DNA of 64,000 nt from Terribacillus sp. DMT04. GTDB lineage: Bacteria > Bacillota > Bacilli > Bacillales > Amphibacillaceae. Of the stretch, positions 1-64,000 are shown piece by piece. A program made the translations under genes and the position numbers. Position 1 is the first letter of the stretch. Each line of letters opens with the position of its first letter. Under the pieces are notes generated by a model that ran no database searches, had not been told where the DNA came from, and worked only from the letters and a program-made list of their open reading frames with translations. Where the stretch lies: assembly GCF_019056395.1 (NCBI RefSeq), contig NZ_CP077639.1, positions 2,544,001 through 2,608,000 of the forward strand, given 5' to 3'.

Positions 1-409
1 CGAGATAGCTGTTGCGCAACCCTGCATCCGTAACGAAATTAAAGATTGGTGATAGAACGGCAATTTGCGGAAACATGGATGCTGCCAAGACGAGTCCGAG
101 GATTAATCCTTTAAACTTAATTGGCAGCCGGGTAACCGCGTAAGCTGTAAAAGATGCAACAATAATAGAGATAATGGTGGTGAGTGATGCGACAACAAAG
201 CTATTCAGCATGTACAGCAGCAGCGGCCGTGTTTCCAAAGCCGATACATAGTTTTCAAAAGTCATGTTACTTGAAAACCATTGGAAGGAAGAAAAGATTT
301 CTCCTTGTGGTTTGATTGATGTGAGAAACACCCATATGAACGGAAACATGACTAAGAACACGAAAATAATCAAGAAAATGTAGAAGCCGATACCGGCACG
401 TTTTGTCAT
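1..409 (-). CDS. Sugar ABC transporter permease, MalG-type (partial, C-terminus beyond window)
   Basis: Inner membrane permease of a CUT1 carbohydrate importer, expected to pair with the MalF-type permease just upstream. The visible 136 residues begin MTKRAGIGFYIFL and give a first membrane helix, a short external stretch with the family pattern FENY, then a second and third hydrophobic segment (LNSFVVASLTTIISIIVASF and a following helix). The EAA loop that contacts the ATPase lies past the left edge and cannot be seen. The ATG at 407-409 is chosen because an AAGGAGG site sits 8 nt upstream. It is the last of three genes transcribed leftwards (binding protein, MalF-type, MalG-type). No ATP-binding subunit is present in view; in B. 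subtilis such systems share MsmX, so a shared ATPase is likely here (inference). Confidence 0.9.
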   Translation of the reverse strand, partial: MTKRAGIGFYIFLIIFVFLVMFPFIWVFLTSIKPQGEIFSSFQWFSSNMTFENYVSALETRPLLLYMLNSFVVASLTTIISIIVASFTAYAVTRLPIKFKGLILGLVLAASMFPQIAVLSPIFNFVTDAGLRNSYL

Positions 410-428
410 TTTATTTTCCTCCTTTGTC

Positions 429-1757
429 TTATTGTTTTAACCTTCCGCTGAACAAATCAGAACCGATTAGCTTGATAAAGATCGTACTGAGCAAGGCAAC
501 ACTCAAGAATACAATCACACTCAATGCAGAGCCGGCACCGAAATTCTGCTGTTCGAACAAAAGCTTATACGCGTAGACACTGATAGATTCCGTTGAGTTC
601 GCTGGTCCGCCCCCAGTAAGAACGTAAATCAGATCAAACACACGGAAAGCGTCTAATGCGCGGAATAAGACAGCTACCAAAATTGCTGAACGAATCATTG
701 GTAACGTAATGGAGAAAAATTGCTGGAACTTATTAGCTCCATCAACTGCCGCTGCTTCATACATCGAACGCGGGATAGTCTGCAAGCCAGCCAGCAGCAA
801 AAGTGCCATATATGGCGTTGTTTTCCAGATATCAGCAAACATGACCGAAAACATACCGCCCGCTCCAGTAGAAAGCAAGACGCCTGGATCATCAATAATA
901 CCAAGCTGGGCCATATAGTAGGCCATGATGCCAGATTGTCCGTCAAACAGGAATGTCCACATCATTGCAGCAACTGCTGTCGGTATTGCCCAAGGCACTA
1001 ATACAGCAGCCCGAACAAGTCCGCGTCCGATAAACACACGGTTAATCAGCAAGGCGACTAGCATACCGACGGCAAGCTCCACGCCAACTGTCACGACGGT
1101 GAACAACAGCGTGTTCAGCATTGCTGTCCATGTTCTGCCATTAGCAAGATAATCGGTATAATTTTGGACACCGACAAAGTTTGGTTCCAAGACGGCATTT
1201 TTCGTATTTGACAGCTGAGACTCTAAATCTGTCAGTGACTGAACGGCACCCTCGGGCGCATCTTCCCGCAATGCTTGAACAGCTGCGGTTTGCTCATCCA
1301 GTGTAGCAGTAAAGCCATCTGCCCATGCTTCCGGAATATCTGTCAGCCGGAGATCATCATCATTTACAGGCTGATAATTCTCCAGCATAGTGTTGACTTC
1401 TTCATAACGATCGGCAAGTCCTTCATCTGTTTTTAACAAAGTTTCGTGCTGTTCATCTAATGCGGAAGTGACGTTGTTTAATGTATTTGCTGCGCCGGGC
1501 ATTGTATCTCTGACATCTTCCATCGTGTCATAAACAAGATAGCGGTTATCAGCATATGTTTCGAGATTAATACTTAAAGAGGTAATTCTTTCCGCTTTGG
1601 AAGGGTCATTGAGGCGGTAATCGAATAAGCTGTTCCACGCGGATAACAGGATAGGCCAAATGATGATAACTGCAATAAGAATAATGGACGGCGCGACCAT
1701 CGCATAACCAAGCTGCCGTTCATTCAGCTGGAACCGTCTCTTTTTCGGTTGCTTCAT
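429..1757 (-). CDS. Sugar ABC transporter permease, MalF-type, with large extracytoplasmic insertion
   Basis: Permease of the binding-protein-dependent sugar importer. Helix 1 lies at about residues 17-42; the remaining helices run from about 211 to the end. The EAA loop that docks on the ATPase is at about 334-354 (EAAAVDGANKFQQFFSITLP). At 442 aa it is some 140 aa longer than the usual 290-310 aa permease. The excess lies between the end of helix 1 (NDPSKAE, near 55) and the family motif FVGVQNY at 194, so residues about 57-192 form an external, polar, helix-rich and probably coiled-coil domain. The ATG has an AAAGGAG site and follows the binding-protein stop by 13 nt. The MalG-type gene follows by about 20 nt. 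Substrate probably a maltose/trehalose-type oligosaccharide, judged from the binding protein (inference). Confidence 0.92.
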   Translation of the reverse strand: MKQPKKRRFQLNERQLGYAMVAPSIILIAVIIIWPILLSAWNSLFDYRLNDPSKAERITSLSINLETYADNRYLVYDTMEDVRDTMPGAANTLNNVTSALDEQHETLLKTDEGLADRYEEVNTMLENYQPVNDDDLRLTDIPEAWADGFTATLDEQTAAVQALREDAPEGAVQSLTDLESQLSNTKNAVLEPNFVGVQNYTDYLANGRTWTAMLNTLLFTVVTVGVELAVGMLVALLINRVFIGRGLVRAAVLVPWAIPTAVAAMMWTFLFDGQSGIMAYYMAQLGIIDDPGVLLSTGAGGMFSVMFADIWKTTPYMALLLLAGLQTIPRSMYEAAAVDGANKFQQFFSITLPMIRSAILVAVLFRALDAFRVFDLIYVLTGGGPANSTESISVYAYKLLFEQQNFGAGSALSVIVFLSVALLSTIFIKLIGSDLFSGRLKQ

Positions 1758-1770
1758 ACGCTCAGCTCCT

Positions 1771-3045
1771 TTATTGGTTTACGGATTCCAACGCAGCTTG
1801 CATTTTTGTCTCCATTCGTTCAACCGCTTCTTCTGCCGTAATTTCACCAGTTAGAGCACGGGAAATTTCAATTTGCATGATATCAGATATTTCTGGGTAG
1901 ATTGGTGTAATTGGTCGGGGTATCGCGTTTTGCAAGGAATTGTAAAAGTCCTCACTAGCAAGTACTGCACTAACATCGGTAATCTCTTTATCATCGTATA
2001 AAGCTTCAAGCGTCGGAGCCTTGCCGCCTTCAAGCGCGCTGATTTTTTGGCCTTGTTCTCCGCTCATCCATTTCACAAACGTCCAAGACGCTTCGACTTC
2101 ATCTGAGTAGCGGTTAATCATTCGCATCCAGCCTCCTAAAGCAGATGCATTTCCGTCACTGCCAGCCGGAATGGTCGCAATACCAACATTGCCCGCTACT
2201 TTTGATACTTTTTCGTCATTTGCTGTATCATTCATGTAAGGCCAGTTCCTCGCATAAACGGCATTTCCTTCGTTAAAAGAAGACTCTGTGTCAATTTCTT
2301 TGAAGTTAAGTACATTATTCGGAACAAAGTCGCTATTGGCTATGGCAATCATCTTATTAAGTCCTTCAATCGCTTCTGGGCTATTGATTACCACATTCCC
2401 ATTCGCATCAAGCACCTGCCCGCCATAAGAATAGATATACTCAATGGCATTTGTTACAATCCCTTCATACTGTGCTGCCTGCATCAAATACCCGAATTCC
2501 GCTCCTTCTTTCCCCATATTTTCCTGTGCCAGCTGCTCGAGCTCATCCCATGTTTCGGGTACTTGATCGGTTATGTCTGTTCGGTAATAAAGCAGCCCTG
2601 CATCCGCATAACCTGGCATCGCATATTGTCTGCCATTATAACGGCCCGCTTCTACTGTAGCTGGGAAGTACGCATCCATATTAATTTGATCTCTTTCAAT
2701 GAGACGATCAAGCGGCAGCACGTAATTTGCCTGACCAAATTCTGCCGACCAGACAATATCGGCATCAAACACATCTACTTCCGGGCTTCTGCCGCTGAAC
2801 ATTGTCACATACTGATTATGTGATTGCCCCGAATCGGATGGCATTTCTCGAACAATAACATCAATGTCTGGATGCTCCTTCTCAAACGCTTTCACTAATA
2901 CGTCTGTGGCGCCAGTTGTATCTGTCCCCCTTGCATATGTAATTTGTACTTTGTCATCACTCGCGCCATCTCCGCTCGTAAAAGCAGAGCAGCCTGCCAG
3001 CCCCAGACCGGCCAGTAAGGCAACCATTAGAAAGCTTCGCTTCAT
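1771..3045 (-). CDS. Sugar ABC transporter substrate-binding lipoprotein
   Basis: Extracellular solute-binding protein (family 1, MalE/TMBP-like) that delivers sugar to the two downstream permeases. The signal peptide MKRSFLMVALLAGLGLAGCS contains the lipobox LAGC, so it should be lipid-anchored on the outer face of the membrane. The mature part shows a CUT1 pattern, with ARGTDTTGATDVL near the start, a central GWMRMINRYSD and a C-terminal RPITPIYPEISD, which recalls trehalose/maltose-binding proteins. I start at the ATG at 3043-3045 because a GAGGAGGA site precedes it; an in-frame ATG 12 codons upstream has no such site, lies inside the cre box and would spoil the signal peptide. The product is 424 aa. 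A perfect cre box and a -10-like TATTAT lie directly upstream, so CcpA repression in glucose is expected. Confidence 0.92.
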   Translation of the reverse strand: MKRSFLMVALLAGLGLAGCSAFTSGDGASDDKVQITYARGTDTTGATDVLVKAFEKEHPDIDVIVREMPSDSGQSHNQYVTMFSGRSPEVDVFDADIVWSAEFGQANYVLPLDRLIERDQINMDAYFPATVEAGRYNGRQYAMPGYADAGLLYYRTDITDQVPETWDELEQLAQENMGKEGAEFGYLMQAAQYEGIVTNAIEYIYSYGGQVLDANGNVVINSPEAIEGLNKMIAIANSDFVPNNVLNFKEIDTESSFNEGNAVYARNWPYMNDTANDEKVSKVAGNVGIATIPAGSDGNASALGGWMRMINRYSDEVEASWTFVKWMSGEQGQKISALEGGKAPTLEALYDDKEITDVSAVLASEDFYNSLQNAIPRPITPIYPEISDIMQIEISRALTGEITAEEAVERMETKMQAALESVNQ

Positions 3046-3066
3046 CACAGTTCCTCCTCGCAATTT

Positions 3067-3080
3067 AGTAAACGCTTTCA
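3067..3080 (-). promoter_or_regulatory. cre box (CcpA site) upstream of the sugar ABC operon
   Basis: On the minus strand the sequence reads TGAAAGCGTTTACT, a 14/14 match to the Bacillus cre consensus TGWAARCGYTWNCW. A TATTAT at 3080-3085 could be the -10 box, which would place the cre at the transcription start, where bound CcpA would block initiation or clearance. The match is seen directly; catabolite repression is inferred. Confidence 0.85.
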
Positions 3081-3085
3081 TAATA

Positions 3086-3360
3086 CCCCAGTACCCTTAA
3101 CCTGGAGACATTAAGCATGTTCCTTATACATTTCCTTTTATTTCAAATCACTTACAATGCAAAACCATTTATAAACACTATTCATATGCGGGTTAAAATG
3201 AATTATCCCTTACAGTGCCGGTAGACAAACTATATAGTTAAAGTAACGCCTCTCCTAAAATATTTTGCAGTTCTTTATCCGCAACATCGACATTTGTTAG
3301 CAGACTCGGTTGCTTTGCCCGAGACTTAACATAACTAGAGGAATCTATGGAAAGAAACAG
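3086..3360. other. Gene-free stretch between ABC operon and lipoprotein gene
   Basis: AT-rich and without a credible reading frame or RNA fold that I could recognise. Its right part leads into the terminator of the leftward lipoprotein gene; its left part must hold the upstream promoter region of the sugar ABC operon. Confidence 0.5.
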
Positions 3361-3403
3361 AAAAAGAAGACTTAGGCTCAATAACTTAGCTCGAAAGTCT
3401 TCT
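3360..3403 (-). terminator. Probable terminator of the 3447 lipoprotein gene
   Basis: Arms AGAAGACTT (3365-3373) and AAGTCTTCT (3395-3403) pair perfectly. Read on the minus strand, the hairpin is followed by TTTTTC, as expected about 40 nt after the stop codon of the lipoprotein gene. Confidence 0.7.
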
Positions 3404-3446
3404 ATTATTTATACCGTTTTTTAAACGCTGCTGACTGCTTCATACC

Positions 3447-4118
3447 TTATTTTATATCTTGAACTAAAGTGACATGAAATTCTCCATCGTAAGAGACCCA
3501 ATTAACGGATTCGATATGTATGGCACCATTTATTTCAGGTAAATCTCGTATAATAGCATTTGCCGTTTTATCCAGCTTGTCTGTTCTTTCATCTTCATAA
3601 AGACCTTGACCACTATGCATTACTTCGCTTATGTCATCACTATACTCCTTTGTATCAGGTAGGATGTTAACGATGTATTCTATTTTACCTGTTTCTTCGT
3701 TTTTCCAAGTATTTGTAACATAGTGGACACCTTCTATCGCATAGTTTTCGTCTAAATAGTTCTTTATAGCAAAGGTATTTTCACTAGTAGAATCCGTCTC
3801 CTCGTTCCCTGCTTTACTATCATCAAAAGACTCTTTATCGGATGCAGTGTGACTTTCATCAGATTTGTCTTCCGGGCTATCTTTATCAAATTCTGTGTTT
3901 TCATTTGTATCCACGGTTTCAGAAATTTGTTCTTCCTTTTCGCTATCTGCTTGATGATGCTCTTCCAAGTTAGATGAGCTTGAAGATACTGTCTCACTCG
4001 TCTCCTTTTCTGTGTCAGCAGCAGATGATTGATCATCGCTTGATCCGGAGCATGCTCCCAGTACACCAACAATGACTGAAAGAAAAACAGCAGCGAATAA
4101 TTTATCTCTTATTCTCAA
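3447..4118 (-). CDS. Lipoprotein of unknown function with long acidic linker
   Basis: 223 aa with a clear lipoprotein signal: a basic start, a hydrophobic core and lipobox VLGAC, giving Cys22 as the anchored residue. Residues about 23-112 are a low-complexity Ser/Glu/Asp/Thr-rich segment, probably a flexible stalk through the cell wall. The globular C-terminal part (about 113-223) starts NYLDENYAIEGVHYV and contains repeated aromatic and Ile/Val residues consistent with a small alpha/beta fold. I do not recognise the family. The start is TTG at 4116-4118 with a GGGTGA site 7 nt upstream. It stands alone, separated by terminators from the sugar transporter and the copper operon. Confidence 0.75.
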   Translation of the reverse strand: MRIRDKLFAAVFLSVIVGVLGACSGSSDDQSSAADTEKETSETVSSSSSNLEEHHQADSEKEEQISETVDTNENTEFDKDSPEDKSDESHTASDKESFDDSKAGNEETDSTSENTFAIKNYLDENYAIEGVHYVTNTWKNEETGKIEYIVNILPDTKEYSDDISEVMHSGQGLYEDERTDKLDKTANAIIRDLPEINGAIHIESVNWVSYDGEFHVTLVQDIK

Positions 4119-4230
4119 GAAATGTCACCCTTCCCTTTTATGGTAAATATAGCATACCATAACCAATTTAATAGGGAATATGTAAATTAGCTTATCCTCC
4201 GCCTATTCGACGACAATATTACCTCCCGAT

Positions 4231-4279
4231 AAAAAACGAAGAGGACAAATCCTGATTCAGATTCATCCTCTTCGTTTTT
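4231..4279. terminator. Bidirectional terminator downstream of copZ
   Basis: AAAAACGAAGAGGA and TCCTCTTCGTTTTT form a near-perfect stem with A- and T-runs on both sides, so it can act in either direction. It lies 17 nt after the copZ stop and isolates the copper operon from the lipoprotein gene. Confidence 0.88.
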
Positions 4280-4296
4280 GTCTATGCTTATTATTA

Positions 4297-4503
4297 TTAT
4301 GCAGTAACGTCATATCCTTGGTCTTCAATAGCTTCTTTCATTGTATCAACTGTTACGTTTGCTTCGTCATAAGATACAACGACTGTACCAGCTTCTAGAT
4401 TTACATCTGCTGCTGATACGCCATCAAGTTTTTGCAAAGCACCTTCAACGGATGCTTTGCAGTGACCGCAAGACATGCCTTGTACGTTTAGTGTCTTTTC
4501 CAT
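4297..4503 (-). CDS. copZ: Copper chaperone CopZ
   Basis: 68-aa cytosolic copper carrier (heavy-metal-associated domain) that hands Cu(I) to the ATPase CopA. The copper-binding motif GMSCGHC is at residues 9-15 and the fold ends with the usual EAIEDQGYDV. The length matches the family. The ATG follows an AAAGGAGGTGA site. It is the last gene of csoR-copA-copZ, 28 nt after copA; in B. subtilis the order is copZ-copA. It should be induced by copper through the CsoR operator upstream of csoR. Confidence 0.96.
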   Translation of the reverse strand: MEKTLNVQGMSCGHCKASVEGALQKLDGVSAADVNLEAGTVVVSYDEANVTVDTMKEAIEDQGYDVTA

Positions 4504-4531
4504 GCTATTTCACCTCCTTTAAAGTTGCGGG

Positions 4532-6916
4532 TTATAGTTTTGCCCGCTTTAACCGCAGGGCGTTTGCGACAACACTTACAGAACTCAATGCCATTGCAGC
4601 GCCGGCAATCCACGGCGCCAGTAAGCCGATTGCTGCGACTGGAATTCCTGCTGTATTGTAGCCAAAAGCCCAGAAAAGATTTTGGCGGATATTACGGATT
4701 GTGCTATGACTGATTTTTATCGCTTTCGGCAGAAGTAGGAGTTCGCCGCCAAGTATTGTAACGTCAGCAGCTTCAATTGCCACTTCTGTTCCTGTGCCGA
4801 TGGCAATTCCGATATCTGCTGTCACGAGCGCTGGTGCGTCGTTGACACCGTCTCCAACCATGGCGACCTTTTTGCCTTGTGATTGTATTTCTTTTACTTT
4901 ATCCGCTTTTTGTTCTGGCAGTACCTCGGCAATTACGTGGGTAATGCCAACTTGCTTGGCAATTGCCTGCGCTGTTCTTTCATTGTCTCCTGTCAGCATG
5001 ATGACTTCCATACCGAGCTGCTTTAATTGCTGGATCGCTTCTGGTGCTGATTCTTTGATTGTATCTGCTACTGCCACAATACCGCGATAGTTTCCGTCAA
5101 CGGCAAGTAACATAGCAGTTTTACCACTCATTTCGTAGCTGGTTAACGCCTCTTCAGCGCCTTCCATTGCAATATGACGGTCATACATTAATTTACGATT
5201 TCCAACAAGTATTTGCTTTCCGGCAATCGTCGCTTCGATACCATGCCCGGGTATAGCTGAGAAGTCGTCAACATCTAAGAAAGGAAGATCGTTCTCTGCA
5301 GCATGCGCGACGATTGCTTCTGCCAATGGATGTTCCGAGCCTTTTTCGGCACTGGCTAATAATTGCAATGCTTCTTTATCGCCAGTGAAATCTGTTACTT
5401 CTGGTTTTCCTTTGGTAATCGTCCCTGTTTTATCGAGTACGACTGCTTCTAATTGATGTGTTCTTTCTAAGTGCTCTCCGCCTTTAAACAGGATTCCGCT
5501 TTCTGCCGCTCGCCCTGTTCCTACCATAATGGATGTTGGTGTTGCTAGTCCTAGCGCACATGGACAAGCAATAACGAGAACAGCAATCGCTGCTACTAAA
5601 GCAGGTTCAAATTGACCTGGTTCGACAAAAGCAATCCAGATTACAAATGTCACAAGTGCAATCCCAATAACAATTGGCACAAAATAACCGGAAATTATAT
5701 CAGCGAGCCGTTGAATTGGCGCTTTTGAGCCTTGCGCTTCTTCGACCACTTTGATAATCGATGCAAGCGCCGTGTCTTTTCCGACTTTTGTTGCTTCCAT
5801 TTCAACGGACCCGTTTTTATTCAAGGTAGAACCGATGAGTCCCGCTCCGGTATCTTTTTCAATCGGAATTGATTCTCCTGTGAGCATCGATTCATCTACA
5901 GACGTTCTGCCTTTCACAAGGATACCGTCCACCGGTATTTTTTCACCCGGCTTTACAAGTAAATGATCACCCGCTTTTACTTCTTCTACAGGAATCATCA
6001 TCTCTTTGCCATCTCTTATAACCCGTGCTTCTTTTGCTTGCAAATGCAGCAATTTGGATAAAGCATTTGTTGTTTGGCTTTTCGCTCTAGCTTCTAAATA
6101 CTTCCCAAATAAAATCAATGTAATTAAAATAGCACTTGTTTCAAAATATAAATGCGGCATATAGCCAGAGTTTCCAAGGGTTTTCCCTGCTTCATACAAA
6201 CTGTAAAAATAAGCAGCACTTGTGCCGAGTGCAACAAGCACATCCATGTTTGCTCCGCCATTTTTCAGATTTTTATAAGCACCTACGTAAAATTGCCAGC
6301 CGATAATAAACTGAACAGGCGTCGCTAGCGCAAATTGAAACCACGGATTTATTAATATGTCAGGCAAGCTGACGCCAAATAAATGAACAAGCATCGTAAG
6401 TAATAAAGGCGCAGATAGAACGGCTGAAATGATTAATTTTGTTTTCTTCCGTTTTAACTCTTTTTCTTTCTGCGTCCGACTTTCTTCTGCTTCTGCTTTT
6501 GGCTTGGCCTCATAACCGATATTGCGAATCTTTTCAATCAAAGCCTGCTGTTCGATTAAGCCTGCATTGTACTCGATAACGGCACTTTCTGTCGTTAAGT
6601 TAACAGATGCATTTTTTACACCATCTTGCTTGTTCAGCACTTTTTCAATCCGGGTAGAGCAGGCAGCACAAGTCATGCCGGTAATATCGAACTCGGCTTT
6701 TTCGGTTTGAACGCCATAACCGATTGCTTCGATTTTTTTGGTTATGTCCTCTATCGATGCTTTGTCTGTATCATAATCAACAGTGGCTCTTTCTGTTGTT
6801 AAATTGACTTGAGCATCCACGCCGTCCATCTTATTCAGCACTTTTTCCACTCGATTTGAACATGCAGCACATGTCATACCTGTAATACCAAGCGTTGTAT
6901 GATTTGTTTCACTCAC
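4532..6916 (-). CDS. copA: Copper-exporting P1B-type ATPase CopA
   Basis: Membrane pump that exports Cu(I) using ATP. Two N-terminal metal-binding domains carry GMTCAAC (Cys16/19 and Cys83/86). Membrane helices follow from about 160, the actuator TGES is at 346-349, the transport motif CPC at 451-453, the phosphorylated Asp495 in DKTGT, and the hinge GDGVNDAP near 690. At 794 aa it has the usual length for B. subtilis-type CopA. The start is GTG at 6914-6916 with a strong AAGGAGG site, 12 nt after csoR. No motif is missing, so it should be functional. Confidence 0.97.
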
Positions 6917-6928
6917 GATACTCCCTCC

Positions 6929-7231
6929 TTACTTGGAAAATTGCTTCATCACACTCATCAGTTCTTCAATTGCTTCTTTGCCTTCGCCTTTGGTAATCGC
7001 ATCACTAACACAATGGTGCATATGGCGCTCTGTCACCGAGAACCCAACATTCTTCAATGCAGATTGAATTGCACTAAGCTGCACTAAAATATCCATACAA
7101 TAACGGTCTTCTCCGACCATCTTCTGAATACCGCGCACTTGTCCTTCTATTCGTTTTAAACGATTTATTACATTTTGCTTCTCATCTTTTGTTCTAGGCG
7201 TACTTGGGTGATCATGCAGAAATTTATCCAC
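6929..7231 (-). CDS. csoR: Copper-sensing repressor CsoR
   Basis: DUF156-family all-helical repressor that leaves its operator when Cu(I) binds. The family core NRLKRIEGQVRGIQKMV is followed by Cys in DRYCMDILVQ and by HMHHC, giving the Cys-His-Cys copper site. Start choice: the operator and promoter overlap an in-frame ATG at 7258, which would lie near the transcription start and can be excluded. The GGAGG site is 7 nt before a GTG at 7229-7231 but only 1 nt before an ATG at 7235-7237, so I use the GTG (100 aa); the ATG would add two residues. It is first gene of the operon with copA and copZ. Confidence 0.93.
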   Translation of the reverse strand: MDKFLHDHPSTPRTKDEKQNVINRLKRIEGQVRGIQKMVGEDRYCMDILVQLSAIQSALKNVGFSVTERHMHHCVSDAITKGEGKEAIEELMSVMKQFSK

Positions 7232-7258
7232 ATTCATTCCTCCATTTCGTTTATACAT

Positions 7259-7289
7259 ATACCATACCCCCCTACGGTATAAAAGTCAA
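7259..7289 (-). promoter_or_regulatory. csoR promoter with overlapping CsoR operator
   Basis: On the minus strand -35 TTGACT (7284-7289), 17-nt spacer, -10 TATGGT (7261-7266). The spacer and -10 contain TACCGTAGGGGGGTATGGTA (7260-7279), which closely resembles the B. subtilis copZA CsoR site (TACCCTACGGGGGTATGGTA as I recall it). Repressor bound there would cover the promoter, giving copper-inducible expression of csoR-copA-copZ. Confidence 0.88.
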
Positions 7290-7460
7290 CCGATTAACTA
7301 CTCCGCCTTTTCTTTCTGGATGTAGATACATATTCTTTACGTTAGATAGCACGTAACTTGGTATTATTTACTTTTTTATGAAATATCATCATGCATTCAC
7401 TCGAATAATTGTATAAAATTTATGTATGCAGACTTAATGTGTAGTACTGGAGGATAACAA

Positions 7461-8132
7461 ATGACTCACATCTTATATATAGAAGACGAAATGGAAATCG
7501 GCAGTTGGGTAACAGAGGAATTAACGGAAAGAGGATATAATGTGACATGGTTAAAAACTGGCGAAGGTGCGGAAAGCTATACTCTAGCTGCAGATATCGT
7601 TATCTTAGATGTCATGTTACCCGGTTTAGACGGTTTTTCTATTGGAAAACGGCTAAAATCCGCAAACGAAAATCTGCCTGTTTTGATGCTTTCAGCACGA
7701 ACAGCAGTAGAAGATAAACTAGAAGGACTTCACTTTGCAGATGACTACGTAACAAAACCATTTCATCCAGATGAACTGGCGGCTCGTATAGAAGTATTGC
7801 TAAGAAGATTCCAAAAGCACGAGGACGTATTAGAAATTGGTCATTTAACAATTCGTACAGCAGATATGCACATCTTGGATAAACGAACAGAGAAGGAAAT
7901 ACTTTTAACAGGAAAACAGTACTTCATATTCCAATACTTTGTGCGGCACTTAAATCAAATTTTAACAAAGGAACAGTTATACGAAGGCGTATGGAAAGAG
8001 AGCTTTATAGAAGGTGACAAAACCTTAATGGTACATATACGGTATTTACGGGAAAAGCTTGAAGAAAACCCAGCTAAACCAGCTATAATAGAAACCATAC
8101 GCGGAATTGGATACAGGGTGAAACAACAATGA
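7461..8132 (+). CDS. OmpR-family response regulator
   Basis: 223-aa two-component regulator. The receiver domain has acidic residues EDE at 8-10, phospho-acceptor Asp50 in VILDVMLPG, and Lys99 in VTKPF. A winged-helix DNA-binding domain occupies about 125-221 and ends with the typical ETIRGIGYRVK. It overlaps the histidine kinase gene by 4 bp (ATGA), so the two are co-translated. Downstream lie a BcrA-type ATPase and two permeases, a common arrangement for peptide-antibiotic sensing and export in Firmicutes, so that exporter is the likely target (inference). The copper operon next door is divergent and has its own operator. RBS GGAGG, ATG start. Confidence 0.93.
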   Translation: MTHILYIEDEMEIGSWVTEELTERGYNVTWLKTGEGAESYTLAADIVILDVMLPGLDGFSIGKRLKSANENLPVLMLSARTAVEDKLEGLHFADDYVTKPFHPDELAARIEVLLRRFQKHEDVLEIGHLTIRTADMHILDKRTEKEILLTGKQYFIFQYFVRHLNQILTKEQLYEGVWKESFIEGDKTLMVHIRYLREKLEENPAKPAIIETIRGIGYRVKQQ

Positions 8133-9490
8133 ATTTAATACGATCCTTGCAGGCGCGATATATGGTCATTATTTTATCGGCAGTGTTTTTACTATTTATT
8201 CTCCAACTATTCTCCGCTGCCTTAGGAACATTCCTGATGGATACGGCTGAGGAATCAGATGATCGAAAACGATCTGCGAAAGTTATAGAATCACACTGGC
8301 ACAAGGAAGTACATGCACTGCAAAACATCTCGACTGACTCCGTCGAACAGCATTTCGCAAAATGGCAAGAGGCATACCCAGAGGCATCGATGTTTTGGGT
8401 AGATGGACAGGGAGAGTTAACGGAACAGCAAGTGAATGTTAACGAAACACTTCCCTCGACGTGGACATCCGCTTATACAGCGAAGTTTCTAAAAGACCAT
8501 TATAATGGCAATCCTTTTACGGTAGTATCGTTTCTTGGAGACGATGAAAGTAACGGCTTTGCTGTATTCGAGATTCCAAGATCGGTTTTAGAGCCTCCGC
8601 TAATAAAAGTTTATGATCAATACAGCAATATCTTTTTCTTTGGTTCCGTGATATTTATTTTAGTATTTATCACAATCTCTTATTTATTTTTTCGAGGAAT
8701 TAGAAAGCGACTATTACATTTACAAGAAGCGATGACCCTTCGAGATACAGATCATCTCCCGCTGAAGATATCTGTTAAAAAAGAAGATGAAATCGGTCAG
8801 CTTGAACAAAGCTTTAATCATATGGTGCATGAATTAAGAGAAAGTAAACAGCGTGAACAGGAAGAAGAACAACTGAGAAGAGAATTAATTGCTAACCTTT
8901 CTCATGACCTTCGGACGCCATTAACCAAAATAAGCGCTCAAACTTATTCCATCGGCAAGGAGAAATTATCCCCCTCAGCAAGCCAAGCTGTAAACGTATT
9001 AACGAAATCAGTTGAAGAAGTTGACAAATTAATTGAGAATTTGATGTCTTATACGTTATTGGCAGCTAGTAAGTTCAAATTTGAACAAAAGGAAATCCAT
9101 GTTGTACGGTTTGTTCGAGAACATTTAGCTTCCTGGTATCCCGTTTTTGAAAAAGAACAGTTTAAGATAGAAATAGATTTAAATTCTTTTGACCGTACGA
9201 CATGGAAAGTTGATCCCATTTGGCTAGGCAGTATTCTTGATAATCTTCTTCAAAATGTATTCCGTCACGCAAGCAGCGGTCGTTATCTGAAAGTGCAGAC
9301 AGCATCTACAGATCAATATGATAGCATTATTATTGTCGATCGCGGCAAGGGGTGGAAGCACGCCTCCAAAGAAAAAGGAGCAGGGATCGGCTTATCCATC
9401 GTAGATATGATGGTAAAAGGCATGCAATTGGAATGGGATATTACGTCTAATACAGACGGCGCGACTATTATAATCCAGAACCCTAAGTGA
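8129..9490 (+). CDS. Sensor histidine kinase
   Basis: 453-aa membrane kinase and partner of the overlapping response regulator. Helix 1 is at about 12-34 and helix 2 at about 167-188, enclosing an extracellular sensor of some 130 aa. A HAMP domain (about 189-242) leads to the dimerisation domain with phospho-accepting His259 in NLSHDLRTPLTK, then the ATPase domain with the N-box NLLQNVFRH and G-boxes DRGKGW and GAGIGLS. The sizeable sensor domain differs from the minimal sensors of BceS-type kinases, so it may detect its ligand directly. A terminator follows immediately, so the transporter genes need either read-through or their own promoter. Confidence 0.93.
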   Translation: MNLIRSLQARYMVIILSAVFLLFILQLFSAALGTFLMDTAEESDDRKRSAKVIESHWHKEVHALQNISTDSVEQHFAKWQEAYPEASMFWVDGQGELTEQQVNVNETLPSTWTSAYTAKFLKDHYNGNPFTVVSFLGDDESNGFAVFEIPRSVLEPPLIKVYDQYSNIFFFGSVIFILVFITISYLFFRGIRKRLLHLQEAMTLRDTDHLPLKISVKKEDEIGQLEQSFNHMVHELRESKQREQEEEQLRRELIANLSHDLRTPLTKISAQTYSIGKEKLSPSASQAVNVLTKSVEEVDKLIENLMSYTLLAASKFKFEQKEIHVVRFVREHLASWYPVFEKEQFKIEIDLNSFDRTTWKVDPIWLGSILDNLLQNVFRHASSGRYLKVQTASTDQYDSIIIVDRGKGWKHASKEKGAGIGLSIVDMMVKGMQLEWDITSNTDGATIIIQNPK

Positions 9491-9541
9491 TGTGTGTGGA
9501 TAGAGGAGTTACTTCCTGTATTCACACACATCTCTTTTTTT
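9489..9541 (+). terminator. Terminator between kinase gene and ABC exporter
   Basis: GATGTGTGTGGA (9489-9500, overlapping the stop codon) pairs with TTCACACACATC (9521-9532) and is followed by a T-run. It separates the regulator/kinase transcript from the exporter genes. Confidence 0.85.
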
Positions 9542-9614
9542 AAACAGATTTTAAACTTCTGCCTCCCCCTAGTTTAACCTCAAGCTTCTATGCTAGGTGC
9601 AGAGGTGAAGAAAA

Positions 9615-10529
9615 ATGGAATATGTCGTGCAAACAAATAACTTAACAAAACGCTTTGGCAAGGAAACTGCTGTTACAAGTTTGAATATGAAAATTCCAAA
9701 AGGAGAGATATACGGATTTCTAGGACCTAATGGCTCTGGTAAAACAACCACCATTCGCATGTTATTAGGATTAATGAAACCTACGAATGGGACTGTTACT
9801 ATTTTTCAAAAAGAATTAAAAAAAGAGCGCATTCACATATTGAGAAAGGTAGGCGCACTAGTTGAAAATCCATCCTACTATGCGCACTTAACAGCTTATG
9901 AAAATTTAGAAGCGCTGCGAAAGATCCTAGACGCACCAAAACAAAGAATCAATGAAGTTTTGGATATAGTTCGTTTATCCGATGTGGCCCATAAGAAGGT
10001 CAAAGGTTTTTCACTTGGAATGAAACAACGTTTAGGTATCGCTGCTTCCCTGCTTCACCAACCTGAACTGCTTATCTTAGATGAACCAACTAACGGACTG
10101 GATCCATCTGGAATTATTGAAATCCGGCAATTGATTAAACATTTGGCGTCTGCGCATGGGATGACCATCTTGATCTCGAGTCACTTGTTAGCAGAGATAG
10201 ACCAACTCGCTACGACAGTTGGAATTGTCGCGAAGGGGAAGATGATCTTCCAAGATTCTATCGATGTGATGCGCAAGCTTGCGAAAAGTCATATATTGCT
10301 AAAAGTTAGTAATGGGCAGCATGCGTGCCGGACATTATTAGAAAACGGAATACAAGCGGAATACAATAATGACAGCCTTCTAGTAGCGGAACACGCCAAT
10401 GAAAAAGTGGCAGAAGCAGTTAGCATTTTAGTTCACCACAACTTTTCGGTTTATCGTGTTGAAGAGGAAAAGCGGTCACTTGAGGAAATTTTCCTTCACA
10501 TGACGAATGAGGAAAAAGCGTATGTTTAA
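9615..10529 (+). CDS. ABC transporter ATPase, BcrA/LanF-type
   Basis: 304-aa ATP-binding subunit of a drug or lantibiotic-resistance exporter. Walker A GPNGSGKTT at about 37-45, signature FSLGMKQ at 132-138, Walker B LLILDEP with catalytic Glu157, and the switch His in SSHLLAEIDQ. The C-terminal 80 residues form the accessory region usual in this subfamily. Two small ABC-2-type permeases follow with overlapping or adjacent starts, giving an F-E-G layout as in lantibiotic self-immunity and bacitracin resistance systems. No lantibiotic biosynthesis gene is in view, so this is more likely resistance than self-immunity. ATG start with an AGAGGTGA site. Confidence 0.93.
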   Translation: MEYVVQTNNLTKRFGKETAVTSLNMKIPKGEIYGFLGPNGSGKTTTIRMLLGLMKPTNGTVTIFQKELKKERIHILRKVGALVENPSYYAHLTAYENLEALRKILDAPKQRINEVLDIVRLSDVAHKKVKGFSLGMKQRLGIAASLLHQPELLILDEPTNGLDPSGIIEIRQLIKHLASAHGMTILISSHLLAEIDQLATTVGIVAKGKMIFQDSIDVMRKLAKSHILLKVSNGQHACRTLLENGIQAEYNNDSLLVAEHANEKVAEAVSILVHHNFSVYRVEEEKRSLEEIFLHMTNEEKAYV

Positions 10530-11235
10530 ACGATATATTTTGACAGACTATTTAAAGATAAAACGAAAAGGATTCTGGCTGTTAACCTTCTTAGGTCCTT
10601 TCGGTGTTGTGGCTATGCAAATGGTGAATTACGCCGGTGATCGTAAAACATATTTATTAAAGCAAAGCGAAAATGATTGGACGTATTACTTATCATATAT
10701 AAATTCATTTGCTTCCTTTGCACTTGTCATTGGTATTGCTATTTTAACTTCGCTTATGGCCAGCATAGAAAACGACACAAATGCATGGAAGCAGTTACTC
10801 TCCTTGCCGGTTTCTAAGAAACATGTATACTTATCAAAATTTATGTTGCTAGCTGTTTTCTTATTGATGTCTTCCATTTTATTGTTTCTGTTTACTACCA
10901 TACAGGGAATATATCTTGATTTAGGTGACAATATCCCTTTCTTTGAACTTCTAAAGTATAGCTTCTACCCTTACTTTGCGTCGCTGCCAATTCTAGCACT
11001 ACAGCTATGGATTGCGGTTGTTAGTATAAATCAAAGTATACCAACCACAACGGGAGTCATTGGCGTTATTTTAACCTACTCTGCTGCTGATTTACCAGAT
11101 TGGATGATTTGGAAATGGCCAACATTAGTAAGTGACTGGAATGAACCTGTCCTAAGCGTCATACTCGGCATTGCAGTTGGCAGTTTCGTGTATATACTCG
11201 GTATGATTGACTTTGTCAGAAGGGACGTGAAATAG
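10522..11235 (+). CDS. ABC-2-type permease, LanE/MutE-like
   Basis: 237-aa membrane protein beginning MFKRYILTDYLKIKRKGFW, with about six hydrophobic segments. The basic, positively charged N-terminus followed by a helix ending GVVAMQMV is typical of lantibiotic-immunity permeases. I start at the ATG at 10522 because GAGG lies 9 nt before it; an ATG five codons upstream (10507) lacks a site. It overlaps the ATPase gene by 8 bp and ends 1 nt before the second permease, so the three genes form one translational unit. It should form the membrane channel together with the next gene. Confidence 0.87.
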   Translation: MFKRYILTDYLKIKRKGFWLLTFLGPFGVVAMQMVNYAGDRKTYLLKQSENDWTYYLSYINSFASFALVIGIAILTSLMASIENDTNAWKQLLSLPVSKKHVYLSKFMLLAVFLLMSSILLFLFTTIQGIYLDLGDNIPFFELLKYSFYPYFASLPILALQLWIAVVSINQSIPTTTGVIGVILTYSAADLPDWMIWKWPTLVSDWNEPVLSVILGIAVGSFVYILGMIDFVRRDVK

Positions 11236-11973
11236 ATGTTTTCAATTCTCCATGCAGAATGGTTTAAGCTGCGGAAAACGAAGATAATCCCTCTCATTTT
11301 CGTCGGACCACTTGTTGGACTGGTTATTGGGTTCAGTTATAACTTCCACGATAGAATTGTTGAGGTTGTGGGTGATCAATGGATACTATTATCGATTACC
11401 ATGAATTTAGTATATGCATTACTATTTTTACCACTGATAACAGGTGTTTTAGCGAGTTCAATCTGCAGATATGAACACCAAACTGGCGGATGGAAACAGC
11501 TGTTAACGCTACCTGTGACTAGGGGAAAGTTATTTATCGCTAAATATATATTATTGATGCTTCTTGTACTGGCTATGCAGTTATTATTACTTGCCACCCT
11601 ATACATAATAGGAGCAATAAAAGGCTTCACCACTCCTTTTCCGTTGGAAGTCTTTTGGAAAAGTATCCTTGGCGGATGGGTAGCAACATTTCCTTTAGTC
11701 GCCTTGCAATTATGGATGTCCATTTTATTCAAGAGTTTTGCTGCACCTCTTACTGTTAATGTTATTTTTACATTGCCATCCGTATTAATTATAAACTCTG
11801 AACGTTACGGACCTTATTATCCATGGGCGCAGCCTTTTTCCATGATGTACATTGGCGAACATACAAACAACATCTTCTTTATTCCTTGGGAACAAGTAGT
11901 ATTCATTGTTGGAGGAAGTTTTGTTTTGTTTTTTGCAGGCGGATACTTATATTTTCAAAGAAAGTCTGTTTAG
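11236..11973 (+). CDS. ABC-2-type permease, LanG/MutG-like
   Basis: 245-aa membrane protein with six predicted helices, beginning MFSILHAEWFKLRKTKI. It is a distant paralogue of the preceding permease: both contain a segment like ETGGWKQLLxLPV (here QTGGWKQLLTLPV, there NAWKQLLSLPV). The start is 1 nt after the stop of the first permease, with the ribosome site AGAAGGGA inside that gene. It is the last gene of the exporter, closed by a terminator at 12021. Confidence 0.87.
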   Translation: MFSILHAEWFKLRKTKIIPLIFVGPLVGLVIGFSYNFHDRIVEVVGDQWILLSITMNLVYALLFLPLITGVLASSICRYEHQTGGWKQLLTLPVTRGKLFIAKYILLMLLVLAMQLLLLATLYIIGAIKGFTTPFPLEVFWKSILGGWVATFPLVALQLWMSILFKSFAAPLTVNVIFTLPSVLIINSERYGPYYPWAQPFSMMYIGEHTNNIFFIPWEQVVFIVGGSFVLFFAGGYLYFQRKSV

Positions 11974-12020
11974 CTCGTCCAATATTTAGCTAAATCACTA
12001 CAATTCCATATATGATAAAT

Positions 12021-12056
12021 AAGTCAGGCAAATAAATGAATTTGTCTGGCTTTTTT
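12021..12056 (+). terminator. Terminator of the ABC exporter operon
   Basis: AAGTCAGGCAAAT pairs with ATTTGTCTGGCTT (two G-U pairs) around a 6-nt loop, followed by TTTTTT. Confidence 0.88.
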
Positions 12057-12108
12057 AGGAAGTAAGAAAAAGACTTAACAAATAACACTATAACTCTAGC
12101 AAAGCAAT

Positions 12109-12133
12109 AAAAAAGACTGCCCTTAGGCAGCCT
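12109..12133 (-). terminator. Terminator of the phosphofructokinase gene
   Basis: On the minus strand GGCTGCC, loop TAAG, GGCAGTC, then TTTTTT, starting a few nt after the stop codon. Confidence 0.88.
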
Positions 12134-12140
12134 ATCTTGG

Positions 12141-13106
12141 TTACGTTGTATGCAGCAGCATTTCCAGCAAATCATAATTTGGCTGCTTGTCGGTTTTTTC
12201 GTCCAGCATCGTTTTGAGATCTTTTTGAATGAGCTGATTAGATTTAATGCCGATGGCGTAGCCTGATTCACCTTCCATTAACATATGCACAGCTTTGACG
12301 CCCATTTTGTTGGCAAGGATTCGGTCAAATGCAGAAGGTTCACCGCCGCGCTGGATAAATCCTAATACAGTTGTTCGCACCTCTATGTTCATATTGTCTT
12401 CAATATACTGCTGCAGTTCATCCAGATTGTATATCCGTTCTGTCACGACAATAATATTATCATTCCGGCCTTTACTTCTTCTATCCTGCAGCTTCTCACA
12501 AATTTGTTCGGGGCTTAACTTGTATTCTGGTGTGGAAATAATATCGCCTTCTCCAGCGATTGCAGTGAATAGCGCCAAATCGCCGCAATGTCTGCCCATT
12601 ACTTCGACAATTGTCGTTTTATTATGCGATAAGCCCGTATCTTTGATCCTGCCAATGGAACTTAACACGGTGTTTAGTGTTGTATCAAAGCCGATGGAAT
12701 AATCGGTGTAATCCAAATCATTATCAATCGTTCCTGGGATACCAACAACTCTGACGCCTAATTCTTGCAGCTTTTGTGCACCTTGTAGGGATCCTTCACC
12801 GCCGATAACAATAACATCTGCGATTCCGTAATTGCGCAGCACGTCTACTGCCTGTTGTCTTCCCGGTTCATCCATGAAAGCTAGAGAACGGGATGTCTTT
12901 AGGATTGTACCGCCTTTGTTGGCGATTGTCTCGACATCTGGTGTGCGCAAAATGGACAGTTTATCTTCAATTAGCCCTTGGTATCCGCCTTCGACACCGT
13001 ATACTTCAATATCGTGGTAGTTTGCACTTTTCACGATAGCACGTATGGCTGCGTTCATACCTGGTGAATCTCCTCCGCTCGTTATGACGGCTATCTTATG
13101 TATCAT
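12141..13106 (-). CDS. pfkA: 6-phosphofructokinase (PfkA-type, divergent)
   Basis: Phosphorylates fructose 6-phosphate to fructose 1,6-bisphosphate in glycolysis. 321 aa, close to the 319 aa of the Bacillus enzyme. Family motifs: GGDSPGMNAAIR at the N-terminus, PGTIDND with catalytic Asp, EVMGRHCGD, and QRGGEPSAFDR. Two points are unusual. The nucleotide/Mg loop reads GGEGS where the ATP enzyme normally has GGDGS, and the gene stands alone without the usual pyk partner. It may therefore be a second, diverged isozyme. The start is the ATG at 13104-13106 with GAGAGGTG upstream; an ATG 22 codons earlier encodes a hydrophobic extension and is not supported. Confidence 0.88.
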   Translation of the reverse strand: MIHKIAVITSGGDSPGMNAAIRAIVKSANYHDIEVYGVEGGYQGLIEDKLSILRTPDVETIANKGGTILKTSRSLAFMDEPGRQQAVDVLRNYGIADVIVIGGEGSLQGAQKLQELGVRVVGIPGTIDNDLDYTDYSIGFDTTLNTVLSSIGRIKDTGLSHNKTTIVEVMGRHCGDLALFTAIAGEGDIISTPEYKLSPEQICEKLQDRRSKGRNDNIIVVTERIYNLDELQQYIEDNMNIEVRTTVLGFIQRGGEPSAFDRILANKMGVKAVHMLMEGESGYAIGIKSNQLIQKDLKTMLDEKTDKQPNYDLLEMLLHTT

Positions 13107-13170
13107 TTTATTCACCTCTCCACTATATGTCTTATCCTTATTATACAATAGTACAAGTAAAAAGAAGTAC

Positions 13171-13197
13171 AAAAGACAGGCAATCTGCCTGCCTTTT
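13171..13197 (-). terminator. Terminator of the quinone-reductase-like gene
   Basis: On the minus strand AAAGGCAGGCA pairs with TGCCTGTCTTT around a 3-nt loop, directly after the stop codon and ending in a short T-run. Confidence 0.82.
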
Positions 13198-13199
13198 GT

Positions 13200-14216
13200 T
13201 TATACAGAAATAACCAGTTTCCCAATCATGCTGCCAGCTTCCAGTCGCTTATGCGCTTCTTGAAGATTTTCCACTGTAAGACCTTTCAATTCTTCTGTCT
13301 TTGTTGTGCGCAGACGCCCTTCCTCGAGAAGCTCTGCTACTTTCGTCAAGATCTCACCTTGCTTATGTTGACTGGCTGTCTGATGCAGTGTACGAGTGAA
13401 CATGTACTCCCATACAAGCGTCAAACTCTTCGAAGTCAAATCTGTCAGCTTGATTCCTTCAGCCGGCCCTGTAATCGCCGCAATAATGCCTTCTGGTTTG
13501 ATTACCTCGATAATGTCATCCCACGCTTTGTCCAGCTGGTGCATACAAAATACATAATCGACGGTATCAATATCCAGATCTAGTGCTTCCAGCTGCGGAT
13601 GAAGCGGTTCGTGATGATTAATTGTCCGTTCTGTTCCATGCTGATTGGCCCATTTTTCCGTTTCTTCGCGTGAAGCAGTGCCGACTACAGTCAAACCATG
13701 AAGTTTCGCCAGCTGAGATGCAATGGATCCAACGCCGCCAGCTGCATTTATCAGCAAAATTGTCTTCCCTTTATTTGCTTCGATATCGAGCGGAATCTGC
13801 ATTTTCTCAAACATTGCTTCCCATGCTGTGAGCGCTGTTAATGGAAGTGCAGCCGCATCTGAGAAGCTAAGGTTGGAAGGCTTTTTCGCAATCACTTGAT
13901 AATCGACAAGCTGGTATTCACTATTCGACCCTTGACGTGCAACAGATCCAGCATAAAAGACCTCATCGCCAGGCTGAAATCCTTGTACATCTTCACCTAC
14001 TTCTTCAATGATACCAGCCGCATCGAAGCCAAGAATGCGGAAGTTCCCATCATCTTCTTTCATTTTTCGCTGCTTCGTATCAACCGGGTTCACACTTACT
14101 GCTTTTACTTTCACCAAGACGTCTTTGGCTTTTGCAGCAGGCTTGTCCACCTGTTCTTCGATAAAACAGTTATCCTCATCCACAGATGTGTTCTTATAAA
14201 TACCAATAGCTTTCAT
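13200..14216 (-). CDS. Zinc-type alcohol dehydrogenase-like / NADPH:quinone reductase family protein
   Basis: 338-aa medium-chain dehydrogenase/reductase. N-terminal GroES-like fold with NPVDTKQRK and FDAAGIIEEVG, then a Rossmann domain with the dinucleotide motif INAAGGVGSIA near 158. It lacks the cysteine cluster of a structural zinc site, so it belongs with the zinc-free quinone-reductase-like branch (B. subtilis YogA type). It is expected to reduce quinones or alkenals with NADPH. ATG with an AAGGAGGA site. It stands as a single gene between hairpin terminators. Confidence 0.88.
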   Translation of the reverse strand: MKAIGIYKNTSVDEDNCFIEEQVDKPAAKAKDVLVKVKAVSVNPVDTKQRKMKEDDGNFRILGFDAAGIIEEVGEDVQGFQPGDEVFYAGSVARQGSNSEYQLVDYQVIAKKPSNLSFSDAAALPLTALTAWEAMFEKMQIPLDIEANKGKTILLINAAGGVGSIASQLAKLHGLTVVGTASREETEKWANQHGTERTINHHEPLHPQLEALDLDIDTVDYVFCMHQLDKAWDDIIEVIKPEGIIAAITGPAEGIKLTDLTSKSLTLVWEYMFTRTLHQTASQHKQGEILTKVAELLEEGRLRTTKTEELKGLTVENLQEAHKRLEAGSMIGKLVISV

Positions 14217-14250
14217 ACTGATCTCCTCCTTTTTTCTGTCTGTTTATGTA

Positions 14251-14277
14251 AAAGCCGTCATCGCATCCGACGGCTTT
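14251..14277 (-). terminator. Terminator of the ThuA-domain gene
   Basis: AAAGCCGTC (14251-14259) pairs with GACGGCTTT (14269-14277); on the minus strand a TTTTA follows. It lies 7 nt past the stop codon. Confidence 0.8.
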
Positions 14278-14283
14278 GTACGC

Positions 14284-15012
14284 TCATTTCTTTGCTAAGC
14301 GCAAGATTGGCTCGAGGGCTTCTGTATTCCCGTAATTAGGAACTACAGCTGATGGTGCTGCTGCCCATTCCACAGCGTTACAGATAACGGTTTGCACATT
14401 TTTATCGTAGTAAGTCGGATACGTTTCATGTCCAGGCCGGAAGTAGAATATCTTCCCTTTTCCTCGATTATACGTACAGCCGCTTCGGAATACTTCCCCG
14501 CCTTCAAACCAACTGATAAATAACGTGTGGTCGGGTTCGGGTATATCAAAATGCTCGCCGTACATCTCCTCTTGAGGAAGTTCAAAATACTCTTCCAGTC
14601 CTCGTGTAATCGGATGACTCGGCTGCACCACCCAAATCCTTTCTTTCTCTCCGTCCTCGCGCCATTTTAAATCACAAGTTGTTCCCATCAAGTTACGGAA
14701 TATCTTACTAAAATGACCTGAATGCAGCACGATTAATCCCATGCCTGCCAAAACGCGCTGCTTCACACGCTCGACCGCATGATCATGCACTTCTGCATGG
14801 GCTTTGTGCGCCCACCAAATCAGTACATCTGTTTGCTGCAGTGTTTCTTGATCCAATCCTTGCTCAGGATCATCAAGTGTACGAGTTTGTACTGCATATC
14901 CTGCTTGCTCTAAAAATTCAGCAATTGCTCCATGAATGCCTCGGGGGTAGATGCTTTTTACCGTGTCGTTTTCCTTCTCATGACGAAATTCGTTCCATAT
15001 GGTAACGCGCAT
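14284..15012 (-). CDS. ThuA-domain protein (trehalose-utilisation family)
   Basis: 242 aa, a class I glutamine-amidotransferase-like fold of the ThuA family. Characteristic elements: [12 protein letters not shown] at the start, [26 protein letters not shown], and the C-terminal [17 protein letters not shown] with the conserved His-Glu. ThuA proteins take part in disaccharide (trehalose/maltitol) catabolism in rhizobia; the reaction of the Bacillus members is not clear to me. ATG with a GAAGGAG site. It is a single gene; there is no link in the sequence to the trehalose-like ABC transporter at the window start beyond theme. Confidence 0.88.
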
Positions 15013-15142
15013 AAGATGCTCCTTCTTTCTTTTTTTACTCCTATTCCCCTTGCTAAGTAGCTACCCTGTTCTTTACTAGATTATGCAGGGAATCTCATTT
15101 TACTAATTACATTAGCCCTTTTCCCGCTAACTCCTGCCTAGA

Positions 15143-15174
15143 GAAAAAAATCCTGCTAAGATTTCAGCAGGATC
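15143..15174 (-). terminator. Terminator of the chromate-transporter/GGT operon
   Basis: On the minus strand ATCCTGCT, 8-nt loop, AGCAGGAT and a run of seven T. It begins at the stop codon of the second chromate-transporter gene. Confidence 0.9.
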
Positions 15175-15704
15175 TAACCAATTAAAACAGCACCATATAC
15201 AAGCGCCCCTAAAATCACAAAAGCCGGATGTACCTTCCATCTTTCCATAAGTAAGTAGCTTGCCACCACCAAGATGACAGTATGTATCCAACCCGCACTT
15301 TCATAAGACGTGTGGAAAAAGCTGATTGCCATACCAGCGAGTAATACGGCAATTGTTGGACGAATATAAGCCGTCATTCTTTTAACCCGCGGAGAGTCTT
15401 TGAACTTCGCCAACAAACTTAGCAATCCAATCATTAAAATAAGCGACGGCGCAACAGTGGCAAACAAACCAATCGCCGCACCAAGCACGCCTGCCTGCTG
15501 GTAGCCAATCACACCAGCGAGCTTCGTGGCAATTGGCCCTGGAAGCGCATTTGCCAAGGCTAGCGTCTGGCTGTAATCAGCGGTAGACATCCAACCATAT
15601 CTGTCTACCACTTCATTTTCGATGAGCGGAATCGTAGCAGGACCGCCGCCATATCCGATAATCCCCGGAATAAAGAAAGCTAGGAAAACCTGCCAGTAAA
15701 TCAT
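15174..15704 (-). CDS. Chromate transporter, short-chain subunit 2 (YwrA/YwrB family)
   Basis: 176-aa half-size CHR-family membrane protein with about six helices. The N-terminal motif FFIPGIIGYGGGPATIPLIENEVV is the CHR signature. It overlaps its partner by 4 bp (ATGA), and the two share this motif, so they are a duplicated pair that would act together as one full-size transporter. Family members export chromate; the physiological role in Bacillus is uncertain. RBS AGAAGGAGGA inside the upstream partner. Confidence 0.9.
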   Translation of the reverse strand: MIYWQVFLAFFIPGIIGYGGGPATIPLIENEVVDRYGWMSTADYSQTLALANALPGPIATKLAGVIGYQQAGVLGAAIGLFATVAPSLILMIGLLSLLAKFKDSPRVKRMTAYIRPTIAVLLAGMAISFFHTSYESAGWIHTVILVVASYLLMERWKVHPAFVILGALVYGAVLIG

Positions 15705-16252
15705 GCGCCTTCCTCCTTCTGTTTCTCCGGTTTCAGCAATGCTAACAGAAGAAGCGCCAGAATAAGAAAGGCTGGGTGAATGTCTAGCAGTTCAATCAGA
15801 ACAACTGATACAACTAACAGCATGACAATTTGCCAGCTTTTCAGTCCATTGCGAGATTTCTTTAGAAAATCAATTGTCATGACCGCGAGCATTACACCAA
15901 CAACCGGAATAACAGCAGTTGTCATCCCGCTGATCCACGGCTGATCGCTCAACGCCTCCACAAAAGAAAATAAGATAATCAACAGCACAACAGTTGGGAT
16001 AACGGTAGCGACAAGTGCACAAATCATGCCCACCCAGCCGCCAACTCTGTAGCCAATATAGCCGGCCAGCTTCGTTGCAATTGGACCTGGCAAGCTGTTG
16101 CCGAGTGCCAGCGTATTGCCGAATTCCTCATCATCCATCCACTTGTACTGCTGTACGACTTCCTTTTCCACAAGGGGAATTGACGCTGGCCCCCCTCCGT
16201 ATCCCAAAATGCCGACACGGAAAAATGCTAAAAATAAGTTCCAGTAAATCAT
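15701..16252 (-). CDS. Chromate transporter, short-chain subunit 1 (YwrA/YwrB family)
   Basis: 183-aa CHR-family half-transporter with signature FFRVGILGYGGGPASIPLVEKEVV. The start is the ATG at 16250-16252, which gives MIYW as in the partner and lies 8 nt after AAAGG; the TTG three codons upstream sits on top of that site. It follows a gamma-glutamyltransferase gene by 14 nt. In B. subtilis ywrA, ywrB and the gamma-glutamyltransferase-like ywrD are also near one another, so this cluster is conserved, though the reason is unknown. Confidence 0.9.
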   Translation of the reverse strand: MIYWNLFLAFFRVGILGYGGGPASIPLVEKEVVQQYKWMDDEEFGNTLALGNSLPGPIATKLAGYIGYRVGGWVGMICALVATVIPTVVLLIILFSFVEALSDQPWISGMTTAVIPVVGVMLAVMTIDFLKKSRNGLKSWQIVMLLVVSVVLIELLDIHPAFLILALLLLALLKPEKQKEEGA

Positions 16253-16266
16253 GTTGTTCAACCTTT

Positions 16267-17877
16267 CTAATACGAAGCAATACTGCCATCTGCTCGTGCT
16301 TCTGTTCCTCCATATAATGTACCCGTTTCAGGATCGCGCCAAATGATTTGGCCGCGGCCGAATGTAGACCGGTCTGCTTTGACCTCAATGTGATGCCCTT
16401 TCCGTATGAGCGCTTCGGCGATATGTTTCGGAAAGTCCGCTTCCACATGAAACGTTTTGCCTTGAATCCACTGCCAGCGCGGTGCATCAAGTGCGGTTTG
16501 CGGATTAAGTCCGAAATCCAGCATATTCATCACTACCTGGGCATGTCCTTGCGGCTGCATAAAGCCGCCCATTACCCCGAAAGGACCAATTGCTTGCTTA
16601 TCTTTCGTCAAAAAACCGGGAATAATCGTATGGAATGTTTTCTTCCCGCCTTGCAGACTGTTTGGATGAGCTGGATCCAGACTGAAATTATGTCCGCGAT
16701 TTTGCAGCGCAATACCTGTTCCGGGCACCACCAGCCCCGAACCAAAGCCATGGTAATTACTTTGAATAAAGGAAACCATATTCCCTTCTTGATCCGCAGC
16801 AGCCAAATAAACCGTTCCGCCTTGCTTCGGCTCTCCTGCCTCCGGCTCGTTGGCCAGCTCCCCGATTTGCGCCCGTCTTTGCGCAGCATACGTATCAGAC
16901 AGCAGCTCCTCCACGGTAACGGGCATATGCTTTTCTTCTGTCAAATAAGCATGACCATCAGCAAACGCCAGCTTCATCGCTTCCATTTGTTTATGATATG
17001 TATCAATTGATTCTTTTTCATGGAAGGTAAAGCCTTTTAAGATATTCAGCGCGGACAGCGCAACCAAGCCTTGTCCGTTCGGTGGTATCTCCCATACATC
17101 ATAGCCACGATAATTCACCGAAATCGGCTCTACCCATTCTGGTTCATATGCAGCCAAATCGTCTGCTGTTAGGAATCCGCCATTATCTGCAGAAAATTCC
17201 GCTAATTTATTCGCTAGTTCACCGTTATAAAAGTCCGCTGCATTTGTGCGCGCAATTTGACGCAGCGTTTCTGCATGGTCAGGCGACTTCCATACATCGC
17301 CGATTCTCGGATAATCTCCATTAGGAGCAAATGTGTCAAACCAAGCTTTATACATATTATCGGTACACGTGGTACTGAACTTCTTGTAAGCACGCTCCCA
17401 TAGCTTGGCAACTGTTGGTGTTACCGCGAATCCATTTTCGGCATAGTAGATAGCCGGCTGCAATACGTCTACTAAGGAAAGCTTGCCAAAACGCTTACTA
17501 AGCGCAGCCCAACCGCCTGGTGCGCCCGGAACGGTTACAGGAATGAAACCATGCAGCGGCATCTCTTCATGGCCCAGCTGCTTTACTTTTTCAATGCTAA
17601 TAGATGCTGGTGCGGGTCCGCTGGCATTTAATCCATACAGCTTGTCCTTTATCCAAACAAGCGCGAATGCATCGCCGCCAATTCCATTGGAAGTTGGCTC
17701 CACAACGGTAAGCATAGCAGCCGCTGCAATCGCTGCATCAACGGCATTGCCGCCTTTTTTCAACATATCCAGCCCTGCCTGTGCAGCAAGCGGCTGCGAG
17801 GTGGCAACCATCCCTTGCCGGGCAATTGTTGTTGTACGCTGTGAGTGATATGGGTAATACAAATGATCTGTTTTCAT
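16267..17877 (-). CDS. Gamma-glutamyltransferase-family protein (YwrD-like)
   Basis: 536-aa N-terminal-nucleophile hydrolase related to gamma-glutamyltranspeptidase. The self-processing nucleophile should be Thr355 in KQGGTVYLAA, preceded by the large-subunit motifs GGNAVDAAIA and NGIGGDAFA; the substrate-binding GLVVPGTGIALQNRG follows. There is no signal peptide, unlike the secreted Ggt of B. subtilis, so it is probably cytosolic and may act on another gamma-glutamyl or cephalosporin-like amide. It heads the operon with the two chromate-transporter genes. ATG start with AAGGGGGA. Confidence 0.9.
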   Translation of the reverse strand: MKTDHLYYPYHSQRTTTIARQGMVATSQPLAAQAGLDMLKKGGNAVDAAIAAAAMLTVVEPTSNGIGGDAFALVWIKDKLYGLNASGPAPASISIEKVKQLGHEEMPLHGFIPVTVPGAPGGWAALSKRFGKLSLVDVLQPAIYYAENGFAVTPTVAKLWERAYKKFSTTCTDNMYKAWFDTFAPNGDYPRIGDVWKSPDHAETLRQIARTNAADFYNGELANKLAEFSADNGGFLTADDLAAYEPEWVEPISVNYRGYDVWEIPPNGQGLVALSALNILKGFTFHEKESIDTYHKQMEAMKLAFADGHAYLTEEKHMPVTVEELLSDTYAAQRRAQIGELANEPEAGEPKQGGTVYLAAADQEGNMVSFIQSNYHGFGSGLVVPGTGIALQNRGHNFSLDPAHPNSLQGGKKTFHTIIPGFLTKDKQAIGPFGVMGGFMQPQGHAQVVMNMLDFGLNPQTALDAPRWQWIQGKTFHVEADFPKHIAEALIRKGHHIEVKADRSTFGRGQIIWRDPETGTLYGGTEARADGSIASY

Positions 17878-17898
17878 TCTGTTTCCCCCTTATGTAGG

Positions 17899-17918
17899 AA
17901 GCCCGGAAAACCGGGCTT
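17899..17918 (-). other. Hairpin at the end of the HAD-IIB phosphatase gene
   Basis: A perfect AAGCCCGG/CCGGGCTT hairpin with 4-nt loop overlaps the stop codon. It has no T-run, so it could slow polymerase or protect the 3' end rather than be a strong terminator. Confidence 0.55.
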
Positions 17919-18666
17919 ATGACCATCCTAGCAAATAGTGGATTGCTTTTGCCACCCCATCTGCTTCGTTTGTATCTGTCTGGTAGTTTGCTACTTCTTT
18001 CACCGCATCTTGCGCATTTCCCATTGCTACACCGCAGCCCACTGCTTGAATCATTTTAATATCATTCAAACTATCACCCATAGCAATAACTTGATCCATA
18101 TTGATGCCAATACGGTCGCATAACTTTTGCACTGCTTCTGCCTTATTAATGCCCACAGCATTGACTTCAATATTTGTCTCACTGGAGTTAGAAAGTTCCA
18201 ATTCATTTTTGTCCGAAAGCGCCTTAACGATTGCTTCACGCTTGTCATCATCGGGAGTGTCAAAACCAAACTTAAGCCAATCATATTTCTCCATATCAGC
18301 AGGGAAGTTACCGCGGAATACATGCTCTGTACTCACTGCCCAATAATGTGTCTCATACTTGTCTGCCAGCCGTTTCATCTTTTTAATCAATTCATCCTCA
18401 ATCAAAACACGCTCTAGCAGTTCTCCGTCTGCAGTCCAAATTTCACTGCCGTTAACCGTTACAAGATACGACTGTAAACCAAGGTCGTCTGCATAAGGCT
18501 TACAAGTCCGGATACCGCGTCCTGTACTAAGGATGACATGCACACCTTCTTCCTGTGCACGCTGAATCGCTTGTTTGTTTGCTTCTGAAACTTCATCCTG
18601 CGGGTTGAGCATGGTACCGTCCATATCGAGTGCAATCATTTTATATTGGTGCTGTTTCTCTGACAT
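17917..18666 (-). CDS. Cof-type HAD-IIB phosphatase
   Basis: 249-aa soluble phosphatase. Catalytic Asp pair in ALDMDGTML (motif I), Ser/Thr in ILSTGRG (motif II), Lys in GINKAEAVQ (motif III), and GDSLNDIKMI (motif IV); a C2-type cap lies between about 85 and 190. Family members (YwtE, YcsE, YidA) dephosphorylate sugar phosphates or flavin precursors; the substrate cannot be read from sequence. It starts 12 nt after another HAD gene and is probably co-transcribed with it. RBS AAGGAG, ATG. Confidence 0.9.
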   Translation of the reverse strand: MSEKQHQYKMIALDMDGTMLNPQDEVSEANKQAIQRAQEEGVHVILSTGRGIRTCKPYADDLGLQSYLVTVNGSEIWTADGELLERVLIEDELIKKMKRLADKYETHYWAVSTEHVFRGNFPADMEKYDWLKFGFDTPDDDKREAIVKALSDKNELELSNSSETNIEVNAVGINKAEAVQKLCDRIGINMDQVIAMGDSLNDIKMIQAVGCGVAMGNAQDAVKEVANYQTDTNEADGVAKAIHYLLGWS

Positions 18667-18678
18667 CGTATTCGCTCC

Positions 18679-19383
18679 TTATGTATTTGCTTCGTCTTTA
18701 TCTAACAGGCTACTGCTGTCTTCCCTTTGTTTCTCAGATGGTTTACAGTTCGCAGCAAGCGCCGGTAGTACACGCCAATTGCTGAAGCTTGGTACACCTT
18801 CTTGTTTACCCCCAAACAAAACTGGCTGCAGTCCAGCATTTCGGCTTCCAATGACGTCATTTTCAATATGATCTCCGACGAAAAAGGTTTCCGATGCACG
18901 TGCTTCCACCTCTGCTAATGCCATTTCAAAGATAGCCGGATCTGGTTTTTTCAGTCCAACTGCTTCGGAAATAACAAGACTTTGACAATGCCAATACAAT
19001 CCAAGCTGCTCAATTACTTGCTGCTGCAGCAAAGCTGGTCCATTCGTAACGATGCCCAGTGTATACGACATACTCAATTCCTGCAGCGTTTCCAATGCAT
19101 CCGGATAAGCAACCGCAAACTGCGCCACACGGTCGAAATAATCCGCTGTCAGTGCTGGCTCTAAATTCGTATCCAAAGCGAATTGTATTAGCAGCTCCTT
19201 ATAAACAATAGGCTTCTCCACATACCCATGCTGATCCAGGGCAACAAAGGCCTCCTTAAATGCCGACAGATCAACACCAGCCAAGTCATTCTGAAACTTA
19301 TTATATTGATCCTCTAAAAACCGCTGTAATGTTGTCTGCCGATCATGAATAGTCCCATCCAAATCAAAAAGAATTGCTTTCAT
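18679..19383 (-). CDS. HAD-IA family hydrolase
   Basis: 234 aa. Motif I FDLDGTIHD, motif II IVTNGP, motif III GLKKPDPAIF and motif IV FVGDHIENDVIGSRNAG define a subfamily IA haloacid-dehalogenase-like phosphatase, similar to YjjG/YfnB nucleotidases. The last about 25 residues are Lys/Glu/Ser-rich and probably disordered. It is the first gene of a two-gene phosphatase operon. Confidence 0.88.
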   Translation of the reverse strand: MKAILFDLDGTIHDRQTTLQRFLEDQYNKFQNDLAGVDLSAFKEAFVALDQHGYVEKPIVYKELLIQFALDTNLEPALTADYFDRVAQFAVAYPDALETLQELSMSYTLGIVTNGPALLQQQVIEQLGLYWHCQSLVISEAVGLKKPDPAIFEMALAEVEARASETFFVGDHIENDVIGSRNAGLQPVLFGGKQEGVPSFSNWRVLPALAANCKPSEKQREDSSSLLDKDEANT

Positions 19384-19601
19384 CCTGTCGCTCCATTTCC
19401 TTTTTCTCCATCATACGCTTTTCAGATAGGAATGTCAGTAATTTGGTATACTTGAAAATCACAATATCAATTTATCAGGAGTTTCATTAAGGGCGCTAGT
19501 CTAAGACATCCTATGGGCATTGGCATCCATTATCTTATCCCCTATTTCTCAACTGGTTAAATCCACTCAAGCTGATATCCCAGTATCCCTCACCCCAGTT
19601 A
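19384..19601. other. Gene-free stretch upstream of the HAD operon
   Basis: No credible reading frame or structured RNA recognised. It must carry the promoter of the HAD operon; the neighbouring terminator of the esterase gene lies at 19602-19635, and the further 78 bases to the esterase stop show nothing else. Confidence 0.45.
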
Positions 19602-19635
19602 TAAAAAAAGTCGCCAATGTCATGACATTGGCGAC
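19602..19635 (-). terminator. Terminator of the SGNH esterase gene
   Basis: Two 13-nt arms (19610-19622 and 19623-19635) form a perfect palindrome; on the minus strand seven T follow. It lies about 80 nt past the esterase stop codon. Confidence 0.88.
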
Positions 19636-19713
19636 AGCTTACAAACTTATGAGAATCCTAAAAGGGATATTTAAATTATAGAAGTAACTAATCTATCAGA
19701 TTTCCAGCGCATG

Positions 19714-21666
19714 TTAGTTTCCTACAGCCGTAATCTCAACTCCATTTACGATACCTGTCGATCCTCCAAAACCAAAGTTAATCTGGCCATCCTCAACTAG
19801 AACTTCCGGTACAACCCTCGTAGTGTAATTGTTTCTAGGGGCTGAAACCTGACCATAGTCTTGCCCCTCAATAACTAAATTGGTTCTTGCTGAACCCGTC
19901 ATATCTCCAACATATATCTTTACCGCATAAATACCATCAGGCACATCGACGTTAAATTCCCATTCGCTTGCAAAATAACCTAACCAATCACGTACTACAT
20001 CGTCTCCGATATTGCGATCGCGTCCAATCATGTTTTCAGCATTAACGATTCCGTATCCGCGTTCAGCTGTATACAATGTAGTCAAATTAACCTCCTGAAA
20101 ACCTTCTTTCACTGGATTTCCAGTTAAGCCGAAATCAAATTTCTTCATCGCTTTACTTGTCGTAAACTGCTTTGTCTTCGAATGTGCCGATTCTCCCTTT
20201 CCATTTACTGCTGTCACATACACATCGTAGCTCGTTTCTTCATCCAAGCCTGTCAAAAAGAGCTGTGGAATTGTTGACGTACCAACTAATTTGTACGCAT
20301 CACTGGTTGAAGGCTTGCTGTAAATCCGATAGATATCCGCCTTCTTGGATTTTTTCCAGGAAACAAGAGCACCTGCGTTACTAATTTTACTGATTGTTAC
20401 CTTTGAAGGTTTGGCAGGAGCCTTTTTAGGAGCTTCTATCTTTTTTACATGCTCCGATAATGGAATATCCAGGTTGCTTATTTCATCTGCTACCAAACGC
20501 GCCAGCTGAATAGCACCATATTCCTGAAAATGCGTGTTATCTTTTGAACCATTTGGAAAGGCAGGATAAACACCAGGATCTGTATACAAGAACACAGAAA
20601 GCGTTCCTTCTGGGCCAATGCTATTATAATAGGCAACACTGCGTGCACTTAAGTCAATAACTTTCACATCTAATTCTTCTGCTACTTCTTGCATTCCTTG
20701 CACATACTCTGAAAAGCTGACACGGAACTCGCCCGTCTCTTCGTTAAAATCTCGTCTGCCCATTGGCGTGACCAAAATCGGTATAGCGCCCCTTTGACGG
20801 GCTCCTAACACATAAGACTTTAAATATTTTTTATAATCCGGTACAGAAGCATATCTTTCGGGAACACTGATTGTTGCATCATTATGTCCAAATTGAATCA
20901 AAAAGTAGTCGTTCGGTTTTATTACCCTTAATATTTCATCTAGGCGTCCTTCTTTAATAAACGTCTTTGAACTTCTTCCGCCAATGGCGTGATTTTCAAA
21001 TTCAATCTCGGAGGTAAAAAAACGCGGAATCATTTGACCCCAACCAGCTTCTGGTCTCCAATATTCATCATACGTCTGTACTGTAGAGTCTCCTGCCATA
21101 TAGACAGTCGGATTATCTGCTTCCGTTCTTTCTGGAATTTTCTCAATAATTATTGCATTTATCTTGGAGTTTGCTTCTGTAAATGTAAAGTTTAGCTGTC
21201 CATCTATAAGTGAAATCTCGAATTCCTGCTCCTTGTATTCTCCACTGGCTAGATGGGTACTTTGCACCTTTTGAATATCCTCTACTTGAATACCGATGTT
21301 CGTTCCTGCATCCTCATCACCAGAGAGAATTGTAACAGTATAATCTCCATATGCTACATCTACGTTAAAGGAAGTATCACTAACGGAAACAAAGTCAGAT
21401 TTCAAAGGATCTGACGTTTTTCTGTCTATTGCGCTCACTTTTGATATATCTTCAAAACCATAGCCAGCTGCCTCCGAATATGCCGTTTCAGGAGTGACAG
21501 CTGTATACCTATCTTGTACAGAACTTGCAGCAGTTCCAAAGTCAAATTTTAGAATGGGGGCATCTGCTGCAGCCTCCGTTTGTAAAGGCAAGGTACAAAA
21601 CGAAGTAAAGGTAATTAAAAAGGCAAGTAATAGGGGCAATACTTTCTTTCTCTTACATTTTCTCAT
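19714..21666 (-). CDS. Secreted multidomain SGNH-hydrolase (rhamnogalacturonan acetylesterase-like)
   Basis: 650 aa, exported by signal peptide (hydrophobic core about 10-27, cleavage near TEAAA). Order: beta-sandwich domain A at about 37-175 starting LKFDFGTAAS; SGNH catalytic domain at about 186-405 with Ser194 in MAGDSTVQTYD, Gly in NHAIGGRSS, Asn262 in FGHND and Asp376/His379 in DNTHF; fibronectin type III domain at about 418-505; beta-sandwich domain B at about 510-650 starting KKFDFGLTGN. Domains A and B look like copies of one another. The catalytic part resembles B. subtilis RhgT/YesT, which removes acetyl groups from rhamnogalacturonan of plant pectin. A perfect cre box is upstream. 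ATG start; the long A/T-rich leader carries AGGAGAGAGGGAG. Confidence 0.9.
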   Translation of the reverse strand: MRKCKRKKVLPLLLAFLITFTSFCTLPLQTEAAADAPILKFDFGTAASSVQDRYTAVTPETAYSEAAGYGFEDISKVSAIDRKTSDPLKSDFVSVSDTSFNVDVAYGDYTVTILSGDEDAGTNIGIQVEDIQKVQSTHLASGEYKEQEFEISLIDGQLNFTFTEANSKINAIIIEKIPERTEADNPTVYMAGDSTVQTYDEYWRPEAGWGQMIPRFFTSEIEFENHAIGGRSSKTFIKEGRLDEILRVIKPNDYFLIQFGHNDATISVPERYASVPDYKKYLKSYVLGARQRGAIPILVTPMGRRDFNEETGEFRVSFSEYVQGMQEVAEELDVKVIDLSARSVAYYNSIGPEGTLSVFLYTDPGVYPAFPNGSKDNTHFQEYGAIQLARLVADEISNLDIPLSEHVKKIEAPKKAPAKPSKVTISKISNAGALVSWKKSKKADIYRIYSKPSTSDAYKLVGTSTIPQLFLTGLDEETSYDVYVTAVNGKGESAHSKTKQFTTSKAMKKFDFGLTGNPVKEGFQEVNLTTLYTAERGYGIVNAENMIGRDRNIGDDVVRDWLGYFASEWEFNVDVPDGIYAVKIYVGDMTGSARTNLVIEGQDYGQVSAPRNNYTTRVVPEVLVEDGQINFGFGGSTGIVNGVEITAVGN

Positions 21667-21689
21667 TAATATCTCCCTCTCTCCTTTTT

Positions 21690-21703
21690 TGATAACGCTT
21701 ACA
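21690..21703 (-). promoter_or_regulatory. cre box (CcpA site) upstream of the esterase gene
   Basis: The minus strand reads TGTAAGCGTTATCA, 14/14 to TGWAARCGYTWNCW, 24 nt before the start codon. Expected to mediate glucose repression of the pectin esterase. Confidence 0.85.
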
Positions 21704-21785
21704 TTTTATCTTACCTTCCAGGCTGCATTACAAGTAGAAGAAAAACAGACTATCCTGTTTAGTAATCAGTGTCATTTACTACGTT

Positions 21786-21839
21786 AAAAAAACGAACTCA
21801 TGCAAATTCTAATGTATGAATTTGCATGAGTTCGTTTTT
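21786..21839. terminator. Bidirectional terminator downstream of the 302-aa membrane-anchored protein gene
   Basis: AAAAACGAACTCATGCAAATTC and its complement pair over 22 nt with A- and T-runs on both ends; one of the strongest hairpins in the window. Confidence 0.9.
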
Positions 21840-21855
21840 ATGGTATCTTTTATTC

Positions 21856-22764
21856 TTATCTTTTCTGCAGCTTTCCGTAGGATTCATTCGTAGCGTGGTA
21901 TCCACTGTCTTTACCTGTAAACCTTCCAAGCTCGTTTCGTTCTTCTTCTGTCGCTTCGCCGCGAATGGAGAGGAAGTAGAGGGCACTGACACCAATATCC
22001 TTATCTTCTTCTTCTCCTTCTGTCTCGCTTTGATGCGCACGAAGTTCTTCTGCATCTGCTGTCATGCCCCACTTGATATGGTGATAGAAGTTTTCGAACG
22101 TTCTTTCTGCTTCCGGGGTAATATTTTCTGCCATGTATTCTTGTTTTACTTGATCCAGGTCATGCGAGCTGATAAACGCAACAAAGTCCTTTCCATCACC
22201 ATACTGGAAGAATTCTCCCCATATCTGTGGTGTGCGTTCACCTAATTGAAAAAGCATCAAATACTTCACTTCGAACCGCTCTCTTTCTTCTGCATGGCGC
22301 TCCCCGCGTTCTGATGCATCCTCAGTTATTTCACCATTAAAGAAACGAATACAAAAATCCTTGTATTCTTCTTCAAACCGACGCATTACTTTCCATATAC
22401 GGTGAATGTCCTTATCAAACAGTTCTTTGCTGCGGAAAATAGATGCCAACAAAAAGAAGCGGAACATGCCGCGGAATTGGGTGTTAATTTTATATTGGCT
22501 CCAATCATAATTCTCTTGCCGGAATGCGTCATTAATTTTTTCTAAGTAGGATTGGTCCAACGCATCTTTGAGACGTCCAATATGCTTTTCGTCCACTAAA
22601 GCAGTAGGTCTTACTTTCAGTGTATCCCACTCCATCTTTAGCTGTTCTCGGTGCCGATCAGCATTCTGCATCGGACGCTTTCGTGCTCCTGTATTATAAA
22701 ATATCGCGATAGCTATCAGTATGATGACGACGCTAATCCCGATTATTGTTAATAAATTATTCAA
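21856..22764 (-). CDS. Membrane-anchored protein of unknown function
   Basis: 302 aa. One N-terminal membrane helix (about 4-24, NLLTIIGISVVIILIAIAIF), then a soluble, strongly charged and mostly helical part rich in Arg, Glu and aromatic residues (for example FRGMFRFFLLASIFRSKELFDKD). The C-terminus carries an acidic stretch SETEGEEEDKD and a polar tail. I do not recognise the family. The TTG start at 22762-22764 has a strong AGGAGGAG site, supporting a real gene. It stands as its own unit between two hairpin terminators. Confidence 0.75.
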   Translation of the reverse strand: MNNLLTIIGISVVIILIAIAIFYNTGARKRPMQNADRHREQLKMEWDTLKVRPTALVDEKHIGRLKDALDQSYLEKINDAFRQENYDWSQYKINTQFRGMFRFFLLASIFRSKELFDKDIHRIWKVMRRFEEEYKDFCIRFFNGEITEDASERGERHAEERERFEVKYLMLFQLGERTPQIWGEFFQYGDGKDFVAFISSHDLDQVKQEYMAENITPEAERTFENFYHHIKWGMTADAEELRAHQSETEGEEEDKDIGVSALYFLSIRGEATEEERNELGRFTGKDSGYHATNESYGKLQKR

Positions 22765-22788
22765 CTTTTCTCCTCCTGCCTACTACAA

Positions 22789-22819
22789 AATAGAGCTGAC
22801 GAAACTGTCAGCTCTATTA
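22789..22819 (-). terminator. Terminator after the alpha/beta hydrolase operon
   Basis: AATAGAGCTGAC pairs with GTCAGCTCTATT around a 6-nt loop; on the minus strand TTTG follows. It lies between the hydrolase stop and the next leftward gene. Confidence 0.82.
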
Positions 22820-22826
22820 TCTTCCT

Positions 22827-23633
22827 TTATTCTTGCAATACTCGTACTAACTCTGTATTGAATTTTTCTTTTTCATCGAACAGCAGTCCATGTCCGCTAT
22901 GTTCGAATGGAATAACGGTGGAGTTCACAATTCCGCCTGTCATTTCATTAGCGAAGTCAAATGGACAAATTTCATCTTTCTGTCCATGGAAGATATATGT
23001 CGGTGCACTAATATGCACAAGTTCATCACGTAAGTCTTCATCGCGTAATGCTTCCATTGCTTGAATCGTCCCATGTCCGCTGGCAACAAGACCGAGATGG
23101 AAGAACCACTGCATAAACGAATCAGAATGTTCTTGTGCGAAGAACATTTCACCAAAATTATGCAGCGTTTTCGGACGGTCGGTTTGCAGCTGGGCGATCA
23201 TATCGTCTGCTTCTTCCTTCTTCATACCAAATGGATAAGCATCACGCTGTGTAAATACAGGAGCTGCTGCGGATACTAATAAAAGTTTATCTACTTTTGC
23301 AGCGCCGTATTTATTTGTATAGCGGATAGCGATTGGTCCGCCCATGGAAAAACCGACTAAGACGAAATGATCCAATCCGAGGTGCTCAACTACCTCATGT
23401 ACAACCTCTGCTTGTGCATCGTATGTGTACGTATTCCAAGGTTTATCTGATTTTCCGAAACCAAGCAAGTCAATTCCAATAAAGCGATATCCTTGCTTTG
23501 GCAGTTCATTCATTTGATATTCAAACATTTTATGGTTTACCGGCCAACCATGCAGAAATACAACTGGTACGCCTGATCCGATATCTTCTGCGAAAATAGT
23601 ATGTCCTGTTCTTGTTTTAATGTTATGACCCAT
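22827..23633 (-). CDS. Alpha/beta hydrolase
   Basis: 268-aa esterase/haloperoxidase-type hydrolase. Oxyanion motif HGWP at 29-32, nucleophile Ser96 in GFSMG, acid Asp220 in HGQKDE and His248 in HSGHG complete the triad. It resembles non-haem chloroperoxidase-like and arylesterase proteins; substrate unknown. The gene starts 2 nt after the stop of a small membrane-protein gene and should be co-transcribed with it. No signal peptide, so cytosolic. RBS GAGGAG. Confidence 0.9.
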   Translation of the reverse strand: MGHNIKTRTGHTIFAEDIGSGVPVVFLHGWPVNHKMFEYQMNELPKQGYRFIGIDLLGFGKSDKPWNTYTYDAQAEVVHEVVEHLGLDHFVLVGFSMGGPIAIRYTNKYGAAKVDKLLLVSAAAPVFTQRDAYPFGMKKEEADDMIAQLQTDRPKTLHNFGEMFFAQEHSDSFMQWFFHLGLVASGHGTIQAMEALRDEDLRDELVHISAPTYIFHGQKDEICPFDFANEMTGGIVNSTVIPFEHSGHGLLFDEKEKFNTELVRVLQE

Positions 23634-23635
23634 GA

Positions 23636-23833
23636 TTAGCTCTCCTCACTATTATAATCTCTTTCTCTCGGCTCCTTCTTTTCTCTTGCTCTTAACTCAC
23701 GGAATAAGAAGAATGCACCTACAACACCGGATAGTACAGTGAGTAAAAGAAACACTGTATTGGCGGTGAAGGCATAGAACAGTAAGAAAACAAGCGCCAG
23801 GATAAAGAATCCAAAGTAGCCTGCCAGCTTCAT
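23636..23833 (-). CDS. Small membrane protein of unknown function
   Basis: 65 aa with two hydrophobic helices (about 4-24 and 27-45) and a charged C-terminal tail RELRAREKKEPRERDY, so probably an integral membrane hairpin with cytosolic tail. ATG with GAAAGGGTGAGG upstream. It is the first gene of a two-gene unit with the alpha/beta hydrolase. Confidence 0.72.
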   Translation of the reverse strand: MKLAGYFGFFILALVFLLFYAFTANTVFLLLTVLSGVVGAFFLFRELRAREKKEPRERDYNSEES

Positions 23834-23895
23834 TTAGCCTCACCCTTTCCTGTAGTCTACTTGTTATATACCCGCTAGACGCCTTTCTTAAGCAA

Positions 23896-23927
23896 AAGAA
23901 AAGAGCATGCTTCTTTTTCGCATGCTC
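23896..23927 (-). terminator. Terminator of the 136-aa exported protein gene
   Basis: GAGCATGC (23903-23910) pairs with GCATGCTC (23920-23927) and on the minus strand is followed by TTTTCTTTT; it overlaps the stop codon by 2 nt. Confidence 0.82.
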
Positions 23928-24336
23928 AATGTGTATGCATAATTATACCTTCAGAATTGAGGAAGGCAATCTCCAGCTCGATTTCCCGGTTAATATCATC
24001 TTCTAAATCATGCGCTTCCAGCACATCCGCTGCTTCCTCTTTCACTTCTTCCCAAACAGGCTGCATCGCATGATCAATCGTTTCCGCTTCTATTTGGATA
24101 CGCAGACTGATAATACCCTCCGGCTCAAACCCAGCGCCTAATACTTCATACGTATCATAAACAGCCAGTTCTTCCACCGCTGTATTATTCACTTCTTCCA
24201 ATGCATGACGAATCATCTCTTCATGCACATCATTATACGGAACAGGATGAGTAGAGCGACCGGCAAAGAAAAACAACAGCCCAGCCATCACCATCGTCCC
24301 AGCCAAAACGAGACGCAACCCAAAGCTTCGTTTCAT
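23926..24336 (-). CDS. Exported or membrane-anchored protein of unknown function
   Basis: 136 aa beginning MKRSFGLRLVLAG, with a single hydrophobic N-terminal segment (about 8-24) that is either a signal peptide or an anchor. The rest is acidic (VHEEMIRHALEEVNNTAVEEL) and predicted alpha/beta. It ends MHTH. I start at the ATG at 24334-24336, which has a TGGAGG site; an in-frame ATG 29 codons upstream has no site and would add a second hydrophobic segment. Family not recognised. Confidence 0.7.
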   Translation of the reverse strand: MKRSFGLRLVLAGTMVMAGLLFFFAGRSTHPVPYNDVHEEMIRHALEEVNNTAVEELAVYDTYEVLGAGFEPEGIISLRIQIEAETIDHAMQPVWEEVKEEAADVLEAHDLEDDINREIELEIAFLNSEGIIMHTH

Positions 24337-24699
24337 CCGCAAACCTCCATTCCCTGCTACTATATGCAAGCAGACAAGGAAACTTGTCCATAAAATAGAA
24401 TAGGAAAAGTAACAACAATCCATTCAAAGAACCCACTATTACAATTTACGAAGCGCACAGTGCGTATACTGTTGGTTAGCAAATCTCATCAGACTGGTTG
24501 TAATTAGCTGGCTACAAAGGCAGAAACTGCGGTCTTTAGAGCTTTCCGTTTGAAATTCTATTTCTGCATAATGTTCAACTTTTGCTATTTCTGTTGAACA
24601 AGTAAAATTCAGCAAGACATCCGCACAGAGAAGATTATTTTTTTAATAGAGAAGGCGCTGTGTTCCTTCTTACGCTCGGGTAGGCTTCGCGTAACGTAA
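24337..24699. other. Gene-free stretch upstream of the 24336 gene
   Basis: No reading frame with a ribosome site. The right end merges into a partial copy of the dispersed repeat (24700-24812). No clear promoter recognised. Confidence 0.4.
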
Positions 24700-24812
24700 T
24701 TTAGCGCAGGAAAGCGGAGTGTATTTCCGAAGCAGTGCTCTCATCTTATTTTCTTTCTCATGCAAAAAGATCCAAATGTACTGCTATAAACCGCAGTATC
24801 ATTTGAATCTTT
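24700..24812 (+). repeat. Dispersed intergenic repeat, partial copy with terminator hairpin
   Basis: The stretch GCAGGAAAGCGGAGTGTAT and the following TTCCGAAGCAGTGCTCTCATCT matches the right part of the copies at 44.5 kb and 55.3 kb (inverted). It ends in the same kind of hairpin: AAAGATCCAAATG... pairs with ...CATTTGAATCTTT around ACTGC/GCAGT. It lies directly after the mmpL stop codon and probably serves as that gene's terminator. The left half of the repeat is missing or degenerate. Confidence 0.75.
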
Positions 24813-24852
24813 AACTAGCTAAAAACATTACACTTTCAGCCTCTTACTTCTT

Positions 24853-27504
24853 TTATTCGTCATTTCGCTTCCGTTTAAACGGCCACCAGTTCAGCTCACC
24901 AAGTGTGACGGCGATAGCTGGGATAAGCAATGGCAGAATAACCAGTCCGTACAGAAGCAGACCGATAATGATAACAGTAGCAACCTCTAGCAGTGTTAAT
25001 ACACCAGATGGCATCATCGCAGCAAAAGTACCTGCCAAAATGATGGATGCGGTAATGATAACCGATCCCATCTTCTTCATCGAGTGAATCATACCTCCGT
25101 TCAAGTCGTCACGCGCTTCTTCCGTGAAACGATCGAGCAAGAAGATCGAGTAATCCACTCCGAGAGAAATAAGAATAACAAAGCTAAAGAATGGTACCGC
25201 CCAGCTCACACCTGCGTAATCCAAGCCGTTTACAAAGATCAATTCAGTAATGGATATCGCCGTATAGTAAGTAAGCAGCAACGATCCAATCATATACGCC
25301 GGAATGATCATCGAACGGAATAGCAAGGTTAAGATTAAGAACAAACCAACCATCATAATTACCATGGTCCGAGAAAGATCCGTCGTAGACAGTTCCTCTA
25401 AATCAGCGTTCGTACTCGTTACGCCGCCATACACAATTTCCGCATTTTCATACGGGGTACCTTCTACTTCGGCACTGACACGCTCTTTAATCGTATCCAA
25501 TGTACGAATTGCTTCCTCGGAATACGGATCTGTGTCCAAAACAACGTCAATCGTGACGCCTTCTCCATCATTGAATGCATACGTATCGATACTTTGCTGG
25601 AACTCCCCTTCTAGCGCATCTTCCGGAATATACATGCCTGTATCGCGTACAGACTCACTTTCACTAATCGCTTGCAGTGTATCCGCAGCTGTTGTAAGCC
25701 CGTCGGAAACTTGCGTTAACCCCTCATTGGCAGAACCAACACCATCAGCTAACTGCTGCAATGAATCTGTTAGTGTGCCTACTTGCTCCTGCTGTCCTTG
25801 CAGCTGCGTATTCGCCTGTTCCAGACCAGATTGAATTTCTCCGAGCTGCTGGCTGATTCCTGTCAGCTGAGCAGATGCCTGCTGCACGTTGCCTGTTTGC
25901 TGCAGCTGTGTGGAAACTTGCTGTAGTGCTGTATTGACTTGGCCCAGACCTTCTGTTGCCTCAGACAGCCCGCCGCCTGAAGAGCCGCCAGCATTCCCTG
26001 TTTGCCCAGTAATTTGGTTCAATCCGTCTTGAACCTGTGTCAAGCCATCTTGCACATCGCCAATTCCGGTAACAGCATCGTTGATACCATCCGCAATTTG
26101 GCCGTTCTGAGCATCCACATATAAATCATCAATTTTATCGCCTGTCGGCTGTGTTGCAGTTCGAACTTTTTCTACATGATCAACTTTGCTGATTGCATCG
26201 CTCAGCGGATCGAGATAAGGTAATGTATTGCTAGTTGTAAGATTCTCATCATCTTTTATCACAATTTGAATTGGCATTGCTTCGCCTTTGCCGATAGCAT
26301 CACCAATCGCATTCAGCCCTTTAATGGACTTGTAATCACTGCTGATTTCCTCTGTTGAGTTAAAGGAAACTTGCTCGTCATAAGTTAATACAAACGGCAC
26401 CGTAATTACAGCTGTAATGGCCAAGAACAACACCGGTCTGGCAACGGAATGACGACCAAGGAAATGCCAAAGCTTATTATCTCCATGAGAAGCTGCTTTT
26501 TTCGAAGGCCAGAATAACTTCTCTCCTAGCGTTACCATAAATAACGGCAGCACGGTGACAAGCACAATCAACAGCACAGCGACGCCGACTGCCACACCTA
26601 CAGCAGATTGGAAAATCGCAAATTTCGCAAAGAAAATGGATGCAAAACCTACAAATACCGCGATTGCACTGATAAGCAACGTCCGTCCGGCTGTCCGGTA
26701 AGCTGTGACAGTTGCCTCGACCTTACCATGTCCGTTCGCCAGCTCTTCCCGGAAACGGCTTAGCAGCAAGATACAATAATCGGTACCTATACCGAACAAT
26801 ATTGCCACTAAGAACGTTTGTGTAAAGGTGGAAATCGGGAAGTCCAGCGTATCTACTAAGATAGCCAAAATGCCCTGGCTAATTAAATACGTTATTCCGA
26901 CCGTAATTAATGGTACAAACGGCGTTACAATGGAACGGAATACAATTAACAGAAGCCCTACAATGATGAAGACGGTAATCAGCTCTGTTTTCTTCAAGCC
27001 CTCTTCTGATGTATTAGCGAAGTCTTGGTTGATTAACGACGCACCAGTTACGTATGCAGTCGTATCTTCTGGAACAGCTTCATAAATTTCATCTGTAATT
27101 TTTTCTATATCTTCATCTGATCCTTCGACCGTGATCGGCATCATGACAGTCTTTTTATCTTCAGACGTCATTTGATCCTGGATGTCTTGGTTGTCAGTCA
27201 GCGGTGTTGTAATCTCGCTCACACCGTCAATTTCTTCAACCTTATCAATAACTCTCTGAATCATGTTCTCACTGTCTTCATTTAATGCTTCATCAAGCAC
27301 AAATACGGCACTTAACGAGTTACTGTTCTCTCCGGCATCTTCAAGAATCTCGCTTGCCCGGATCGAAACAGCATCCTCTGGCAGCTGCGTTTGCCCTTTT
27401 TCAGAGGCAAGCTGCGTCAAATTGGGCGAAAAGATGGTTAGTCCTACTGCGACCAGGAGGACTGCAACTGCAATGAGCCACTTAAAACGAATAATTGTTC
27501 TCAC
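24853..27504 (-). CDS. MMPL/RND-family transporter (YdgH-like)
   Basis: 883-aa inner-membrane transporter with the two-fold layout of RND proteins: helix 1 at about 9-29, an external domain, five helices including GIGTDYCILLLSRFREE, then a repeat with helix 7, an external domain and helices including GVDYSIFLLDRFTEE. Residues about 470-620, in the second external domain, are Gln/Gly/Thr-rich (QLQQTGNVQQ, repeated QxGL patterns) and likely form a coiled coil. The start is GTG and overlaps the marR stop by 4 bp (GTGA), so the two are co-translated. Presumably exports lipids, peptides or drugs; B. subtilis YdgH under the MarR protein YdgG is the closest arrangement I recall. Confidence 0.9.
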   Translation of the reverse strand: MRTIIRFKWLIAVAVLLVAVGLTIFSPNLTQLASEKGQTQLPEDAVSIRASEILEDAGENSNSLSAVFVLDEALNEDSENMIQRVIDKVEEIDGVSEITTPLTDNQDIQDQMTSEDKKTVMMPITVEGSDEDIEKITDEIYEAVPEDTTAYVTGASLINQDFANTSEEGLKKTELITVFIIVGLLLIVFRSIVTPFVPLITVGITYLISQGILAILVDTLDFPISTFTQTFLVAILFGIGTDYCILLLSRFREELANGHGKVEATVTAYRTAGRTLLISAIAVFVGFASIFFAKFAIFQSAVGVAVGVAVLLIVLVTVLPLFMVTLGEKLFWPSKKAASHGDNKLWHFLGRHSVARPVLFLAITAVITVPFVLTYDEQVSFNSTEEISSDYKSIKGLNAIGDAIGKGEAMPIQIVIKDDENLTTSNTLPYLDPLSDAISKVDHVEKVRTATQPTGDKIDDLYVDAQNGQIADGINDAVTGIGDVQDGLTQVQDGLNQITGQTGNAGGSSGGGLSEATEGLGQVNTALQQVSTQLQQTGNVQQASAQLTGISQQLGEIQSGLEQANTQLQGQQEQVGTLTDSLQQLADGVGSANEGLTQVSDGLTTAADTLQAISESESVRDTGMYIPEDALEGEFQQSIDTYAFNDGEGVTIDVVLDTDPYSEEAIRTLDTIKERVSAEVEGTPYENAEIVYGGVTSTNADLEELSTTDLSRTMVIMMVGLFLILTLLFRSMIIPAYMIGSLLLTYYTAISITELIFVNGLDYAGVSWAVPFFSFVILISLGVDYSIFLLDRFTEEARDDLNGGMIHSMKKMGSVIITASIILAGTFAAMMPSGVLTLLEVATVIIIGLLLYGLVILPLLIPAIAVTLGELNWWPFKRKRNDE

Positions 27505-27947
27505 GTTTCCTTCTCTCCTTTTTTCAACTGTTCTTTTACATCGGTAAATATGCGGATAAACGCTTCTACATCTTCACTGCTAATATTCTCGAAGAGCGTG
27601 CAGAATTTATCATAAATGGCTTCTTCTGCTTGCTGCAGCATGCGCTCCCCTTCTGCGGTGATTTCAACAAGTTTTGTTCGCTTATCTCTCTCTGAATCAA
27701 TCCATTTTACAAACCCCTTCTCATACAGCTTTTTCAGACGATTGGAAATTGCACTTTTATGTACTTGCTGCACAATCGCCAGATGACCAGGAGAAGCAGG
27801 ACTGGATAAACTTAAAAATTTAAGCAGTTCTACCTGCTGAGGTGAAATATGCTGGAAGATATCATGTGAGGTACCTTTATGAAAAACCTCTGTAGCCATG
27901 AAGGATACTTCATGGAACAAATCAATTGCGTCCTTTAATCTGTTCAA
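27501..27947 (-). CDS. MarR-family transcriptional regulator
   Basis: 148-aa winged-helix repressor. The recognition region HLAIVQQVHKSAISNRLKKLYEKGFVKW and the wing DSERDKRTKLVEIT are typical. It is the first gene of a two-gene operon with the MMPL transporter and probably represses it. A perfect inverted repeat lies 23 nt upstream of the start and is the likely autoregulatory operator. Ligand unknown. Confidence 0.92.
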   Translation of the reverse strand: MNRLKDAIDLFHEVSFMATEVFHKGTSHDIFQHISPQQVELLKFLSLSSPASPGHLAIVQQVHKSAISNRLKKLYEKGFVKWIDSERDKRTKLVEITAEGERMLQQAEEAIYDKFCTLFENISSEDVEAFIRIFTDVKEQLKKGEKET

Positions 27948-27970
27948 AATCGTTTACCCCCTATACCAAT

Positions 27971-28001
27971 GTAGTTTATACCCTAAACTACAAGCAGTCA
28001 A
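27971..28001 (-). promoter_or_regulatory. marR-mmpL promoter with palindromic operator
   Basis: GTAGTTTA (27971-27978) and TAAACTAC (27984-27991) form a perfect 8+8 nt palindrome around 5 nt. On the minus strand TTGACT (27996-28001) lies just upstream and TATAAA falls inside the palindrome (spacing 15 nt, short), so repressor binding would cover the promoter. Typical of MarR autoregulation. Confidence 0.75.
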
Positions 28002-28243
28002 TCCTATTTACCTAAAAAATGTTGTAAATCTCCGGGTTATTGAATCAAAAATACTGATAAGGGTCGTAAGGTGCAGGTAAAACAACGTATGAACCAAGAA
28101 TCTGTCCACTTTTATCCAATAGGTAGGCTATTGTGCTGGAAAGAATATATTGCCATTACAGGGAGATGACAAACATCGGCAGCACGTACTGTATATATAG
28201 AAGATTTCTCCTTTCCCTAGTGTATAAGTCGCTCAAATTACGG
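28002..28243. other. Gene-free stretch between marR and the GH3 gene
   Basis: No recognisable gene. A 26-codon frame at 28091 lacks a ribosome site and is not supported. It probably contains promoter elements of the glycosidase operon. Confidence 0.4.
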
Positions 28244-28266
28244 AAAGTGAAACAAACAGTTTCGCT
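28244..28266 (+). promoter_or_regulatory. Candidate operator upstream of the GH3/GH30 genes
   Basis: AAGTGAAAC (28244-28252) and GTTTCGCTT (28258-28266) are inverted arms around 5 nt with one mismatch, about 90 nt before the GH3 start. A further short hairpin CAGACG/CGTCTG (28308-28325) lies in the leader. No regulator gene is adjacent; the assignment is inference. Confidence 0.45.
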
Positions 28267-28358
28267 TATTTCCTTATAGTGCCCGATTCCGTAGCATTAA
28301 ACGAGGCACAGACGCCGCCACGTCTGTCAGCATTTATAACTTAAGGAGTGGTATTATT

Positions 28359-31010
28359 TTGCATCGTTTTAGACGCTTACCTATTATTGGATTTATTGCT
28401 GTACTCTTAGCGGGTTTGCTTGTTCTTCCATTCCAAGCATTCGCAGCTGATACATCAGCAAAACCTTGGATGGATGAGAACGCATCCCCAACAAAACGAA
28501 CAAATCTGTTATTAGATGCCATGTCATTGAAGGACAAGGTAGATTTGATTACAGGAAACGTAAACAATTATTATGGCTTCTATAACAAAGCTATGGAGAA
28601 ATACGATATCCCTGCATTGAAAATGGCAGACGGTCCTGCCGGTGTCAGAATTGCCAATCCGGATATTCAAAACAAACAATCTACTGCAATGCCTGCTCCC
28701 ATTGCACTGGCTGCATCATGGGATACCGAGGCAGCAGAGGCTTATGGGGATGTGCTCGGCAGCGAAGCTTTTAACACAACTCATAATGTCTTGCTAGGAC
28801 CTGGCTTGGATATTGCGCGTAACGCTTTTGGTTCCCGCAACTTCGAATCTCTTGGAGAAGATCCAGTCCTGCAATCTCGTATAGCCGTGCCTTACATAAA
28901 TGGAATACAAGATAATCATGTTATGGCAACAGCCAAACATTATTTACTGAACAACCAAGAAACACTTCGATTCACCAATGACTCACAAGCAAGCGAACGA
29001 GCCATCAACGAAATTTATGCTCGCCCGTTCGGAGCTGCAATAGAAGACGGAAAGCTAAGCAGTGTGATGTGTGCTTTCAATAAAGTGAATACGGTAGCAG
29101 CTTGTGACAACAAAGAGCTGATGACAGACCTGCTTCGCGATCAGCTTGACTTCAACGGCTTTGTCATGAGTGATTACGGCGCCAACTTGAGCACCGTAAA
29201 ATCCATCCAAGCTGGCATGGATCTTGAAACACCAGGAGAGCCTTATGGAAAATGGGGAGAGCAGCTTCTCCAAGCGGTAAACGATGGCCGTGTTAGTGAA
29301 GATACCATCAATACGAGTGCTTTCCGCTTGCTGTATCAAATGTTCGATAAAGGACTGTTTGACAACCAAACACAAAACCAGCAAATCGATACAGCTGCAC
29401 ATGGCCAAATTGCTCGTGAAATTGCCGCTGACAGTATGGTCCTATTGAAAAACGAAAAGAATGCCTTACCTATTGAAGATAATACAAATTCTATTGCTGT
29501 TATCGGTCCAGATGCAGATAATGCCTCTGCTGCAGGCGGCGGAAGCTCTCTCGTTAACCCGATGTATACAGTAAGCCCGCTTGAAGGGATTAAAAATCAT
29601 GCGACAGATGATACAAAGATCAGCTACACAGCTGGTACCGATCCAATTAGTGCTGGAGATGTCATGCCAGGACCAGACGCTGTTCCATCTTCCTTGCTTC
29701 ATCCATCTGCAGATGCCGAGCAAAATGGAATGAAAGCGGAATATTGGACCAATACAAACTTCGAAGGCAATCCGTCACATGAACGGACCGACCGACAAGT
29801 GAATATGAATCTTGGTTTCTATAACTACGAAGGCTTTAACGCACAATCAACGAAACTGGAAAAACTGCCGACAAACTTAAACGGCATGATGTCTGCCCGC
29901 TGGACAGGTGTAATCGAGGCGCCAGCTGACGGCACGTATAACCTTTCCACTACTAGCTTTGGGACAAGCAAACTTTACCTTGATGGCGAGCTTATCATCC
30001 AAAATGCTGGTGAAACGCTTGGCACGAAAACTGTTGAAGTCGATTTGAAAAAAGGTGAACAGCACGACATTAAGATTGAATACCAAACAGATTACCCGAA
30101 AGAAGGCGGCCGTGATTACGGCGGACAAGTACGATTTGGCTGGGAACCTGCCGATGGTGCTGTAGATGCACAGATTAAAGAAGCAGTAACAGCAGCGAAG
30201 AAAGCTGACAAAGCTGTCATCGTAACTCGCACGTATGATAGTGAAGGTTATACAGACCGCTCTGATATGGAACTGCCAAACAACCAGCAGCAGCTCATAA
30301 AAGAAGTGGCAAAAGTAAATCCAAACACAATCGTTGTAAACGAAAGCGGCATCGCCATTGAAATGGGCGATTGGGAGAAAAACGTAAAAGCAATAGTTCA
30401 AGCATGGTATCCTGGTCAAGAACAAGGGAATGCTATTGCTGATGTACTCTTTGGACAAGTGAACCCTTCTGGTAAACTGCCAGTCACATTCCCGGTAGAT
30501 GAAGATACAACACCTACAAATGCTGCAAGCCAATTCCCTGGTACAAATGGTGTGAACAGCTACTCAGAAGGTGTATTCGTCGGCTATCGCGGCTATGATA
30601 AACAAAATCTGCAAGTCGCATATCCATTCGGATACGGGCTGTCTTATACAGACTTTAAATACAAAAATCTTCATAGCAAAGTAAAACAGAAAAAAGGCGA
30701 TACATCGATTGAAGTAAAACTTCATCTTCGCAACACAGGAGATGTACAAGGCGCTGAAGTTGTCCAAGTATACGCTGGACAATTACCAACTAACGCTGTC
30801 GAAACGCCAGAAAAACAACTAGCTGGTTTCGAAAAAGTAGAACTGAAAGCCGGTAAACAGCAGCCTATAAAAATCAAGCTTGATCCAAAAGCTTTCTCTT
30901 ATTATGATGAGGAACAGAATGAATGGGTAATGCCTTCTGGTGAGGTGCCAATTTATGTTGGCAGCTCGTCCCAAGACATTCGTCTCGAAAGCACGATTAC
31001 GCTGCCATAA
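28359..31010 (+). CDS. Secreted glycoside hydrolase family 3 beta-glucosidase with PA14 domain
   Basis: 883 aa with signal peptide (core about 8-27, cleavage near AFA-AD). The GH3 N-terminal barrel (about 45-330) has KMADGPAGVRI, TAKHYLLNNQE (Lys193-His194) and the nucleophile Asp272 in GFVMSDYGA. The GH3 C-terminal domain (about 350-715) is interrupted by a PA14 carbohydrate-binding domain at about 450-597; Glu629 in DSEGYTDR is the expected acid/base. A fibronectin-like domain closes the protein. Release of glucose from beta-glucosides is expected. TTG start with TAAGGAG 12 nt upstream. A GH30 gene follows after an intervening hairpin. Confidence 0.92.
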   Translation: MHRFRRLPIIGFIAVLLAGLLVLPFQAFAADTSAKPWMDENASPTKRTNLLLDAMSLKDKVDLITGNVNNYYGFYNKAMEKYDIPALKMADGPAGVRIANPDIQNKQSTAMPAPIALAASWDTEAAEAYGDVLGSEAFNTTHNVLLGPGLDIARNAFGSRNFESLGEDPVLQSRIAVPYINGIQDNHVMATAKHYLLNNQETLRFTNDSQASERAINEIYARPFGAAIEDGKLSSVMCAFNKVNTVAACDNKELMTDLLRDQLDFNGFVMSDYGANLSTVKSIQAGMDLETPGEPYGKWGEQLLQAVNDGRVSEDTINTSAFRLLYQMFDKGLFDNQTQNQQIDTAAHGQIAREIAADSMVLLKNEKNALPIEDNTNSIAVIGPDADNASAAGGGSSLVNPMYTVSPLEGIKNHATDDTKISYTAGTDPISAGDVMPGPDAVPSSLLHPSADAEQNGMKAEYWTNTNFEGNPSHERTDRQVNMNLGFYNYEGFNAQSTKLEKLPTNLNGMMSARWTGVIEAPADGTYNLSTTSFGTSKLYLDGELIIQNAGETLGTKTVEVDLKKGEQHDIKIEYQTDYPKEGGRDYGGQVRFGWEPADGAVDAQIKEAVTAAKKADKAVIVTRTYDSEGYTDRSDMELPNNQQQLIKEVAKVNPNTIVVNESGIAIEMGDWEKNVKAIVQAWYPGQEQGNAIADVLFGQVNPSGKLPVTFPVDEDTTPTNAASQFPGTNGVNSYSEGVFVGYRGYDKQNLQVAYPFGYGLSYTDFKYKNLHSKVKQKKGDTSIEVKLHLRNTGDVQGAEVVQVYAGQLPTNAVETPEKQLAGFEKVELKAGKQQPIKIKLDPKAFSYYDEEQNEWVMPSGEVPIYVGSSSQDIRLESTITLP

Positions 31011-31017
31011 CACATTG

Positions 31018-31053
31018 AAAACATCCTGCAGATTACCTGCAGGATGTTTTTGT
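31018..31053 (+). terminator. Intercistronic hairpin between GH3 and GH30 genes
   Basis: AACATCCTGCAG and CTGCAGGATGTT pair perfectly around 5 nt and are followed by TTTGT. The ribosome site of the GH30 gene (AAAGGAG) starts at once after it, so the hairpin would reduce but not necessarily abolish GH30 expression, or protect the GH3 message end. Confidence 0.78.
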
Positions 31054-31066
31054 AAAGGAGATACAG

Positions 31067-32512
31067 ATGAATAAACTTCTATTATTTATCTTGCTTGCAC
31101 TCTGTGTATTCCTGCTGCTATTTCGTTTAGAAAATACGCCTCCCGCAGCGCACAGCTGGCTCACAACCGGGGATGAACGGCATCTTCTGGAAAAACAGGC
31201 CGACAAGCTTTTACAAGATAAACAGCAGCACATACAAACAATAGCAATCGACAAGCAGAAAACGTATCAGCAGATGGAAGGCTTCGGCGCCGCCATGTCC
31301 GGCTCAAGCGCATATCTGCTTTCAGACAAGCTTTCTGGTAAAGCACGTGATGCACTCTTCGCTGATTTGTTCACAGAAAAAGGCATTAAGTTATCTTTTC
31401 TTCGTCATACAATTGGCGCGTCAGATTATAGCGTCGATGCTAACGGAAATCCAGCAACCTATACATACGCCGATCAGCAAGGTCCGCCAGAAGAACCGCT
31501 GCGTTATTTCTCGACTGCGCGAGATCAAACAGTTATCACTATGCTGCAAAAAGCAAAACAGCATAATCCAAGTCTGCAAATTATGGGCACACCATGGACG
31601 GCACCGCCATGGCTGAAATACGGCGAGCAGACTTGGAACGGCTCCTATCTGGATTATACGAACCAAAACACCTATAAAATTTATGCTGACTACTTCGTTC
31701 GGTATTTGAAAGCTTACAAGCAAAAAGGACTTCCCATCGACTTTTTATCTGTGCAGAACGAGCCTTTATTTTCTACAGATGCTTACCCAAGTATGACGAT
31801 GAATGCAGCTGAACAGCGTCACTTTATCCAAAACTATCTTGGACCAGCTTTGCAGAATGCTGGATTAGATACGTCAATACTGGCTTATGACCATAATTGG
31901 GACAAAGGTAAATCGTATGCAGAGACCGTATTGAACGGCGCTTCTGCATACACAGCTGGAACTGCGTTTCACTGCTATGAGGGTGACGCTGAAACCGGAA
32001 GCGACGTGCATCAGCTGTATCCGGAAAAAGGAATTTACTTTACCGAATGCAGCGGTGGTGCGTGGAGTACGGACTTTGGCAACAACTTAAGCTGGCTTAT
32101 GGAAGAAGTGATCATTGGCGCAACGAGGAATTGGTCCAAAACGGTGTTAATGTGGAATATGGCGCTGGATGAAAAGAACGGCCCTGCAAATGGCGGATGT
32201 TCCAATTGCCGCGGCGTTATAACTGTTAACAGCCAAACTGGAGCTATTACGAAAAATGTAGAGTATTACGCACTCGGCCATCTTAGTAAGTTTGTTCAGC
32301 CTGGCGCTGTACGTATTAGCAGCACCCAGCTGCCGAACATACATACAGTTGCTTTCTACGATAAAGAAGCAGAAGAGATCATATTGTTAGCAGCGAACAC
32401 TAGCAATAAATCGGAGAAGTTTCAACTAGCGGAAGGAGCGCATTACTTGGCCTACACGCTTCCCCCTCAATCAGCAGTTACAATTACTTGGAAAGCGTCT
32501 GAAACTAAGTAG
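31067..32512 (+). CDS. Glycoside hydrolase family 30 enzyme, exported or membrane-anchored
   Basis: 481 aa. An N-terminal hydrophobic segment (about 3-19, LLLFILLALCVFLLLF) without an obvious cleavage site suggests a signal anchor or signal peptide. The clan A barrel carries QQMEGFGAAMSGSSAYLL, the acid/base Glu232 in SVQNEPLF and nucleophile Glu327 in YFTECSGG; a beta-sandwich domain closes the C-terminus. This motif set fits the glucosylceramidase/beta-1,6-glucanase branch of GH30 rather than xylanases. Together with the GH3 enzyme it could degrade beta-1,6-linked glucan from fungal or algal walls (inference). Confidence 0.9.
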   Translation: MNKLLLFILLALCVFLLLFRLENTPPAAHSWLTTGDERHLLEKQADKLLQDKQQHIQTIAIDKQKTYQQMEGFGAAMSGSSAYLLSDKLSGKARDALFADLFTEKGIKLSFLRHTIGASDYSVDANGNPATYTYADQQGPPEEPLRYFSTARDQTVITMLQKAKQHNPSLQIMGTPWTAPPWLKYGEQTWNGSYLDYTNQNTYKIYADYFVRYLKAYKQKGLPIDFLSVQNEPLFSTDAYPSMTMNAAEQRHFIQNYLGPALQNAGLDTSILAYDHNWDKGKSYAETVLNGASAYTAGTAFHCYEGDAETGSDVHQLYPEKGIYFTECSGGAWSTDFGNNLSWLMEEVIIGATRNWSKTVLMWNMALDEKNGPANGGCSNCRGVITVNSQTGAITKNVEYYALGHLSKFVQPGAVRISSTQLPNIHTVAFYDKEAEEIILLAANTSNKSEKFQLAEGAHYLAYTLPPQSAVTITWKASETK

Positions 32513-32547
32513 AAATACACAAGCGGATCACCTTCGAAGCTGCGGGA

Positions 32548-32672
32548 AGAGAGCACCGCTTCGGAAATACACTCCGCTTTCCTGCGGGCGGCTGGTGAGC
32601 CTCTTCGTGCTAAAGCACGCAGGGTCTCACCTAGGCCTTTTTCCCGCGGGAGTCTCCGTGTATTTCCTGCGC
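32548..32672 (-). repeat. Dispersed intergenic repeat, copy with 10-bp terminal inverted arms
   Basis: GGAAATACAC (32563-32572) and GTGTATTTCC (32658-32667) bracket a GC-rich, self-complementary core with CTTTCCTGCGGGCGG and CCCGCGGGAGTCTCC. The stretch GAGCACCGCTTCGGAAATAC is nearly identical to the copy at 55.3 kb. It lies between convergent genes (GH30 and padR), occupying most of the gap of about 290 bp. No open frame. Confidence 0.8.
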
Positions 32673-32804
32673 TTATTTTAGTTACGTGGAACCAACTAAG
32701 CGCACAGGCAGAATGCGGTGCCCTTTGCTGCTGTACAGTCAGTGAGAAGGTTACTTAAGTGAAAAGATCTCAACTAGTGCAGTATTATTCGAATCTCTAT
32801 AAAG

Positions 32805-33377
32805 CTAAACGATATTACCTCCGTCTCTGTCCTCTCCCATCAACGCTAAACTCCGCTTCAGCCATTGTATATACCCTTTTTCTCGTTCAATGGCTCTGGT
32901 AAGTACTAAATAATGGCCAAATTCGGGAGAAGAAAATTGGATGGGGGTTTTTTGTTTTGTTTCTAGTTCTGTTAGGATGTGCTCCAGTTCGCTTAATTTG
33001 TGCTGTCGGCTGTTTAATTGGTTGGAAAATAACTGCTCTGCTTCTTGCTTGTCCATGGCTGCGATAAAGTATGTTTTTAGCATAAATTCATCTTTATTGG
33101 AGACATTGACTGCTTCTACCCGCTGGATCCAATCCATTAATTCTCTGATTCCTTTGCTTGTTAACCTATACAGTTTCTTTTCTAGCTTTTCCCCTTGAAT
33201 TACTGTTTCAAATTCAATTAGTTCTTCCGCTGCTAATTTCTTTAATTCCGGATAAATCTGGCTGTGTTTGGCACTCCAAAATTGCCCGAGTGCTCCCTTA
33301 AAAGCTGCTGCGATATCGTAGCCAGTCATTTTCTCTTGTTCCAACAATCCTAGAATCGCAAATTTTAATACACGCAT
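32805..33377 (-). CDS. padR: PadR-family transcriptional regulator
   Basis: 190-aa repressor of phenolic-acid decarboxylase. The winged helix MTGYDIAAAFKGALGQFWSAKHSQIYPELKKL is the PadR signature, followed by the C-terminal helical dimerisation domain. I start at the ATG at 33375-33377 with an AAGGAG site; the ATG 19 codons upstream has none. It is divergent from the DUF3237-padC pair, and a perfect palindrome of the PadR type sits between them, so it should be released by p-coumaric or ferulic acid as in B. subtilis. Confidence 0.92.
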   Translation of the reverse strand: MRVLKFAILGLLEQEKMTGYDIAAAFKGALGQFWSAKHSQIYPELKKLAAEELIEFETVIQGEKLEKKLYRLTSKGIRELMDWIQRVEAVNVSNKDEFMLKTYFIAAMDKQEAEQLFSNQLNSRQHKLSELEHILTELETKQKTPIQFSSPEFGHYLVLTRAIEREKGYIQWLKRSLALMGEDRDGGNIV

Positions 33378-33429
33378 ACACGATCTCCTTCTTGATGATT
33401 TGACAGTAGTATAACACAGCGTTACGCTT

Positions 33430-33451
33430 AACATGTAAATAGTTACATGTT
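33430..33451. promoter_or_regulatory. PadR operator
   Basis: Arms AACATGTAA and TTACATGTT are perfectly complementary around 4 nt. This contains ATGT-N8-ACAT, the dyad reported for PadR sites in padA/padC promoters. It lies 31 nt upstream of the DUF3237 start, in the divergent promoter region. Confidence 0.9.
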
Positions 33452-33481
33452 TAAACTTACACTATTAAGGGGATGTACATC

Positions 33482-33934
33482 ATGAATCCTGATTTAGAGA
33501 AAATCGCGACACTCACTATTGATGTAGCCAAACCAGTCAGTGCTGGCCAAACAGGTCTTGGATTACGTCGGTTAATTCCCATTGAATCCGGGACAGTTAC
33601 GGGAAAGATTGCAGGACGTATTTTGCCTGGCGGTGCCGACTCGCAAATCATTCGACCGAACGGACGGACAGATTTATCTGCTCGCTATCTGATTGAAACA
33701 GAAGATGGTGACGTTATTTATTTAGAAAATAACGGTATCCGCCAAGTTGACGCTAGCTATCGCAAGCGCGCTGCCCAAGGAGAAATCATCCCGCCGGAGC
33801 ATGTGTATTTCCGGACGGTCCCTGTTTTTGAAACGAGCAGTGAAACATACAGCTGGCTGATGGACAAAATCTTTATCGGAGCGGCAACGCGACTGGAAAA
33901 TCAAGTATTACTAGAAGTCTATCAAGTTAATTGA
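33482..33934 (+). CDS. DUF3237-family protein
   Basis: 150-aa small beta-barrel protein of the DUF3237 type. Conserved features: [21 protein letters not shown], then [19 protein letters not shown], and [18 protein letters not shown]. Function unknown; members are often beside aromatic-compound genes. It starts at the ATG 33482-33484, with AAGGGG 9 nt upstream; the ATG at 33473 sits too close to that site. It is first in the PadR-controlled unit, 13 nt before padC, so it probably helps phenolic-acid detoxification. Confidence 0.85.
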
Positions 33935-33947
33935 GGAGGAGTTAAAC

Positions 33948-34436
33948 ATGCAAGAATTTGTTGGCAGTCACATGATTTATACGTATGAAAACGGCTGGGA
34001 ATATGAAATGTATATTAAAAATGAAGATACGATTGATTATCGAATTCATAGCGGCATGGTTGGCGGACGCTGGGTAAAAGATCAGAAAGTTGATCTGGTT
34101 AAACTAACAGAAGGCGTCTACAAAGTTTCTTGGACAGAACCTACTGGCACAGATGTATCATTAAATTTCATGCCAAACGAGAAAAGAATGCATGGTATCA
34201 TCTTCTTCCCTAAATGGGTCCATGAACATCCGGAGATCACGGTCTGCTATCAAAACGACCACATTGACCTGATGCATGAATCCCGGGAGAAATATGAAAC
34301 GTATCCGAAACATGTCGTACCGGAATTCGCGGATATTACTTATCATCATCAAGCTGGTGTAAACAATGAGAAAATTGTAGCTGAAGCACCTTACCCAGGT
34401 ATGACGGACGACATTCGTGCTGGGAAATTACAATAA
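33948..34436 (+). CDS. padC: Phenolic acid decarboxylase
   Basis: 162-aa cofactor-free enzyme that decarboxylates p-coumaric, ferulic and caffeic acids to vinylphenols. The sequence shows [32 protein letters not shown] and [10 protein letters not shown], all signature blocks, and family length (about 161 aa). RBS GAGGAGG, ATG start. Expressed with the DUF3237 gene under PadR; a terminator follows. Confidence 0.96.
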
Positions 34437-34440
34437 AGTA

Positions 34441-34475
34441 AAAAAGGCGGGCTGCTAAATTGCAGCCGCCTTTTA
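34441..34475. terminator. Terminator after padC (also serves the convergent gene)
   Basis: AAAAGGCGG-CTGC and GCAGCCGCCTTTT pair with one bulge around a 6-nt loop, with A- and T-runs on both sides. Confidence 0.88.
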
Positions 34476-34829
34476 TGTTTTTGCTGGTGTTCCTTGATGG
34501 AAGAGCATCCGCCAGCCTCCTGGCTGATAACGCCAAATGGAGCTGCGCAGCTGTTCATGACCCGAAGCTGTGTCGTACGTCCGGAATGTTGCTAATACAG
34601 TATCCTCAGATAAGACGCGCACATTAAAATCTTTAATAGCGAGCTGAACAGAATCCAATCCGTCTGCTACGAGGTCCTGCTTCGTGACACTGCGGCCGGA
34701 CGAGCCGTGCTCCAGGAAATCATCCGTTAATAGATTGCTAATCGCTTCGGCAGATAATCTTGTTTCATCTGCTAGCAGCAATTGTTCCATTTTAAGAATT
34801 GTTTCTCTTACTTGCAGCTGTTCATCCAT
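34473..34829 (-). CDS. SnoaL/DUF4440-like small protein
   Basis: 118 aa with the nuclear-transport-factor-2-like cone fold pattern: an N-terminal helix EQLLLADE, then NLLTDDFLEHGSSGR and a C-terminal strand SSIWRYQPGGWRMLFHQGTPAKT. Bacillus members of this group are small proteins of unknown role, sometimes ligand-binding. ATG start, ribosome site GGAAAGGAAGGGG. Convergent with padC. Confidence 0.85.
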   Translation of the reverse strand: MDEQLQVRETILKMEQLLLADETRLSAEAISNLLTDDFLEHGSSGRSVTKQDLVADGLDSVQLAIKDFNVRVLSEDTVLATFRTYDTASGHEQLRSSIWRYQPGGWRMLFHQGTPAKT

Positions 34830-34973
34830 ATTTCTGCCCCTTCCTTTCCTACAATAATACGCTTACGTCTAATCTATGAAAAGGGTTTCAAAATAATCCA
34901 AAAAAGACGCAGAAATCTCATTTGTATACAGTTATGAAAACTGGTACAGTATTAAAAAGATGAGGTGACCAAA

Positions 34974-35240
34974 ATGGAATTCAAAAGAACGCCGCTCATA
35001 GCGGCTGTGTTGAGCTTTCTATTTACTGGCCTAGGTCAGTTTTATAATCAGCAGCATCTGAAAGGTACAATCTTTGTTCTAGTCAATCTGCTAAATTTGT
35101 TCTTGATGTGGTTTGTGGTCGGGTTGTTTACCTTTTTCATTTTTTGGATTTACAATATTTATGATGCTTATAAAATGGCGAAACGGGCAAACATGAAGCT
35201 TGCTCGCCAAAAAGGGCAAGTAAAGCCCTCTCCTAACTAA
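34974..35240 (+). CDS. Small TM2-like membrane protein
   Basis: 88 aa with two or three hydrophobic segments (about 8-20, 30-46, 49-63). The pattern LIAAVLSFLFTGLGQFYN resembles the TM2/DUF5683-type motif; function unknown. The ATG at 34974 follows GAGGTG by 7 nt; the GTG three codons upstream lies inside this site. A terminator follows (35239-35273). Confidence 0.78.
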   Translation: MEFKRTPLIAAVLSFLFTGLGQFYNQQHLKGTIFVLVNLLNLFLMWFVVGLFTFFIFWIYNIYDAYKMAKRANMKLARQKGQVKPSPN

Positions 35241-35273
35241 GACAGCTGTCCGATCTGACAGTTGTCTTTTTAG
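35239..35273 (+). terminator. Terminator after the TM2-like gene
   Basis: AAGACAGCTGTC pairs with GACAGTTGTCTT (one G-U) around 6 nt, followed by TTTTT. It also lies at the 3' end of the convergent licR gene. Confidence 0.86.
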
Positions 35274-37177
35274 ATAGAGACAAGGGTATGATGAAATGCT
35301 TCATAAGTGTTTGCCTCCAGCAAACGCTGTACATGATCAGGATGCTCGATAATTCGAACAAGCTGCTGATACATACTGGTAAAATCTTCTTCGCTATCTT
35401 TTTGAATGCATAACAGACAGACAAATCGCACCGGCTTGCCGGACCAGTCGATGGGTTTTTTCAAGGTGCAAACGACCCACAACGTTTCCTCCACTTGCGC
35501 TTCCATTGGATGCGGAACAGCTACCAAGTTGCCAAAACTAGTCGGCGCCACTTTCTCTCTTTCGTACACGGCTTGAAGAAAACCTTCTCCTACCTTCCCA
35601 TCCAAACGTAGCATTTCCGCCATCTGCGCAAGCACTTCTTCCTTACACGTATATTCCTGCTGAAGACGTACGTAAGCCGGCTGAATATAGCGTATTTCTT
35701 GTCCGGATTTAAAAAAGGCTTTTAACTTCTCAATTGCTTGCGTATCCAAGATGACTGGCACTTGGATAACTGGCAATGGCGAAACATCCGTCTCCACCGG
35801 TACAGTGCTGATTACCACATCTGCGTCCCAGCTCTTGTTCGAGATTAATCGGTAGTATTCAATCGTATCAACGATTTCTAATTTATCTGGAAAAAGAGAT
35901 TGTAATTTATAACGCAGCAACTGCGCGCTGCCATGTCCCGTGGCACAAACCAGTAAACATTTTGTTTTCCGTATCTTTTGCTGCACTCTCTCCAAAGCCG
36001 CGCCAATGTGCAGCGCCAGGTAGCCAATCTCCTCTACTGCCAGCTGAATCCCCATTTCCTCCTCCACTGCACACGCCCCGATGACTGCCGCTTCAAATGC
36101 AAGTGGATAATGCTGCTTAATGTCTTCCAATAAAGGATTCCGAACATTCATATCATACAAATGCCGATGAATAGCCGGCTTGAGATGCACCGCCAAGCCA
36201 TGAAGCAATTCCAGATCATGACGAAGGTCCAGCTTCGTCTTCTCATGTATTCTGGCTACAATTGCTGCTGCTAAATCCGACATTCCCATATACGTCTGCA
36301 TTTTCCCTTGTACCCCGTATTTTGTACCCATCAAATGAATTGCCATATACGCCACTTCTACTTGCGGAAAAAACAGATGCAGTTCTGCCTCCAGTGCAGC
36401 AGTGAGTTGCGCCGCTTCCCGAAACGCCGGCTGCTGGATCATATCCTGCATCTCATCAGGAGCAAGCTCTACATATTGTTCATCTCTGATCCTTCTACAA
36501 GCAATCGCAATATGTGTCACCAAGTTTTGAACCGCCACATCAGACAACGCGAGTTGCTTATCGTTCACAAAACGGTGCACGATGTGATGGACAGCTTGAA
36601 TCTCACTTTCTGATATTATCGTATCGGGCAAATTGTAACCATTTTGCCACCCTGACTGATGGGAAAAGAATGCCGACAAAAAATAGCGCTTCTCCGTCTC
36701 TGTTCCTTTAATTCGAATACCGTACTTCGGTCTTTTTTCTAAATCCAGCCCCGCCTTCTGCAGCAGATTCCTCACTTGTTTGAGATCATTTTGCACTGTC
36801 GGAAAACTAACAAATACTGCGTGTGCCAAGTCTTCCATCTTCTGATAACTGTCAGACAAGAGCAACAGCTGCAGCAGATGGTTGACTCTTTCCGCTGGTG
36901 TCTCCACTCTTGTATACAGACGCTTCTGCCTTTCTTGAATTTCTTTCTGCAAGTACTGCTGAAATCGCTTTTCGTCCGCAACAATCAGCTTATAACCTTG
37001 TCCTCTAATTGAAGCGATGACCGCAATCTCCTCAGCAAGCTCCTGCTGCAGCACCTTTATATCGGAGCGAATTGTCCGTTCCGAGACTGCTAATTTTTTT
37101 GCTAGTTCTTCCGCTGTTTTTATGCTTGCTTCAGAAGCTAGGAATGTTACTACATCTAAAAGCCTTGGCTGCAGCAT
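35270..37177 (-). CDS. licR: PRD-domain transcriptional activator of the lichenan operon
   Basis: 635-aa BglG/LicR-type activator. Order: helix-turn-helix (about 12-60, ERTIRSDIKVLQQE), second DNA-binding domain (about 75-165), PRD1 and PRD2 with regulatory His (about 180-390), an EIIB-like domain with CLLVCATGHGSAQLL, and an EIIA-like domain with His in AVPHPME near the C-terminus. It is controlled by phosphorylation from the PTS. The start at the ATG 37175-37177 is chosen for GGAGGTG 6 nt upstream; an ATG seven codons earlier has no site. Last gene of licB-licC-licA-licR, in contrast to B. subtilis where licR precedes. Confidence 0.92.
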   Translation of the reverse strand: MLQPRLLDVVTFLASEASIKTAEELAKKLAVSERTIRSDIKVLQQELAEEIAVIASIRGQGYKLIVADEKRFQQYLQKEIQERQKRLYTRVETPAERVNHLLQLLLLSDSYQKMEDLAHAVFVSFPTVQNDLKQVRNLLQKAGLDLEKRPKYGIRIKGTETEKRYFLSAFFSHQSGWQNGYNLPDTIISESEIQAVHHIVHRFVNDKQLALSDVAVQNLVTHIAIACRRIRDEQYVELAPDEMQDMIQQPAFREAAQLTAALEAELHLFFPQVEVAYMAIHLMGTKYGVQGKMQTYMGMSDLAAAIVARIHEKTKLDLRHDLELLHGLAVHLKPAIHRHLYDMNVRNPLLEDIKQHYPLAFEAAVIGACAVEEEMGIQLAVEEIGYLALHIGAALERVQQKIRKTKCLLVCATGHGSAQLLRYKLQSLFPDKLEIVDTIEYYRLISNKSWDADVVISTVPVETDVSPLPVIQVPVILDTQAIEKLKAFFKSGQEIRYIQPAYVRLQQEYTCKEEVLAQMAEMLRLDGKVGEGFLQAVYEREKVAPTSFGNLVAVPHPMEAQVEETLWVVCTLKKPIDWSGKPVRFVCLLCIQKDSEEDFTSMYQQLVRIIEHPDHVQRLLEANTYEAFHHTLVSI

Positions 37178-37243
37178 AAGCCACACCTCCATATTCACAT
37201 GCTATGCAAAAAAGGCGATCAGTTGACCGCCTTTAAAACTTCC

Positions 37244-37570
37244 TTAATCGCGAGCTGCAGCTTGTTTTGCTAATGCTTCGTGCAGATGAATGATTTCTTC
37301 TGCCATTTCTCTGACCGTCATGGCATTCATCAGATGATCCTGCGCATGCACCATCAAAAGACTTACCTGTGATTGCTGTCCGCCTGCTTCTGCGGTGATA
37401 AGTTCTGTTTGAATATGATGTGCCTCATTGATTGCTTCTTTGCTTTGCTGAATTTTCTGCTTTGCATCTTCAATCTTCTGCTGCCTTGCCAGCGTCATAG
37501 CTTCCATTGCATAACTGCGGCCATCACCGCCATGTAAAATTAACTGAAATGCTTTCTCTTCTATATTCAT
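37244..37570 (-). CDS. licA: PTS lichenan/cellobiose EIIA component
   Basis: 108-aa all-helical EIIA (Lac family). Phosphorylated His75 in LLMVHAQDHLMNA, with MNIEEKAFQLILHGGDGRSYAMEA typical at the N-terminus. Receives phosphate from HPr and passes it to LicB. RBS GGAGGCAG, ATG. It sits between licC and licR. Confidence 0.94.
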   Translation of the reverse strand: MNIEEKAFQLILHGGDGRSYAMEAMTLARQQKIEDAKQKIQQSKEAINEAHHIQTELITAEAGGQQSQVSLLMVHAQDHLMNAMTVREMAEEIIHLHEALAKQAAARD

Positions 37571-37601
37571 CGCTGCCTCCTTTGGCTGCTATATGGATTG
37601 T

Positions 37602-38936
37602 TTACTCGTCTGTTTTCGTTGCAGCCAGTTCACGTTGTCTCGCTTCCTCTTCCTTGATTTGATTTTTCTCCAAAACACGGAAGAAAGGGTAATAAACCGC
37701 CATGGCAATCACCAAGTTAATCAGCTGCAGAACAGCCCCTGAAATCTTTCCGCCCGTTGCCAAATATCCCGATATTAATGGCGGCATCGTCCACGGAACA
37801 ACGATACCTGCAGGTTTTGCTACGAGTCCGGTACTCATGCCAATATATGTTGTGATAACCATAATGAGCGGTACGGTAATAAATGGGATAATCATGAGCG
37901 GATTCAGTACAATCGGCAATCCGAAAATGATTGGTTCATTGATATTGAAAATTGCCGGACCAGTCGCAAGTTTACTAAGTTGTTTATTTTGCTTCAGCTT
38001 CGCTCGCCAAATCATAATCAAAACTAATCCGATTGTTGAACCTGAACCGCCGACATGAATGAATACTTCAAAGAATTGGGCAGTGAATATATGCGGCAAC
38101 TCTTGGCCTGCTGCAAAAGCTGCTGCGTTTTCAGCAGTTGCTTTCAGCCAGATTGGCGACATAATACCACCTACAATATTCGCACCATGAAGACCGCAAA
38201 CCCAAAGCAGCACAATCATCAACTCTGCAATAAAACTCCCGATAAAGGATGAACCAACTAATGTAAGCGGCGATCCAATTACCGTTGCAATCAAATTATG
38301 GATATCGCCAAATGATGTCGCTTCAATTAGCAATCGAATCAGCCAAACAAGGATGATAACAGCAAATCCAGGAATAAGTGCTATGAATGACCGAGATACC
38401 GCTGGCGGCACACCGTCTGGCATACGGATAACGATATTTCGTTTCACAATAAAGCGATATACTTCTGTCGCAAGCATGGCTACCAGCATACCGACAAATA
38501 GTCCGCCGCTTCCGAGCAAGGACACCGGCACGAAGTTAGCTGCAGCACCATCTACTTCGAATGGGCTAAATGGCGTTGCCAGCAAAAAGGCAGCCAAAGC
38601 GATGGCACCAGAAGATAAGGGATCTACGCCATCTGATTCATAAGCTTGCGCCAGTCTGTACGCGATACCAAAACAAGCAAAAATCGCCATCACATCAAAG
38701 GTAACATTTACCGGATATTGCAGCTTCGTGTTCCATGAGTCACCGAAAATATTCGCCATAAAATCGGCATACCCCGGAATAGGAAGGTTTCCAAGAATAA
38801 GGAATAAGGAGCCAACAATTATTAATGGCATTGTCAGGATAATACCATCGCGCAGTGCCACGAGATGCCGCTGTGCAGCCAGTCGGCCGGCAAACGGCAT
38901 CACTTTCATTTCAAGAAAGTCATTGAATTTGCTCAT
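37602..38936 (-). CDS. licC: PTS lichenan/cellobiose EIIC permease
   Basis: 444-aa membrane permease for beta-glucoside oligomers, with about eight to ten helices. The substrate-region GNINEPIIFG-like motif reads PAIFNINEPIIFGLPIVLNP, typical of this class. I start at the ATG 38934-38936 with AAGGGG 8 nt upstream; an in-frame GTG three codons earlier overlaps licB. Partners are the EIIB and EIIA encoded on either side. Uptake with phosphorylation of lichenan- or cellulose-derived oligosaccharides. Confidence 0.94.
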   Translation of the reverse strand: MSKFNDFLEMKVMPFAGRLAAQRHLVALRDGIILTMPLIIVGSLFLILGNLPIPGYADFMANIFGDSWNTKLQYPVNVTFDVMAIFACFGIAYRLAQAYESDGVDPLSSGAIALAAFLLATPFSPFEVDGAAANFVPVSLLGSGGLFVGMLVAMLATEVYRFIVKRNIVIRMPDGVPPAVSRSFIALIPGFAVIILVWLIRLLIEATSFGDIHNLIATVIGSPLTLVGSSFIGSFIAELMIVLLWVCGLHGANIVGGIMSPIWLKATAENAAAFAAGQELPHIFTAQFFEVFIHVGGSGSTIGLVLIMIWRAKLKQNKQLSKLATGPAIFNINEPIIFGLPIVLNPLMIIPFITVPLIMVITTYIGMSTGLVAKPAGIVVPWTMPPLISGYLATGGKISGAVLQLINLVIAMAVYYPFFRVLEKNQIKEEEARQRELAATKTDE

Positions 38937-38941
38937 GCTCT

Positions 38942-39253
38942 TCACCCCTTCTTCGCAACAAGCGACTCAGCATGATGCAGCACATTCTGTCCATTACCAG
39001 TTCCATAATCTACACTGTTGATGACCTCCACTGGAATCCCGCGTTCTGCGCCTGCCTTTTTCATTTGTGGCAGCATATAGCGGATTTGCGGTCCAAGCAG
39101 CAACACATCTGCTTGGTCAATATGTTTTTTCGCCTGATCAGCGGATACAGCTTGAATGTGGTAACCTTTTGCTTCAGCTTCTGCAGCTTTCTGCATTTTG
39201 GAGACAAGCAGACTAGTAGACATGCCAGCGGCGCAAACAAGTAAAATATTCAT
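38942..39253 (-). CDS. licB: PTS lichenan/cellobiose EIIB component
   Basis: 103 aa. Active-site Cys7 in [19 protein letters not shown] is phosphorylated by LicA and donates phosphate to the imported sugar through LicC. Length matches the family. RBS AAAAAGGGGG, ATG. First gene of the operon, directly downstream of the candidate LicR site, cre box and promoter. No 6-phospho-beta-glucosidase (licH) follows in this cluster. Confidence 0.94.
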
Positions 39254-39283
39254 TTCGTTATCCCCCTTTTTGTTCTTGCTTTT

Positions 39284-39312
39284 ACTATACGATGAAAGCG
39301 TTTACATTTCCT
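39284..39312 (-). promoter_or_regulatory. licB promoter overlapped by a perfect cre box
   Basis: Minus strand: -10 TATAGT (39284-39289), 17-nt spacer, very weak -35 AGGAAA (39307-39312). The spacer is almost filled by a cre box at 39293-39306 (plus-strand reading TGAAAGCGTTTACA, 14/14). A weak -35 fits activator dependence, and the cre fits catabolite repression. Confidence 0.85.
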
Positions 39313-39324
39313 GCTAGTCTTTTG

Positions 39325-39338
39325 CCGTTTCGCAACGG
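39325..39338 (-). promoter_or_regulatory. Candidate LicR activator site
   Basis: CCGTT-TCGC-AACGG is a perfect 5+5 nt inverted repeat centred about 55 nt upstream of the presumed start point, the usual position for a class I activator. LicR is the only PTS-controlled activator in the cluster, so it is the likely binder. Confidence 0.6.
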
Positions 39339-39355
39339 AAACATATTTAAATACA

Positions 39356-39389
39356 AAACACCAGCATGCAGTTTTCGCAGCCGGTGTTC
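39356..39389 (-). terminator. Terminator of the TetR regulator gene
   Basis: On the minus strand AACACCGGC and GCTGGTGTT pair (one G-U) and are followed by TTGT. It lies just past the stop codon. Confidence 0.75.
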
Positions 39390-39391
39390 TC

Positions 39392-40273
39392 CTATAATAC
39401 TTTTATATCCAATAATTGTGCTAATTCTGTACGCAAGCTTTCTAATTCACTAATTCCTTTAAAGTTAGCGAGTAACCCTTGAATAAGCAGCTTCTTAGGT
39501 TCCTTTCCTCGCATCTCTTCTTGAATTAACTCCACTACCCCTTGGAGTTCTTCTAATTCACTATGTTCAGGACCGAGCTTCAAGATGACAGCTTGCATCC
39601 GGTGCAGCACTTGCATGACTTCTTGTTCTCTTAACTCTTTCTCAAAAACTGAGGATGCAACAGGTGTATCTTCCGTGACTAGCGGTTCTGACTTCCGCTT
39701 CAGCAAACCAGCCACCATATCATCCATTCGTTCCAGGATGTACGCTGCCGTCCGATCCAAATCAAGCAGCAGTCCGTCAAGCAGCATATCGCCAATAAAC
39801 TGATACAGCATGCCTTCCAATAGAATTCGCAAGTCTTTTAAATAAGGCTTACTTGCATCCCCATACACATCTAATAAATCTAATTCAGTCTTCCGTCTGC
39901 CCGTCTCCCTCACTTCAAGGAAAAACAGCTCCATTTCTTTTCCTATATCTGAATCAATCTCATGCCGCTGCATGACAATAAAATTTCCCCGTTTGACCAT
40001 TTCCCGCATAATCGTAGCAAGCTTCAATTTTGCTTTATCACGGCTATTGTGCATAACTTGCTCATCTACTTTTTCAATTTCCTCGGAAATTAAACGAAAA
40101 TGATACCGAACAATCTCTGCCAGCAATTCGTCCTTTGATTTAAAGTAAGAATAAAAAGCACCTTTAGAAAGTTTGCTTGCCTCCGCAATTTCTTGAATGC
40201 TGGCAGCATGATACCCTTTTTTAGCAATAATCTCGGTTGCACGTTCAATGATGATTATTTTTTTCTCCTGCAT
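39392..40273 (-). CDS. TetR-family regulator (YerO-like)
   Basis: 293-aa repressor. N-terminal TetR DNA-binding domain with ATEIIAKKGYHAASIQEIAEAS and SKGAFYSYFKSKDELLAEI; the remaining 230 aa is a long ligand/dimer domain. I start at the ATG 40271-40273 (AAAGGGA upstream); an ATG 11 codons earlier overlaps the operator. It is divergent from the RND pump gene, and identical operators flank both starts, so it should repress itself and the pump. B. subtilis YerO/YerP (SwrC) has the same layout. Confidence 0.9.
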   Translation of the reverse strand: MQEKKIIIIERATEIIAKKGYHAASIQEIAEASKLSKGAFYSYFKSKDELLAEIVRYHFRLISEEIEKVDEQVMHNSRDKAKLKLATIMREMVKRGNFIVMQRHEIDSDIGKEMELFFLEVRETGRRKTELDLLDVYGDASKPYLKDLRILLEGMLYQFIGDMLLDGLLLDLDRTAAYILERMDDMVAGLLKRKSEPLVTEDTPVASSVFEKELREQEVMQVLHRMQAVILKLGPEHSELEELQGVVELIQEEMRGKEPKKLLIQGLLANFKGISELESLRTELAQLLDIKVL

Positions 40274-40291
40274 ATTGCTGTCCCTTTCGAC

Positions 40292-40305
40292 TGACCAGTC
40301 GGTCA
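40292..40305. promoter_or_regulatory. TetR operator 1
   Basis: TGACCAGTCGGTCA: inverted half-sites TGACC and GGTCA around 4 nt, 18 nt upstream of the regulator start. Identical to operator 2 at 40438. Confidence 0.85.
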
Positions 40306-40396
40306 TGATGTATTAAAAGTTCATAAACATTTCATTAAGTCTATGATAATAGCATGAAATAAGCTATTAATCTTTATTATAAACCTGTTATAATTG

Positions 40397-40451
40397 TTGC
40401 ATTAACTGGGTGATACTACTATAGTATAGAGGAAGAATGACCAGTCGGTCA
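40397..40451 (+). promoter_or_regulatory. RND pump promoter with TetR operator 2
   Basis: -35 TTGCAT (40397-40402), 17 nt, -10 TATAGT (40420-40425), then the operator TGACCAGTCGGTCA at 40438-40451, just after the expected transcription start. Repressor bound there would block the pump transcript. Confidence 0.83.
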
Positions 40452-40475
40452 AATAGGGAATAGAGGAGCTGAACC

Positions 40476-43400
40476 GTGAGAAAGTTTATCAACTTTTCGT
40501 TAAAAAACAAAGTTGCCGTATGGTTGCTGACCATTATGGTTGTCGTGACGGGTATCTATGCCGGCACGAATATGAAATTGGAAACACTGCCTGATATCAG
40601 TGTTCCGGTACTCTCTGTAACCACTACATATCCTGGCGCACCGCCAGAAGAAGTATTGGAAAATGTAACAGAGCCGCTTGAACAGGCGGTACAAAGCTTG
40701 GATGGTGTAGAGAACTTAAGCTCCACATCCATGCAAAACGCTTCCACTATTCAATTAGAGTACGCGTACTCGAAAGACTTGGATGAAGCAGAAACAGAAC
40801 TTAAGGACGCACTGGAAAAAGTGCAGCTTCCAGATGATGCAGAAGAACCAGCAGCATCACAGATGAGCTTTGACGCTTTCCCAGTTATTACGTTAAGTGC
40901 TTCCAACAGCAATCAAAGCATTGAAGAATTGACACAAACAGTTGAAAGAGACTTACAGCCTGCACTAGAAGGCATTGAAGGCGTCGGTTCTGTAGGAATC
41001 TCCGGACAGCAAGTGCAGGAAGTACAGATTACGTACGATGAAGATGCACTAGCTGAGAACGGTTTAACACAGGATACAGTCGGCCAAATTATTCAAAACA
41101 GCAGTGACTCTTATCCGCTTGGACTGTACCAATTTGGAGACAGTGAAAAGAACGTCGCTGTTGATGGAAACATTATTAATCTAGACGATTTGCGCAACCT
41201 AGAAATCCCGTTAACTGGCGCGGCAAGCGCACAGCAAGCAGCGGGTGCACAAGGCGGGCAAGCAGCCGCAGCTGCACAAGCTGCACAAGCACCGACTGAA
41301 CTTCCAACTGTTCAGCTGCAAGATATTGCAGAAGTGGAAGTAGTTGGCGAAGTGGAATCCATCTCTCGTACTAACGGAGAAGATTCCATCGGGATTGACA
41401 TTACAAAAGATCCAAACGCCAACACAGTAGAAGTTGTAAATGCTGTAAAAGATCAAATCAAGCAATTTGAAGAAGATTATGATGGATTGAGCATCACATT
41501 AACGATGGACCAAGGAAAACCGATTGAGGACTCTGTCCATACAATGGTGAACAAAGCCCTCTTTGGAGCTATCTTTGCCATTATCATTATTCTCTTGTTC
41601 TTGCGCAATATCCGTTCTACGATTATTTCCGTCATTTCGATTCCACTATCGATTTTAATCGGATTAATCTTCCTCTTTGCAATGGATATCAGCTTGAATA
41701 TCATGACATTAGGTGCCATTACAGTGGCGATTGGACGGGTAATTGATGACTCCATTGTTGTAGTGGAGAATATTTACCGACGTATGTCCTTAGCAGATGA
41801 AAAACTGCGCGGAAAGGAATTAATTATCGATGCAACACGCGAGATGTTCATCCCGATTCTTTCCTCTACTGTTGTTACAGTAGCCGTATTCCTGCCGCTT
41901 GGGTTGGTAGAAGGACAAATCGGAGAATTGTTCCTGCCGTTTGCATTGGCAGTTGTATTTTCACTATTGGCATCCTTACTTGTTGCCATTACCGTTGTAC
42001 CAATGGTCGCTCATACGCTGTTCCGCAAACGTTTGGATCGCGGTATTACAGCTGAAGAAGCGAAAACGTACCAGCACAAAGAAGAAAAACCTAGTAAACT
42101 GGCGAACTTCTACAAGCGAATCCTGAACTGGACGTTAACACATAAGATTATTACATCTGCTATTGCAGTTGTTTTACTAGTCGGCAGCTTGTTCTTAGCC
42201 CCAGTCATCGGTGTCAGCTTCCTGCCAAGTACTGGTGAGAAGATGGTAGTAGCATCGTATTCTCCAGAACCAGGCCAAACACGCGAGGATATTCAGGCAA
42301 TCACAGCGGAAGCCGAAGACATGCTGCTTGATCGCGAAGGAGTAGAAACACTTCAATATACAATTAGCAGCGGCGGAAATCCAATGGCAATGTCAGCTGG
42401 TGACTCTGCGCTCTTCTACTTGGGGTATGAAGATGACTTTGAGGATATCCAAGCAGAGACAGAAGCAGTTGTTGAAGAGCTGCAAGGAATGACAGATCAG
42501 GGCGAGTGGGGATCAATCGACATGACAGGTACTGGCGGCAGCAGCGCGCAGTACTACGTGTATGGTGATAGTGTCGAAGATATCCAAACTGCATCACAGC
42601 AGATCATGGACGTTATGGAGAACAATGACGACTTAACGAATGTCGATTCGGATGCTTCCGAACAATATGATAAATATACAATTGTAGCCAATCAGGAAGA
42701 ACTGGCAACACTTGGTCTGACAGCAGCTCAAGTTACCGGCCAGCTTACCAATATTGGCAGTCAGCCATCACTTGCAACCATTCAAAATGAAGATGGCGAA
42801 TCATTGGATGTTTATGTCCAAGTAGCGAACGAGTCATTTGAAAATAGAGAAGACCTAGAGAACACAACCATCCAGACTTCCCTAGGTACGGAAGTTGCTT
42901 TGAACGAAATTGCAGAAATTGAAGACGGCCAGTCTCCAAATACATTGCAGCGCCGTGATGAAAAACTTTATGGTACGGTATCTGCCGATATTAAGAGCAG
43001 CGATGTGGCATCCGCTACTGCAGCACTGCAAGCAGATATTGATGAATTGGAACTGCCAGATGGCGTCAGCATCGATCAAGGCGGAACATCTGAGCAGATT
43101 GCCGAATCATTCAAACAGCTTGGCCTTGCTATTCTAGCAGCCATTGCGATTGTGTACTTTGTTCTTGTGCTGACATTCGGCGGAGCACTTGCACCGTTAG
43201 CAATTCTGTTCTCCTTACCGTTTACGGTTATTGGAGCACTAGTAGGATTATTTATCGGCGGCGAAACTATCAGCGTTTCTTCCCTAATTGGTGTGTTGAT
43301 GCTGATTGGTATCGTTGTTACAAACGCAATTGTGCTCGTTGACCGGATTATTCATAAGGAAAAAGAAGGCCTCACGACTCGGGAAGCAATTCTCGAAGCC

Positions 43401-43673
43401 GGTGTTACACGCCTTCGTCCTATCCTGATGACAGCCATCGCAACAATCGGTGCACTAGCACCACTTGCCTTCGGATTTGAAGGCGGCGGTTCGGTTCTTA
43501 TTTCCAAAGGACTAGGTATTACCGTTATCGGCGGTCTCATCAGTTCTACCTTGCTGACACTTGTTATCGTGCCAATCGTGTACGAAATGACAACACGCTT
43601 CAGCCTGCAAGAGCATCATAAAGCAGAAAGACAGCGCCGCAAGGAAAGAAAACAGGCAAAAAAAGATGAATAA
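40476..43673 (+). CDS. RND-family efflux pump (SwrC/YerP-like)
   Basis: 1065-aa AcrB-like secondary transporter. Helix 1 at about 13-33, large external loop to about 355, helices in the middle including IGRVIDDSIVVVENIYRR (motif with Asp-Asp), second external loop and the C-terminal helices with GIVVTNAIVLVDRI. Residues about 249-273 are an Ala/Gln-rich low-complexity insertion in the first external loop. In B. subtilis SwrC gives self-resistance to surfactin and is needed for swarming; no surfactin genes are seen here. Start is GTG at 40476 with GAGGAG 7 nt upstream. Controlled by the divergent TetR protein. Confidence 0.92.
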   Translation: MRKFINFSLKNKVAVWLLTIMVVVTGIYAGTNMKLETLPDISVPVLSVTTTYPGAPPEEVLENVTEPLEQAVQSLDGVENLSSTSMQNASTIQLEYAYSKDLDEAETELKDALEKVQLPDDAEEPAASQMSFDAFPVITLSASNSNQSIEELTQTVERDLQPALEGIEGVGSVGISGQQVQEVQITYDEDALAENGLTQDTVGQIIQNSSDSYPLGLYQFGDSEKNVAVDGNIINLDDLRNLEIPLTGAASAQQAAGAQGGQAAAAAQAAQAPTELPTVQLQDIAEVEVVGEVESISRTNGEDSIGIDITKDPNANTVEVVNAVKDQIKQFEEDYDGLSITLTMDQGKPIEDSVHTMVNKALFGAIFAIIIILLFLRNIRSTIISVISIPLSILIGLIFLFAMDISLNIMTLGAITVAIGRVIDDSIVVVENIYRRMSLADEKLRGKELIIDATREMFIPILSSTVVTVAVFLPLGLVEGQIGELFLPFALAVVFSLLASLLVAITVVPMVAHTLFRKRLDRGITAEEAKTYQHKEEKPSKLANFYKRILNWTLTHKIITSAIAVVLLVGSLFLAPVIGVSFLPSTGEKMVVASYSPEPGQTREDIQAITAEAEDMLLDREGVETLQYTISSGGNPMAMSAGDSALFYLGYEDDFEDIQAETEAVVEELQGMTDQGEWGSIDMTGTGGSSAQYYVYGDSVEDIQTASQQIMDVMENNDDLTNVDSDASEQYDKYTIVANQEELATLGLTAAQVTGQLTNIGSQPSLATIQNEDGESLDVYVQVANESFENREDLENTTIQTSLGTEVALNEIAEIEDGQSPNTLQRRDEKLYGTVSADIKSSDVASATAALQADIDELELPDGVSIDQGGTSEQIAESFKQLGLAILAAIAIVYFVLVLTFGGALAPLAILFSLPFTVIGALVGLFIGGETISVSSLIGVLMLIGIVVTNAIVLVDRIIHKEKEGLTTREAILEAGVTRLRPILMTAIATIGALAPLAFGFEGGGSVLISKGLGITVIGGLISSTLLTLVIVPIVYEMTTRFSLQEHHKAERQRRKERKQAKKDE

Positions 43674-43734
43674 CTAAACAGAAAGGCCTGCAGTGCATCA
43701 CTGCAGGCTTTTCCTTTATATGGAGGTAAGGATA

Positions 43735-44248
43735 ATGAAAAAGAAGAAAGATCGTATTTTGTATACAGATGCACCTGACTCCCTTAATTTCCTGCAGTTT
43801 GTCCATAATTATGCCAAGCAAGAAAGACACTCATTTCCACAAGTTCCAAATAACCCATGGAAAGTACAAGAACCAAAAGTACTCATGCCGATGCTAAAAC
43901 AGCTATGGAACGAAACACTTCTATCACCTATCCCCTCCATACATATGTACAATCATAAAGAAGATTTTCAAGCACTCTTTTATGATGAAGATAGCTTTAA
44001 CAGCTGTTTGGAAACTTTCCAAGCATGGTGGGGAAACATGGTTGGAAAGATGGCCGTTGAACGGTATCTCGGGATTCAAAATGGCAACTCTTTGTACACC
44101 TTTTTCAAAAGATAATCTTGCCATACATCTAACATATGAAAATGACATTCTAGGTAACGCTTCGGTCGATGGCCGTATTGTACTGACGTTAAGAGAAACA
44201 CTCATACAAGAGGAAATGCTGCGCATTGTGCAAGAGCGCTTCGTCTGA
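43735..44248 (+). pseudogene. Unknown gene apparently split by a frameshift
   Basis: A 126-aa frame (43735-44115, ATG with TGGAGG upstream) starts MKKKKDRILYTDAPDSLN and ends abruptly after FFKR at a CCTTTTTCAAAA tract. The +1 frame continues at once with SKDNLAIHLTYENDILGNASVDGRIVLTLRETLIQEE to 44248, a segment with protein-like composition. One extra base in the T5 or A4 run would explain it, giving an original protein of about 170 aa. The family is not recognised. It could also be a sequencing error or two overlapping frames. It follows the RND pump by 60 nt and may be co-transcribed. Confidence 0.6.
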
Positions 44249-44302
44249 CTTCTCCTTTGCACTTTCACCTGGCCTTAAAGAATAGGTTGGGACAAAACTA
44301 GA

Positions 44303-44698
44303 TTAATTCATCCTAAAAGCGAACGATGACTAGATCCATACTTTTTAATGCAGCCCTCTAACGGCTGTTGCTCTCCGAATCTAGCTGTTATCGTCGGACA
44401 AGAATGGCATTTGAAGTAGACGCCGACAAGAAAATTGCTTCTTATTTTCGAGGAGTCTACGTATTCTATCTACACGAGTGAAGACTTCTATAACAAAAAT
44501 CAGCGTAGGAAATACACGGAGACTCCCGCGGGAGGAAGGCTAGGGGAGACCCCCGCAGTGCGTATTTTGCACAAGGAGGCTCCCCAGCCGCCCGCAGGAA
44601 AGCGTAGTGTATTTCCGAAGCGATGCTCTCAACTAAATTCCCAATGCAAAAAATCCAAACAATGCTGCATTTAATTGCAGTATTGCTTGAATTTTTAT
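44303..44698 (+). repeat. Dispersed intergenic repeat, long copy ending in a terminator
   Basis: About 395 bp sharing a common structure with the reverse complement of 55238-55585: TTAATTCATCCT and AAAGCGAACGA at the left end, then GACAAGAAAAT-GCTTCTTATTTTCGAGGAGTCTACGTATT, AACAAAAA-CAGCGTAGGAAATACACGGAGACTC, CAGCCGCCCGCAGGAAAGCG, GTGTATTTCCGAAGCGATGCTCTCA, and finally a hairpin built on AAAATCCAAACAATGCTGC/GCAGTATTGCTTGAATTTTT (44648-44698). A 53-bp core insertion, absent at 55.3 kb, is itself GC-rich and foldable. It lies between convergent genes and has no credible reading frame. Confidence 0.82.
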
Positions 44699-44768
44699 AT
44701 ATCTTAAACAGTTATGTCTCAGCCACGCTTTCTAATGAGGCATTTTAAATCAAGTGCTTCACACTTAT

Positions 44769-46226
44769 TTATTCTTTTTCCTGATTCCTTTTCGCTGTTA
44801 GCAAACTCACAACAGTCATCACCACGAGATTCACTACCAACGCAATAATCCCCGTATTTACATCATTCCATGCTCCTGACAAGAATGGGAATAAATCCAC
44901 TAGTGTAGTATGCGTCAGCGTAATATATGCGACCGTAGCTAATCCAGCAAGAATCCCTGCGCCTGCGCCGTACTTGTTGACGAAGTTCTTTTTCCCGAGA
45001 CTAAAGAACAACGATGGAGCCAGCTGGGTCATTAAGCTGTAGCCCATTAAAATAATATTGGACAATGTTGCTCCGCCATGCAGGGTGAACAGAACAGCGA
45101 CTAAGCTGACAACAGGAACAAGCAGCCGTGCTAGTTTCCCGATGGTTTGTTGTGATGATTTCGGAGCAAATACGTTATAAATGTTCTTTGCTAGTAATGT
45201 GGCTGTGCTCATAATCAGCAAAGAACCAGGTACTAAAGCTGTCAGTAAACCCGCTCCTCCTATCACGCCAATCACCCAAGGATCAAAGGTTTCCATAGAA
45301 ATCCGGATTAAGGCAAGATCCACATCTTCTCCTTCCAATCCAGGCACTGTTAAAATGGCGGCGGTTCCTACGAAAAAGACGAACAAAAGCATGAGTGTAT
45401 ACAGCGGGCTGATGATCGCGTTTTTTCGGAATACACGTGCATTTTTCGCCGTGTACGTCGAACTGAATACTTGCGGCCACATGTAAAATCCTAAAACAAG
45501 CAGCAAGACGGTCGAAATAACCCAAGTGACGCTGTTGCCATCATCCGGGAACCGCAGGAAGTCTGGATTGGCTGTGTGAACCGCTTCGAACATTGGCTGA
45601 AAGCCGCCAAAATAATGTAACGGCAAATAGATACCAAGAAAACAAATAACAACGACCATTACAATATCTTTAATCAACGCAGTCCATGCTGATCCGTGCA
45701 CGCCGGAAAGCATGACGTAAATCGTTAAACTGATGGCGCCAATCCATACAGCTGTTTCCATGGAAATAGCGCCGTACGAAGCTTGGGACACGATAATTCC
45801 TAAGCCCTTTAGCTGTACGACGATAACAGGTATCATGCCGATAACGCCAACTAATGCAACGAGCACGCCAAGATACGGGCTGTTGTATTTTTTCACAAAA
45901 AAGTCAGACTGTGACACCAGCTTGTGTTCTTTTGCATACCGCCAAATGACCGGTAACAGCCAGTACGAGACAACATACGACAAACAGATATACATTAGTA
46001 CATATAATGCTGGTGCTCCTTTTCCGTATGCCCAGCCGCTGCCGCCAAGGAAAGAGAACGTTGTATATATCTCTCCTGCCATGAGCAAGAAGACGAAGAT
46101 AGCACTAAACCCTCTTCCACCGACTGTCCATTGCTCGAGGTCCATCTGTTTTCCTTTGGTAGATCGAATGCCTAAGAAAACAGCTAACAGCAGAAATCCT
46201 AATATGATAATAAGTGCACTATTCAT
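44769..46226 (-). CDS. Sodium:solute symporter family transporter (YhjB-like)
   Basis: 485-aa membrane protein with about 13 helices. N-terminal EQWTVGGRGFSAIFVFLLMAGEIYTTFSFLGGSGWAYGKG is typical of the SSF branch whose genes pair with DUF3311 proteins. It overlaps the DUF3311 gene by 4 bp (ATGA), as yhjB follows yhjC in B. subtilis. Substrate unknown, probably a small metabolite such as a carboxylate taken up with Na+. The downstream dispersed repeat supplies a hairpin. Confidence 0.92.
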   Translation of the reverse strand: MNSALIIILGFLLLAVFLGIRSTKGKQMDLEQWTVGGRGFSAIFVFLLMAGEIYTTFSFLGGSGWAYGKGAPALYVLMYICLSYVVSYWLLPVIWRYAKEHKLVSQSDFFVKKYNSPYLGVLVALVGVIGMIPVIVVQLKGLGIIVSQASYGAISMETAVWIGAISLTIYVMLSGVHGSAWTALIKDIVMVVVICFLGIYLPLHYFGGFQPMFEAVHTANPDFLRFPDDGNSVTWVISTVLLLVLGFYMWPQVFSSTYTAKNARVFRKNAIISPLYTLMLLFVFFVGTAAILTVPGLEGEDVDLALIRISMETFDPWVIGVIGGAGLLTALVPGSLLIMSTATLLAKNIYNVFAPKSSQQTIGKLARLLVPVVSLVAVLFTLHGGATLSNIILMGYSLMTQLAPSLFFSLGKKNFVNKYGAGAGILAGLATVAYITLTHTTLVDLFPFLSGAWNDVNTGIIALVVNLVVMTVVSLLTAKRNQEKE

Positions 46227-46423
46227 TGTTCTTCATCCTCTTTATTTCGTGGGTCCAGCTTGTAGATAACAGCCAGAATAATACTAGTAAGTACAGTCCA
46301 TAAAACAATCCAAAACATAACAAACGGCATGGACAGTACAAATGGCTCCACTCTGTTCACGAGAGGAAGAAATCCTAACATCCCGACAAAAGGCAGGATC
46401 GTCAGAAAATATAATCGTTTCAT
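46223..46423 (-). CDS. DUF3311 small membrane protein (YhjC-like)
   Basis: 66 aa with two hydrophobic helices and conserved LPLVNRVEPFVLSMPFVMFWIVLWT. It is the usual small partner of SSF transporters and overlaps the transporter gene by 4 bp. The start ATG at 46421-46423 follows GAAGGTGA; the ATG six codons earlier has no room for a site. Ends in acidic NKEDEEQ. Confidence 0.88.
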   Translation of the reverse strand: MKRLYFLTILPFVGMLGFLPLVNRVEPFVLSMPFVMFWIVLWTVLTSIILAVIYKLDPRNKEDEEQ

Positions 46424-46525
46424 GATGTGATCACCTTCCAAGATAATGAGAACCTATAAAGTTCATGAAGCTATCATATGCTTTCTTTCGACAATTAGCA
46501 AAGACCTTATCTGCATGAAGGCATA

Positions 46526-46562
46526 AAAAACAGAGAAAACCGAAATTCGATTTTCTCTGTAT
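46526..46562 (-). terminator. Terminator of the gluconate operon
   Basis: ACAGAGAAAA pairs with TTTTCTCTGT (loop about 12 nt), followed on the minus strand by TTTTTTAT. Just past the gntP stop. Confidence 0.85.
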
Positions 46563-46579
46563 CGTTTACTAGATATGCA

Positions 46580-47905
46580 TTAAACAAAGAGATCCATAAT
46601 CAATACGCCGCCAAAAGCAACAAATGCGAGAATCGTTTCCAGCACGGTCCATGTGCGGAATGTCTCTTTCACCGTTAAGCCCAAGTATTCTTTGACCATC
46701 CAGAAACCGGCGTCATTGACATGAGATAACATAAGAGAACCTGCGCCCGTTGCAATAACTAGCAACTCCAAATTCACACCGCTCATATGCGTAATGATTG
46801 GCGATACAATGCCTGCAGCTGTTGTCAGCGCCACCGTTGCAGATCCAGTTGCGACCCGAATCAGACCAGCAACAAGAAATGCTAGCACAATTGGAGAAAG
46901 AGATAAATTCGTCGACATTTGGGCGATTGTGTCACCAACACCACTGTCGATGAGTACTTGCTTGAATCCGCCGCCAGCTCCGATAATTAAGATGATAGAA
47001 CCGACAGGCAAGATGCACTCTTCTGTCATTTTCTTTAATCGATCGCGGTCCATTCCCTGACGGAAGCCAAGGAGATAATAAGCGAAAAAGACAGCAACCA
47101 ATAATGCTACTAATGGACTTCCAATGAAAACGAGCAGTTCTTCAGCCAAATTAGGCAGCCACCGCAAATACGGACCAATCGCTGACAAAATCATGAGTAA
47201 CACCGGCAGCAAAATAACAAAGAAACTAATGCCTGTTCCCGGCATGCTCTCCGGCTGCGTCACTTTAATGAGATTCGGCTCGCCTTGCGGAATAACTCGC
47301 TTTTGCACCCATTTTGCAAATACCGGACCTCCAAGAATACCAGCTGGTATCGCAATAATAAGGGAATACAATAACACCATGCCTAGATCTGCTTCATAAA
47401 TACTAATTGCGGCAAGCGCTCCTGGATGCGGAGGCACAAGGCCGTGCACGATTGAAAGACCCGCTATGACCGGCAAAGAAATCAGCAAAATGTTTTGCTT
47501 GGTCGTTTTATAAATACTAATCACCAGCGGTAGTACGATTAAGATACCTACTTCAAAAAAGACCGGGATTCCAATAATAAAACCGGCTAAGAACATAGCC
47601 CACGGCAATCTTTTTGGTCCAAACTTCTCGACAAAGAAATTCGCTACTTGATTACCAGCGCCAGAATCGGCCATCATCTTACCAAGTATTGTTCCTAATG
47701 CCAGAATGCCGACAAGGTGGCCAAGCACGCCGCCGACTCCGGTTTCATAAGCTTTTACAATTTCATCAAATGAAAGACCTGCCGTAATGGCCAGGAAAAG
47801 ACTTGCAACCGTTAAGCTGATAAACGCATGCCATTTGAAAACCGTAACACCAATAATAACGATAATGATAGCTAATAAAGTCATAGATAAAAGATAGATA
47901 TCCAT
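46580..47905 (-). CDS. gntP: Gluconate permease
   Basis: 441-aa GntP-family permease with about 12-14 helices. Features: GVGGVLGHLVGILALGTILGKMMADSGAG, PLVISIYKTTKQNILLISLPVIAGLSIVHGLVPPHPG (family signature with the HG..PPHPG motif). I start at the ATG 47903-47905 with AGAGGGGA upstream; the ATG 13 codons earlier lies in the cre-like site. Third gene of the operon after gnd and gntK; a cre-like sequence separates it from gntK. Confidence 0.93.
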   Translation of the reverse strand: MDIYLLSMTLLAIIIVIIGVTVFKWHAFISLTVASLFLAITAGLSFDEIVKAYETGVGGVLGHLVGILALGTILGKMMADSGAGNQVANFFVEKFGPKRLPWAMFLAGFIIGIPVFFEVGILIVLPLVISIYKTTKQNILLISLPVIAGLSIVHGLVPPHPGALAAISIYEADLGMVLLYSLIIAIPAGILGGPVFAKWVQKRVIPQGEPNLIKVTQPESMPGTGISFFVILLPVLLMILSAIGPYLRWLPNLAEELLVFIGSPLVALLVAVFFAYYLLGFRQGMDRDRLKKMTEECILPVGSIILIIGAGGGFKQVLIDSGVGDTIAQMSTNLSLSPIVLAFLVAGLIRVATGSATVALTTAAGIVSPIITHMSGVNLELLVIATGAGSLMLSHVNDAGFWMVKEYLGLTVKETFRTWTVLETILAFVAFGGVLIMDLFV

Positions 47906-47929
47906 CTCGTTTTCCCCTCTTCTCTGTTG

Positions 47930-47943
47930 TATAAGCGCTTTCA
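47930..47943 (-). promoter_or_regulatory. cre-like site between gntK and gntP
   Basis: The minus strand reads TGAAAGCGCTTATA, 13/14 to the cre consensus (A in place of C at position 13). It may act as a roadblock for gntP expression in glucose. Confidence 0.6.
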
Positions 47944-47967
47944 TGCCTTAAAGCAGAGAAAGCCGCA

Positions 47968-49509
47968 TTATTGCAGCATTCTCCGCTGGAAATCAGCAAT
48001 TCGTGCATATTCTGTTTCGAAAGTCCGAGACAACTGAATATAAATGCTCATCAGCTCTTGATAAACATCTACACATTCTGGATTTGGCGTATGGTGGTGT
48101 GTGTGTCCAATCATGTCATTGACAACAGCAAATGAATCGATATCACCGAGGCTGTACAAACCAAGTACTGCCGCTCCGAGACAAGAGCTTTCATAGCTTT
48201 CCGGAATATGCACATCTTGGTTAAAGATATCGGCCATCATTTGTCTCCACATGCTAGAACGCGCGAAACCGCCAGTTGCTTGAATCTTTTTCGGACTGCC
48301 TGTCAATTCGGTCAACGCTAACAGTACTGAGTAAAGATTGAATAAAACACCTTCCAGAACTGCACGGATCATATGCTCTTTCTTATGATGCAGTCCCAGT
48401 CCAAAGAAGGAACCGCGGGCATTCGCATCCCAAAGCGGGGCGCGCTCTCCGGCTAAATAAGGGTGGAATAACAAGCCATCTGATCCTGGTTTTACGAGTG
48501 ATGCAATCTGGGTGAGCACTTCATACGGATCAATACCGAGCCGTGCCGCCGTTTCCGTTTCGGCTGCACCTAGCTCATCACGTACCCAACGAAGTACAAC
48601 ACCGCCATTATTGACCGGACCGCCAACGACCCAATGATTCTCTGTCAGCGCATAACAAAAGATACGGCCCTTTGGATCTGTTGTAGGCTTGTCTGTAACG
48701 GCTCGAATAGCTCCGCTTGTTCCGATGGTGACGGCTACAACGCCTTCTTCTACTGCACCTACCCCAAGATTGGACAAAACACCGTCACTTGCCCCGACGA
48801 TGAACGGCGTTTGCCGCAGCACGCCGAGTTCTTCTGCCATCTGTTCTGTCAGACCGACGAATTGATACGTCGTTGATACCGGTTCGGATAGCTGATTGGC
48901 GGTAACACCAGCAACTGCTAGCGCTTCCTCATCCCAAGCGAGCTTCTCCAAGTTGAACATGCCTGTTGCAGAAGCAATTGAATAATCGACTTTATAGCTG
49001 CCGAATAGCTTGAAGAACACATATTCTTTTATGGAAATGAATTTAGCTGTTTGTTCGAAAACCACTGGGTGCTCTTCTTTTAGCCAGCGCAGCTTCGACA
49101 GTGGCGCCATTGGGTGAATCGGTGTGCCAGTACGCTCATAAATACGATGACTGTCTGTTTCTTCCTTGATTTGCTCCGTCCATTTTGTTGCTCGGTTATC
49201 AGCCCAGGTGATACATGCTGTGAGCGGTTTATGGTTGGCATCGACAGCAATCACGCTATGCATGGCAGAACTAAAGGAAATGCAGCGTATCGCTGCCGGG
49301 TCCACGCCGCTAATACGGATTGTATCTTGAATGGTGGAAATGACAGCTTGGTATATTACTTCCGGATCTTGCTCAGCTGTTTCCGCTGTTGGCGAATGCA
49401 ACGGATATTCGATACCTTCCTTTGCAATTACTTCACCAGTTGTTGTGAACAGGACGGCCTTCGTACTCGTCGTCCCCATATCTACGCCGATCATATAGGA
49501 AGCTTGCAA
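47968..49509 (-). CDS. gntK: Gluconokinase
   Basis: 513-aa FGGY-family sugar kinase phosphorylating gluconate to 6-phosphogluconate. Nucleotide motif IGVDMGTTSTKAVLF at the N-terminus, TIGTSGAIRAV, and the C-terminal FGGY element ATGGFARSSMWRQMMADIF. TTG start at 49507-49509 with strong GGGGAGGGG. Second gene of gnd-gntK-gntP. Confidence 0.94.
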   Translation of the reverse strand: MQASYMIGVDMGTTSTKAVLFTTTGEVIAKEGIEYPLHSPTAETAEQDPEVIYQAVISTIQDTIRISGVDPAAIRCISFSSAMHSVIAVDANHKPLTACITWADNRATKWTEQIKEETDSHRIYERTGTPIHPMAPLSKLRWLKEEHPVVFEQTAKFISIKEYVFFKLFGSYKVDYSIASATGMFNLEKLAWDEEALAVAGVTANQLSEPVSTTYQFVGLTEQMAEELGVLRQTPFIVGASDGVLSNLGVGAVEEGVVAVTIGTSGAIRAVTDKPTTDPKGRIFCYALTENHWVVGGPVNNGGVVLRWVRDELGAAETETAARLGIDPYEVLTQIASLVKPGSDGLLFHPYLAGERAPLWDANARGSFFGLGLHHKKEHMIRAVLEGVLFNLYSVLLALTELTGSPKKIQATGGFARSSMWRQMMADIFNQDVHIPESYESSCLGAAVLGLYSLGDIDSFAVVNDMIGHTHHHTPNPECVDVYQELMSIYIQLSRTFETEYARIADFQRRMLQ

Positions 49510-49529
49510 CTTCTTCCCCTCCCCTTTTG

Positions 49530-50426
49530 TTAGCGTTTCACCACTGCGTGACCGCCGAATTCATTTCGCAATGCTGCGACTACTTTTCCAGAGAACGTAT
49601 CTTCATCTAATGAGCGATAGCGCATCATAAGTGACATCGCGATTACAGGTGTTGCTGCTTGCAGCTCAAGTGCTGTTTCGACTGTCCATTTACCTTCACC
49701 AGAAGAATGCATCACACCGCGAATGGCATCAAGATTCGGATCTTTGCTAAATGCGGATTCAACGAGTTCCATCAGCCAAGAGCGAATAACTGAACCGTTG
49801 TTCCACACTTTCGCAACATGCTCATAATCAAAGTCAAAATCACTTTTTTCTAGTACTTCAAAGCCTTCTGCAATCGACTGCATCATGCCGTATTCCACGC
49901 CGTTGTGGACCATTTTCAAAAAGTGGCCGCTTCCGCTTTTGCCAGCGTAATGATAGCCATTTTCCACACTGATTGCTTGGAAGATTGGTTCAATTGTTTT
50001 GAACACTTCTGCGTCTCCGCCAATCATCGTGCACACGCCATGACGCGCTCCATCTGTTCCGCCGCTTGTCCCTACATCAAAGAAATGAATACCATGTTCA
50101 GCAAAAGCTTTTGCACGTTCTACCGATTCTTTGTAGTTGGAGTTTCCGCCGTCCATCAGAATATCTCCTTCCGATAGATACCCCTTTAGCTCTTCCAGCA
50201 CTTTTTCCGTGATTTCTCCAGCAGGAACCATTGACCAGATTATCTTCGGGCTTGGCAGCTTATCCGCTAATTCTTTCAAAGAAGCAGCTGCTTCTCCCTT
50301 TGTCTCAGCAAATTTTGTGCGCGCTTCTTCATTTACATCAAAAGCAACAATCTCAAAATTATTGTCTAGCAAGTTCAAACCAAGATTGAATCCCATTTTT
50401 CCAAGACCGATTAATCCAATATGCAT
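49530..50426 (-). CDS. gnd: 6-phosphogluconate dehydrogenase, short (YqeC/GndA) type
   Basis: 298-aa decarboxylating dehydrogenase producing ribulose 5-phosphate. Rossmann motif IGLIGLGKMGFNLG at residues 3-16, DGGNSNYKESVERA (catalytic region), GTSGGTDGARHGVCTMIGGD, and the sugar-phosphate region KMVHNGVEYGMMQSIAEG. It belongs to the short class of about 300 aa, not the 468-aa GntZ class. First gene of the gluconate operon, divergent from an RpiR-type regulator. ATG with AAGGAG. Confidence 0.92.
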   Translation of the reverse strand: MHIGLIGLGKMGFNLGLNLLDNNFEIVAFDVNEEARTKFAETKGEAAASLKELADKLPSPKIIWSMVPAGEITEKVLEELKGYLSEGDILMDGGNSNYKESVERAKAFAEHGIHFFDVGTSGGTDGARHGVCTMIGGDAEVFKTIEPIFQAISVENGYHYAGKSGSGHFLKMVHNGVEYGMMQSIAEGFEVLEKSDFDFDYEHVAKVWNNGSVIRSWLMELVESAFSKDPNLDAIRGVMHSSGEGKWTVETALELQAATPVIAMSLMMRYRSLDEDTFSGKVVAALRNEFGGHAVVKR

Positions 50427-50443
50427 GATATATATGCTCCTTC

Positions 50444-50506
50444 AAAATAATTTTCAATTTATGATACCATAATAAGAAAATAATTTTCATATTGCAAGCG
50501 ATTACA
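50444..50506. promoter_or_regulatory. Gluconate operon control region: tandem operators and cre-like box
   Basis: AAAATAATTTTCA occurs twice (50444-50456 and 50477-50489), start-to-start 33 bp or three helical turns, each almost palindromic. A cre-like TGTAATCGCTTGCA (minus strand, 50493-50506, 13/14) adjoins the second. The twin copies are the probable sites of the divergent RpiR regulator. Confidence 0.65.
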
Positions 50507-50560
50507 GTAAATTAATGCTATACTACTCCTAACAATTAAGACGAAAGCGAGCTGATTTTC

Positions 50561-51406
50561 TTGGCACAGCAAGGTTTAGCGGGCATTCGCTCTCACTACC
50601 CGAGACTAAGTGATAAAGAAAAAAAGATAGCCGATTTCATACTCAAACAGCCCGAAACAATCGTACACCAGACAATTAGCCAAGTAGCCGACCACTTAGA
50701 TGTAGCAGATGCTACAGTATCCCGTTTTTGTAAGCGCATCGGTTACAAGGGCTATCAAGCATTAAAAATTGCATTAGCGCCTGAAATTATGGCACCGAAT
50801 GACATGCTGCATGAAGATATTACAGACAGTGATGACGCAAGAATGGTAGCTGAAAAAATTTTTCAATCCAATATACGAACGTTGGAAAACACGTTGCAAG
50901 TACTCGGTGAAAAGGAGCTTGAACAGGCAGCCGAACTGCTACTTCATGCCAATAGAGTAGAGTTTTATGGCTTTGGCGGGTCCAATACGGTCGCAATGGA
51001 TGCGTACCATAAATTTGTCCGCTCAGGCGTACCTGCTTTCGCCTTTCCTGATGGTCATTTGCAGCTGATGTCTGCTTCCCAGCTGTCTGCTGAAGATGTC
51101 GCTTTTATCTTTTCTCATTCAGGTGCCAGCAAAGACGCTTATCAACTGCTTCAAACAGTGAAGAAATCCGGAGCCAAAACAATCGCCATTACCGGCTTTC
51201 CAAAATCGCCTATCGGCCAGCAAGTAGACGTTGCATTACATACAAGCTCCGAAGAAACAGCTTACCGATCGGAAGCACTTGCTTCCCGCATTGCACAGCT
51301 AAGTATTATTGATGCTTTGTATGTCGCAGTTATTATGCGCCAAAAAGACAAAGCCCAAGCATCCGTAGAAAAAGTTCGGAATGCAATCGCTGCAACAAAA
51401 ATGTGA
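50561..51406 (+). CDS. RpiR-family transcriptional regulator of gluconate genes
   Basis: 281 aa. N-terminal RpiR helix-turn-helix (about 1-77: SDKEKKIADFILKQPETI, DVADATVSRFCKRIGYKGYQALK) and C-terminal SIS phosphosugar-binding domain (about 125-265: VEFYGFGGSNTVAMDAYHKFVRSG). Divergent from gnd-gntK-gntP, so it likely senses 6-phosphogluconate or a related sugar phosphate. TTG start at 50561 with only a weak AAAGCGAG, implying low expression. B. subtilis uses a GntR protein instead, so the regulator type differs. Confidence 0.88.
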   Translation: MAQQGLAGIRSHYPRLSDKEKKIADFILKQPETIVHQTISQVADHLDVADATVSRFCKRIGYKGYQALKIALAPEIMAPNDMLHEDITDSDDARMVAEKIFQSNIRTLENTLQVLGEKELEQAAELLLHANRVEFYGFGGSNTVAMDAYHKFVRSGVPAFAFPDGHLQLMSASQLSAEDVAFIFSHSGASKDAYQLLQTVKKSGAKTIAITGFPKSPIGQQVDVALHTSSEETAYRSEALASRIAQLSIIDALYVAVIMRQKDKAQASVEKVRNAIAATKM

Positions 51407-51674
51407 CCCTTCGGAAACAGGACAGGTCACATGAAAAAGTGCGGGAGTATCTGCTAATAGTACGCATGGAACGTTATCTCTATCAAATGACTTTCAGTAA
51501 AACAGCATCTATAAAAGAGCAAGCGCTTCCGTTCTTCAGGAGGGATGATGTTGCAACGAGAAAACATTGGCATTCTAGTACCTCTCATCATTGCTTCTTT
51601 CTGCTAGCACTTTTGAAGTCTATTATGAAAAGTAAGCCGTACAACGGAAATAGGAGTTCAAGTTTTCATGATGC
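51407..51674. other. Gene-free stretch after the RpiR regulator
   Basis: No supported gene; a 109-codon frame in it has unbiased composition and no ribosome site. The right end carries GGAAATAGGAGTTCAAG and leads into the terminator hairpin of the dispersed repeat family, so it may be a decayed copy. Confidence 0.45.
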
Positions 51675-51724
51675 AAAAAATCCAAACTCTTCTGCTATTA
51701 ACTGCAGTAGTGTTTGGATTTTTT
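51675..51724. terminator. Terminator hairpin of the dispersed repeat family
   Basis: AAAAAATCCAAACxC...CTGC and GCAG...GTGTTTGGATTTTTT pair strongly. The same hairpin (AAAATCCAAACA...GCTGC) ends the repeats at 44.7 kb and 55.2 kb and, in altered form, 24.8 kb. It lies between the convergent rpiR and pucR-type genes. Confidence 0.85.
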
Positions 51725-51771
51725 ATAGATAAAACAAGATTCATATTATGCCCTTTTAAAACAGTTCTAAA

Positions 51772-52992
51772 TCAATCCTTCCCTCTGGTCATCAAATCCA
51801 GCAGCAGTTGAAATTTCTGCATCACGTCTGTCATATCCAGCTGAAGCGCTTCATTGATTTGATTGATTCGGTAGTTGACTGTGTTTGGATGAACAAAGAG
51901 CGCTGCCGCAGTTGGCTTGATTTTACAGTTATGCAGCAAGTATAGTTCCAGCGTCTTGAACAATTCTTTTTTATCATTCGGATCAAGTCTTCGTATCTTT
52001 TTTAAATCTTCGCTTTCATAGCCAAGTTCCTTGTTTTTATCGGCAATGGCTTGCAGATAACGGCAAACATGCAAATCCTTATAATACAACGGTACTGGCC
52101 GATGCGTGAGTTTTATCGCTTGAATTACTTCTCTAGCTTGTGCGGCGCTCGTTAACATATCAATTGAATCTTGGTAAACACTGCCGACACCGCTAAGAAT
52201 ACAAGCTCCTTTGTCCTTCGCATAATCGCGAATCCTTTGAATGACTTCTCTGGCTAATGTTTCGATTGGTGCATCAGCTTGCTTACCGCCATGAACGATT
52301 AGTAATGTATCATCCTTAATCAGCACATGATGTAATTTATCCTCTAGCTGAAGCGATGTTTGTGCGACTTGCTGCAAATCATACAGCAGCTTCTCATCCC
52401 ATTGCGGCAGTTCAACAGCCGCAACAGCAAAATAATCTGGCAGGACGACACCAAACTCCTTTGCCCCCCATTCTAAATCAGAAGAGCGCTTATACAAATT
52501 ATTGAAAATATTTCGATAAAATTGATCCTTCTTTTCCTCCTGCTTCAGCTTCGATTTTTGGATGTCATAGATGAGCCGACCGATATGGAAAGAAATCTCG
52601 TAAAGAAAATTAACATCTGATGCAGACAACGGCTGCTCCATCTCCTGAATCCAGACATAACCCATGACACGTTCTTCATGCTTTGCGCTTACCACAATCC
52701 TAGTATTTAACCCAATCTCCGGCATCGCTAAAACAGTGAAAGGACGTTCGTAAGTTTTCAGCTTGTTAACGATCCCCGCTTCAATAAATCTTTCATAAAT
52801 AGGCAGTGTCCACTTCTTTGTGAATATTGTCTGCTGATTTGCATCATCAAAATGATGTACATAGTGCGAATTGTACGCTAGCAGCGTATAATCAGCACTC
52901 TCAACGATCACTGGTCTTTCCAGCTCAAAGCTTAGTAAATCGATGACAGCATCCAAATCGTTGATGGATAAAACACGATCGAATAACTCCAT
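51772..52992 (-). CDS. PucR/CdaR-type transcriptional regulator
   Basis: 406-aa activator-like protein. A sensor-type N-terminus (about 1-150) is followed by a GGDEF-like middle and the PucR C-terminal helix-turn-helix (LELYLLHNCKIKPTAAALFVHPNTVNYRINQI at about 345-376). This group includes PucR, AdeR and the proline regulator PutR. The put genes at 61-63 kb might be its targets, but there is no direct evidence. Divergent from a chemoreceptor gene. ATG with AGGGGAA. Confidence 0.88.
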   Translation of the reverse strand: MELFDRVLSINDLDAVIDLLSFELERPVIVESADYTLLAYNSHYVHHFDDANQQTIFTKKWTLPIYERFIEAGIVNKLKTYERPFTVLAMPEIGLNTRIVVSAKHEERVMGYVWIQEMEQPLSASDVNFLYEISFHIGRLIYDIQKSKLKQEEKKDQFYRNIFNNLYKRSSDLEWGAKEFGVVLPDYFAVAAVELPQWDEKLLYDLQQVAQTSLQLEDKLHHVLIKDDTLLIVHGGKQADAPIETLAREVIQRIRDYAKDKGACILSGVGSVYQDSIDMLTSAAQAREVIQAIKLTHRPVPLYYKDLHVCRYLQAIADKNKELGYESEDLKKIRRLDPNDKKELFKTLELYLLHNCKIKPTAAALFVHPNTVNYRINQINEALQLDMTDVMQKFQLLLDLMTRGKD

Positions 52993-53101
52993 AACTCATT
53001 TCCCCTAAGCATTTTCTTCTATCATAACGGACTCCATACATTTTGCCTAGTCTCTTCCAATTTTTCCATGTGATATATAAATATTATTACTAAATTTAAT
53101 T

Positions 53102-53175
53102 AGAAAGCGTTATCTTCTTGTTTTATAAAATTTATAGCTAAAATGTACTACATAATCCCTTCTTCCTACCGATAA
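53102..53175 (+). promoter_or_regulatory. Chemoreceptor promoter region with sigma-D-type promoter and cre-like box
   Basis: TACA (53149-53152), 15 nt, ACCGATAA (53168-53175) resembles the sigma-D consensus TAAA-N15-GCCGATAT used for chemotaxis genes. At 53102-53115 AGAAAGCGTTATCT matches the cre consensus at 13 of 14 positions. Confidence 0.6.
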
Positions 53176-53221
53176 TAATGTGTAGCCAGTAATACAGCAC
53201 AGAGAGGAATAAAGTATAGAT

Positions 53222-55228
53222 ATGGAAGAAACAAAAAAGAGAGGTAATTTCTTTACCCGAAAAATTTTACGCAAAATCATTTACCCGATTGTTGCGATGT
53301 TTATTTTATCAGGACTCGTAACCGCCTACTTCGGTTACCAATTCAGCCGCACGACGATGTTGGAATCTCAAACAGAACAAATGAAAGATCAAACGGTTGT
53401 ACAGCTAAACAGTATTTATGACTTATTCCTTGAGAATATAGAAAATAGTCTGGACAGCATTAGTAAGATGCAATCACTACGAAATAACAATATGGACCGA
53501 TTGGGTGCAACATTCGAAAGTTATGCAAAAGATAATGACAATATCGAATCCATTTTCTATCAGCCAATGGAAGGTGAAATGCTATCTTATCCAGAAGCTA
53601 CTCTTCCGGAGGATTTCGACCCAACAACACGGCCATGGTATAAACTTGGTTTAGAGTTACAAGAAAACCCCGGCTACACTGACCCATATGTATCAACAAC
53701 CACCGGCGAACAAGTTGTCGATGCAGTACAGCCTATCTTTGACAATAACAACGAGTTAAAAGGAATGCTGATTGTTGAATTTAGACTTTCTTCATTAAAA
53801 GAGCTTACCGAGCAAGTGCAAGTAGCAGAGACAGGCTATGCTGTTGCTTTTGATTCATCAGGTCACTTCCTATCTCATCCGAATGAAGAGTATCTAGGAA
53901 CAGATGCGACGGAAAATGAGTTCTGGGAAAAAATGATGGCTTCAGGTCGCTCTGGAATTGTCCATTATGAATTCGAAGGCGAAGATCGCGCATTAGCCTT
54001 CACAACGAATGACCGTACTGGTTGGACAATTGCAGCAATTGTTCCGACAAAAGAATTCAGCGACTTAGCGAGCGGGATCATCCTGCCTCTTTTAATCACT
54101 GTACTCGTCGTTCTTGCTATAGCAATTCTTGTTACCTTCTTCGTTGTTAACTCTGTCGTACGACCAATTCAAGTACTTCGAGATAAAATGAAGCATGTAG
54201 AAGATGGTGACCTGACTGTTCGAATGGAAACAAAATCAAATGATGAGATTGGCGATCTATCAAACAGCTTTAACACAATGATAGGCAACATACACGACAT
54301 GATGCACCATAACACGGAGATTTCTGCAAATGTTCAATCTGCATCCCAAGCTTTGTCTGCTAATGCCGAAGAAAACGCCGCAACGTCTAGTGAAGTAGCA
54401 GCAACAATGGAAGAGATTTCTGCTGGAACACAAAGCTTAGCAGAAATTATGGAACGCAATGCTGTTGCAACAGAGGCTCTATCTCAGAATATCAAACTAG
54501 TAGATGCACACAATCAGCAAGTGTATGAAGAAGCGCTTGTCATGACAGAATCCGCTAAAGTAGGCGGATCACAGATGCAAGACTTGATTGAGCAATCGAA
54601 GGATGCAATTGAAGCTACTGGTAAGATCGAAGCAGCAGTCAAAAGTCTGCAGCAAAAATCCAGCAATATTGGCGGTATTGTGAATACTATTACCGACATC
54701 GCTGGACAAACGAACTTGCTCGCTCTTAATGCAGCAATTGAAGCAGCGCGTGCTGGCGAAAGCGGCAAAGGCTTCGCTGTTGTAGCAGATGAAGTTCGCA
54801 AACTAGCTGAACAAACGGAAACAGCATTGCGAGATATTGCAAGCATCGTACAAGAGATTCAATCAGAAACAGCCGAGACAGCAGCATTTGCCTCTAAAAC
54901 AGGTGATGTAGTAAGAGGACAAGAAACGGCTGTTAATAGTACAAAAGAAATCTTTATTCAGATCCAAGAGGCAATCACCCACAATATGGAGCTGACTGCT
55001 CAAACGAAGGAAGAAATGAAATCCATGATGGAGCGAGAAGCAACGCTTGCTACCAATACGGGTGAAATTGCAGCAATCAGCCAGGAAACGGCAGCCGGCA
55101 CAGAAGAAATAACGGCTTCTGTAGCGGATCAAAGTCACTCTATGGAACAATTGAAAGAACTGGCAGAGAAGTTAGAAGCAGATTCTAATACGCTGCAAGA
55201 GCAGCTGCAGCAGTTTAAATTGTCATAA
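53222..55228 (+). CDS. Methyl-accepting chemotaxis protein
   Basis: 668-aa chemoreceptor. Helix 1 at about 19-37, a double-Cache-type sensor (about 40-275, with [14 protein letters not shown]), helix 2 at about 286-310, HAMP (about 311-363) and the cytoplasmic signalling domain with the hairpin tip [19 protein letters not shown] followed by [18 protein letters not shown]. dCache receptors commonly bind amino acids or carboxylates; the ligand is unknown. No receptor partner is encoded beside it. ATG; the ribosome site GAGAGG is 12-14 nt away, rather far. Confidence 0.93.
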
Positions 55229-55237
55229 AAGAGATCT

Positions 55238-55585
55238 ATAAAAATCCAAACAATACTGCAATTATAGCAGCATTGTTTGGATTTTTTGCATTTGCATTGG
55301 AAACGAAGATGAGAGCATCGCTTCGGAAATACACTCCGCTTTCCTGCGGGCGGCTGGTGAGTCTCCGTGTATTTCCTACGCTGTTTTTTGTTATGTGATA
55401 CCTTCACTCGGGGAGGTAAAATACGTAGACTCCTCGAAAATAAGAAGCGATTTTCTTGTCGGTCTCTTACTTCAATTGCTATACCTGTCCAACGGTAACA
55501 GCAAGAGTTGAAGAGGCAGCGGCCGTCGGAGGAATGCAGTAAAACAGTAGGCATGTATGAATCGTTCGCTTTCAGGATGAATTAA
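55238..55585 (-). repeat. Dispersed intergenic repeat, long copy ending in a terminator
   Basis: About 348 bp, the inverted match of 44303-44698. It begins with the terminator hairpin AAAATCCAAACAATACTGC/GCAGCATTGTTTGGATTTTT (55240-55287), then GAGAGCATCGCTTCGGAAATACAC (55325-55334 is the terminal arm) and GTGTATTTCC (55367-55376), CCTACGCTG, then CGTAGACTCCTCGAAAATAAG and AAGCG-ATTTTCTTGTC, and ends near TCGTTCGCTTTCAGGATGAATTAA. The central core is 53 bp shorter than at 44.5 kb. It fills the gap between the convergent chemoreceptor and aroE genes; no credible frame. Confidence 0.82.
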
Positions 55586-55597
55586 CCTTGTTTTTTA

Positions 55598-56500
55598 TCA
55601 TTTGTCTCCGAACATTATCTTCCGAATTTGTTCCACCGGCATGTCTTCTCCTGTAAATAACTTATACGCTAATGCGCCTTGCCAAAGAACCATGCCTAAG
55701 CCGTTGATAGCTTTAGCTCCAGCTGCTTCTGCTTGTGCGAGCAATTTGGTTCTTATCGGGTTGTAAACGACATCACTTACCGTCAAGTCGTCACGCAGTA
55801 CATCTAGCATGCCATCCAAGATACTAAAGTTATCGTGTGGCTTCATCCCTAGGCTTGTTGCATTTGTGAGCAGCGTACTTTCCGAGATTTCGTTTCGAAG
55901 TGCGTTTTTATCTTCAAATGGAAATACATTAGCCGTTACACCGTACGCTTTCATCTCCCTATTGATAAACGCCACATTCTCTTTTGCATTTGCAAAAAGA
56001 TTATCTTGTCTGGCAAATACACTTAGTTCTTTAATTCCTGCTTGTACTAATTGAATGGCGATTGGAGCTGCCACACCGCCGGATCCTACAAGTGTTACCT
56101 TTATCCCTTCCAGCGGTACACACTGTTCTTTTAAATTCATCACATATCCAAGGCCATCCGTATTATAGCCAATCAATTTTCCATCTTGATGAACAACTGT
56201 ATTGCTGGCACGAGCCAGTCTTGCCGAATCATCCAGCTCGTCCAAATACTGCATGATTGCTATTTTATTCGGCATGGATACATTAAAGCCTGCTGCACCT
56301 AACGCTTTCATACCTTTTACAGAAGCTTGCAAACCTTCCGTTCCAACATCAAAAGCCAAATACGCATAATTCAGACCACTGATGGTGTAGCCTAAATTAT
56401 GCATGGCAGGTGTTATACTATGCCCAATCGGGGACGCAAGCAATCCTATTAACGTCGTCTTGCCGTCAATTTGGGCAAGGTTTTTATCTTTTATGGTCAC
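55598..56500 (-). CDS. aroE: Shikimate dehydrogenase (AroE/YdiB type)
   Basis: 300 aa, reducing 3-dehydroshikimate (or acting on quinate). Substrate domain with SPIGHSITPAMHN (Ser-His substrate contacts) and NVSMPNK with catalytic Lys; NAD(P) domain with VGSGGVAAPIAIQ. Slightly longer than the 275-280-aa AroE, closer to YdiB, so it may be the bifunctional quinate/shikimate form. GTG start at 56498-56500, with GGAGG 7 nt upstream; an ATG 10 codons earlier lacks a site. Adjacent to the zinc operon but with a separate leader. Confidence 0.88.
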   Translation of the reverse strand: MTIKDKNLAQIDGKTTLIGLLASPIGHSITPAMHNLGYTISGLNYAYLAFDVGTEGLQASVKGMKALGAAGFNVSMPNKIAIMQYLDELDDSARLARASNTVVHQDGKLIGYNTDGLGYVMNLKEQCVPLEGIKVTLVGSGGVAAPIAIQLVQAGIKELSVFARQDNLFANAKENVAFINREMKAYGVTANVFPFEDKNALRNEISESTLLTNATSLGMKPHDNFSILDGMLDVLRDDLTVSDVVYNPIRTKLLAQAEAAGAKAINGLGMVLWQGALAYKLFTGEDMPVEQIRKIMFGDK

Positions 56501-56589
56501 TTTGAAACCTCCAGTCTCAGATAATAGCAAGTCATTACTTATACCCTATTATACGGAGGTTCCGCTCATGACCTTGTAAACAAAAACTG

Positions 56590-57765
56590 CTAAACAAAAG
56601 CAGGCAGCGGATCTTCTAATGCTGTGAAATCTTGCTTCATTTCCTCATCTGTTACTAAACACAAATCTAGCTCGTGGGTCATTTTCTCTTCATTCATCTT
56701 CATGCCGATAAACACAATCTCCGTCATTCTGTCTCCATAGTCAGGATGCCACCTGCTATCCAAATCGGGATCCTCTGCACGCAGCTGTTTTTGTTCTTCT
56801 TCCGCGTACGTCACCACCCAGGGACCGGCAGCTTCCAACGTCAGTGACTGGCCAGCTTGTGATAGTAAACCGCTCATGTCCGGGCGTGATGCCAGCCAGA
56901 AAAAGCCTTTTGATCGCACCACTTCTGCTGGCCATTGCTCCAGCCATTTCATCCAGCGTTCTGGGTGAAACGGACGTCTGCTTCGATAAACAAAAGATGC
57001 AATACCATACTCTTCTGTCTCCGGAATATGTTCATTGTTCAGTTCCTTAATCCAGCCGGCAGACTGACTTGCTTTTTCAAAGGAGAAAGTGTTGGTATTA
57101 AGCACCAGTTCAGGGCTAATTTTGCCGTATGTTGTTTGGTGGATGGCTGCGTCTGGATTCAATGTGTGAAGCAAGCTGTACAGCTCGTTAACTTTCTTCT
57201 GTTCTAGCTGATCAATCTTATTTAGCAAAATGACATCGGCAAATTCAATCTGATCAAGCAGCAAGTCGGAAATCTCCCGCTCGTCTTCTTCGACTGCTTC
57301 TTGCTGTCGATCTAGTAATGTTTCTCCTGATTGATAGTCATGCCAGAAACTGCCCGCGTCCACAACTGTTACCATCGTATCCAGACGGGTTTTGGCAGAC
57401 AAATCAATGCCTAGCATATCCTCTTGCAGCGTAAAGCTTTGCGCGACAGGAATAGGTTCAGAAATTCCCGTAGACTCAACAATAATATAATCAATATCCA
57501 AATCTGCCAGTTTATCAATCTCGACAATTAAATCCTCTCTCAAGGTACAGCAGATGCAGCCGTTTTCCAGCTGAATCAGTTTTTCATCTGTACGCTTCAG
57601 CCCACCTTGTTCTACGAGCTGTGCATCAATATTGATTTCACTCATATCATTGACGAGCACACCTATTTTTACGTTTTGCTTATTAGAAAGCAAATGATTT
57701 AACAGGGTCGTCTTACCTGCCCCTAAATAACCGCTCAGCACGGTTACAGGTATGTTCTGTTTCAT
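56590..57765 (-). CDS. COG0523 zinc metallochaperone GTPase, paralogue 1
   Basis: 391-aa G3E-family GTPase resembling B. subtilis ZagA (YciC). Walker [16 protein letters not shown] at 11-25, metal-binding GCICC (Cys70, Cys72, Cys73), NKID for guanine and a C-terminal domain. Zinc transfer to client proteins is driven by GTP hydrolysis. Fourth gene of the zinc operon, starting 3 nt after the rpsN-like gene. High similarity to paralogue 2 (same [14 protein letters not shown] start and WHPDYGDRMTEIVFIG vs [16 protein letters not shown] at the end) suggests duplication. Confidence 0.92.
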   Translation of the reverse strand: MKQNIPVTVLSGYLGAGKTTLLNHLLSNKQNVKIGVLVNDMSEINIDAQLVEQGGLKRTDEKLIQLENGCICCTLREDLIVEIDKLADLDIDYIIVESTGISEPIPVAQSFTLQEDMLGIDLSAKTRLDTMVTVVDAGSFWHDYQSGETLLDRQQEAVEEDEREISDLLLDQIEFADVILLNKIDQLEQKKVNELYSLLHTLNPDAAIHQTTYGKISPELVLNTNTFSFEKASQSAGWIKELNNEHIPETEEYGIASFVYRSRRPFHPERWMKWLEQWPAEVVRSKGFFWLASRPDMSGLLSQAGQSLTLEAAGPWVVTYAEEEQKQLRAEDPDLDSRWHPDYGDRMTEIVFIGMKMNEEKMTHELDLCLVTDEEMKQDFTALEDPLPAFV

Positions 57766-57768
57766 GTG

Positions 57769-58038
57769 TTACCAGCTCGCCTTCTTCACGCCCGGAATTT
57801 GCCCTTTATGTGCATACTCACGAAATTTAATTCGACTCATCCCAAATTTACGCATGTAGCCGCGCGGACGTCCGGATATTTCACAGCGACTTTTTAATCT
57901 GGTTGGAGAGGAATCACGAGGAAGCTTTCGCAATGCTTCATAATCTCCCTTTGCTTTTAACTCTCTGCGCAGCTCGGCGTATTTTGCTACCAATTCTTGT
58001 CGCTGCTTCTCTTTTGCCACTTTTGATTTTTTAGCCAT
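57769..58038 (-). CDS. rpsN: Zinc-independent 30S ribosomal protein S14
   Basis: 89-aa S14 of the C-minus type (B. subtilis YhzA). Core [20 protein letters not shown], then [24 protein letters not shown]; the zinc-binding CxxC pairs of the standard S14 are absent. Under zinc starvation it replaces zinc-containing S14 and spares the metal. The ATG at 58036-58038 has AGGAGGAATA upstream; an ATG 26 codons earlier lies in the preceding gene. Placed between two COG0523 genes under the Zur-controlled promoter. Confidence 0.94.
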
Positions 58039-58054
58039 TGTTATTCCTCCTAAA

Positions 58055-59257
58055 TTAGTTTGCGGTTTGGATGTTCCATTGAAATGGGTCTTGCAGCTGT
58101 GACCAATCACTGGCAAGTTCGGTTTCAGTCAGTAAACAACGGTCTAATTCTTCTGTGATCGCTTGCTGGTCCAAATCGGTTCCGATGAAAACAAGCTGTG
58201 TCATGCGGTCGCCATATGTTGGATGCCAGACTTTATCCAACGAAGGATTTTCCCGACGTAAAAATGCTTGCCGGTCTTTATCCAGCGTCGCCACCCAGTA
58301 AGAAACCGGCTCTATATTTGCTGCTGGTCCTGCCTGAGAGAGCAGCAAAGCAAATTGATTGCGAGTCGCACACCATGTAATGCCTTTCGACCGGACGATG
58401 TTCTCCGGCATTGTCTCGACAAAGTGCATAAAACGCTGGGAGTGGAACGGATGTTGACGGATGTAAGTAAATGATCCAATCCCATATTCTTCGGTTTCTG
58501 GCGTATGCTGCTCTGGCCCATTTTCTAGCTCTTTCAGCCAACCAGCGGAAGCACTGACTTTGTCAAAATCAAAGGATGCTGTAAACAAAATCTCTTTCGG
58601 GTCGATTTGCCCGTGGGTTGTTTCCATAATCTTTGCTTCTGGCTGTAATAGACGCAGAACATGTTTCAATTGTTTAAGTTGTTCTGCTTCTACTAAATCG
58701 CATTTGTTTAAAATTAATACATTACAAAATTCGATTTGATCGAGCAGCAAATCAGCAATTTCTCGTTCATCGTTTTCTGCAACCTCCTGCTGCCGATCCA
58801 GCAGGCTCTCACCAGAACCAAAATCATGCCAAAAACGATTGGCATCCACTACTGTTACCATCGTATCCAGTGTCGTAAAATCGGACAGGTTGATGTTCGA
58901 CTGTTCATCAATATACGAAAATGTCTGCGCAACTGGTACCGGCTCACTTATCCCGCTAGATTCAATCAAGATATAGTCGAACTTGCCGTCTTTCGCCAGC
59001 TTTTCTACCTCAACGAGTAAATCATCACGTAACGTACAGCAGATGCAGCCATTTGACATCTCGACTAGCTGCTCATCAACACGTGACAACGTGCCTTCAT
59101 TCTCCACTAAACCAGCATCAATATTGATTTCACTCATGTCGTTTACAATCACCGCTACTTTTAATCCATCACGGTTATGCAGCACATGATTCAGCAATGT
59201 GGTTTTGCCAGCACCTAAATAGCCGCTCAGCACAGTCACGGGGATTTTCTTTTTCAT
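58055..59257 (-). CDS. COG0523 zinc metallochaperone GTPase, paralogue 2
   Basis: 400-aa G3E GTPase. Walker [15 protein letters not shown] at 11-24, GCICC with Cys71, Cys73 and Cys74, and the conserved ND and [11 protein letters not shown] elements. Very similar to paralogue 1. Its own Zur-like box lies immediately upstream (59272-59286), so it may have a secondary promoter. ATG with GAGGTGA. Followed by rpsN after 16 nt. Confidence 0.92.
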
Positions 59258-59271
59258 ATCTTCACCTCAAT

Positions 59272-59286
59272 ATGTAATAATTACGA
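59272..59286 (-). promoter_or_regulatory. Zur-like box inside the zinc operon
   Basis: ATGTAATAATTACGA matches the Bacillus Zur box TCGTAATNATTACGA at 13 of 15 positions (two mismatches in the left arm). It lies 15 nt before the start of paralogue 2. Confidence 0.7.
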
Positions 59287-59315
59287 TTTAAAATCAGCTA
59301 AATTTTTTTACCTGT

Positions 59316-60326
59316 TCAAGCACCTTTAGATTGAAACTTGTCCACCTCACCAAGACAAAACGCAAATCCTGTCCGCAATTCTTCCTCATTCAAATCCTTG
59401 CCGATAAAAACAAGCTCGTTTTGCTTCATTTCTCCTTGCTTCCACTCCCGATCTATAGTGCTGGCAAAAAGCATATGTACACCTTGGAACAAAACCCGGC
59501 GCTTCTCTCCTGCCACATGAAGAATCCCTTTATACCGGAAAAGACTTTCACCCTTTACCTGTACCAAATACGAAAACCACATATCCAAACGTTTGGCATC
59601 CAGTGGACGATCGTCTCTTAATACGATTGCCTGGATATCGTCATGATGATGATGGTGGTGCTGCTCGAGAAAATCAGGACGAATACGAAGCGTATGATCG
59701 AGTGAAAAACTGTACACATGCAGCAGTTTATCTAACGGTACCTCACTATCTTGGACGTTAAATATCTCAGCTTCTGGGTTCATTTGCTGCATTCGCACAA
59801 TCAATGCATTGCGTTTGTCTTGTGAAATAAGATCTTGCTTATTCAAAATAATTTGATCGGCAAATGCAATTTGTTCCCGAGCAATTTCATGTTCGGAAAG
59901 CTGCCCGTCTATATGCAAGCTATCTACTACCGTACTCACACAATCAATCTCAAACCAATAGCGCATCACATCATCCATAAGAAATGTTTGTATCACAGGA
60001 GCTGGATTGGCTAATCCGGTTGTTTCTATTACTACCCTTTGCAGCTGTGTTCCTTCTTTATGTGCACGTACAAGCAAATCTTTGAGTATTCTAATCAAGT
60101 CACCACGCACATTACAGCAAATACAGCCGTTGTTGATTTCAATAATCTCTTCTTTTGTTTCTTCGACAAATTTACCATCAATGCCGGTCGCACCGAACTC
60201 ATTGATAATGACTGCTGTATTGCTGCTGCGCACATCACGCAAAATTCGATTTACTAACGTCGTCTTTCCAGAACCAAGAAACCCAGTAATAATGCTGACT
60301 GGTATTTTCTTTTGCTCGTCCGTCAT
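59316..60326 (-). CDS. COG0523 zinc metallochaperone GTPase, paralogue 3 (His-rich)
   Basis: 336-aa G3E GTPase of a different branch. Walker A TGFLGSGKTTLVNRIL at 14-29, GCICC (Cys68, Cys70, Cys71), NKQD, and a His run at about 223-228 followed by two Asp, a typical metal-loading loop. The other two paralogues lack this run. First gene of the operon under the strong Zur box. The start is the ATG 60324-60326 with GAGGTG 5 nt upstream; an ATG four codons earlier overlaps that site. Confidence 0.93.
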   Translation of the reverse strand: MTDEQKKIPVSIITGFLGSGKTTLVNRILRDVRSSNTAVIINEFGATGIDGKFVEETKEEIIEINNGCICCNVRGDLIRILKDLLVRAHKEGTQLQRVVIETTGLANPAPVIQTFLMDDVMRYWFEIDCVSTVVDSLHIDGQLSEHEIAREQIAFADQIILNKQDLISQDKRNALIVRMQQMNPEAEIFNVQDSEVPLDKLLHVYSFSLDHTLRIRPDFLEQHHHHHHDDIQAIVLRDDRPLDAKRLDMWFSYLVQVKGESLFRYKGILHVAGEKRRVLFQGVHMLFASTIDREWKQGEMKQNELVFIGKDLNEEELRTGFAFCLGEVDKFQSKGA

Positions 60327-60347
60327 GTTACACCTCACATTTATAAT

Positions 60348-60362
60348 TCGTAACGGTTACGA
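60348..60362. promoter_or_regulatory. Zur box of the zinc operon
   Basis: TCGTAACGGTTACGA is a perfect 6+3+6 palindrome, matching the Zur box arms TCGTAA and TTACGA. It lies 22 nt upstream of the first COG0523 start, so zinc-loaded Zur would repress the operon. Confidence 0.9.
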
Positions 60363-60472
60363 TTTACATCATACAACAAGCACTCCTGGTTTGTAAAGTC
60401 ACAGTCAAAAAAATTGTATGTAAGATAAGTTTACAAAGTGTTTGTTAGATTGATGAAGAGTCTGTAAAATTG

Positions 60473-60498
60473 GTTTCAATATATCCTACCCCGGGTAT
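60473..60498 (+). promoter_or_regulatory. Candidate sigma-B promoter
   Basis: GTTTCA (60473-60478), 14 nt, GGGTAT (60493-60498) matches the Bacillus sigma-B consensus GTTTAA-N12-14-GGGTAT, with one mismatch in the -35. It lies 37 nt upstream of the start of a 39-aa gene. The overlapping TATAAT could also serve sigma-A with a poor -35. Confidence 0.7.
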
Positions 60499-60534
60499 AA
60501 TCAAGGGTGACACCACGAAAAGGAGAGAATAGAA

Positions 60535-60654
60535 ATGAAAAGCAAATTAGACGAAACACCGAAAGTAATCCATTGCAAAGACGATGCCGAATTCAGAGAT
60601 TGGCTCACAAGATTGAGTAATGATCCAGAGAACGAAGAAGAGCTAGACGGTTAA
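60535..60654 (+). CDS. Small 39-aa protein of unknown function
   Basis: Starts MKSKLDETPKVIHCKDDAEF and ends EELDG: acidic and soluble, with a single Cys. Too short for most gene callers. Supporting a real gene: AAAGGAGA site 9 nt before the ATG, a sigma-B-type promoter at correct distance, and a terminator-like hairpin after the stop. It may be a stress-induced small protein; family not recognised. Confidence 0.62.
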   Translation: MKSKLDETPKVIHCKDDAEFRDWLTRLSNDPENEEELDG

Positions 60655-60697
60655 TTCCTTCTCCTCTATCTTCCTTCTTTTTTTATATCCTCGAAAA

Positions 60698-60722
60698 AAG
60701 CGTGCCTATTGGGCACGCTTTC
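60698..60722. terminator. Hairpin after the 39-aa gene
   Basis: AAAGCGTGCC pairs with GGCACGCTTT around a 5-nt loop; T-tail is weak in the plus direction, A-run on the left suits the minus direction as well. Confidence 0.68.
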
Positions 60723-60760
60723 CTCGTTTTTGGACAGGTTTGATTTGGTGATGTTCTTTA

Positions 60761-61174
60761 TAGCTCCGAAAACCAAAAACGGAGCGGTCTTTTCCGCTTT
60801 TCTTATTGTCCAGCTACAGAAGCCAGGAACTATAGGATAAGCGCTAAATCCCTGCGTAAGGAAATTCACCTTACTCCGGGCTTTTTCGCTTATCCTTACG
60901 TTCCTAACCGGCTTCTTTCGCTTTTCTTTGATGTCTAGCTCCGAAAACCAGAAACTGCGGTATAAGCGATGAATCCCTATGTGGGGAAATTCACCCACTC
61001 CGGGCTCCCTCGCTTATTCCTCCGTTTCTAAACGGTTTTCTCCGCTTTTCTTCATGTCTAGCTGCAAAGACCAGAAACTGCGCTGTAAGCAATGAATCCC
61101 TATGTGGGAAATTCACCCACTCCGGGCTCCCTTGCTTACCGCTTCGTTTCTAAACGGTCTTTTCCGCTTTTCTT
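60761..61174 (-). repeat. Tandem structured repeat, three full copies and one truncated
   Basis: Units of about 120-125 bp at 60808-60932, 60933-61055 and 61056-61174, each beginning GTCTAGCT (or GTCCAGCT) and ending CGCTTTTCTT, plus a deleted copy at 60761-60807 keeping only both ends. Each unit can form a long stem between its first third (for example AGAAACTGCGGTATAAGCGA in unit 2) and its last third, capped by an inner GTGGG/CCCAC hairpin. Between units the paired positions change together. It lies directly after the stop of the putC gene and might end that transcript. No credible reading frame. Confidence 0.85.
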
Positions 61175-62720
61175 AGTACATTTCACTGACTGTCTTTGCT
61201 AGCATATGAAGCTGTAGGTAGTCTGGGCCGCCGGCTTTGGAGTCGGTGCCTGACATTTTGAAGCCGCCGAATGGGTGGTAGCCTACGATGGCGCCGGTGC
61301 AGTTGCGGTTGAAGTATAGGTTGCCGACGTGGAATCGTTGTTTGGCGTATTCGATGTGGTCGCGGTTATTTGTGATCACCGCCCCAGTCAAGCCATACTC
61401 TGTGTTGTTTGCTATATCAATGGCTTCTTCAAAGCTGGCTGCTTTTGAGAATCCTAGTACTGGTCCGAAGATTTCTTCTTGCATCAAACGGGATGTTGGT
61501 GACAAGTCAGCGAAAATGGTGGGCTGGATAAAGAAGCCTTTACTGTTGTCACTGGATCCGCCGCTGACAAGCTTTCCTTCTTCTTTGCCGACTTCGATAT
61601 AATCTGTAATTTTATCAAAGGAAGCTTGATCAATGACTGGACCCATGTACACATCGGCACTTTCCGGAGCTGCCGTAATACGAGACTCCGTAATTTCGAT
61701 GACGCGCTCCAGCACAGCGTCATATACTTTTTCATGCACAACCGCTCGTGAGCCAGCCGAGCATTTTTGACCGGCGAATCCAAATGCTGATACAGCAATG
61801 GCATCTGCTGCTAGTTCAATATCTGCATCTTCATCCACAACAATTGTATCTTTTCCGCCCATTTCTGCGATAACTTGTTTTAAATGCTGCTGTCCTGGCT
61901 GCACTTTGGCTGCTTTTTCAATAATACGTGTGCCAACATCACGTGATCCAGTGAAGGTAATGATACTTGTTTTCGGATGCTCTACTAAATAATCGCCCAC
62001 TTCGGAGCCGCTTCCTGGCACAAAATTGATAACGCCCTTCGGCACACCTGCTTGCTCCAGTACTTCGACAAACTGTGCCGCAATAACTGGTGTAGCACTT
62101 GCCGGCTTCAAGACAACGGTGTTACCTGTTACGAGTGGTGCAACGGTTGTTCCTGCCATGATTGCGAACAAGAAGTTCCACGGCGAAATAACGACTGTAA
62201 CACCAGTCGGCGTATAAATATAGCGGTTCGATTCTCCCTCACGAGAGAGAATCTCTTTGCCCGGTGCAAGCTCCATCATCTGACGGGCGTAATATTCCAT
62301 AAAGTCAATTGCTTCGGCTGTGTCGGCATCTGCCTCTTTCCAAGGCTTGCCGGCTTCCTTCACAAGCAGCGCTGAGAAATAATGTTTCTTACGGCGAACG
62401 ATGGCTGCCGCTCGCATGAGAATGTGCGCACGCTCTTCTGCTTTTGTATAACGCCATGTTTCAAATGCTGTTGCAGCTGCTTCAATGGCACGTTCTGCAT
62501 GTTCTTGAGAAGCTTTCGACACTTCCCCAACTATTTCTTCTTTATCTGCTGGGTTAATGGAGACGATTTTGTCATCAGTCGTTACCTTTTCGCCGTCGAT
62601 TACAAGAGGGTACTTGTTTCCCATCACATGTTGTACCTGCTTCAGTGCCTCTTGGAAAGCCTGTTGCTCTTGCTCCTGTGTAAAATCAGTGAACGGTTCG
62701 TGTTTATAAGGTGTTGTCAC
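61173..62720 (-). CDS. putC: L-glutamate gamma-semialdehyde dehydrogenase (proline catabolism)
   Basis: 515-aa aldehyde dehydrogenase converting 1-pyrroline-5-carboxylate/glutamate semialdehyde to glutamate with NAD+. Motifs: [40 protein letters not shown] and the catalytic Cys in [15 protein letters not shown] (about 321). Length and [23 protein letters not shown] match the RocA/PutC/PruA group. GTG start with AAAGGAG. It lies 19 nt after the proline dehydrogenase gene, so the two form a put operon. The adjacent dehydrogenase gene is broken, so proline use via this locus may be impaired, while the enzyme could still act in arginine or ornithine breakdown. Confidence 0.94.
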
Positions 62721-62739
62721 GATAGATCGCTCCTTTTGT

Positions 62740-63656
62740 TTATTTTTTGGTCATACCTTTCCATGCAAATGCAATATTTGCTGGCCGCTCTGCCAGCCTG
62801 CGCATAAAGTAGCCGTACCAGTCATCTCCATAAGGCAAGTAAATCCGAACCTTATAGCCTTGCTTGACGAGCTCTTCCTGCAGCTGCTCCCGCATGCCAT
62901 ACAGCATTTGAAATTCAAATTTATCTTTTCCTATTCCTTTTTCCAGTGCATAATGTTTAGCAAAGGAGATCATCTGCTCATCATGCGTAGCGATAGCTGT
63001 ATAGTTCCCGCTATCCAGCTGTTTGGCGATTAATTTACGATAGTTGGCATCAACGTCCCGCTTTTCTTGGAAAGCAACCGACACCCGTTCCTTGTAGGCG
63101 CCTTTCACTAAGCGAACGAATGGCTGCAAATGCTGCATGCTCTCCAAATCTTCATCACTTCGGTAAAGATACGCTTGTATGACAGTGCTCACATTTTGGT
63201 ACTCAGCCTTCAATTCTTGAAAAAGACTTAATGTTTGCGCACATCGCGTTGCATCTTCCATGTCAATCGTCACCATGACATCGAGACGATCCGCAGCTGT
63301 CAAAATCCGGCGCAAGTTCAGGCGGACAAGCTCTTCACTAATGTCCAGCCCAAGCGAGGTCAGTTTCAATGAAACATGCGCATCCAGATTTTCTTTTTGA
63401 TCATCTCTAGCGCTGCGACAATTCCGCTTGTACGCTCTAGCGTCGTTAGTGGATCGTCAACATACTCACCTAGGTGATCCACTGTTACACTCATGCCGGC
63501 TTTGTTTTGTTCCTGTATAAATGGAATGGCTTGATCGAAGGATACACCGCCAACGATTTTTCCTTTTACCATCTTAATGCCATATTGGCTGGCCAATTTG
63601 TTCAACTGCTGGTTCTTTGATAAATACAAGAAAAAATTGCGAGATAAAGCTTCCAA
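62740..63656 (-). pseudogene. putB: Proline dehydrogenase gene, split by a one-base frameshift
   Basis: The product would be about 304 aa, FAD-linked, oxidising proline to pyrroline-5-carboxylate. The first frame (63366-63656 from a TTG with GGGAGGTG 6 nt upstream) encodes MEALSRNFFLYLSKNQQLNKL... to SGIVAALEMIKK, then shifts to WMRMFH and stops. The second frame (62740-63369) continues with ENLDAHVSLKLTSLGLDISEE... to the C-terminal [23 protein letters not shown]. At the junction the tract ATCAAAAAGAAAATC has five A where six would restore MIKKENLDAHVSLK. The two frames overlap by 4 bp. All substrate and FAD motifs (YLYR, RLVKGAY, ATHD) are intact outside the break. Sequencing error, a recent mutation or programmed slippage are all possible. 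Confidence 0.87.
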
Positions 63657-63850
63657 CTGTAACACCTCCCAATTCACTTGCACATGTGCTATATGTTCAT
63701 TGTAGTCGGATAAGAAAAGGCTTACAATATGCAATAATGACAAACATTTCTCCTGGTTTTGTGTGTTTTACACAAAGATTAACTAGATGCATTATTATTT
63801 CCGCTTGACTGGTTTACTTGTTTGTTCTTACGGTAACATGTACCTATTAA

Positions 63851-63880
63851 TGGTTCGATTTACATCATATGACGAACCAA
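63851..63880. promoter_or_regulatory. Inverted repeat upstream of the last gene
   Basis: TGGTTCG (63851-63857) and CGAACCA (63873-63879) are perfectly complementary around 15 nt. The stretch GGTTCGATTTACATCATA is nearly identical to GGTTACGATTTACATCATA at the Zur box region (60356-60374). It may be an operator; the binder is unknown. Confidence 0.4.
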
Positions 63881-63895
63881 TGTGGAGGGCTTTTC

Positions 63896-64000
63896 ATGAA
63901 GAAGCGTAAATGGATCTGGATTGGAAGCGTTATCCTTCTAATCGGGATTGCACTAGGAGGGTATTTGATGGAAAGACAAGCTTTGGGCAAACTCGCAGAC
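63896..64000 (+). CDS. N-terminus of a membrane-anchored or exported protein (partial)
   Basis: The 35 visible codons begin MKKRKWIWIGSVILLIGIALGG, a basic head and single hydrophobic helix typical of a signal anchor. GTGGAGGG lies 5-10 nt before the ATG. The rest lies beyond the window, so no function can be given. Divergent from the put operon. Confidence 0.65.
   Translation, partial: MKKRKWIWIGSVILLIGIALGGYLMERQALGKLAD

Follow-up and report, generated by a model that had tools for sequence, protein, structure and literature searches.

The window, the whole stretch of DNA analysed here, comprises 64,000 nucleotides of the genome of Terribacillus sp. DMT04. A sequence-only reading had proposed related repeats at five places within it, and related sequence is indeed present at all five. 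These repeats are best read as MITEs of the IS1182 family, and the features on which the analysis builds are as follows.

44282..44727, plus strand: complete MITE copy of 446 bp (copies across the genome, end motifs)
44282..44298, plus strand: left terminal inverted repeat ATAGGTTGGGACAAAAC, consensus AGAGGCTGGGACAAAAC (end motifs, copy comparison)
44711..44727, minus strand: right terminal inverted repeat GTTATGTCTCAGCCACG, consensus GTTATGTCCCAGCCTCT (end motifs)
44508..44616, plus strand: GC-rich palindromic core GGAAATACAC...GTGTATTTCC, 109 bp, related to a repeat that is widespread in other genera
44649..44696, unstranded: terminator-like hairpin, usable on both strands (-18.9 / -21.1 kcal/mol, z -4.6 / -4.1)
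55232..55594, minus strand: second, near-full MITE copy, reversed, with a short core and unrecognisable outer ends (genome copies)
55240..55286, unstranded: terminator-like hairpin of the second copy (-22.5 and -28.3 kcal/mol)
55325..55376, minus strand: short core of the second copy, 52 bp (window comparison)
32563..32667, minus strand: core alone, without IS1182-type ends or hairpin (core search)
24705..24812, plus strand: decayed partial copy, right core edge plus hairpin at 24766-24812 (core search, folding)
51675..51724, unstranded: hairpin homologue alone (window and G001 comparison, folding)
46530..46560, unstranded: intact target-like hairpin, in whose place relative G003 has a MITE (G003 comparison, folding)

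The element originally placed at 44303-44698 is real, and its true span is 44282-44727, its terminal inverted repeats having been overlooked. The extent of the one at 55238-55585 is likewise corrected to that of the near-full reverse copy 55232-55594, and the related sequence reported at 32548-32672 consists of the core only. Of the other two places, 24700-24812 is the right edge of the core plus the hairpin and 51675-51724 is the hairpin alone; the core lengths of 52 and 109 bp were accurate. Four of the five places lie in convergent gaps, in agreement with the ORF list, the exception being 24700, which lies between two minus-strand ORFs. The longest ORF within the copy 44282-44727 has 79 aa and a TTG start, and a mechanical 139-aa ORF (55135-55554) overlaps the reverse copy. 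The stretch 51675-51936, which starts with the lone hairpin, aligns to relative G001 at 83%. The four hairpins derived from the element (44649, 55240, 51675 and 24766) fold at -18.9 to -28.3 kcal/mol, and the target-like hairpin at 46530 at -14.2 kcal/mol.

Copies in the genome and their link to IS1182

The search for further copies suggested by the sequence-only reading was carried out in the window's own genome (G000; 3.52 Mb, 2 contigs). A query of 44290-44720 gave at least 89 matches and a core query of 32540-32690 at least 53; merging both lists by hand places the element or pieces of it at a minimum of 44 loci, which is not chance. Copies read together with their flanks reach further out than first described and have the consensus inverted ends AGAGGCTGGGACAAAAC...GTTATGTCCCAGCCTCT, whose outer six bases differ among copies. 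Allowing up to 3 mismatches, the end pattern occurs at 43 forward and 50 reverse sites, as against 5 and 2 for the reversed control. Copies of accepted size measure 258-451 bp and are non-coding. Removing 13 entries with weak ends or odd size from a list of 42 leaves the set of 29 copies used below.

Several pairs of end motifs lie ~1.85 kb apart, each enclosing one long gene. Two of the enclosed products are IS1182-family transposases (NF033551, 420.7 and 407.1 bits; cut-off 270), and the scanned transposases also carry Pfam DDE domains. The genome contains 16 transposase matches, of which one is partial and 14 score practically alike, and the seven IS copies that were compared are at least 99.08% identical. 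The 17-bp ends of the 1.85 kb IS copies and of the MITEs are closely similar and share the same asymmetry, one end having ACAAAAC and the opposite one ACATAAC. In MITE copy L012, the right end equals that of the IS in L103 at 16/16 bp, and the left end matches that of the IS in L101 at 16/17 bp. Given such similarity of the ends within one genome, the repeats are best read as IS1182-family MITEs. They have the many dispersed non-coding copies (at least 44 loci), the terminal inverted repeats shared with an IS (L012 against L103 and L101) and the empty sites in relatives (36/44 two-sided pairs with an interval of 0-99 bp) by which MITEs are recognised; an IS-derived interior, common in MITEs and not obligatory, was not found. 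Beyond the ends, comparison of the MITE interior with the IS copies (blastn-short) gave short matches only, the best of 14 bp (E 0.007). Since nothing more than ends and short matches is shared, the MITE does not appear to be a plain deletion derivative of the present IS copies. The sequence-only reading had held that membership of an IS-derived family would speak against its proposal. The IS1182 link comes close to this, but it explains the repeats rather than removing them.

Within the IS, the transposase frame meets no stop codon, and it continues into the flanking DNA (in L101 the frame spans 674-2455 and the IS ends at 2350), with open frames of 582-627 aa among the 14 copies of equal score; the same is reported for IS1272 by Furi 2016 (PMC4923244). 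On contig C1 of G000, the copies L006 (712583-713026) and L019 (2921812-2922199) have one end of the AGAGAGCGGGACA type and not of the AGAGGCTGGGACA type. The former is also that of the 14-copy IS, so that an exchange of ends may perhaps have occurred in these copies. None of the at least 44 known MITE loci falls within 1.22-2.02 Mb of the same contig, a stretch of 0.8 Mb that surrounds a GC-skew flip at ~1.7 Mb (P 0.00025 for a gap this large under random placement). IS1182 transposase genes do occur in this stretch, at 1.23, 1.38 and 1.43 Mb. By eye, among the matches listed, contig C13 of G003 has few copies at ~1.13-2.38 Mb.

Empty sites in relatives and position next to genes

We searched 19 flank pieces in four genomes of the same genus and aligned both flanks, which yielded 44 two-sided orthologous site pairs from 18 of the 19 elements across the 4 relatives. 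One genome per species was sampled, so very recent insertions are not seen in this comparison. The window's own element (L001) gave no two-sided pair among the four relatives. In 36 of the 44 pairs, representing 16 elements, the interval between the flanks is 0-99 bp. Three pairs have a negative interval (L002 twice, and L067), and five exceed 100 bp (L010/L186, L019/L181, L027/L177, L060/L144 and L067/L161), some having the size of a filled site.

The interval in the 36 pairs is usually a hairpin flanked by an A-rich and a T-rich stretch, as exemplified by AAACCGCTGCTGTGCAGCGGTTTT at L005 and AGCCGCTGTCCATAGCAGACAGCGGCT at L010. In all but one of the 36 pairs, the hairpin score was reached by no more than 5% of control windows from the same locus. 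In 30 of them, the centres of hairpin and interval are no more than 5 bp apart, with 2.2 expected for points within 100 bp. Taking one pair per element, 13 of 16 are centred, and 100,000 simulations gave at most 7; at least one relative has a centred hairpin for 15 of the 16 elements, L015, where it is off-centre, being the exception. L002 adjoins a retained hairpin and has replaced none, and L067 is unreadable in G001. Read by eye, the junctions show no target site duplication. Thus, the loss of an inverted-repeat target upon insertion that characterizes IS1272-type elements is found here as well, with the exceptions of L002 and L015.

The window offers examples in both directions. At the site of the copy 55232-55594, the same two flanks enclose GGAGAAGCACGCACCTGTGCTTCTCC and then a run of T's in G001, and reciprocally the window hairpin 46530-46560 is occupied by a MITE in G003. 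A readable empty site for 44282-44727 was found in neither G001 nor G003, where the flanks are ~1.6 and 8.9 kb apart. Among the IS copies, five of the six flanks queried (L102, L105, L107, L108 and L109) have a folded empty-site hairpin in at least one relative, as judged by eye with no statistical control; three of four L107 pairs were unreadable, and the L103 flank piece had no match in the relatives. Left and right flanks are no more complementary within elements than between shuffled ones (29 copies), which indicates that there is no general remnant of the target stem. A retained stem as a general rule is thus unsupported in these 29 copies, L010 alone showing one by eye. The IS1182-type ends, the many dispersed copies and the empty sites support the earlier suggestion that the element is mobile, and the pattern at the empty sites matches the hairpin-replacing transposition of IS1272/TnSha1, which it would share in mode.

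Positions relative to genes were counted for 38 of 42 copies, leaving out L014, L024, L030 and L048. By mechanical ORF calls, 18 lie in convergent, 20 in co-directional and none in divergent gaps. The reference of 380 gaps, drawn from 20 samples of 20 kb spread evenly over this genome, comprises 59 convergent, 268 co-directional and 53 divergent gaps (Fisher P 1.6e-5 for convergent and 0.008 for divergent, 38 copies against 380 gaps). In 31 of the 38 copies, at most 20 bp separate an end from the stop codon of a gene running towards the copy (hand count); gene distances are approximate for nine of the 38, in which one end is recognised weakly. The hairpin end faces the gene that ends there in 13 of the 20 co-directional copies, no clear bias (hand count).

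Such placement could also arise if MITEs inserted at random, survived downstream of genes and the adjoining hairpins were later lost as redundant. Selection alone would be expected to deplete divergent gaps, and it is the explanation given for convergent enrichment in the SPRITE paper (PMC3049150). We nevertheless regard this course of events as improbable, given that in 30 of 36 pairs the missing interval and the hairpin differ in position by no more than 5 bp, where 2.2 such pairs would be expected in the same neighbourhood.

The hairpin-replacing mode is itself already known. TnSha1/IS1272 is reported always to insert into hairpins, with partial deletion, and five of its seven target hairpins are terminators confirmed by RNA-seq (Furi 2016, PMC4923244). 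Inverted-repeat-replacing transposition without target duplications has been described together with four insertions near genes, each immediately downstream (Wan 2017, PMC5678879), and IS1182 is one of ten IS families over-represented between convergent genes (PMC9208149). As far as these accounts go, the staphylococcal IS1272/TnSha1 and the elements described here have in common an IS1182-family transposase, hairpin targets that include terminators, the whole or partial loss of the target hairpin and the lack of a target duplication. IS1272/TnSha1 is autonomous or gene-carrying, whereas the elements here are non-coding, 258-451 bp long, present at 44 or more loci and equipped with a terminator-like hairpin of their own.

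The two-way hairpin and the proposed mechanism

A hairpin framed by an A-tract and a T-tract lies near the right end of the copies. In 28 of the 29, all but L061, it scores above every one of 20 dinucleotide shuffles. RNAalifold on the 29 copies retained the terminator helix and one short invariant helix. Two-sided changes affected 4 of 25 pairs, in one sequence each, with a covariation term of +0.55, so that covariation is weak among these close copies. No conserved RNA fold of the whole element was obtained. The comparison with Rfam that had been proposed gave no match at gathering score across the whole window; at E up to 1, the interval 44200-44800 gave three matches, all far below gathering scores. 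The suggestion of an RNA-type element is thus unsupported, as only the hairpin and the short invariant helix are conserved and Rfam has no match. The companion suggestion, that the element doubles as a transcription stop, gains support from structure and position, namely the two-way hairpin and the 31 of 38 copies near stop codons, and we treat it as a predicted activity.

We consider it very probable that these MITEs are moved in trans by IS1182 transposases, replace hairpins at gene ends, bring a terminator of their own and carry a separate core. The trans-mobilisation, the enzymatic steps, the terminator activity and the compensation are what we infer from sequence. A transposase of the IS1182 family would act in trans on ends of the GGGACAWAAC type and join the element to the DNA at the base of a palindrome that can form a hairpin, in most cases the intrinsic terminator that directly follows a gene. 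This hairpin would be lost and no target duplication made. The near-palindromic A-tract/T-tract hairpin of the MITE would then end transcription from both sides and thereby make up for the terminator removed, while internal deletions of the carried core would lead to the length variation of the element.

Terminators or structured RNAs that the host maintains, and that spread by recombination and not by transposition, would also have a strong two-way hairpin (28 of 29 copies) and a position directly after stop codons. We judge this highly improbable in view of the IS1182-type ends, the empty sites in sister species, the lack of a conserved fold beyond the hairpin and one short invariant helix, and the lack of an Rfam match.

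Returning to the hairpin-replacing MITEs, their closest counterparts among small dispersed repeats are found in Streptococcus pneumoniae, where SPRITE, RUP and BOX are also enriched between convergent genes (PMC3049150). Like the MITEs here, SPRITE has a terminator-like form and is found near the 3' ends of genes. Going by the published description, it is set apart by its AAAA/TTTT ends as against IS1182-type ends, and no empty site could be compared there, in contrast to the many found here. Within the part of the open-access literature that was covered, we found no description of an IS1182-family MITE in Bacillus-like genera, of a non-autonomous high-copy element of the hairpin-replacing class, or of the idea that a mobile element brings a replacement terminator. 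What is new, as far as these searches reach, is an element of this class that is non-autonomous, reaches a high copy number and carries a two-way terminator-like hairpin of its own.

The carried core and the spread of the ends

The core is a GC-rich palindromic repeat of Bacillus-like genera (CGCTTTCC..GGGC...CTCCTCG). Among the matches listed, its pattern is common in named Bacillus-like genera, which we take to be mostly Bacillales, and also occurs in one Pisciglobus; no match to the core was found among plasmids. Of 123 core instances listed elsewhere, three have IS1182-type ends on both sides, five on one side and 115 on neither (control 0). As so few are accompanied by such ends, the core can probably spread without them, and these counts argue that it is an independent widespread repeat carried by some of these MITEs. 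Although the core occurs alone at 32563-32667 and in many other genera, mostly without IS1182-type ends, it is scarcely credible that it is the mobile unit and the arms its hitch-hikers, as the empty-site junctions here fall at the outer ends and not at the core ends, and several copies lack most of the core.

All ten genomes of the genus match the MITE somewhere, and by eye several congeneric species have sister subfamilies with the same plan and other hairpins. Among 199 genomes sampled from the order, which represent 98 genera, the strict end pattern occurs in 25, counting the window's own, and in 19 of the genera (reversed control 0). We read 30 end-motif loci, two from the own genome and 28 from others. 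Among the 28, an inverted partner end lies 133-417 bp away in 13 (hand count) and 837 bp away in one. The search up to 700 bp from the motif gave no paired end in 15 of them, and no fewer than three (L338, L342 and L351) resemble bare short hairpins made of the end motif and not elements. The hairpin next to the end scores above all 20 shuffles in 15 of these 28 loci. In some loci, such as L358 by eye, CCGAAC/GTTCGG arms embrace a core-like stretch.

We would give about an even chance to a wider reading, in which terminator-swapping transposons extend across the order: IS1182 transposases would target hairpins, and their passengers would have evolved two-way terminators that lower the cost to the host. 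If so, transposition would be one of the forces behind terminator turnover in these bacteria, and selection for compensation would maintain the differing passenger hairpins (CCAAACAATACTGC here, CCGAAC... elsewhere among the genera). The mechanism proposed for the MITEs would itself explain the build-up of such repeats at gene 3' ends by targeting as well as selection, and would take hairpin-replacing transposition beyond the staphylococcal IS1272, to elements that are non-autonomous and belong to other genera. The insertions supply natural before-and-after pairs for terminator replacement, and the prediction follows that such elements retain a functional terminator since their insertion destroys one.

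The window also contains other repeats. Three tandem units of ~123 bp (GGGAAATTCACCCACTCCGGGCT... / TTTTCTTCATGTCTAGCTGC...), 70-90% alike, occupy 60798-61174, and by eye similar sequence adjoins the core at L120 and L128, loci of two other species. The segments 57506-57671 and 58995-59163, ~1.5 kb apart and 72-84% alike, lie in minus-strand ORFs of 391 and 400 aa and likely represent a gene duplication.
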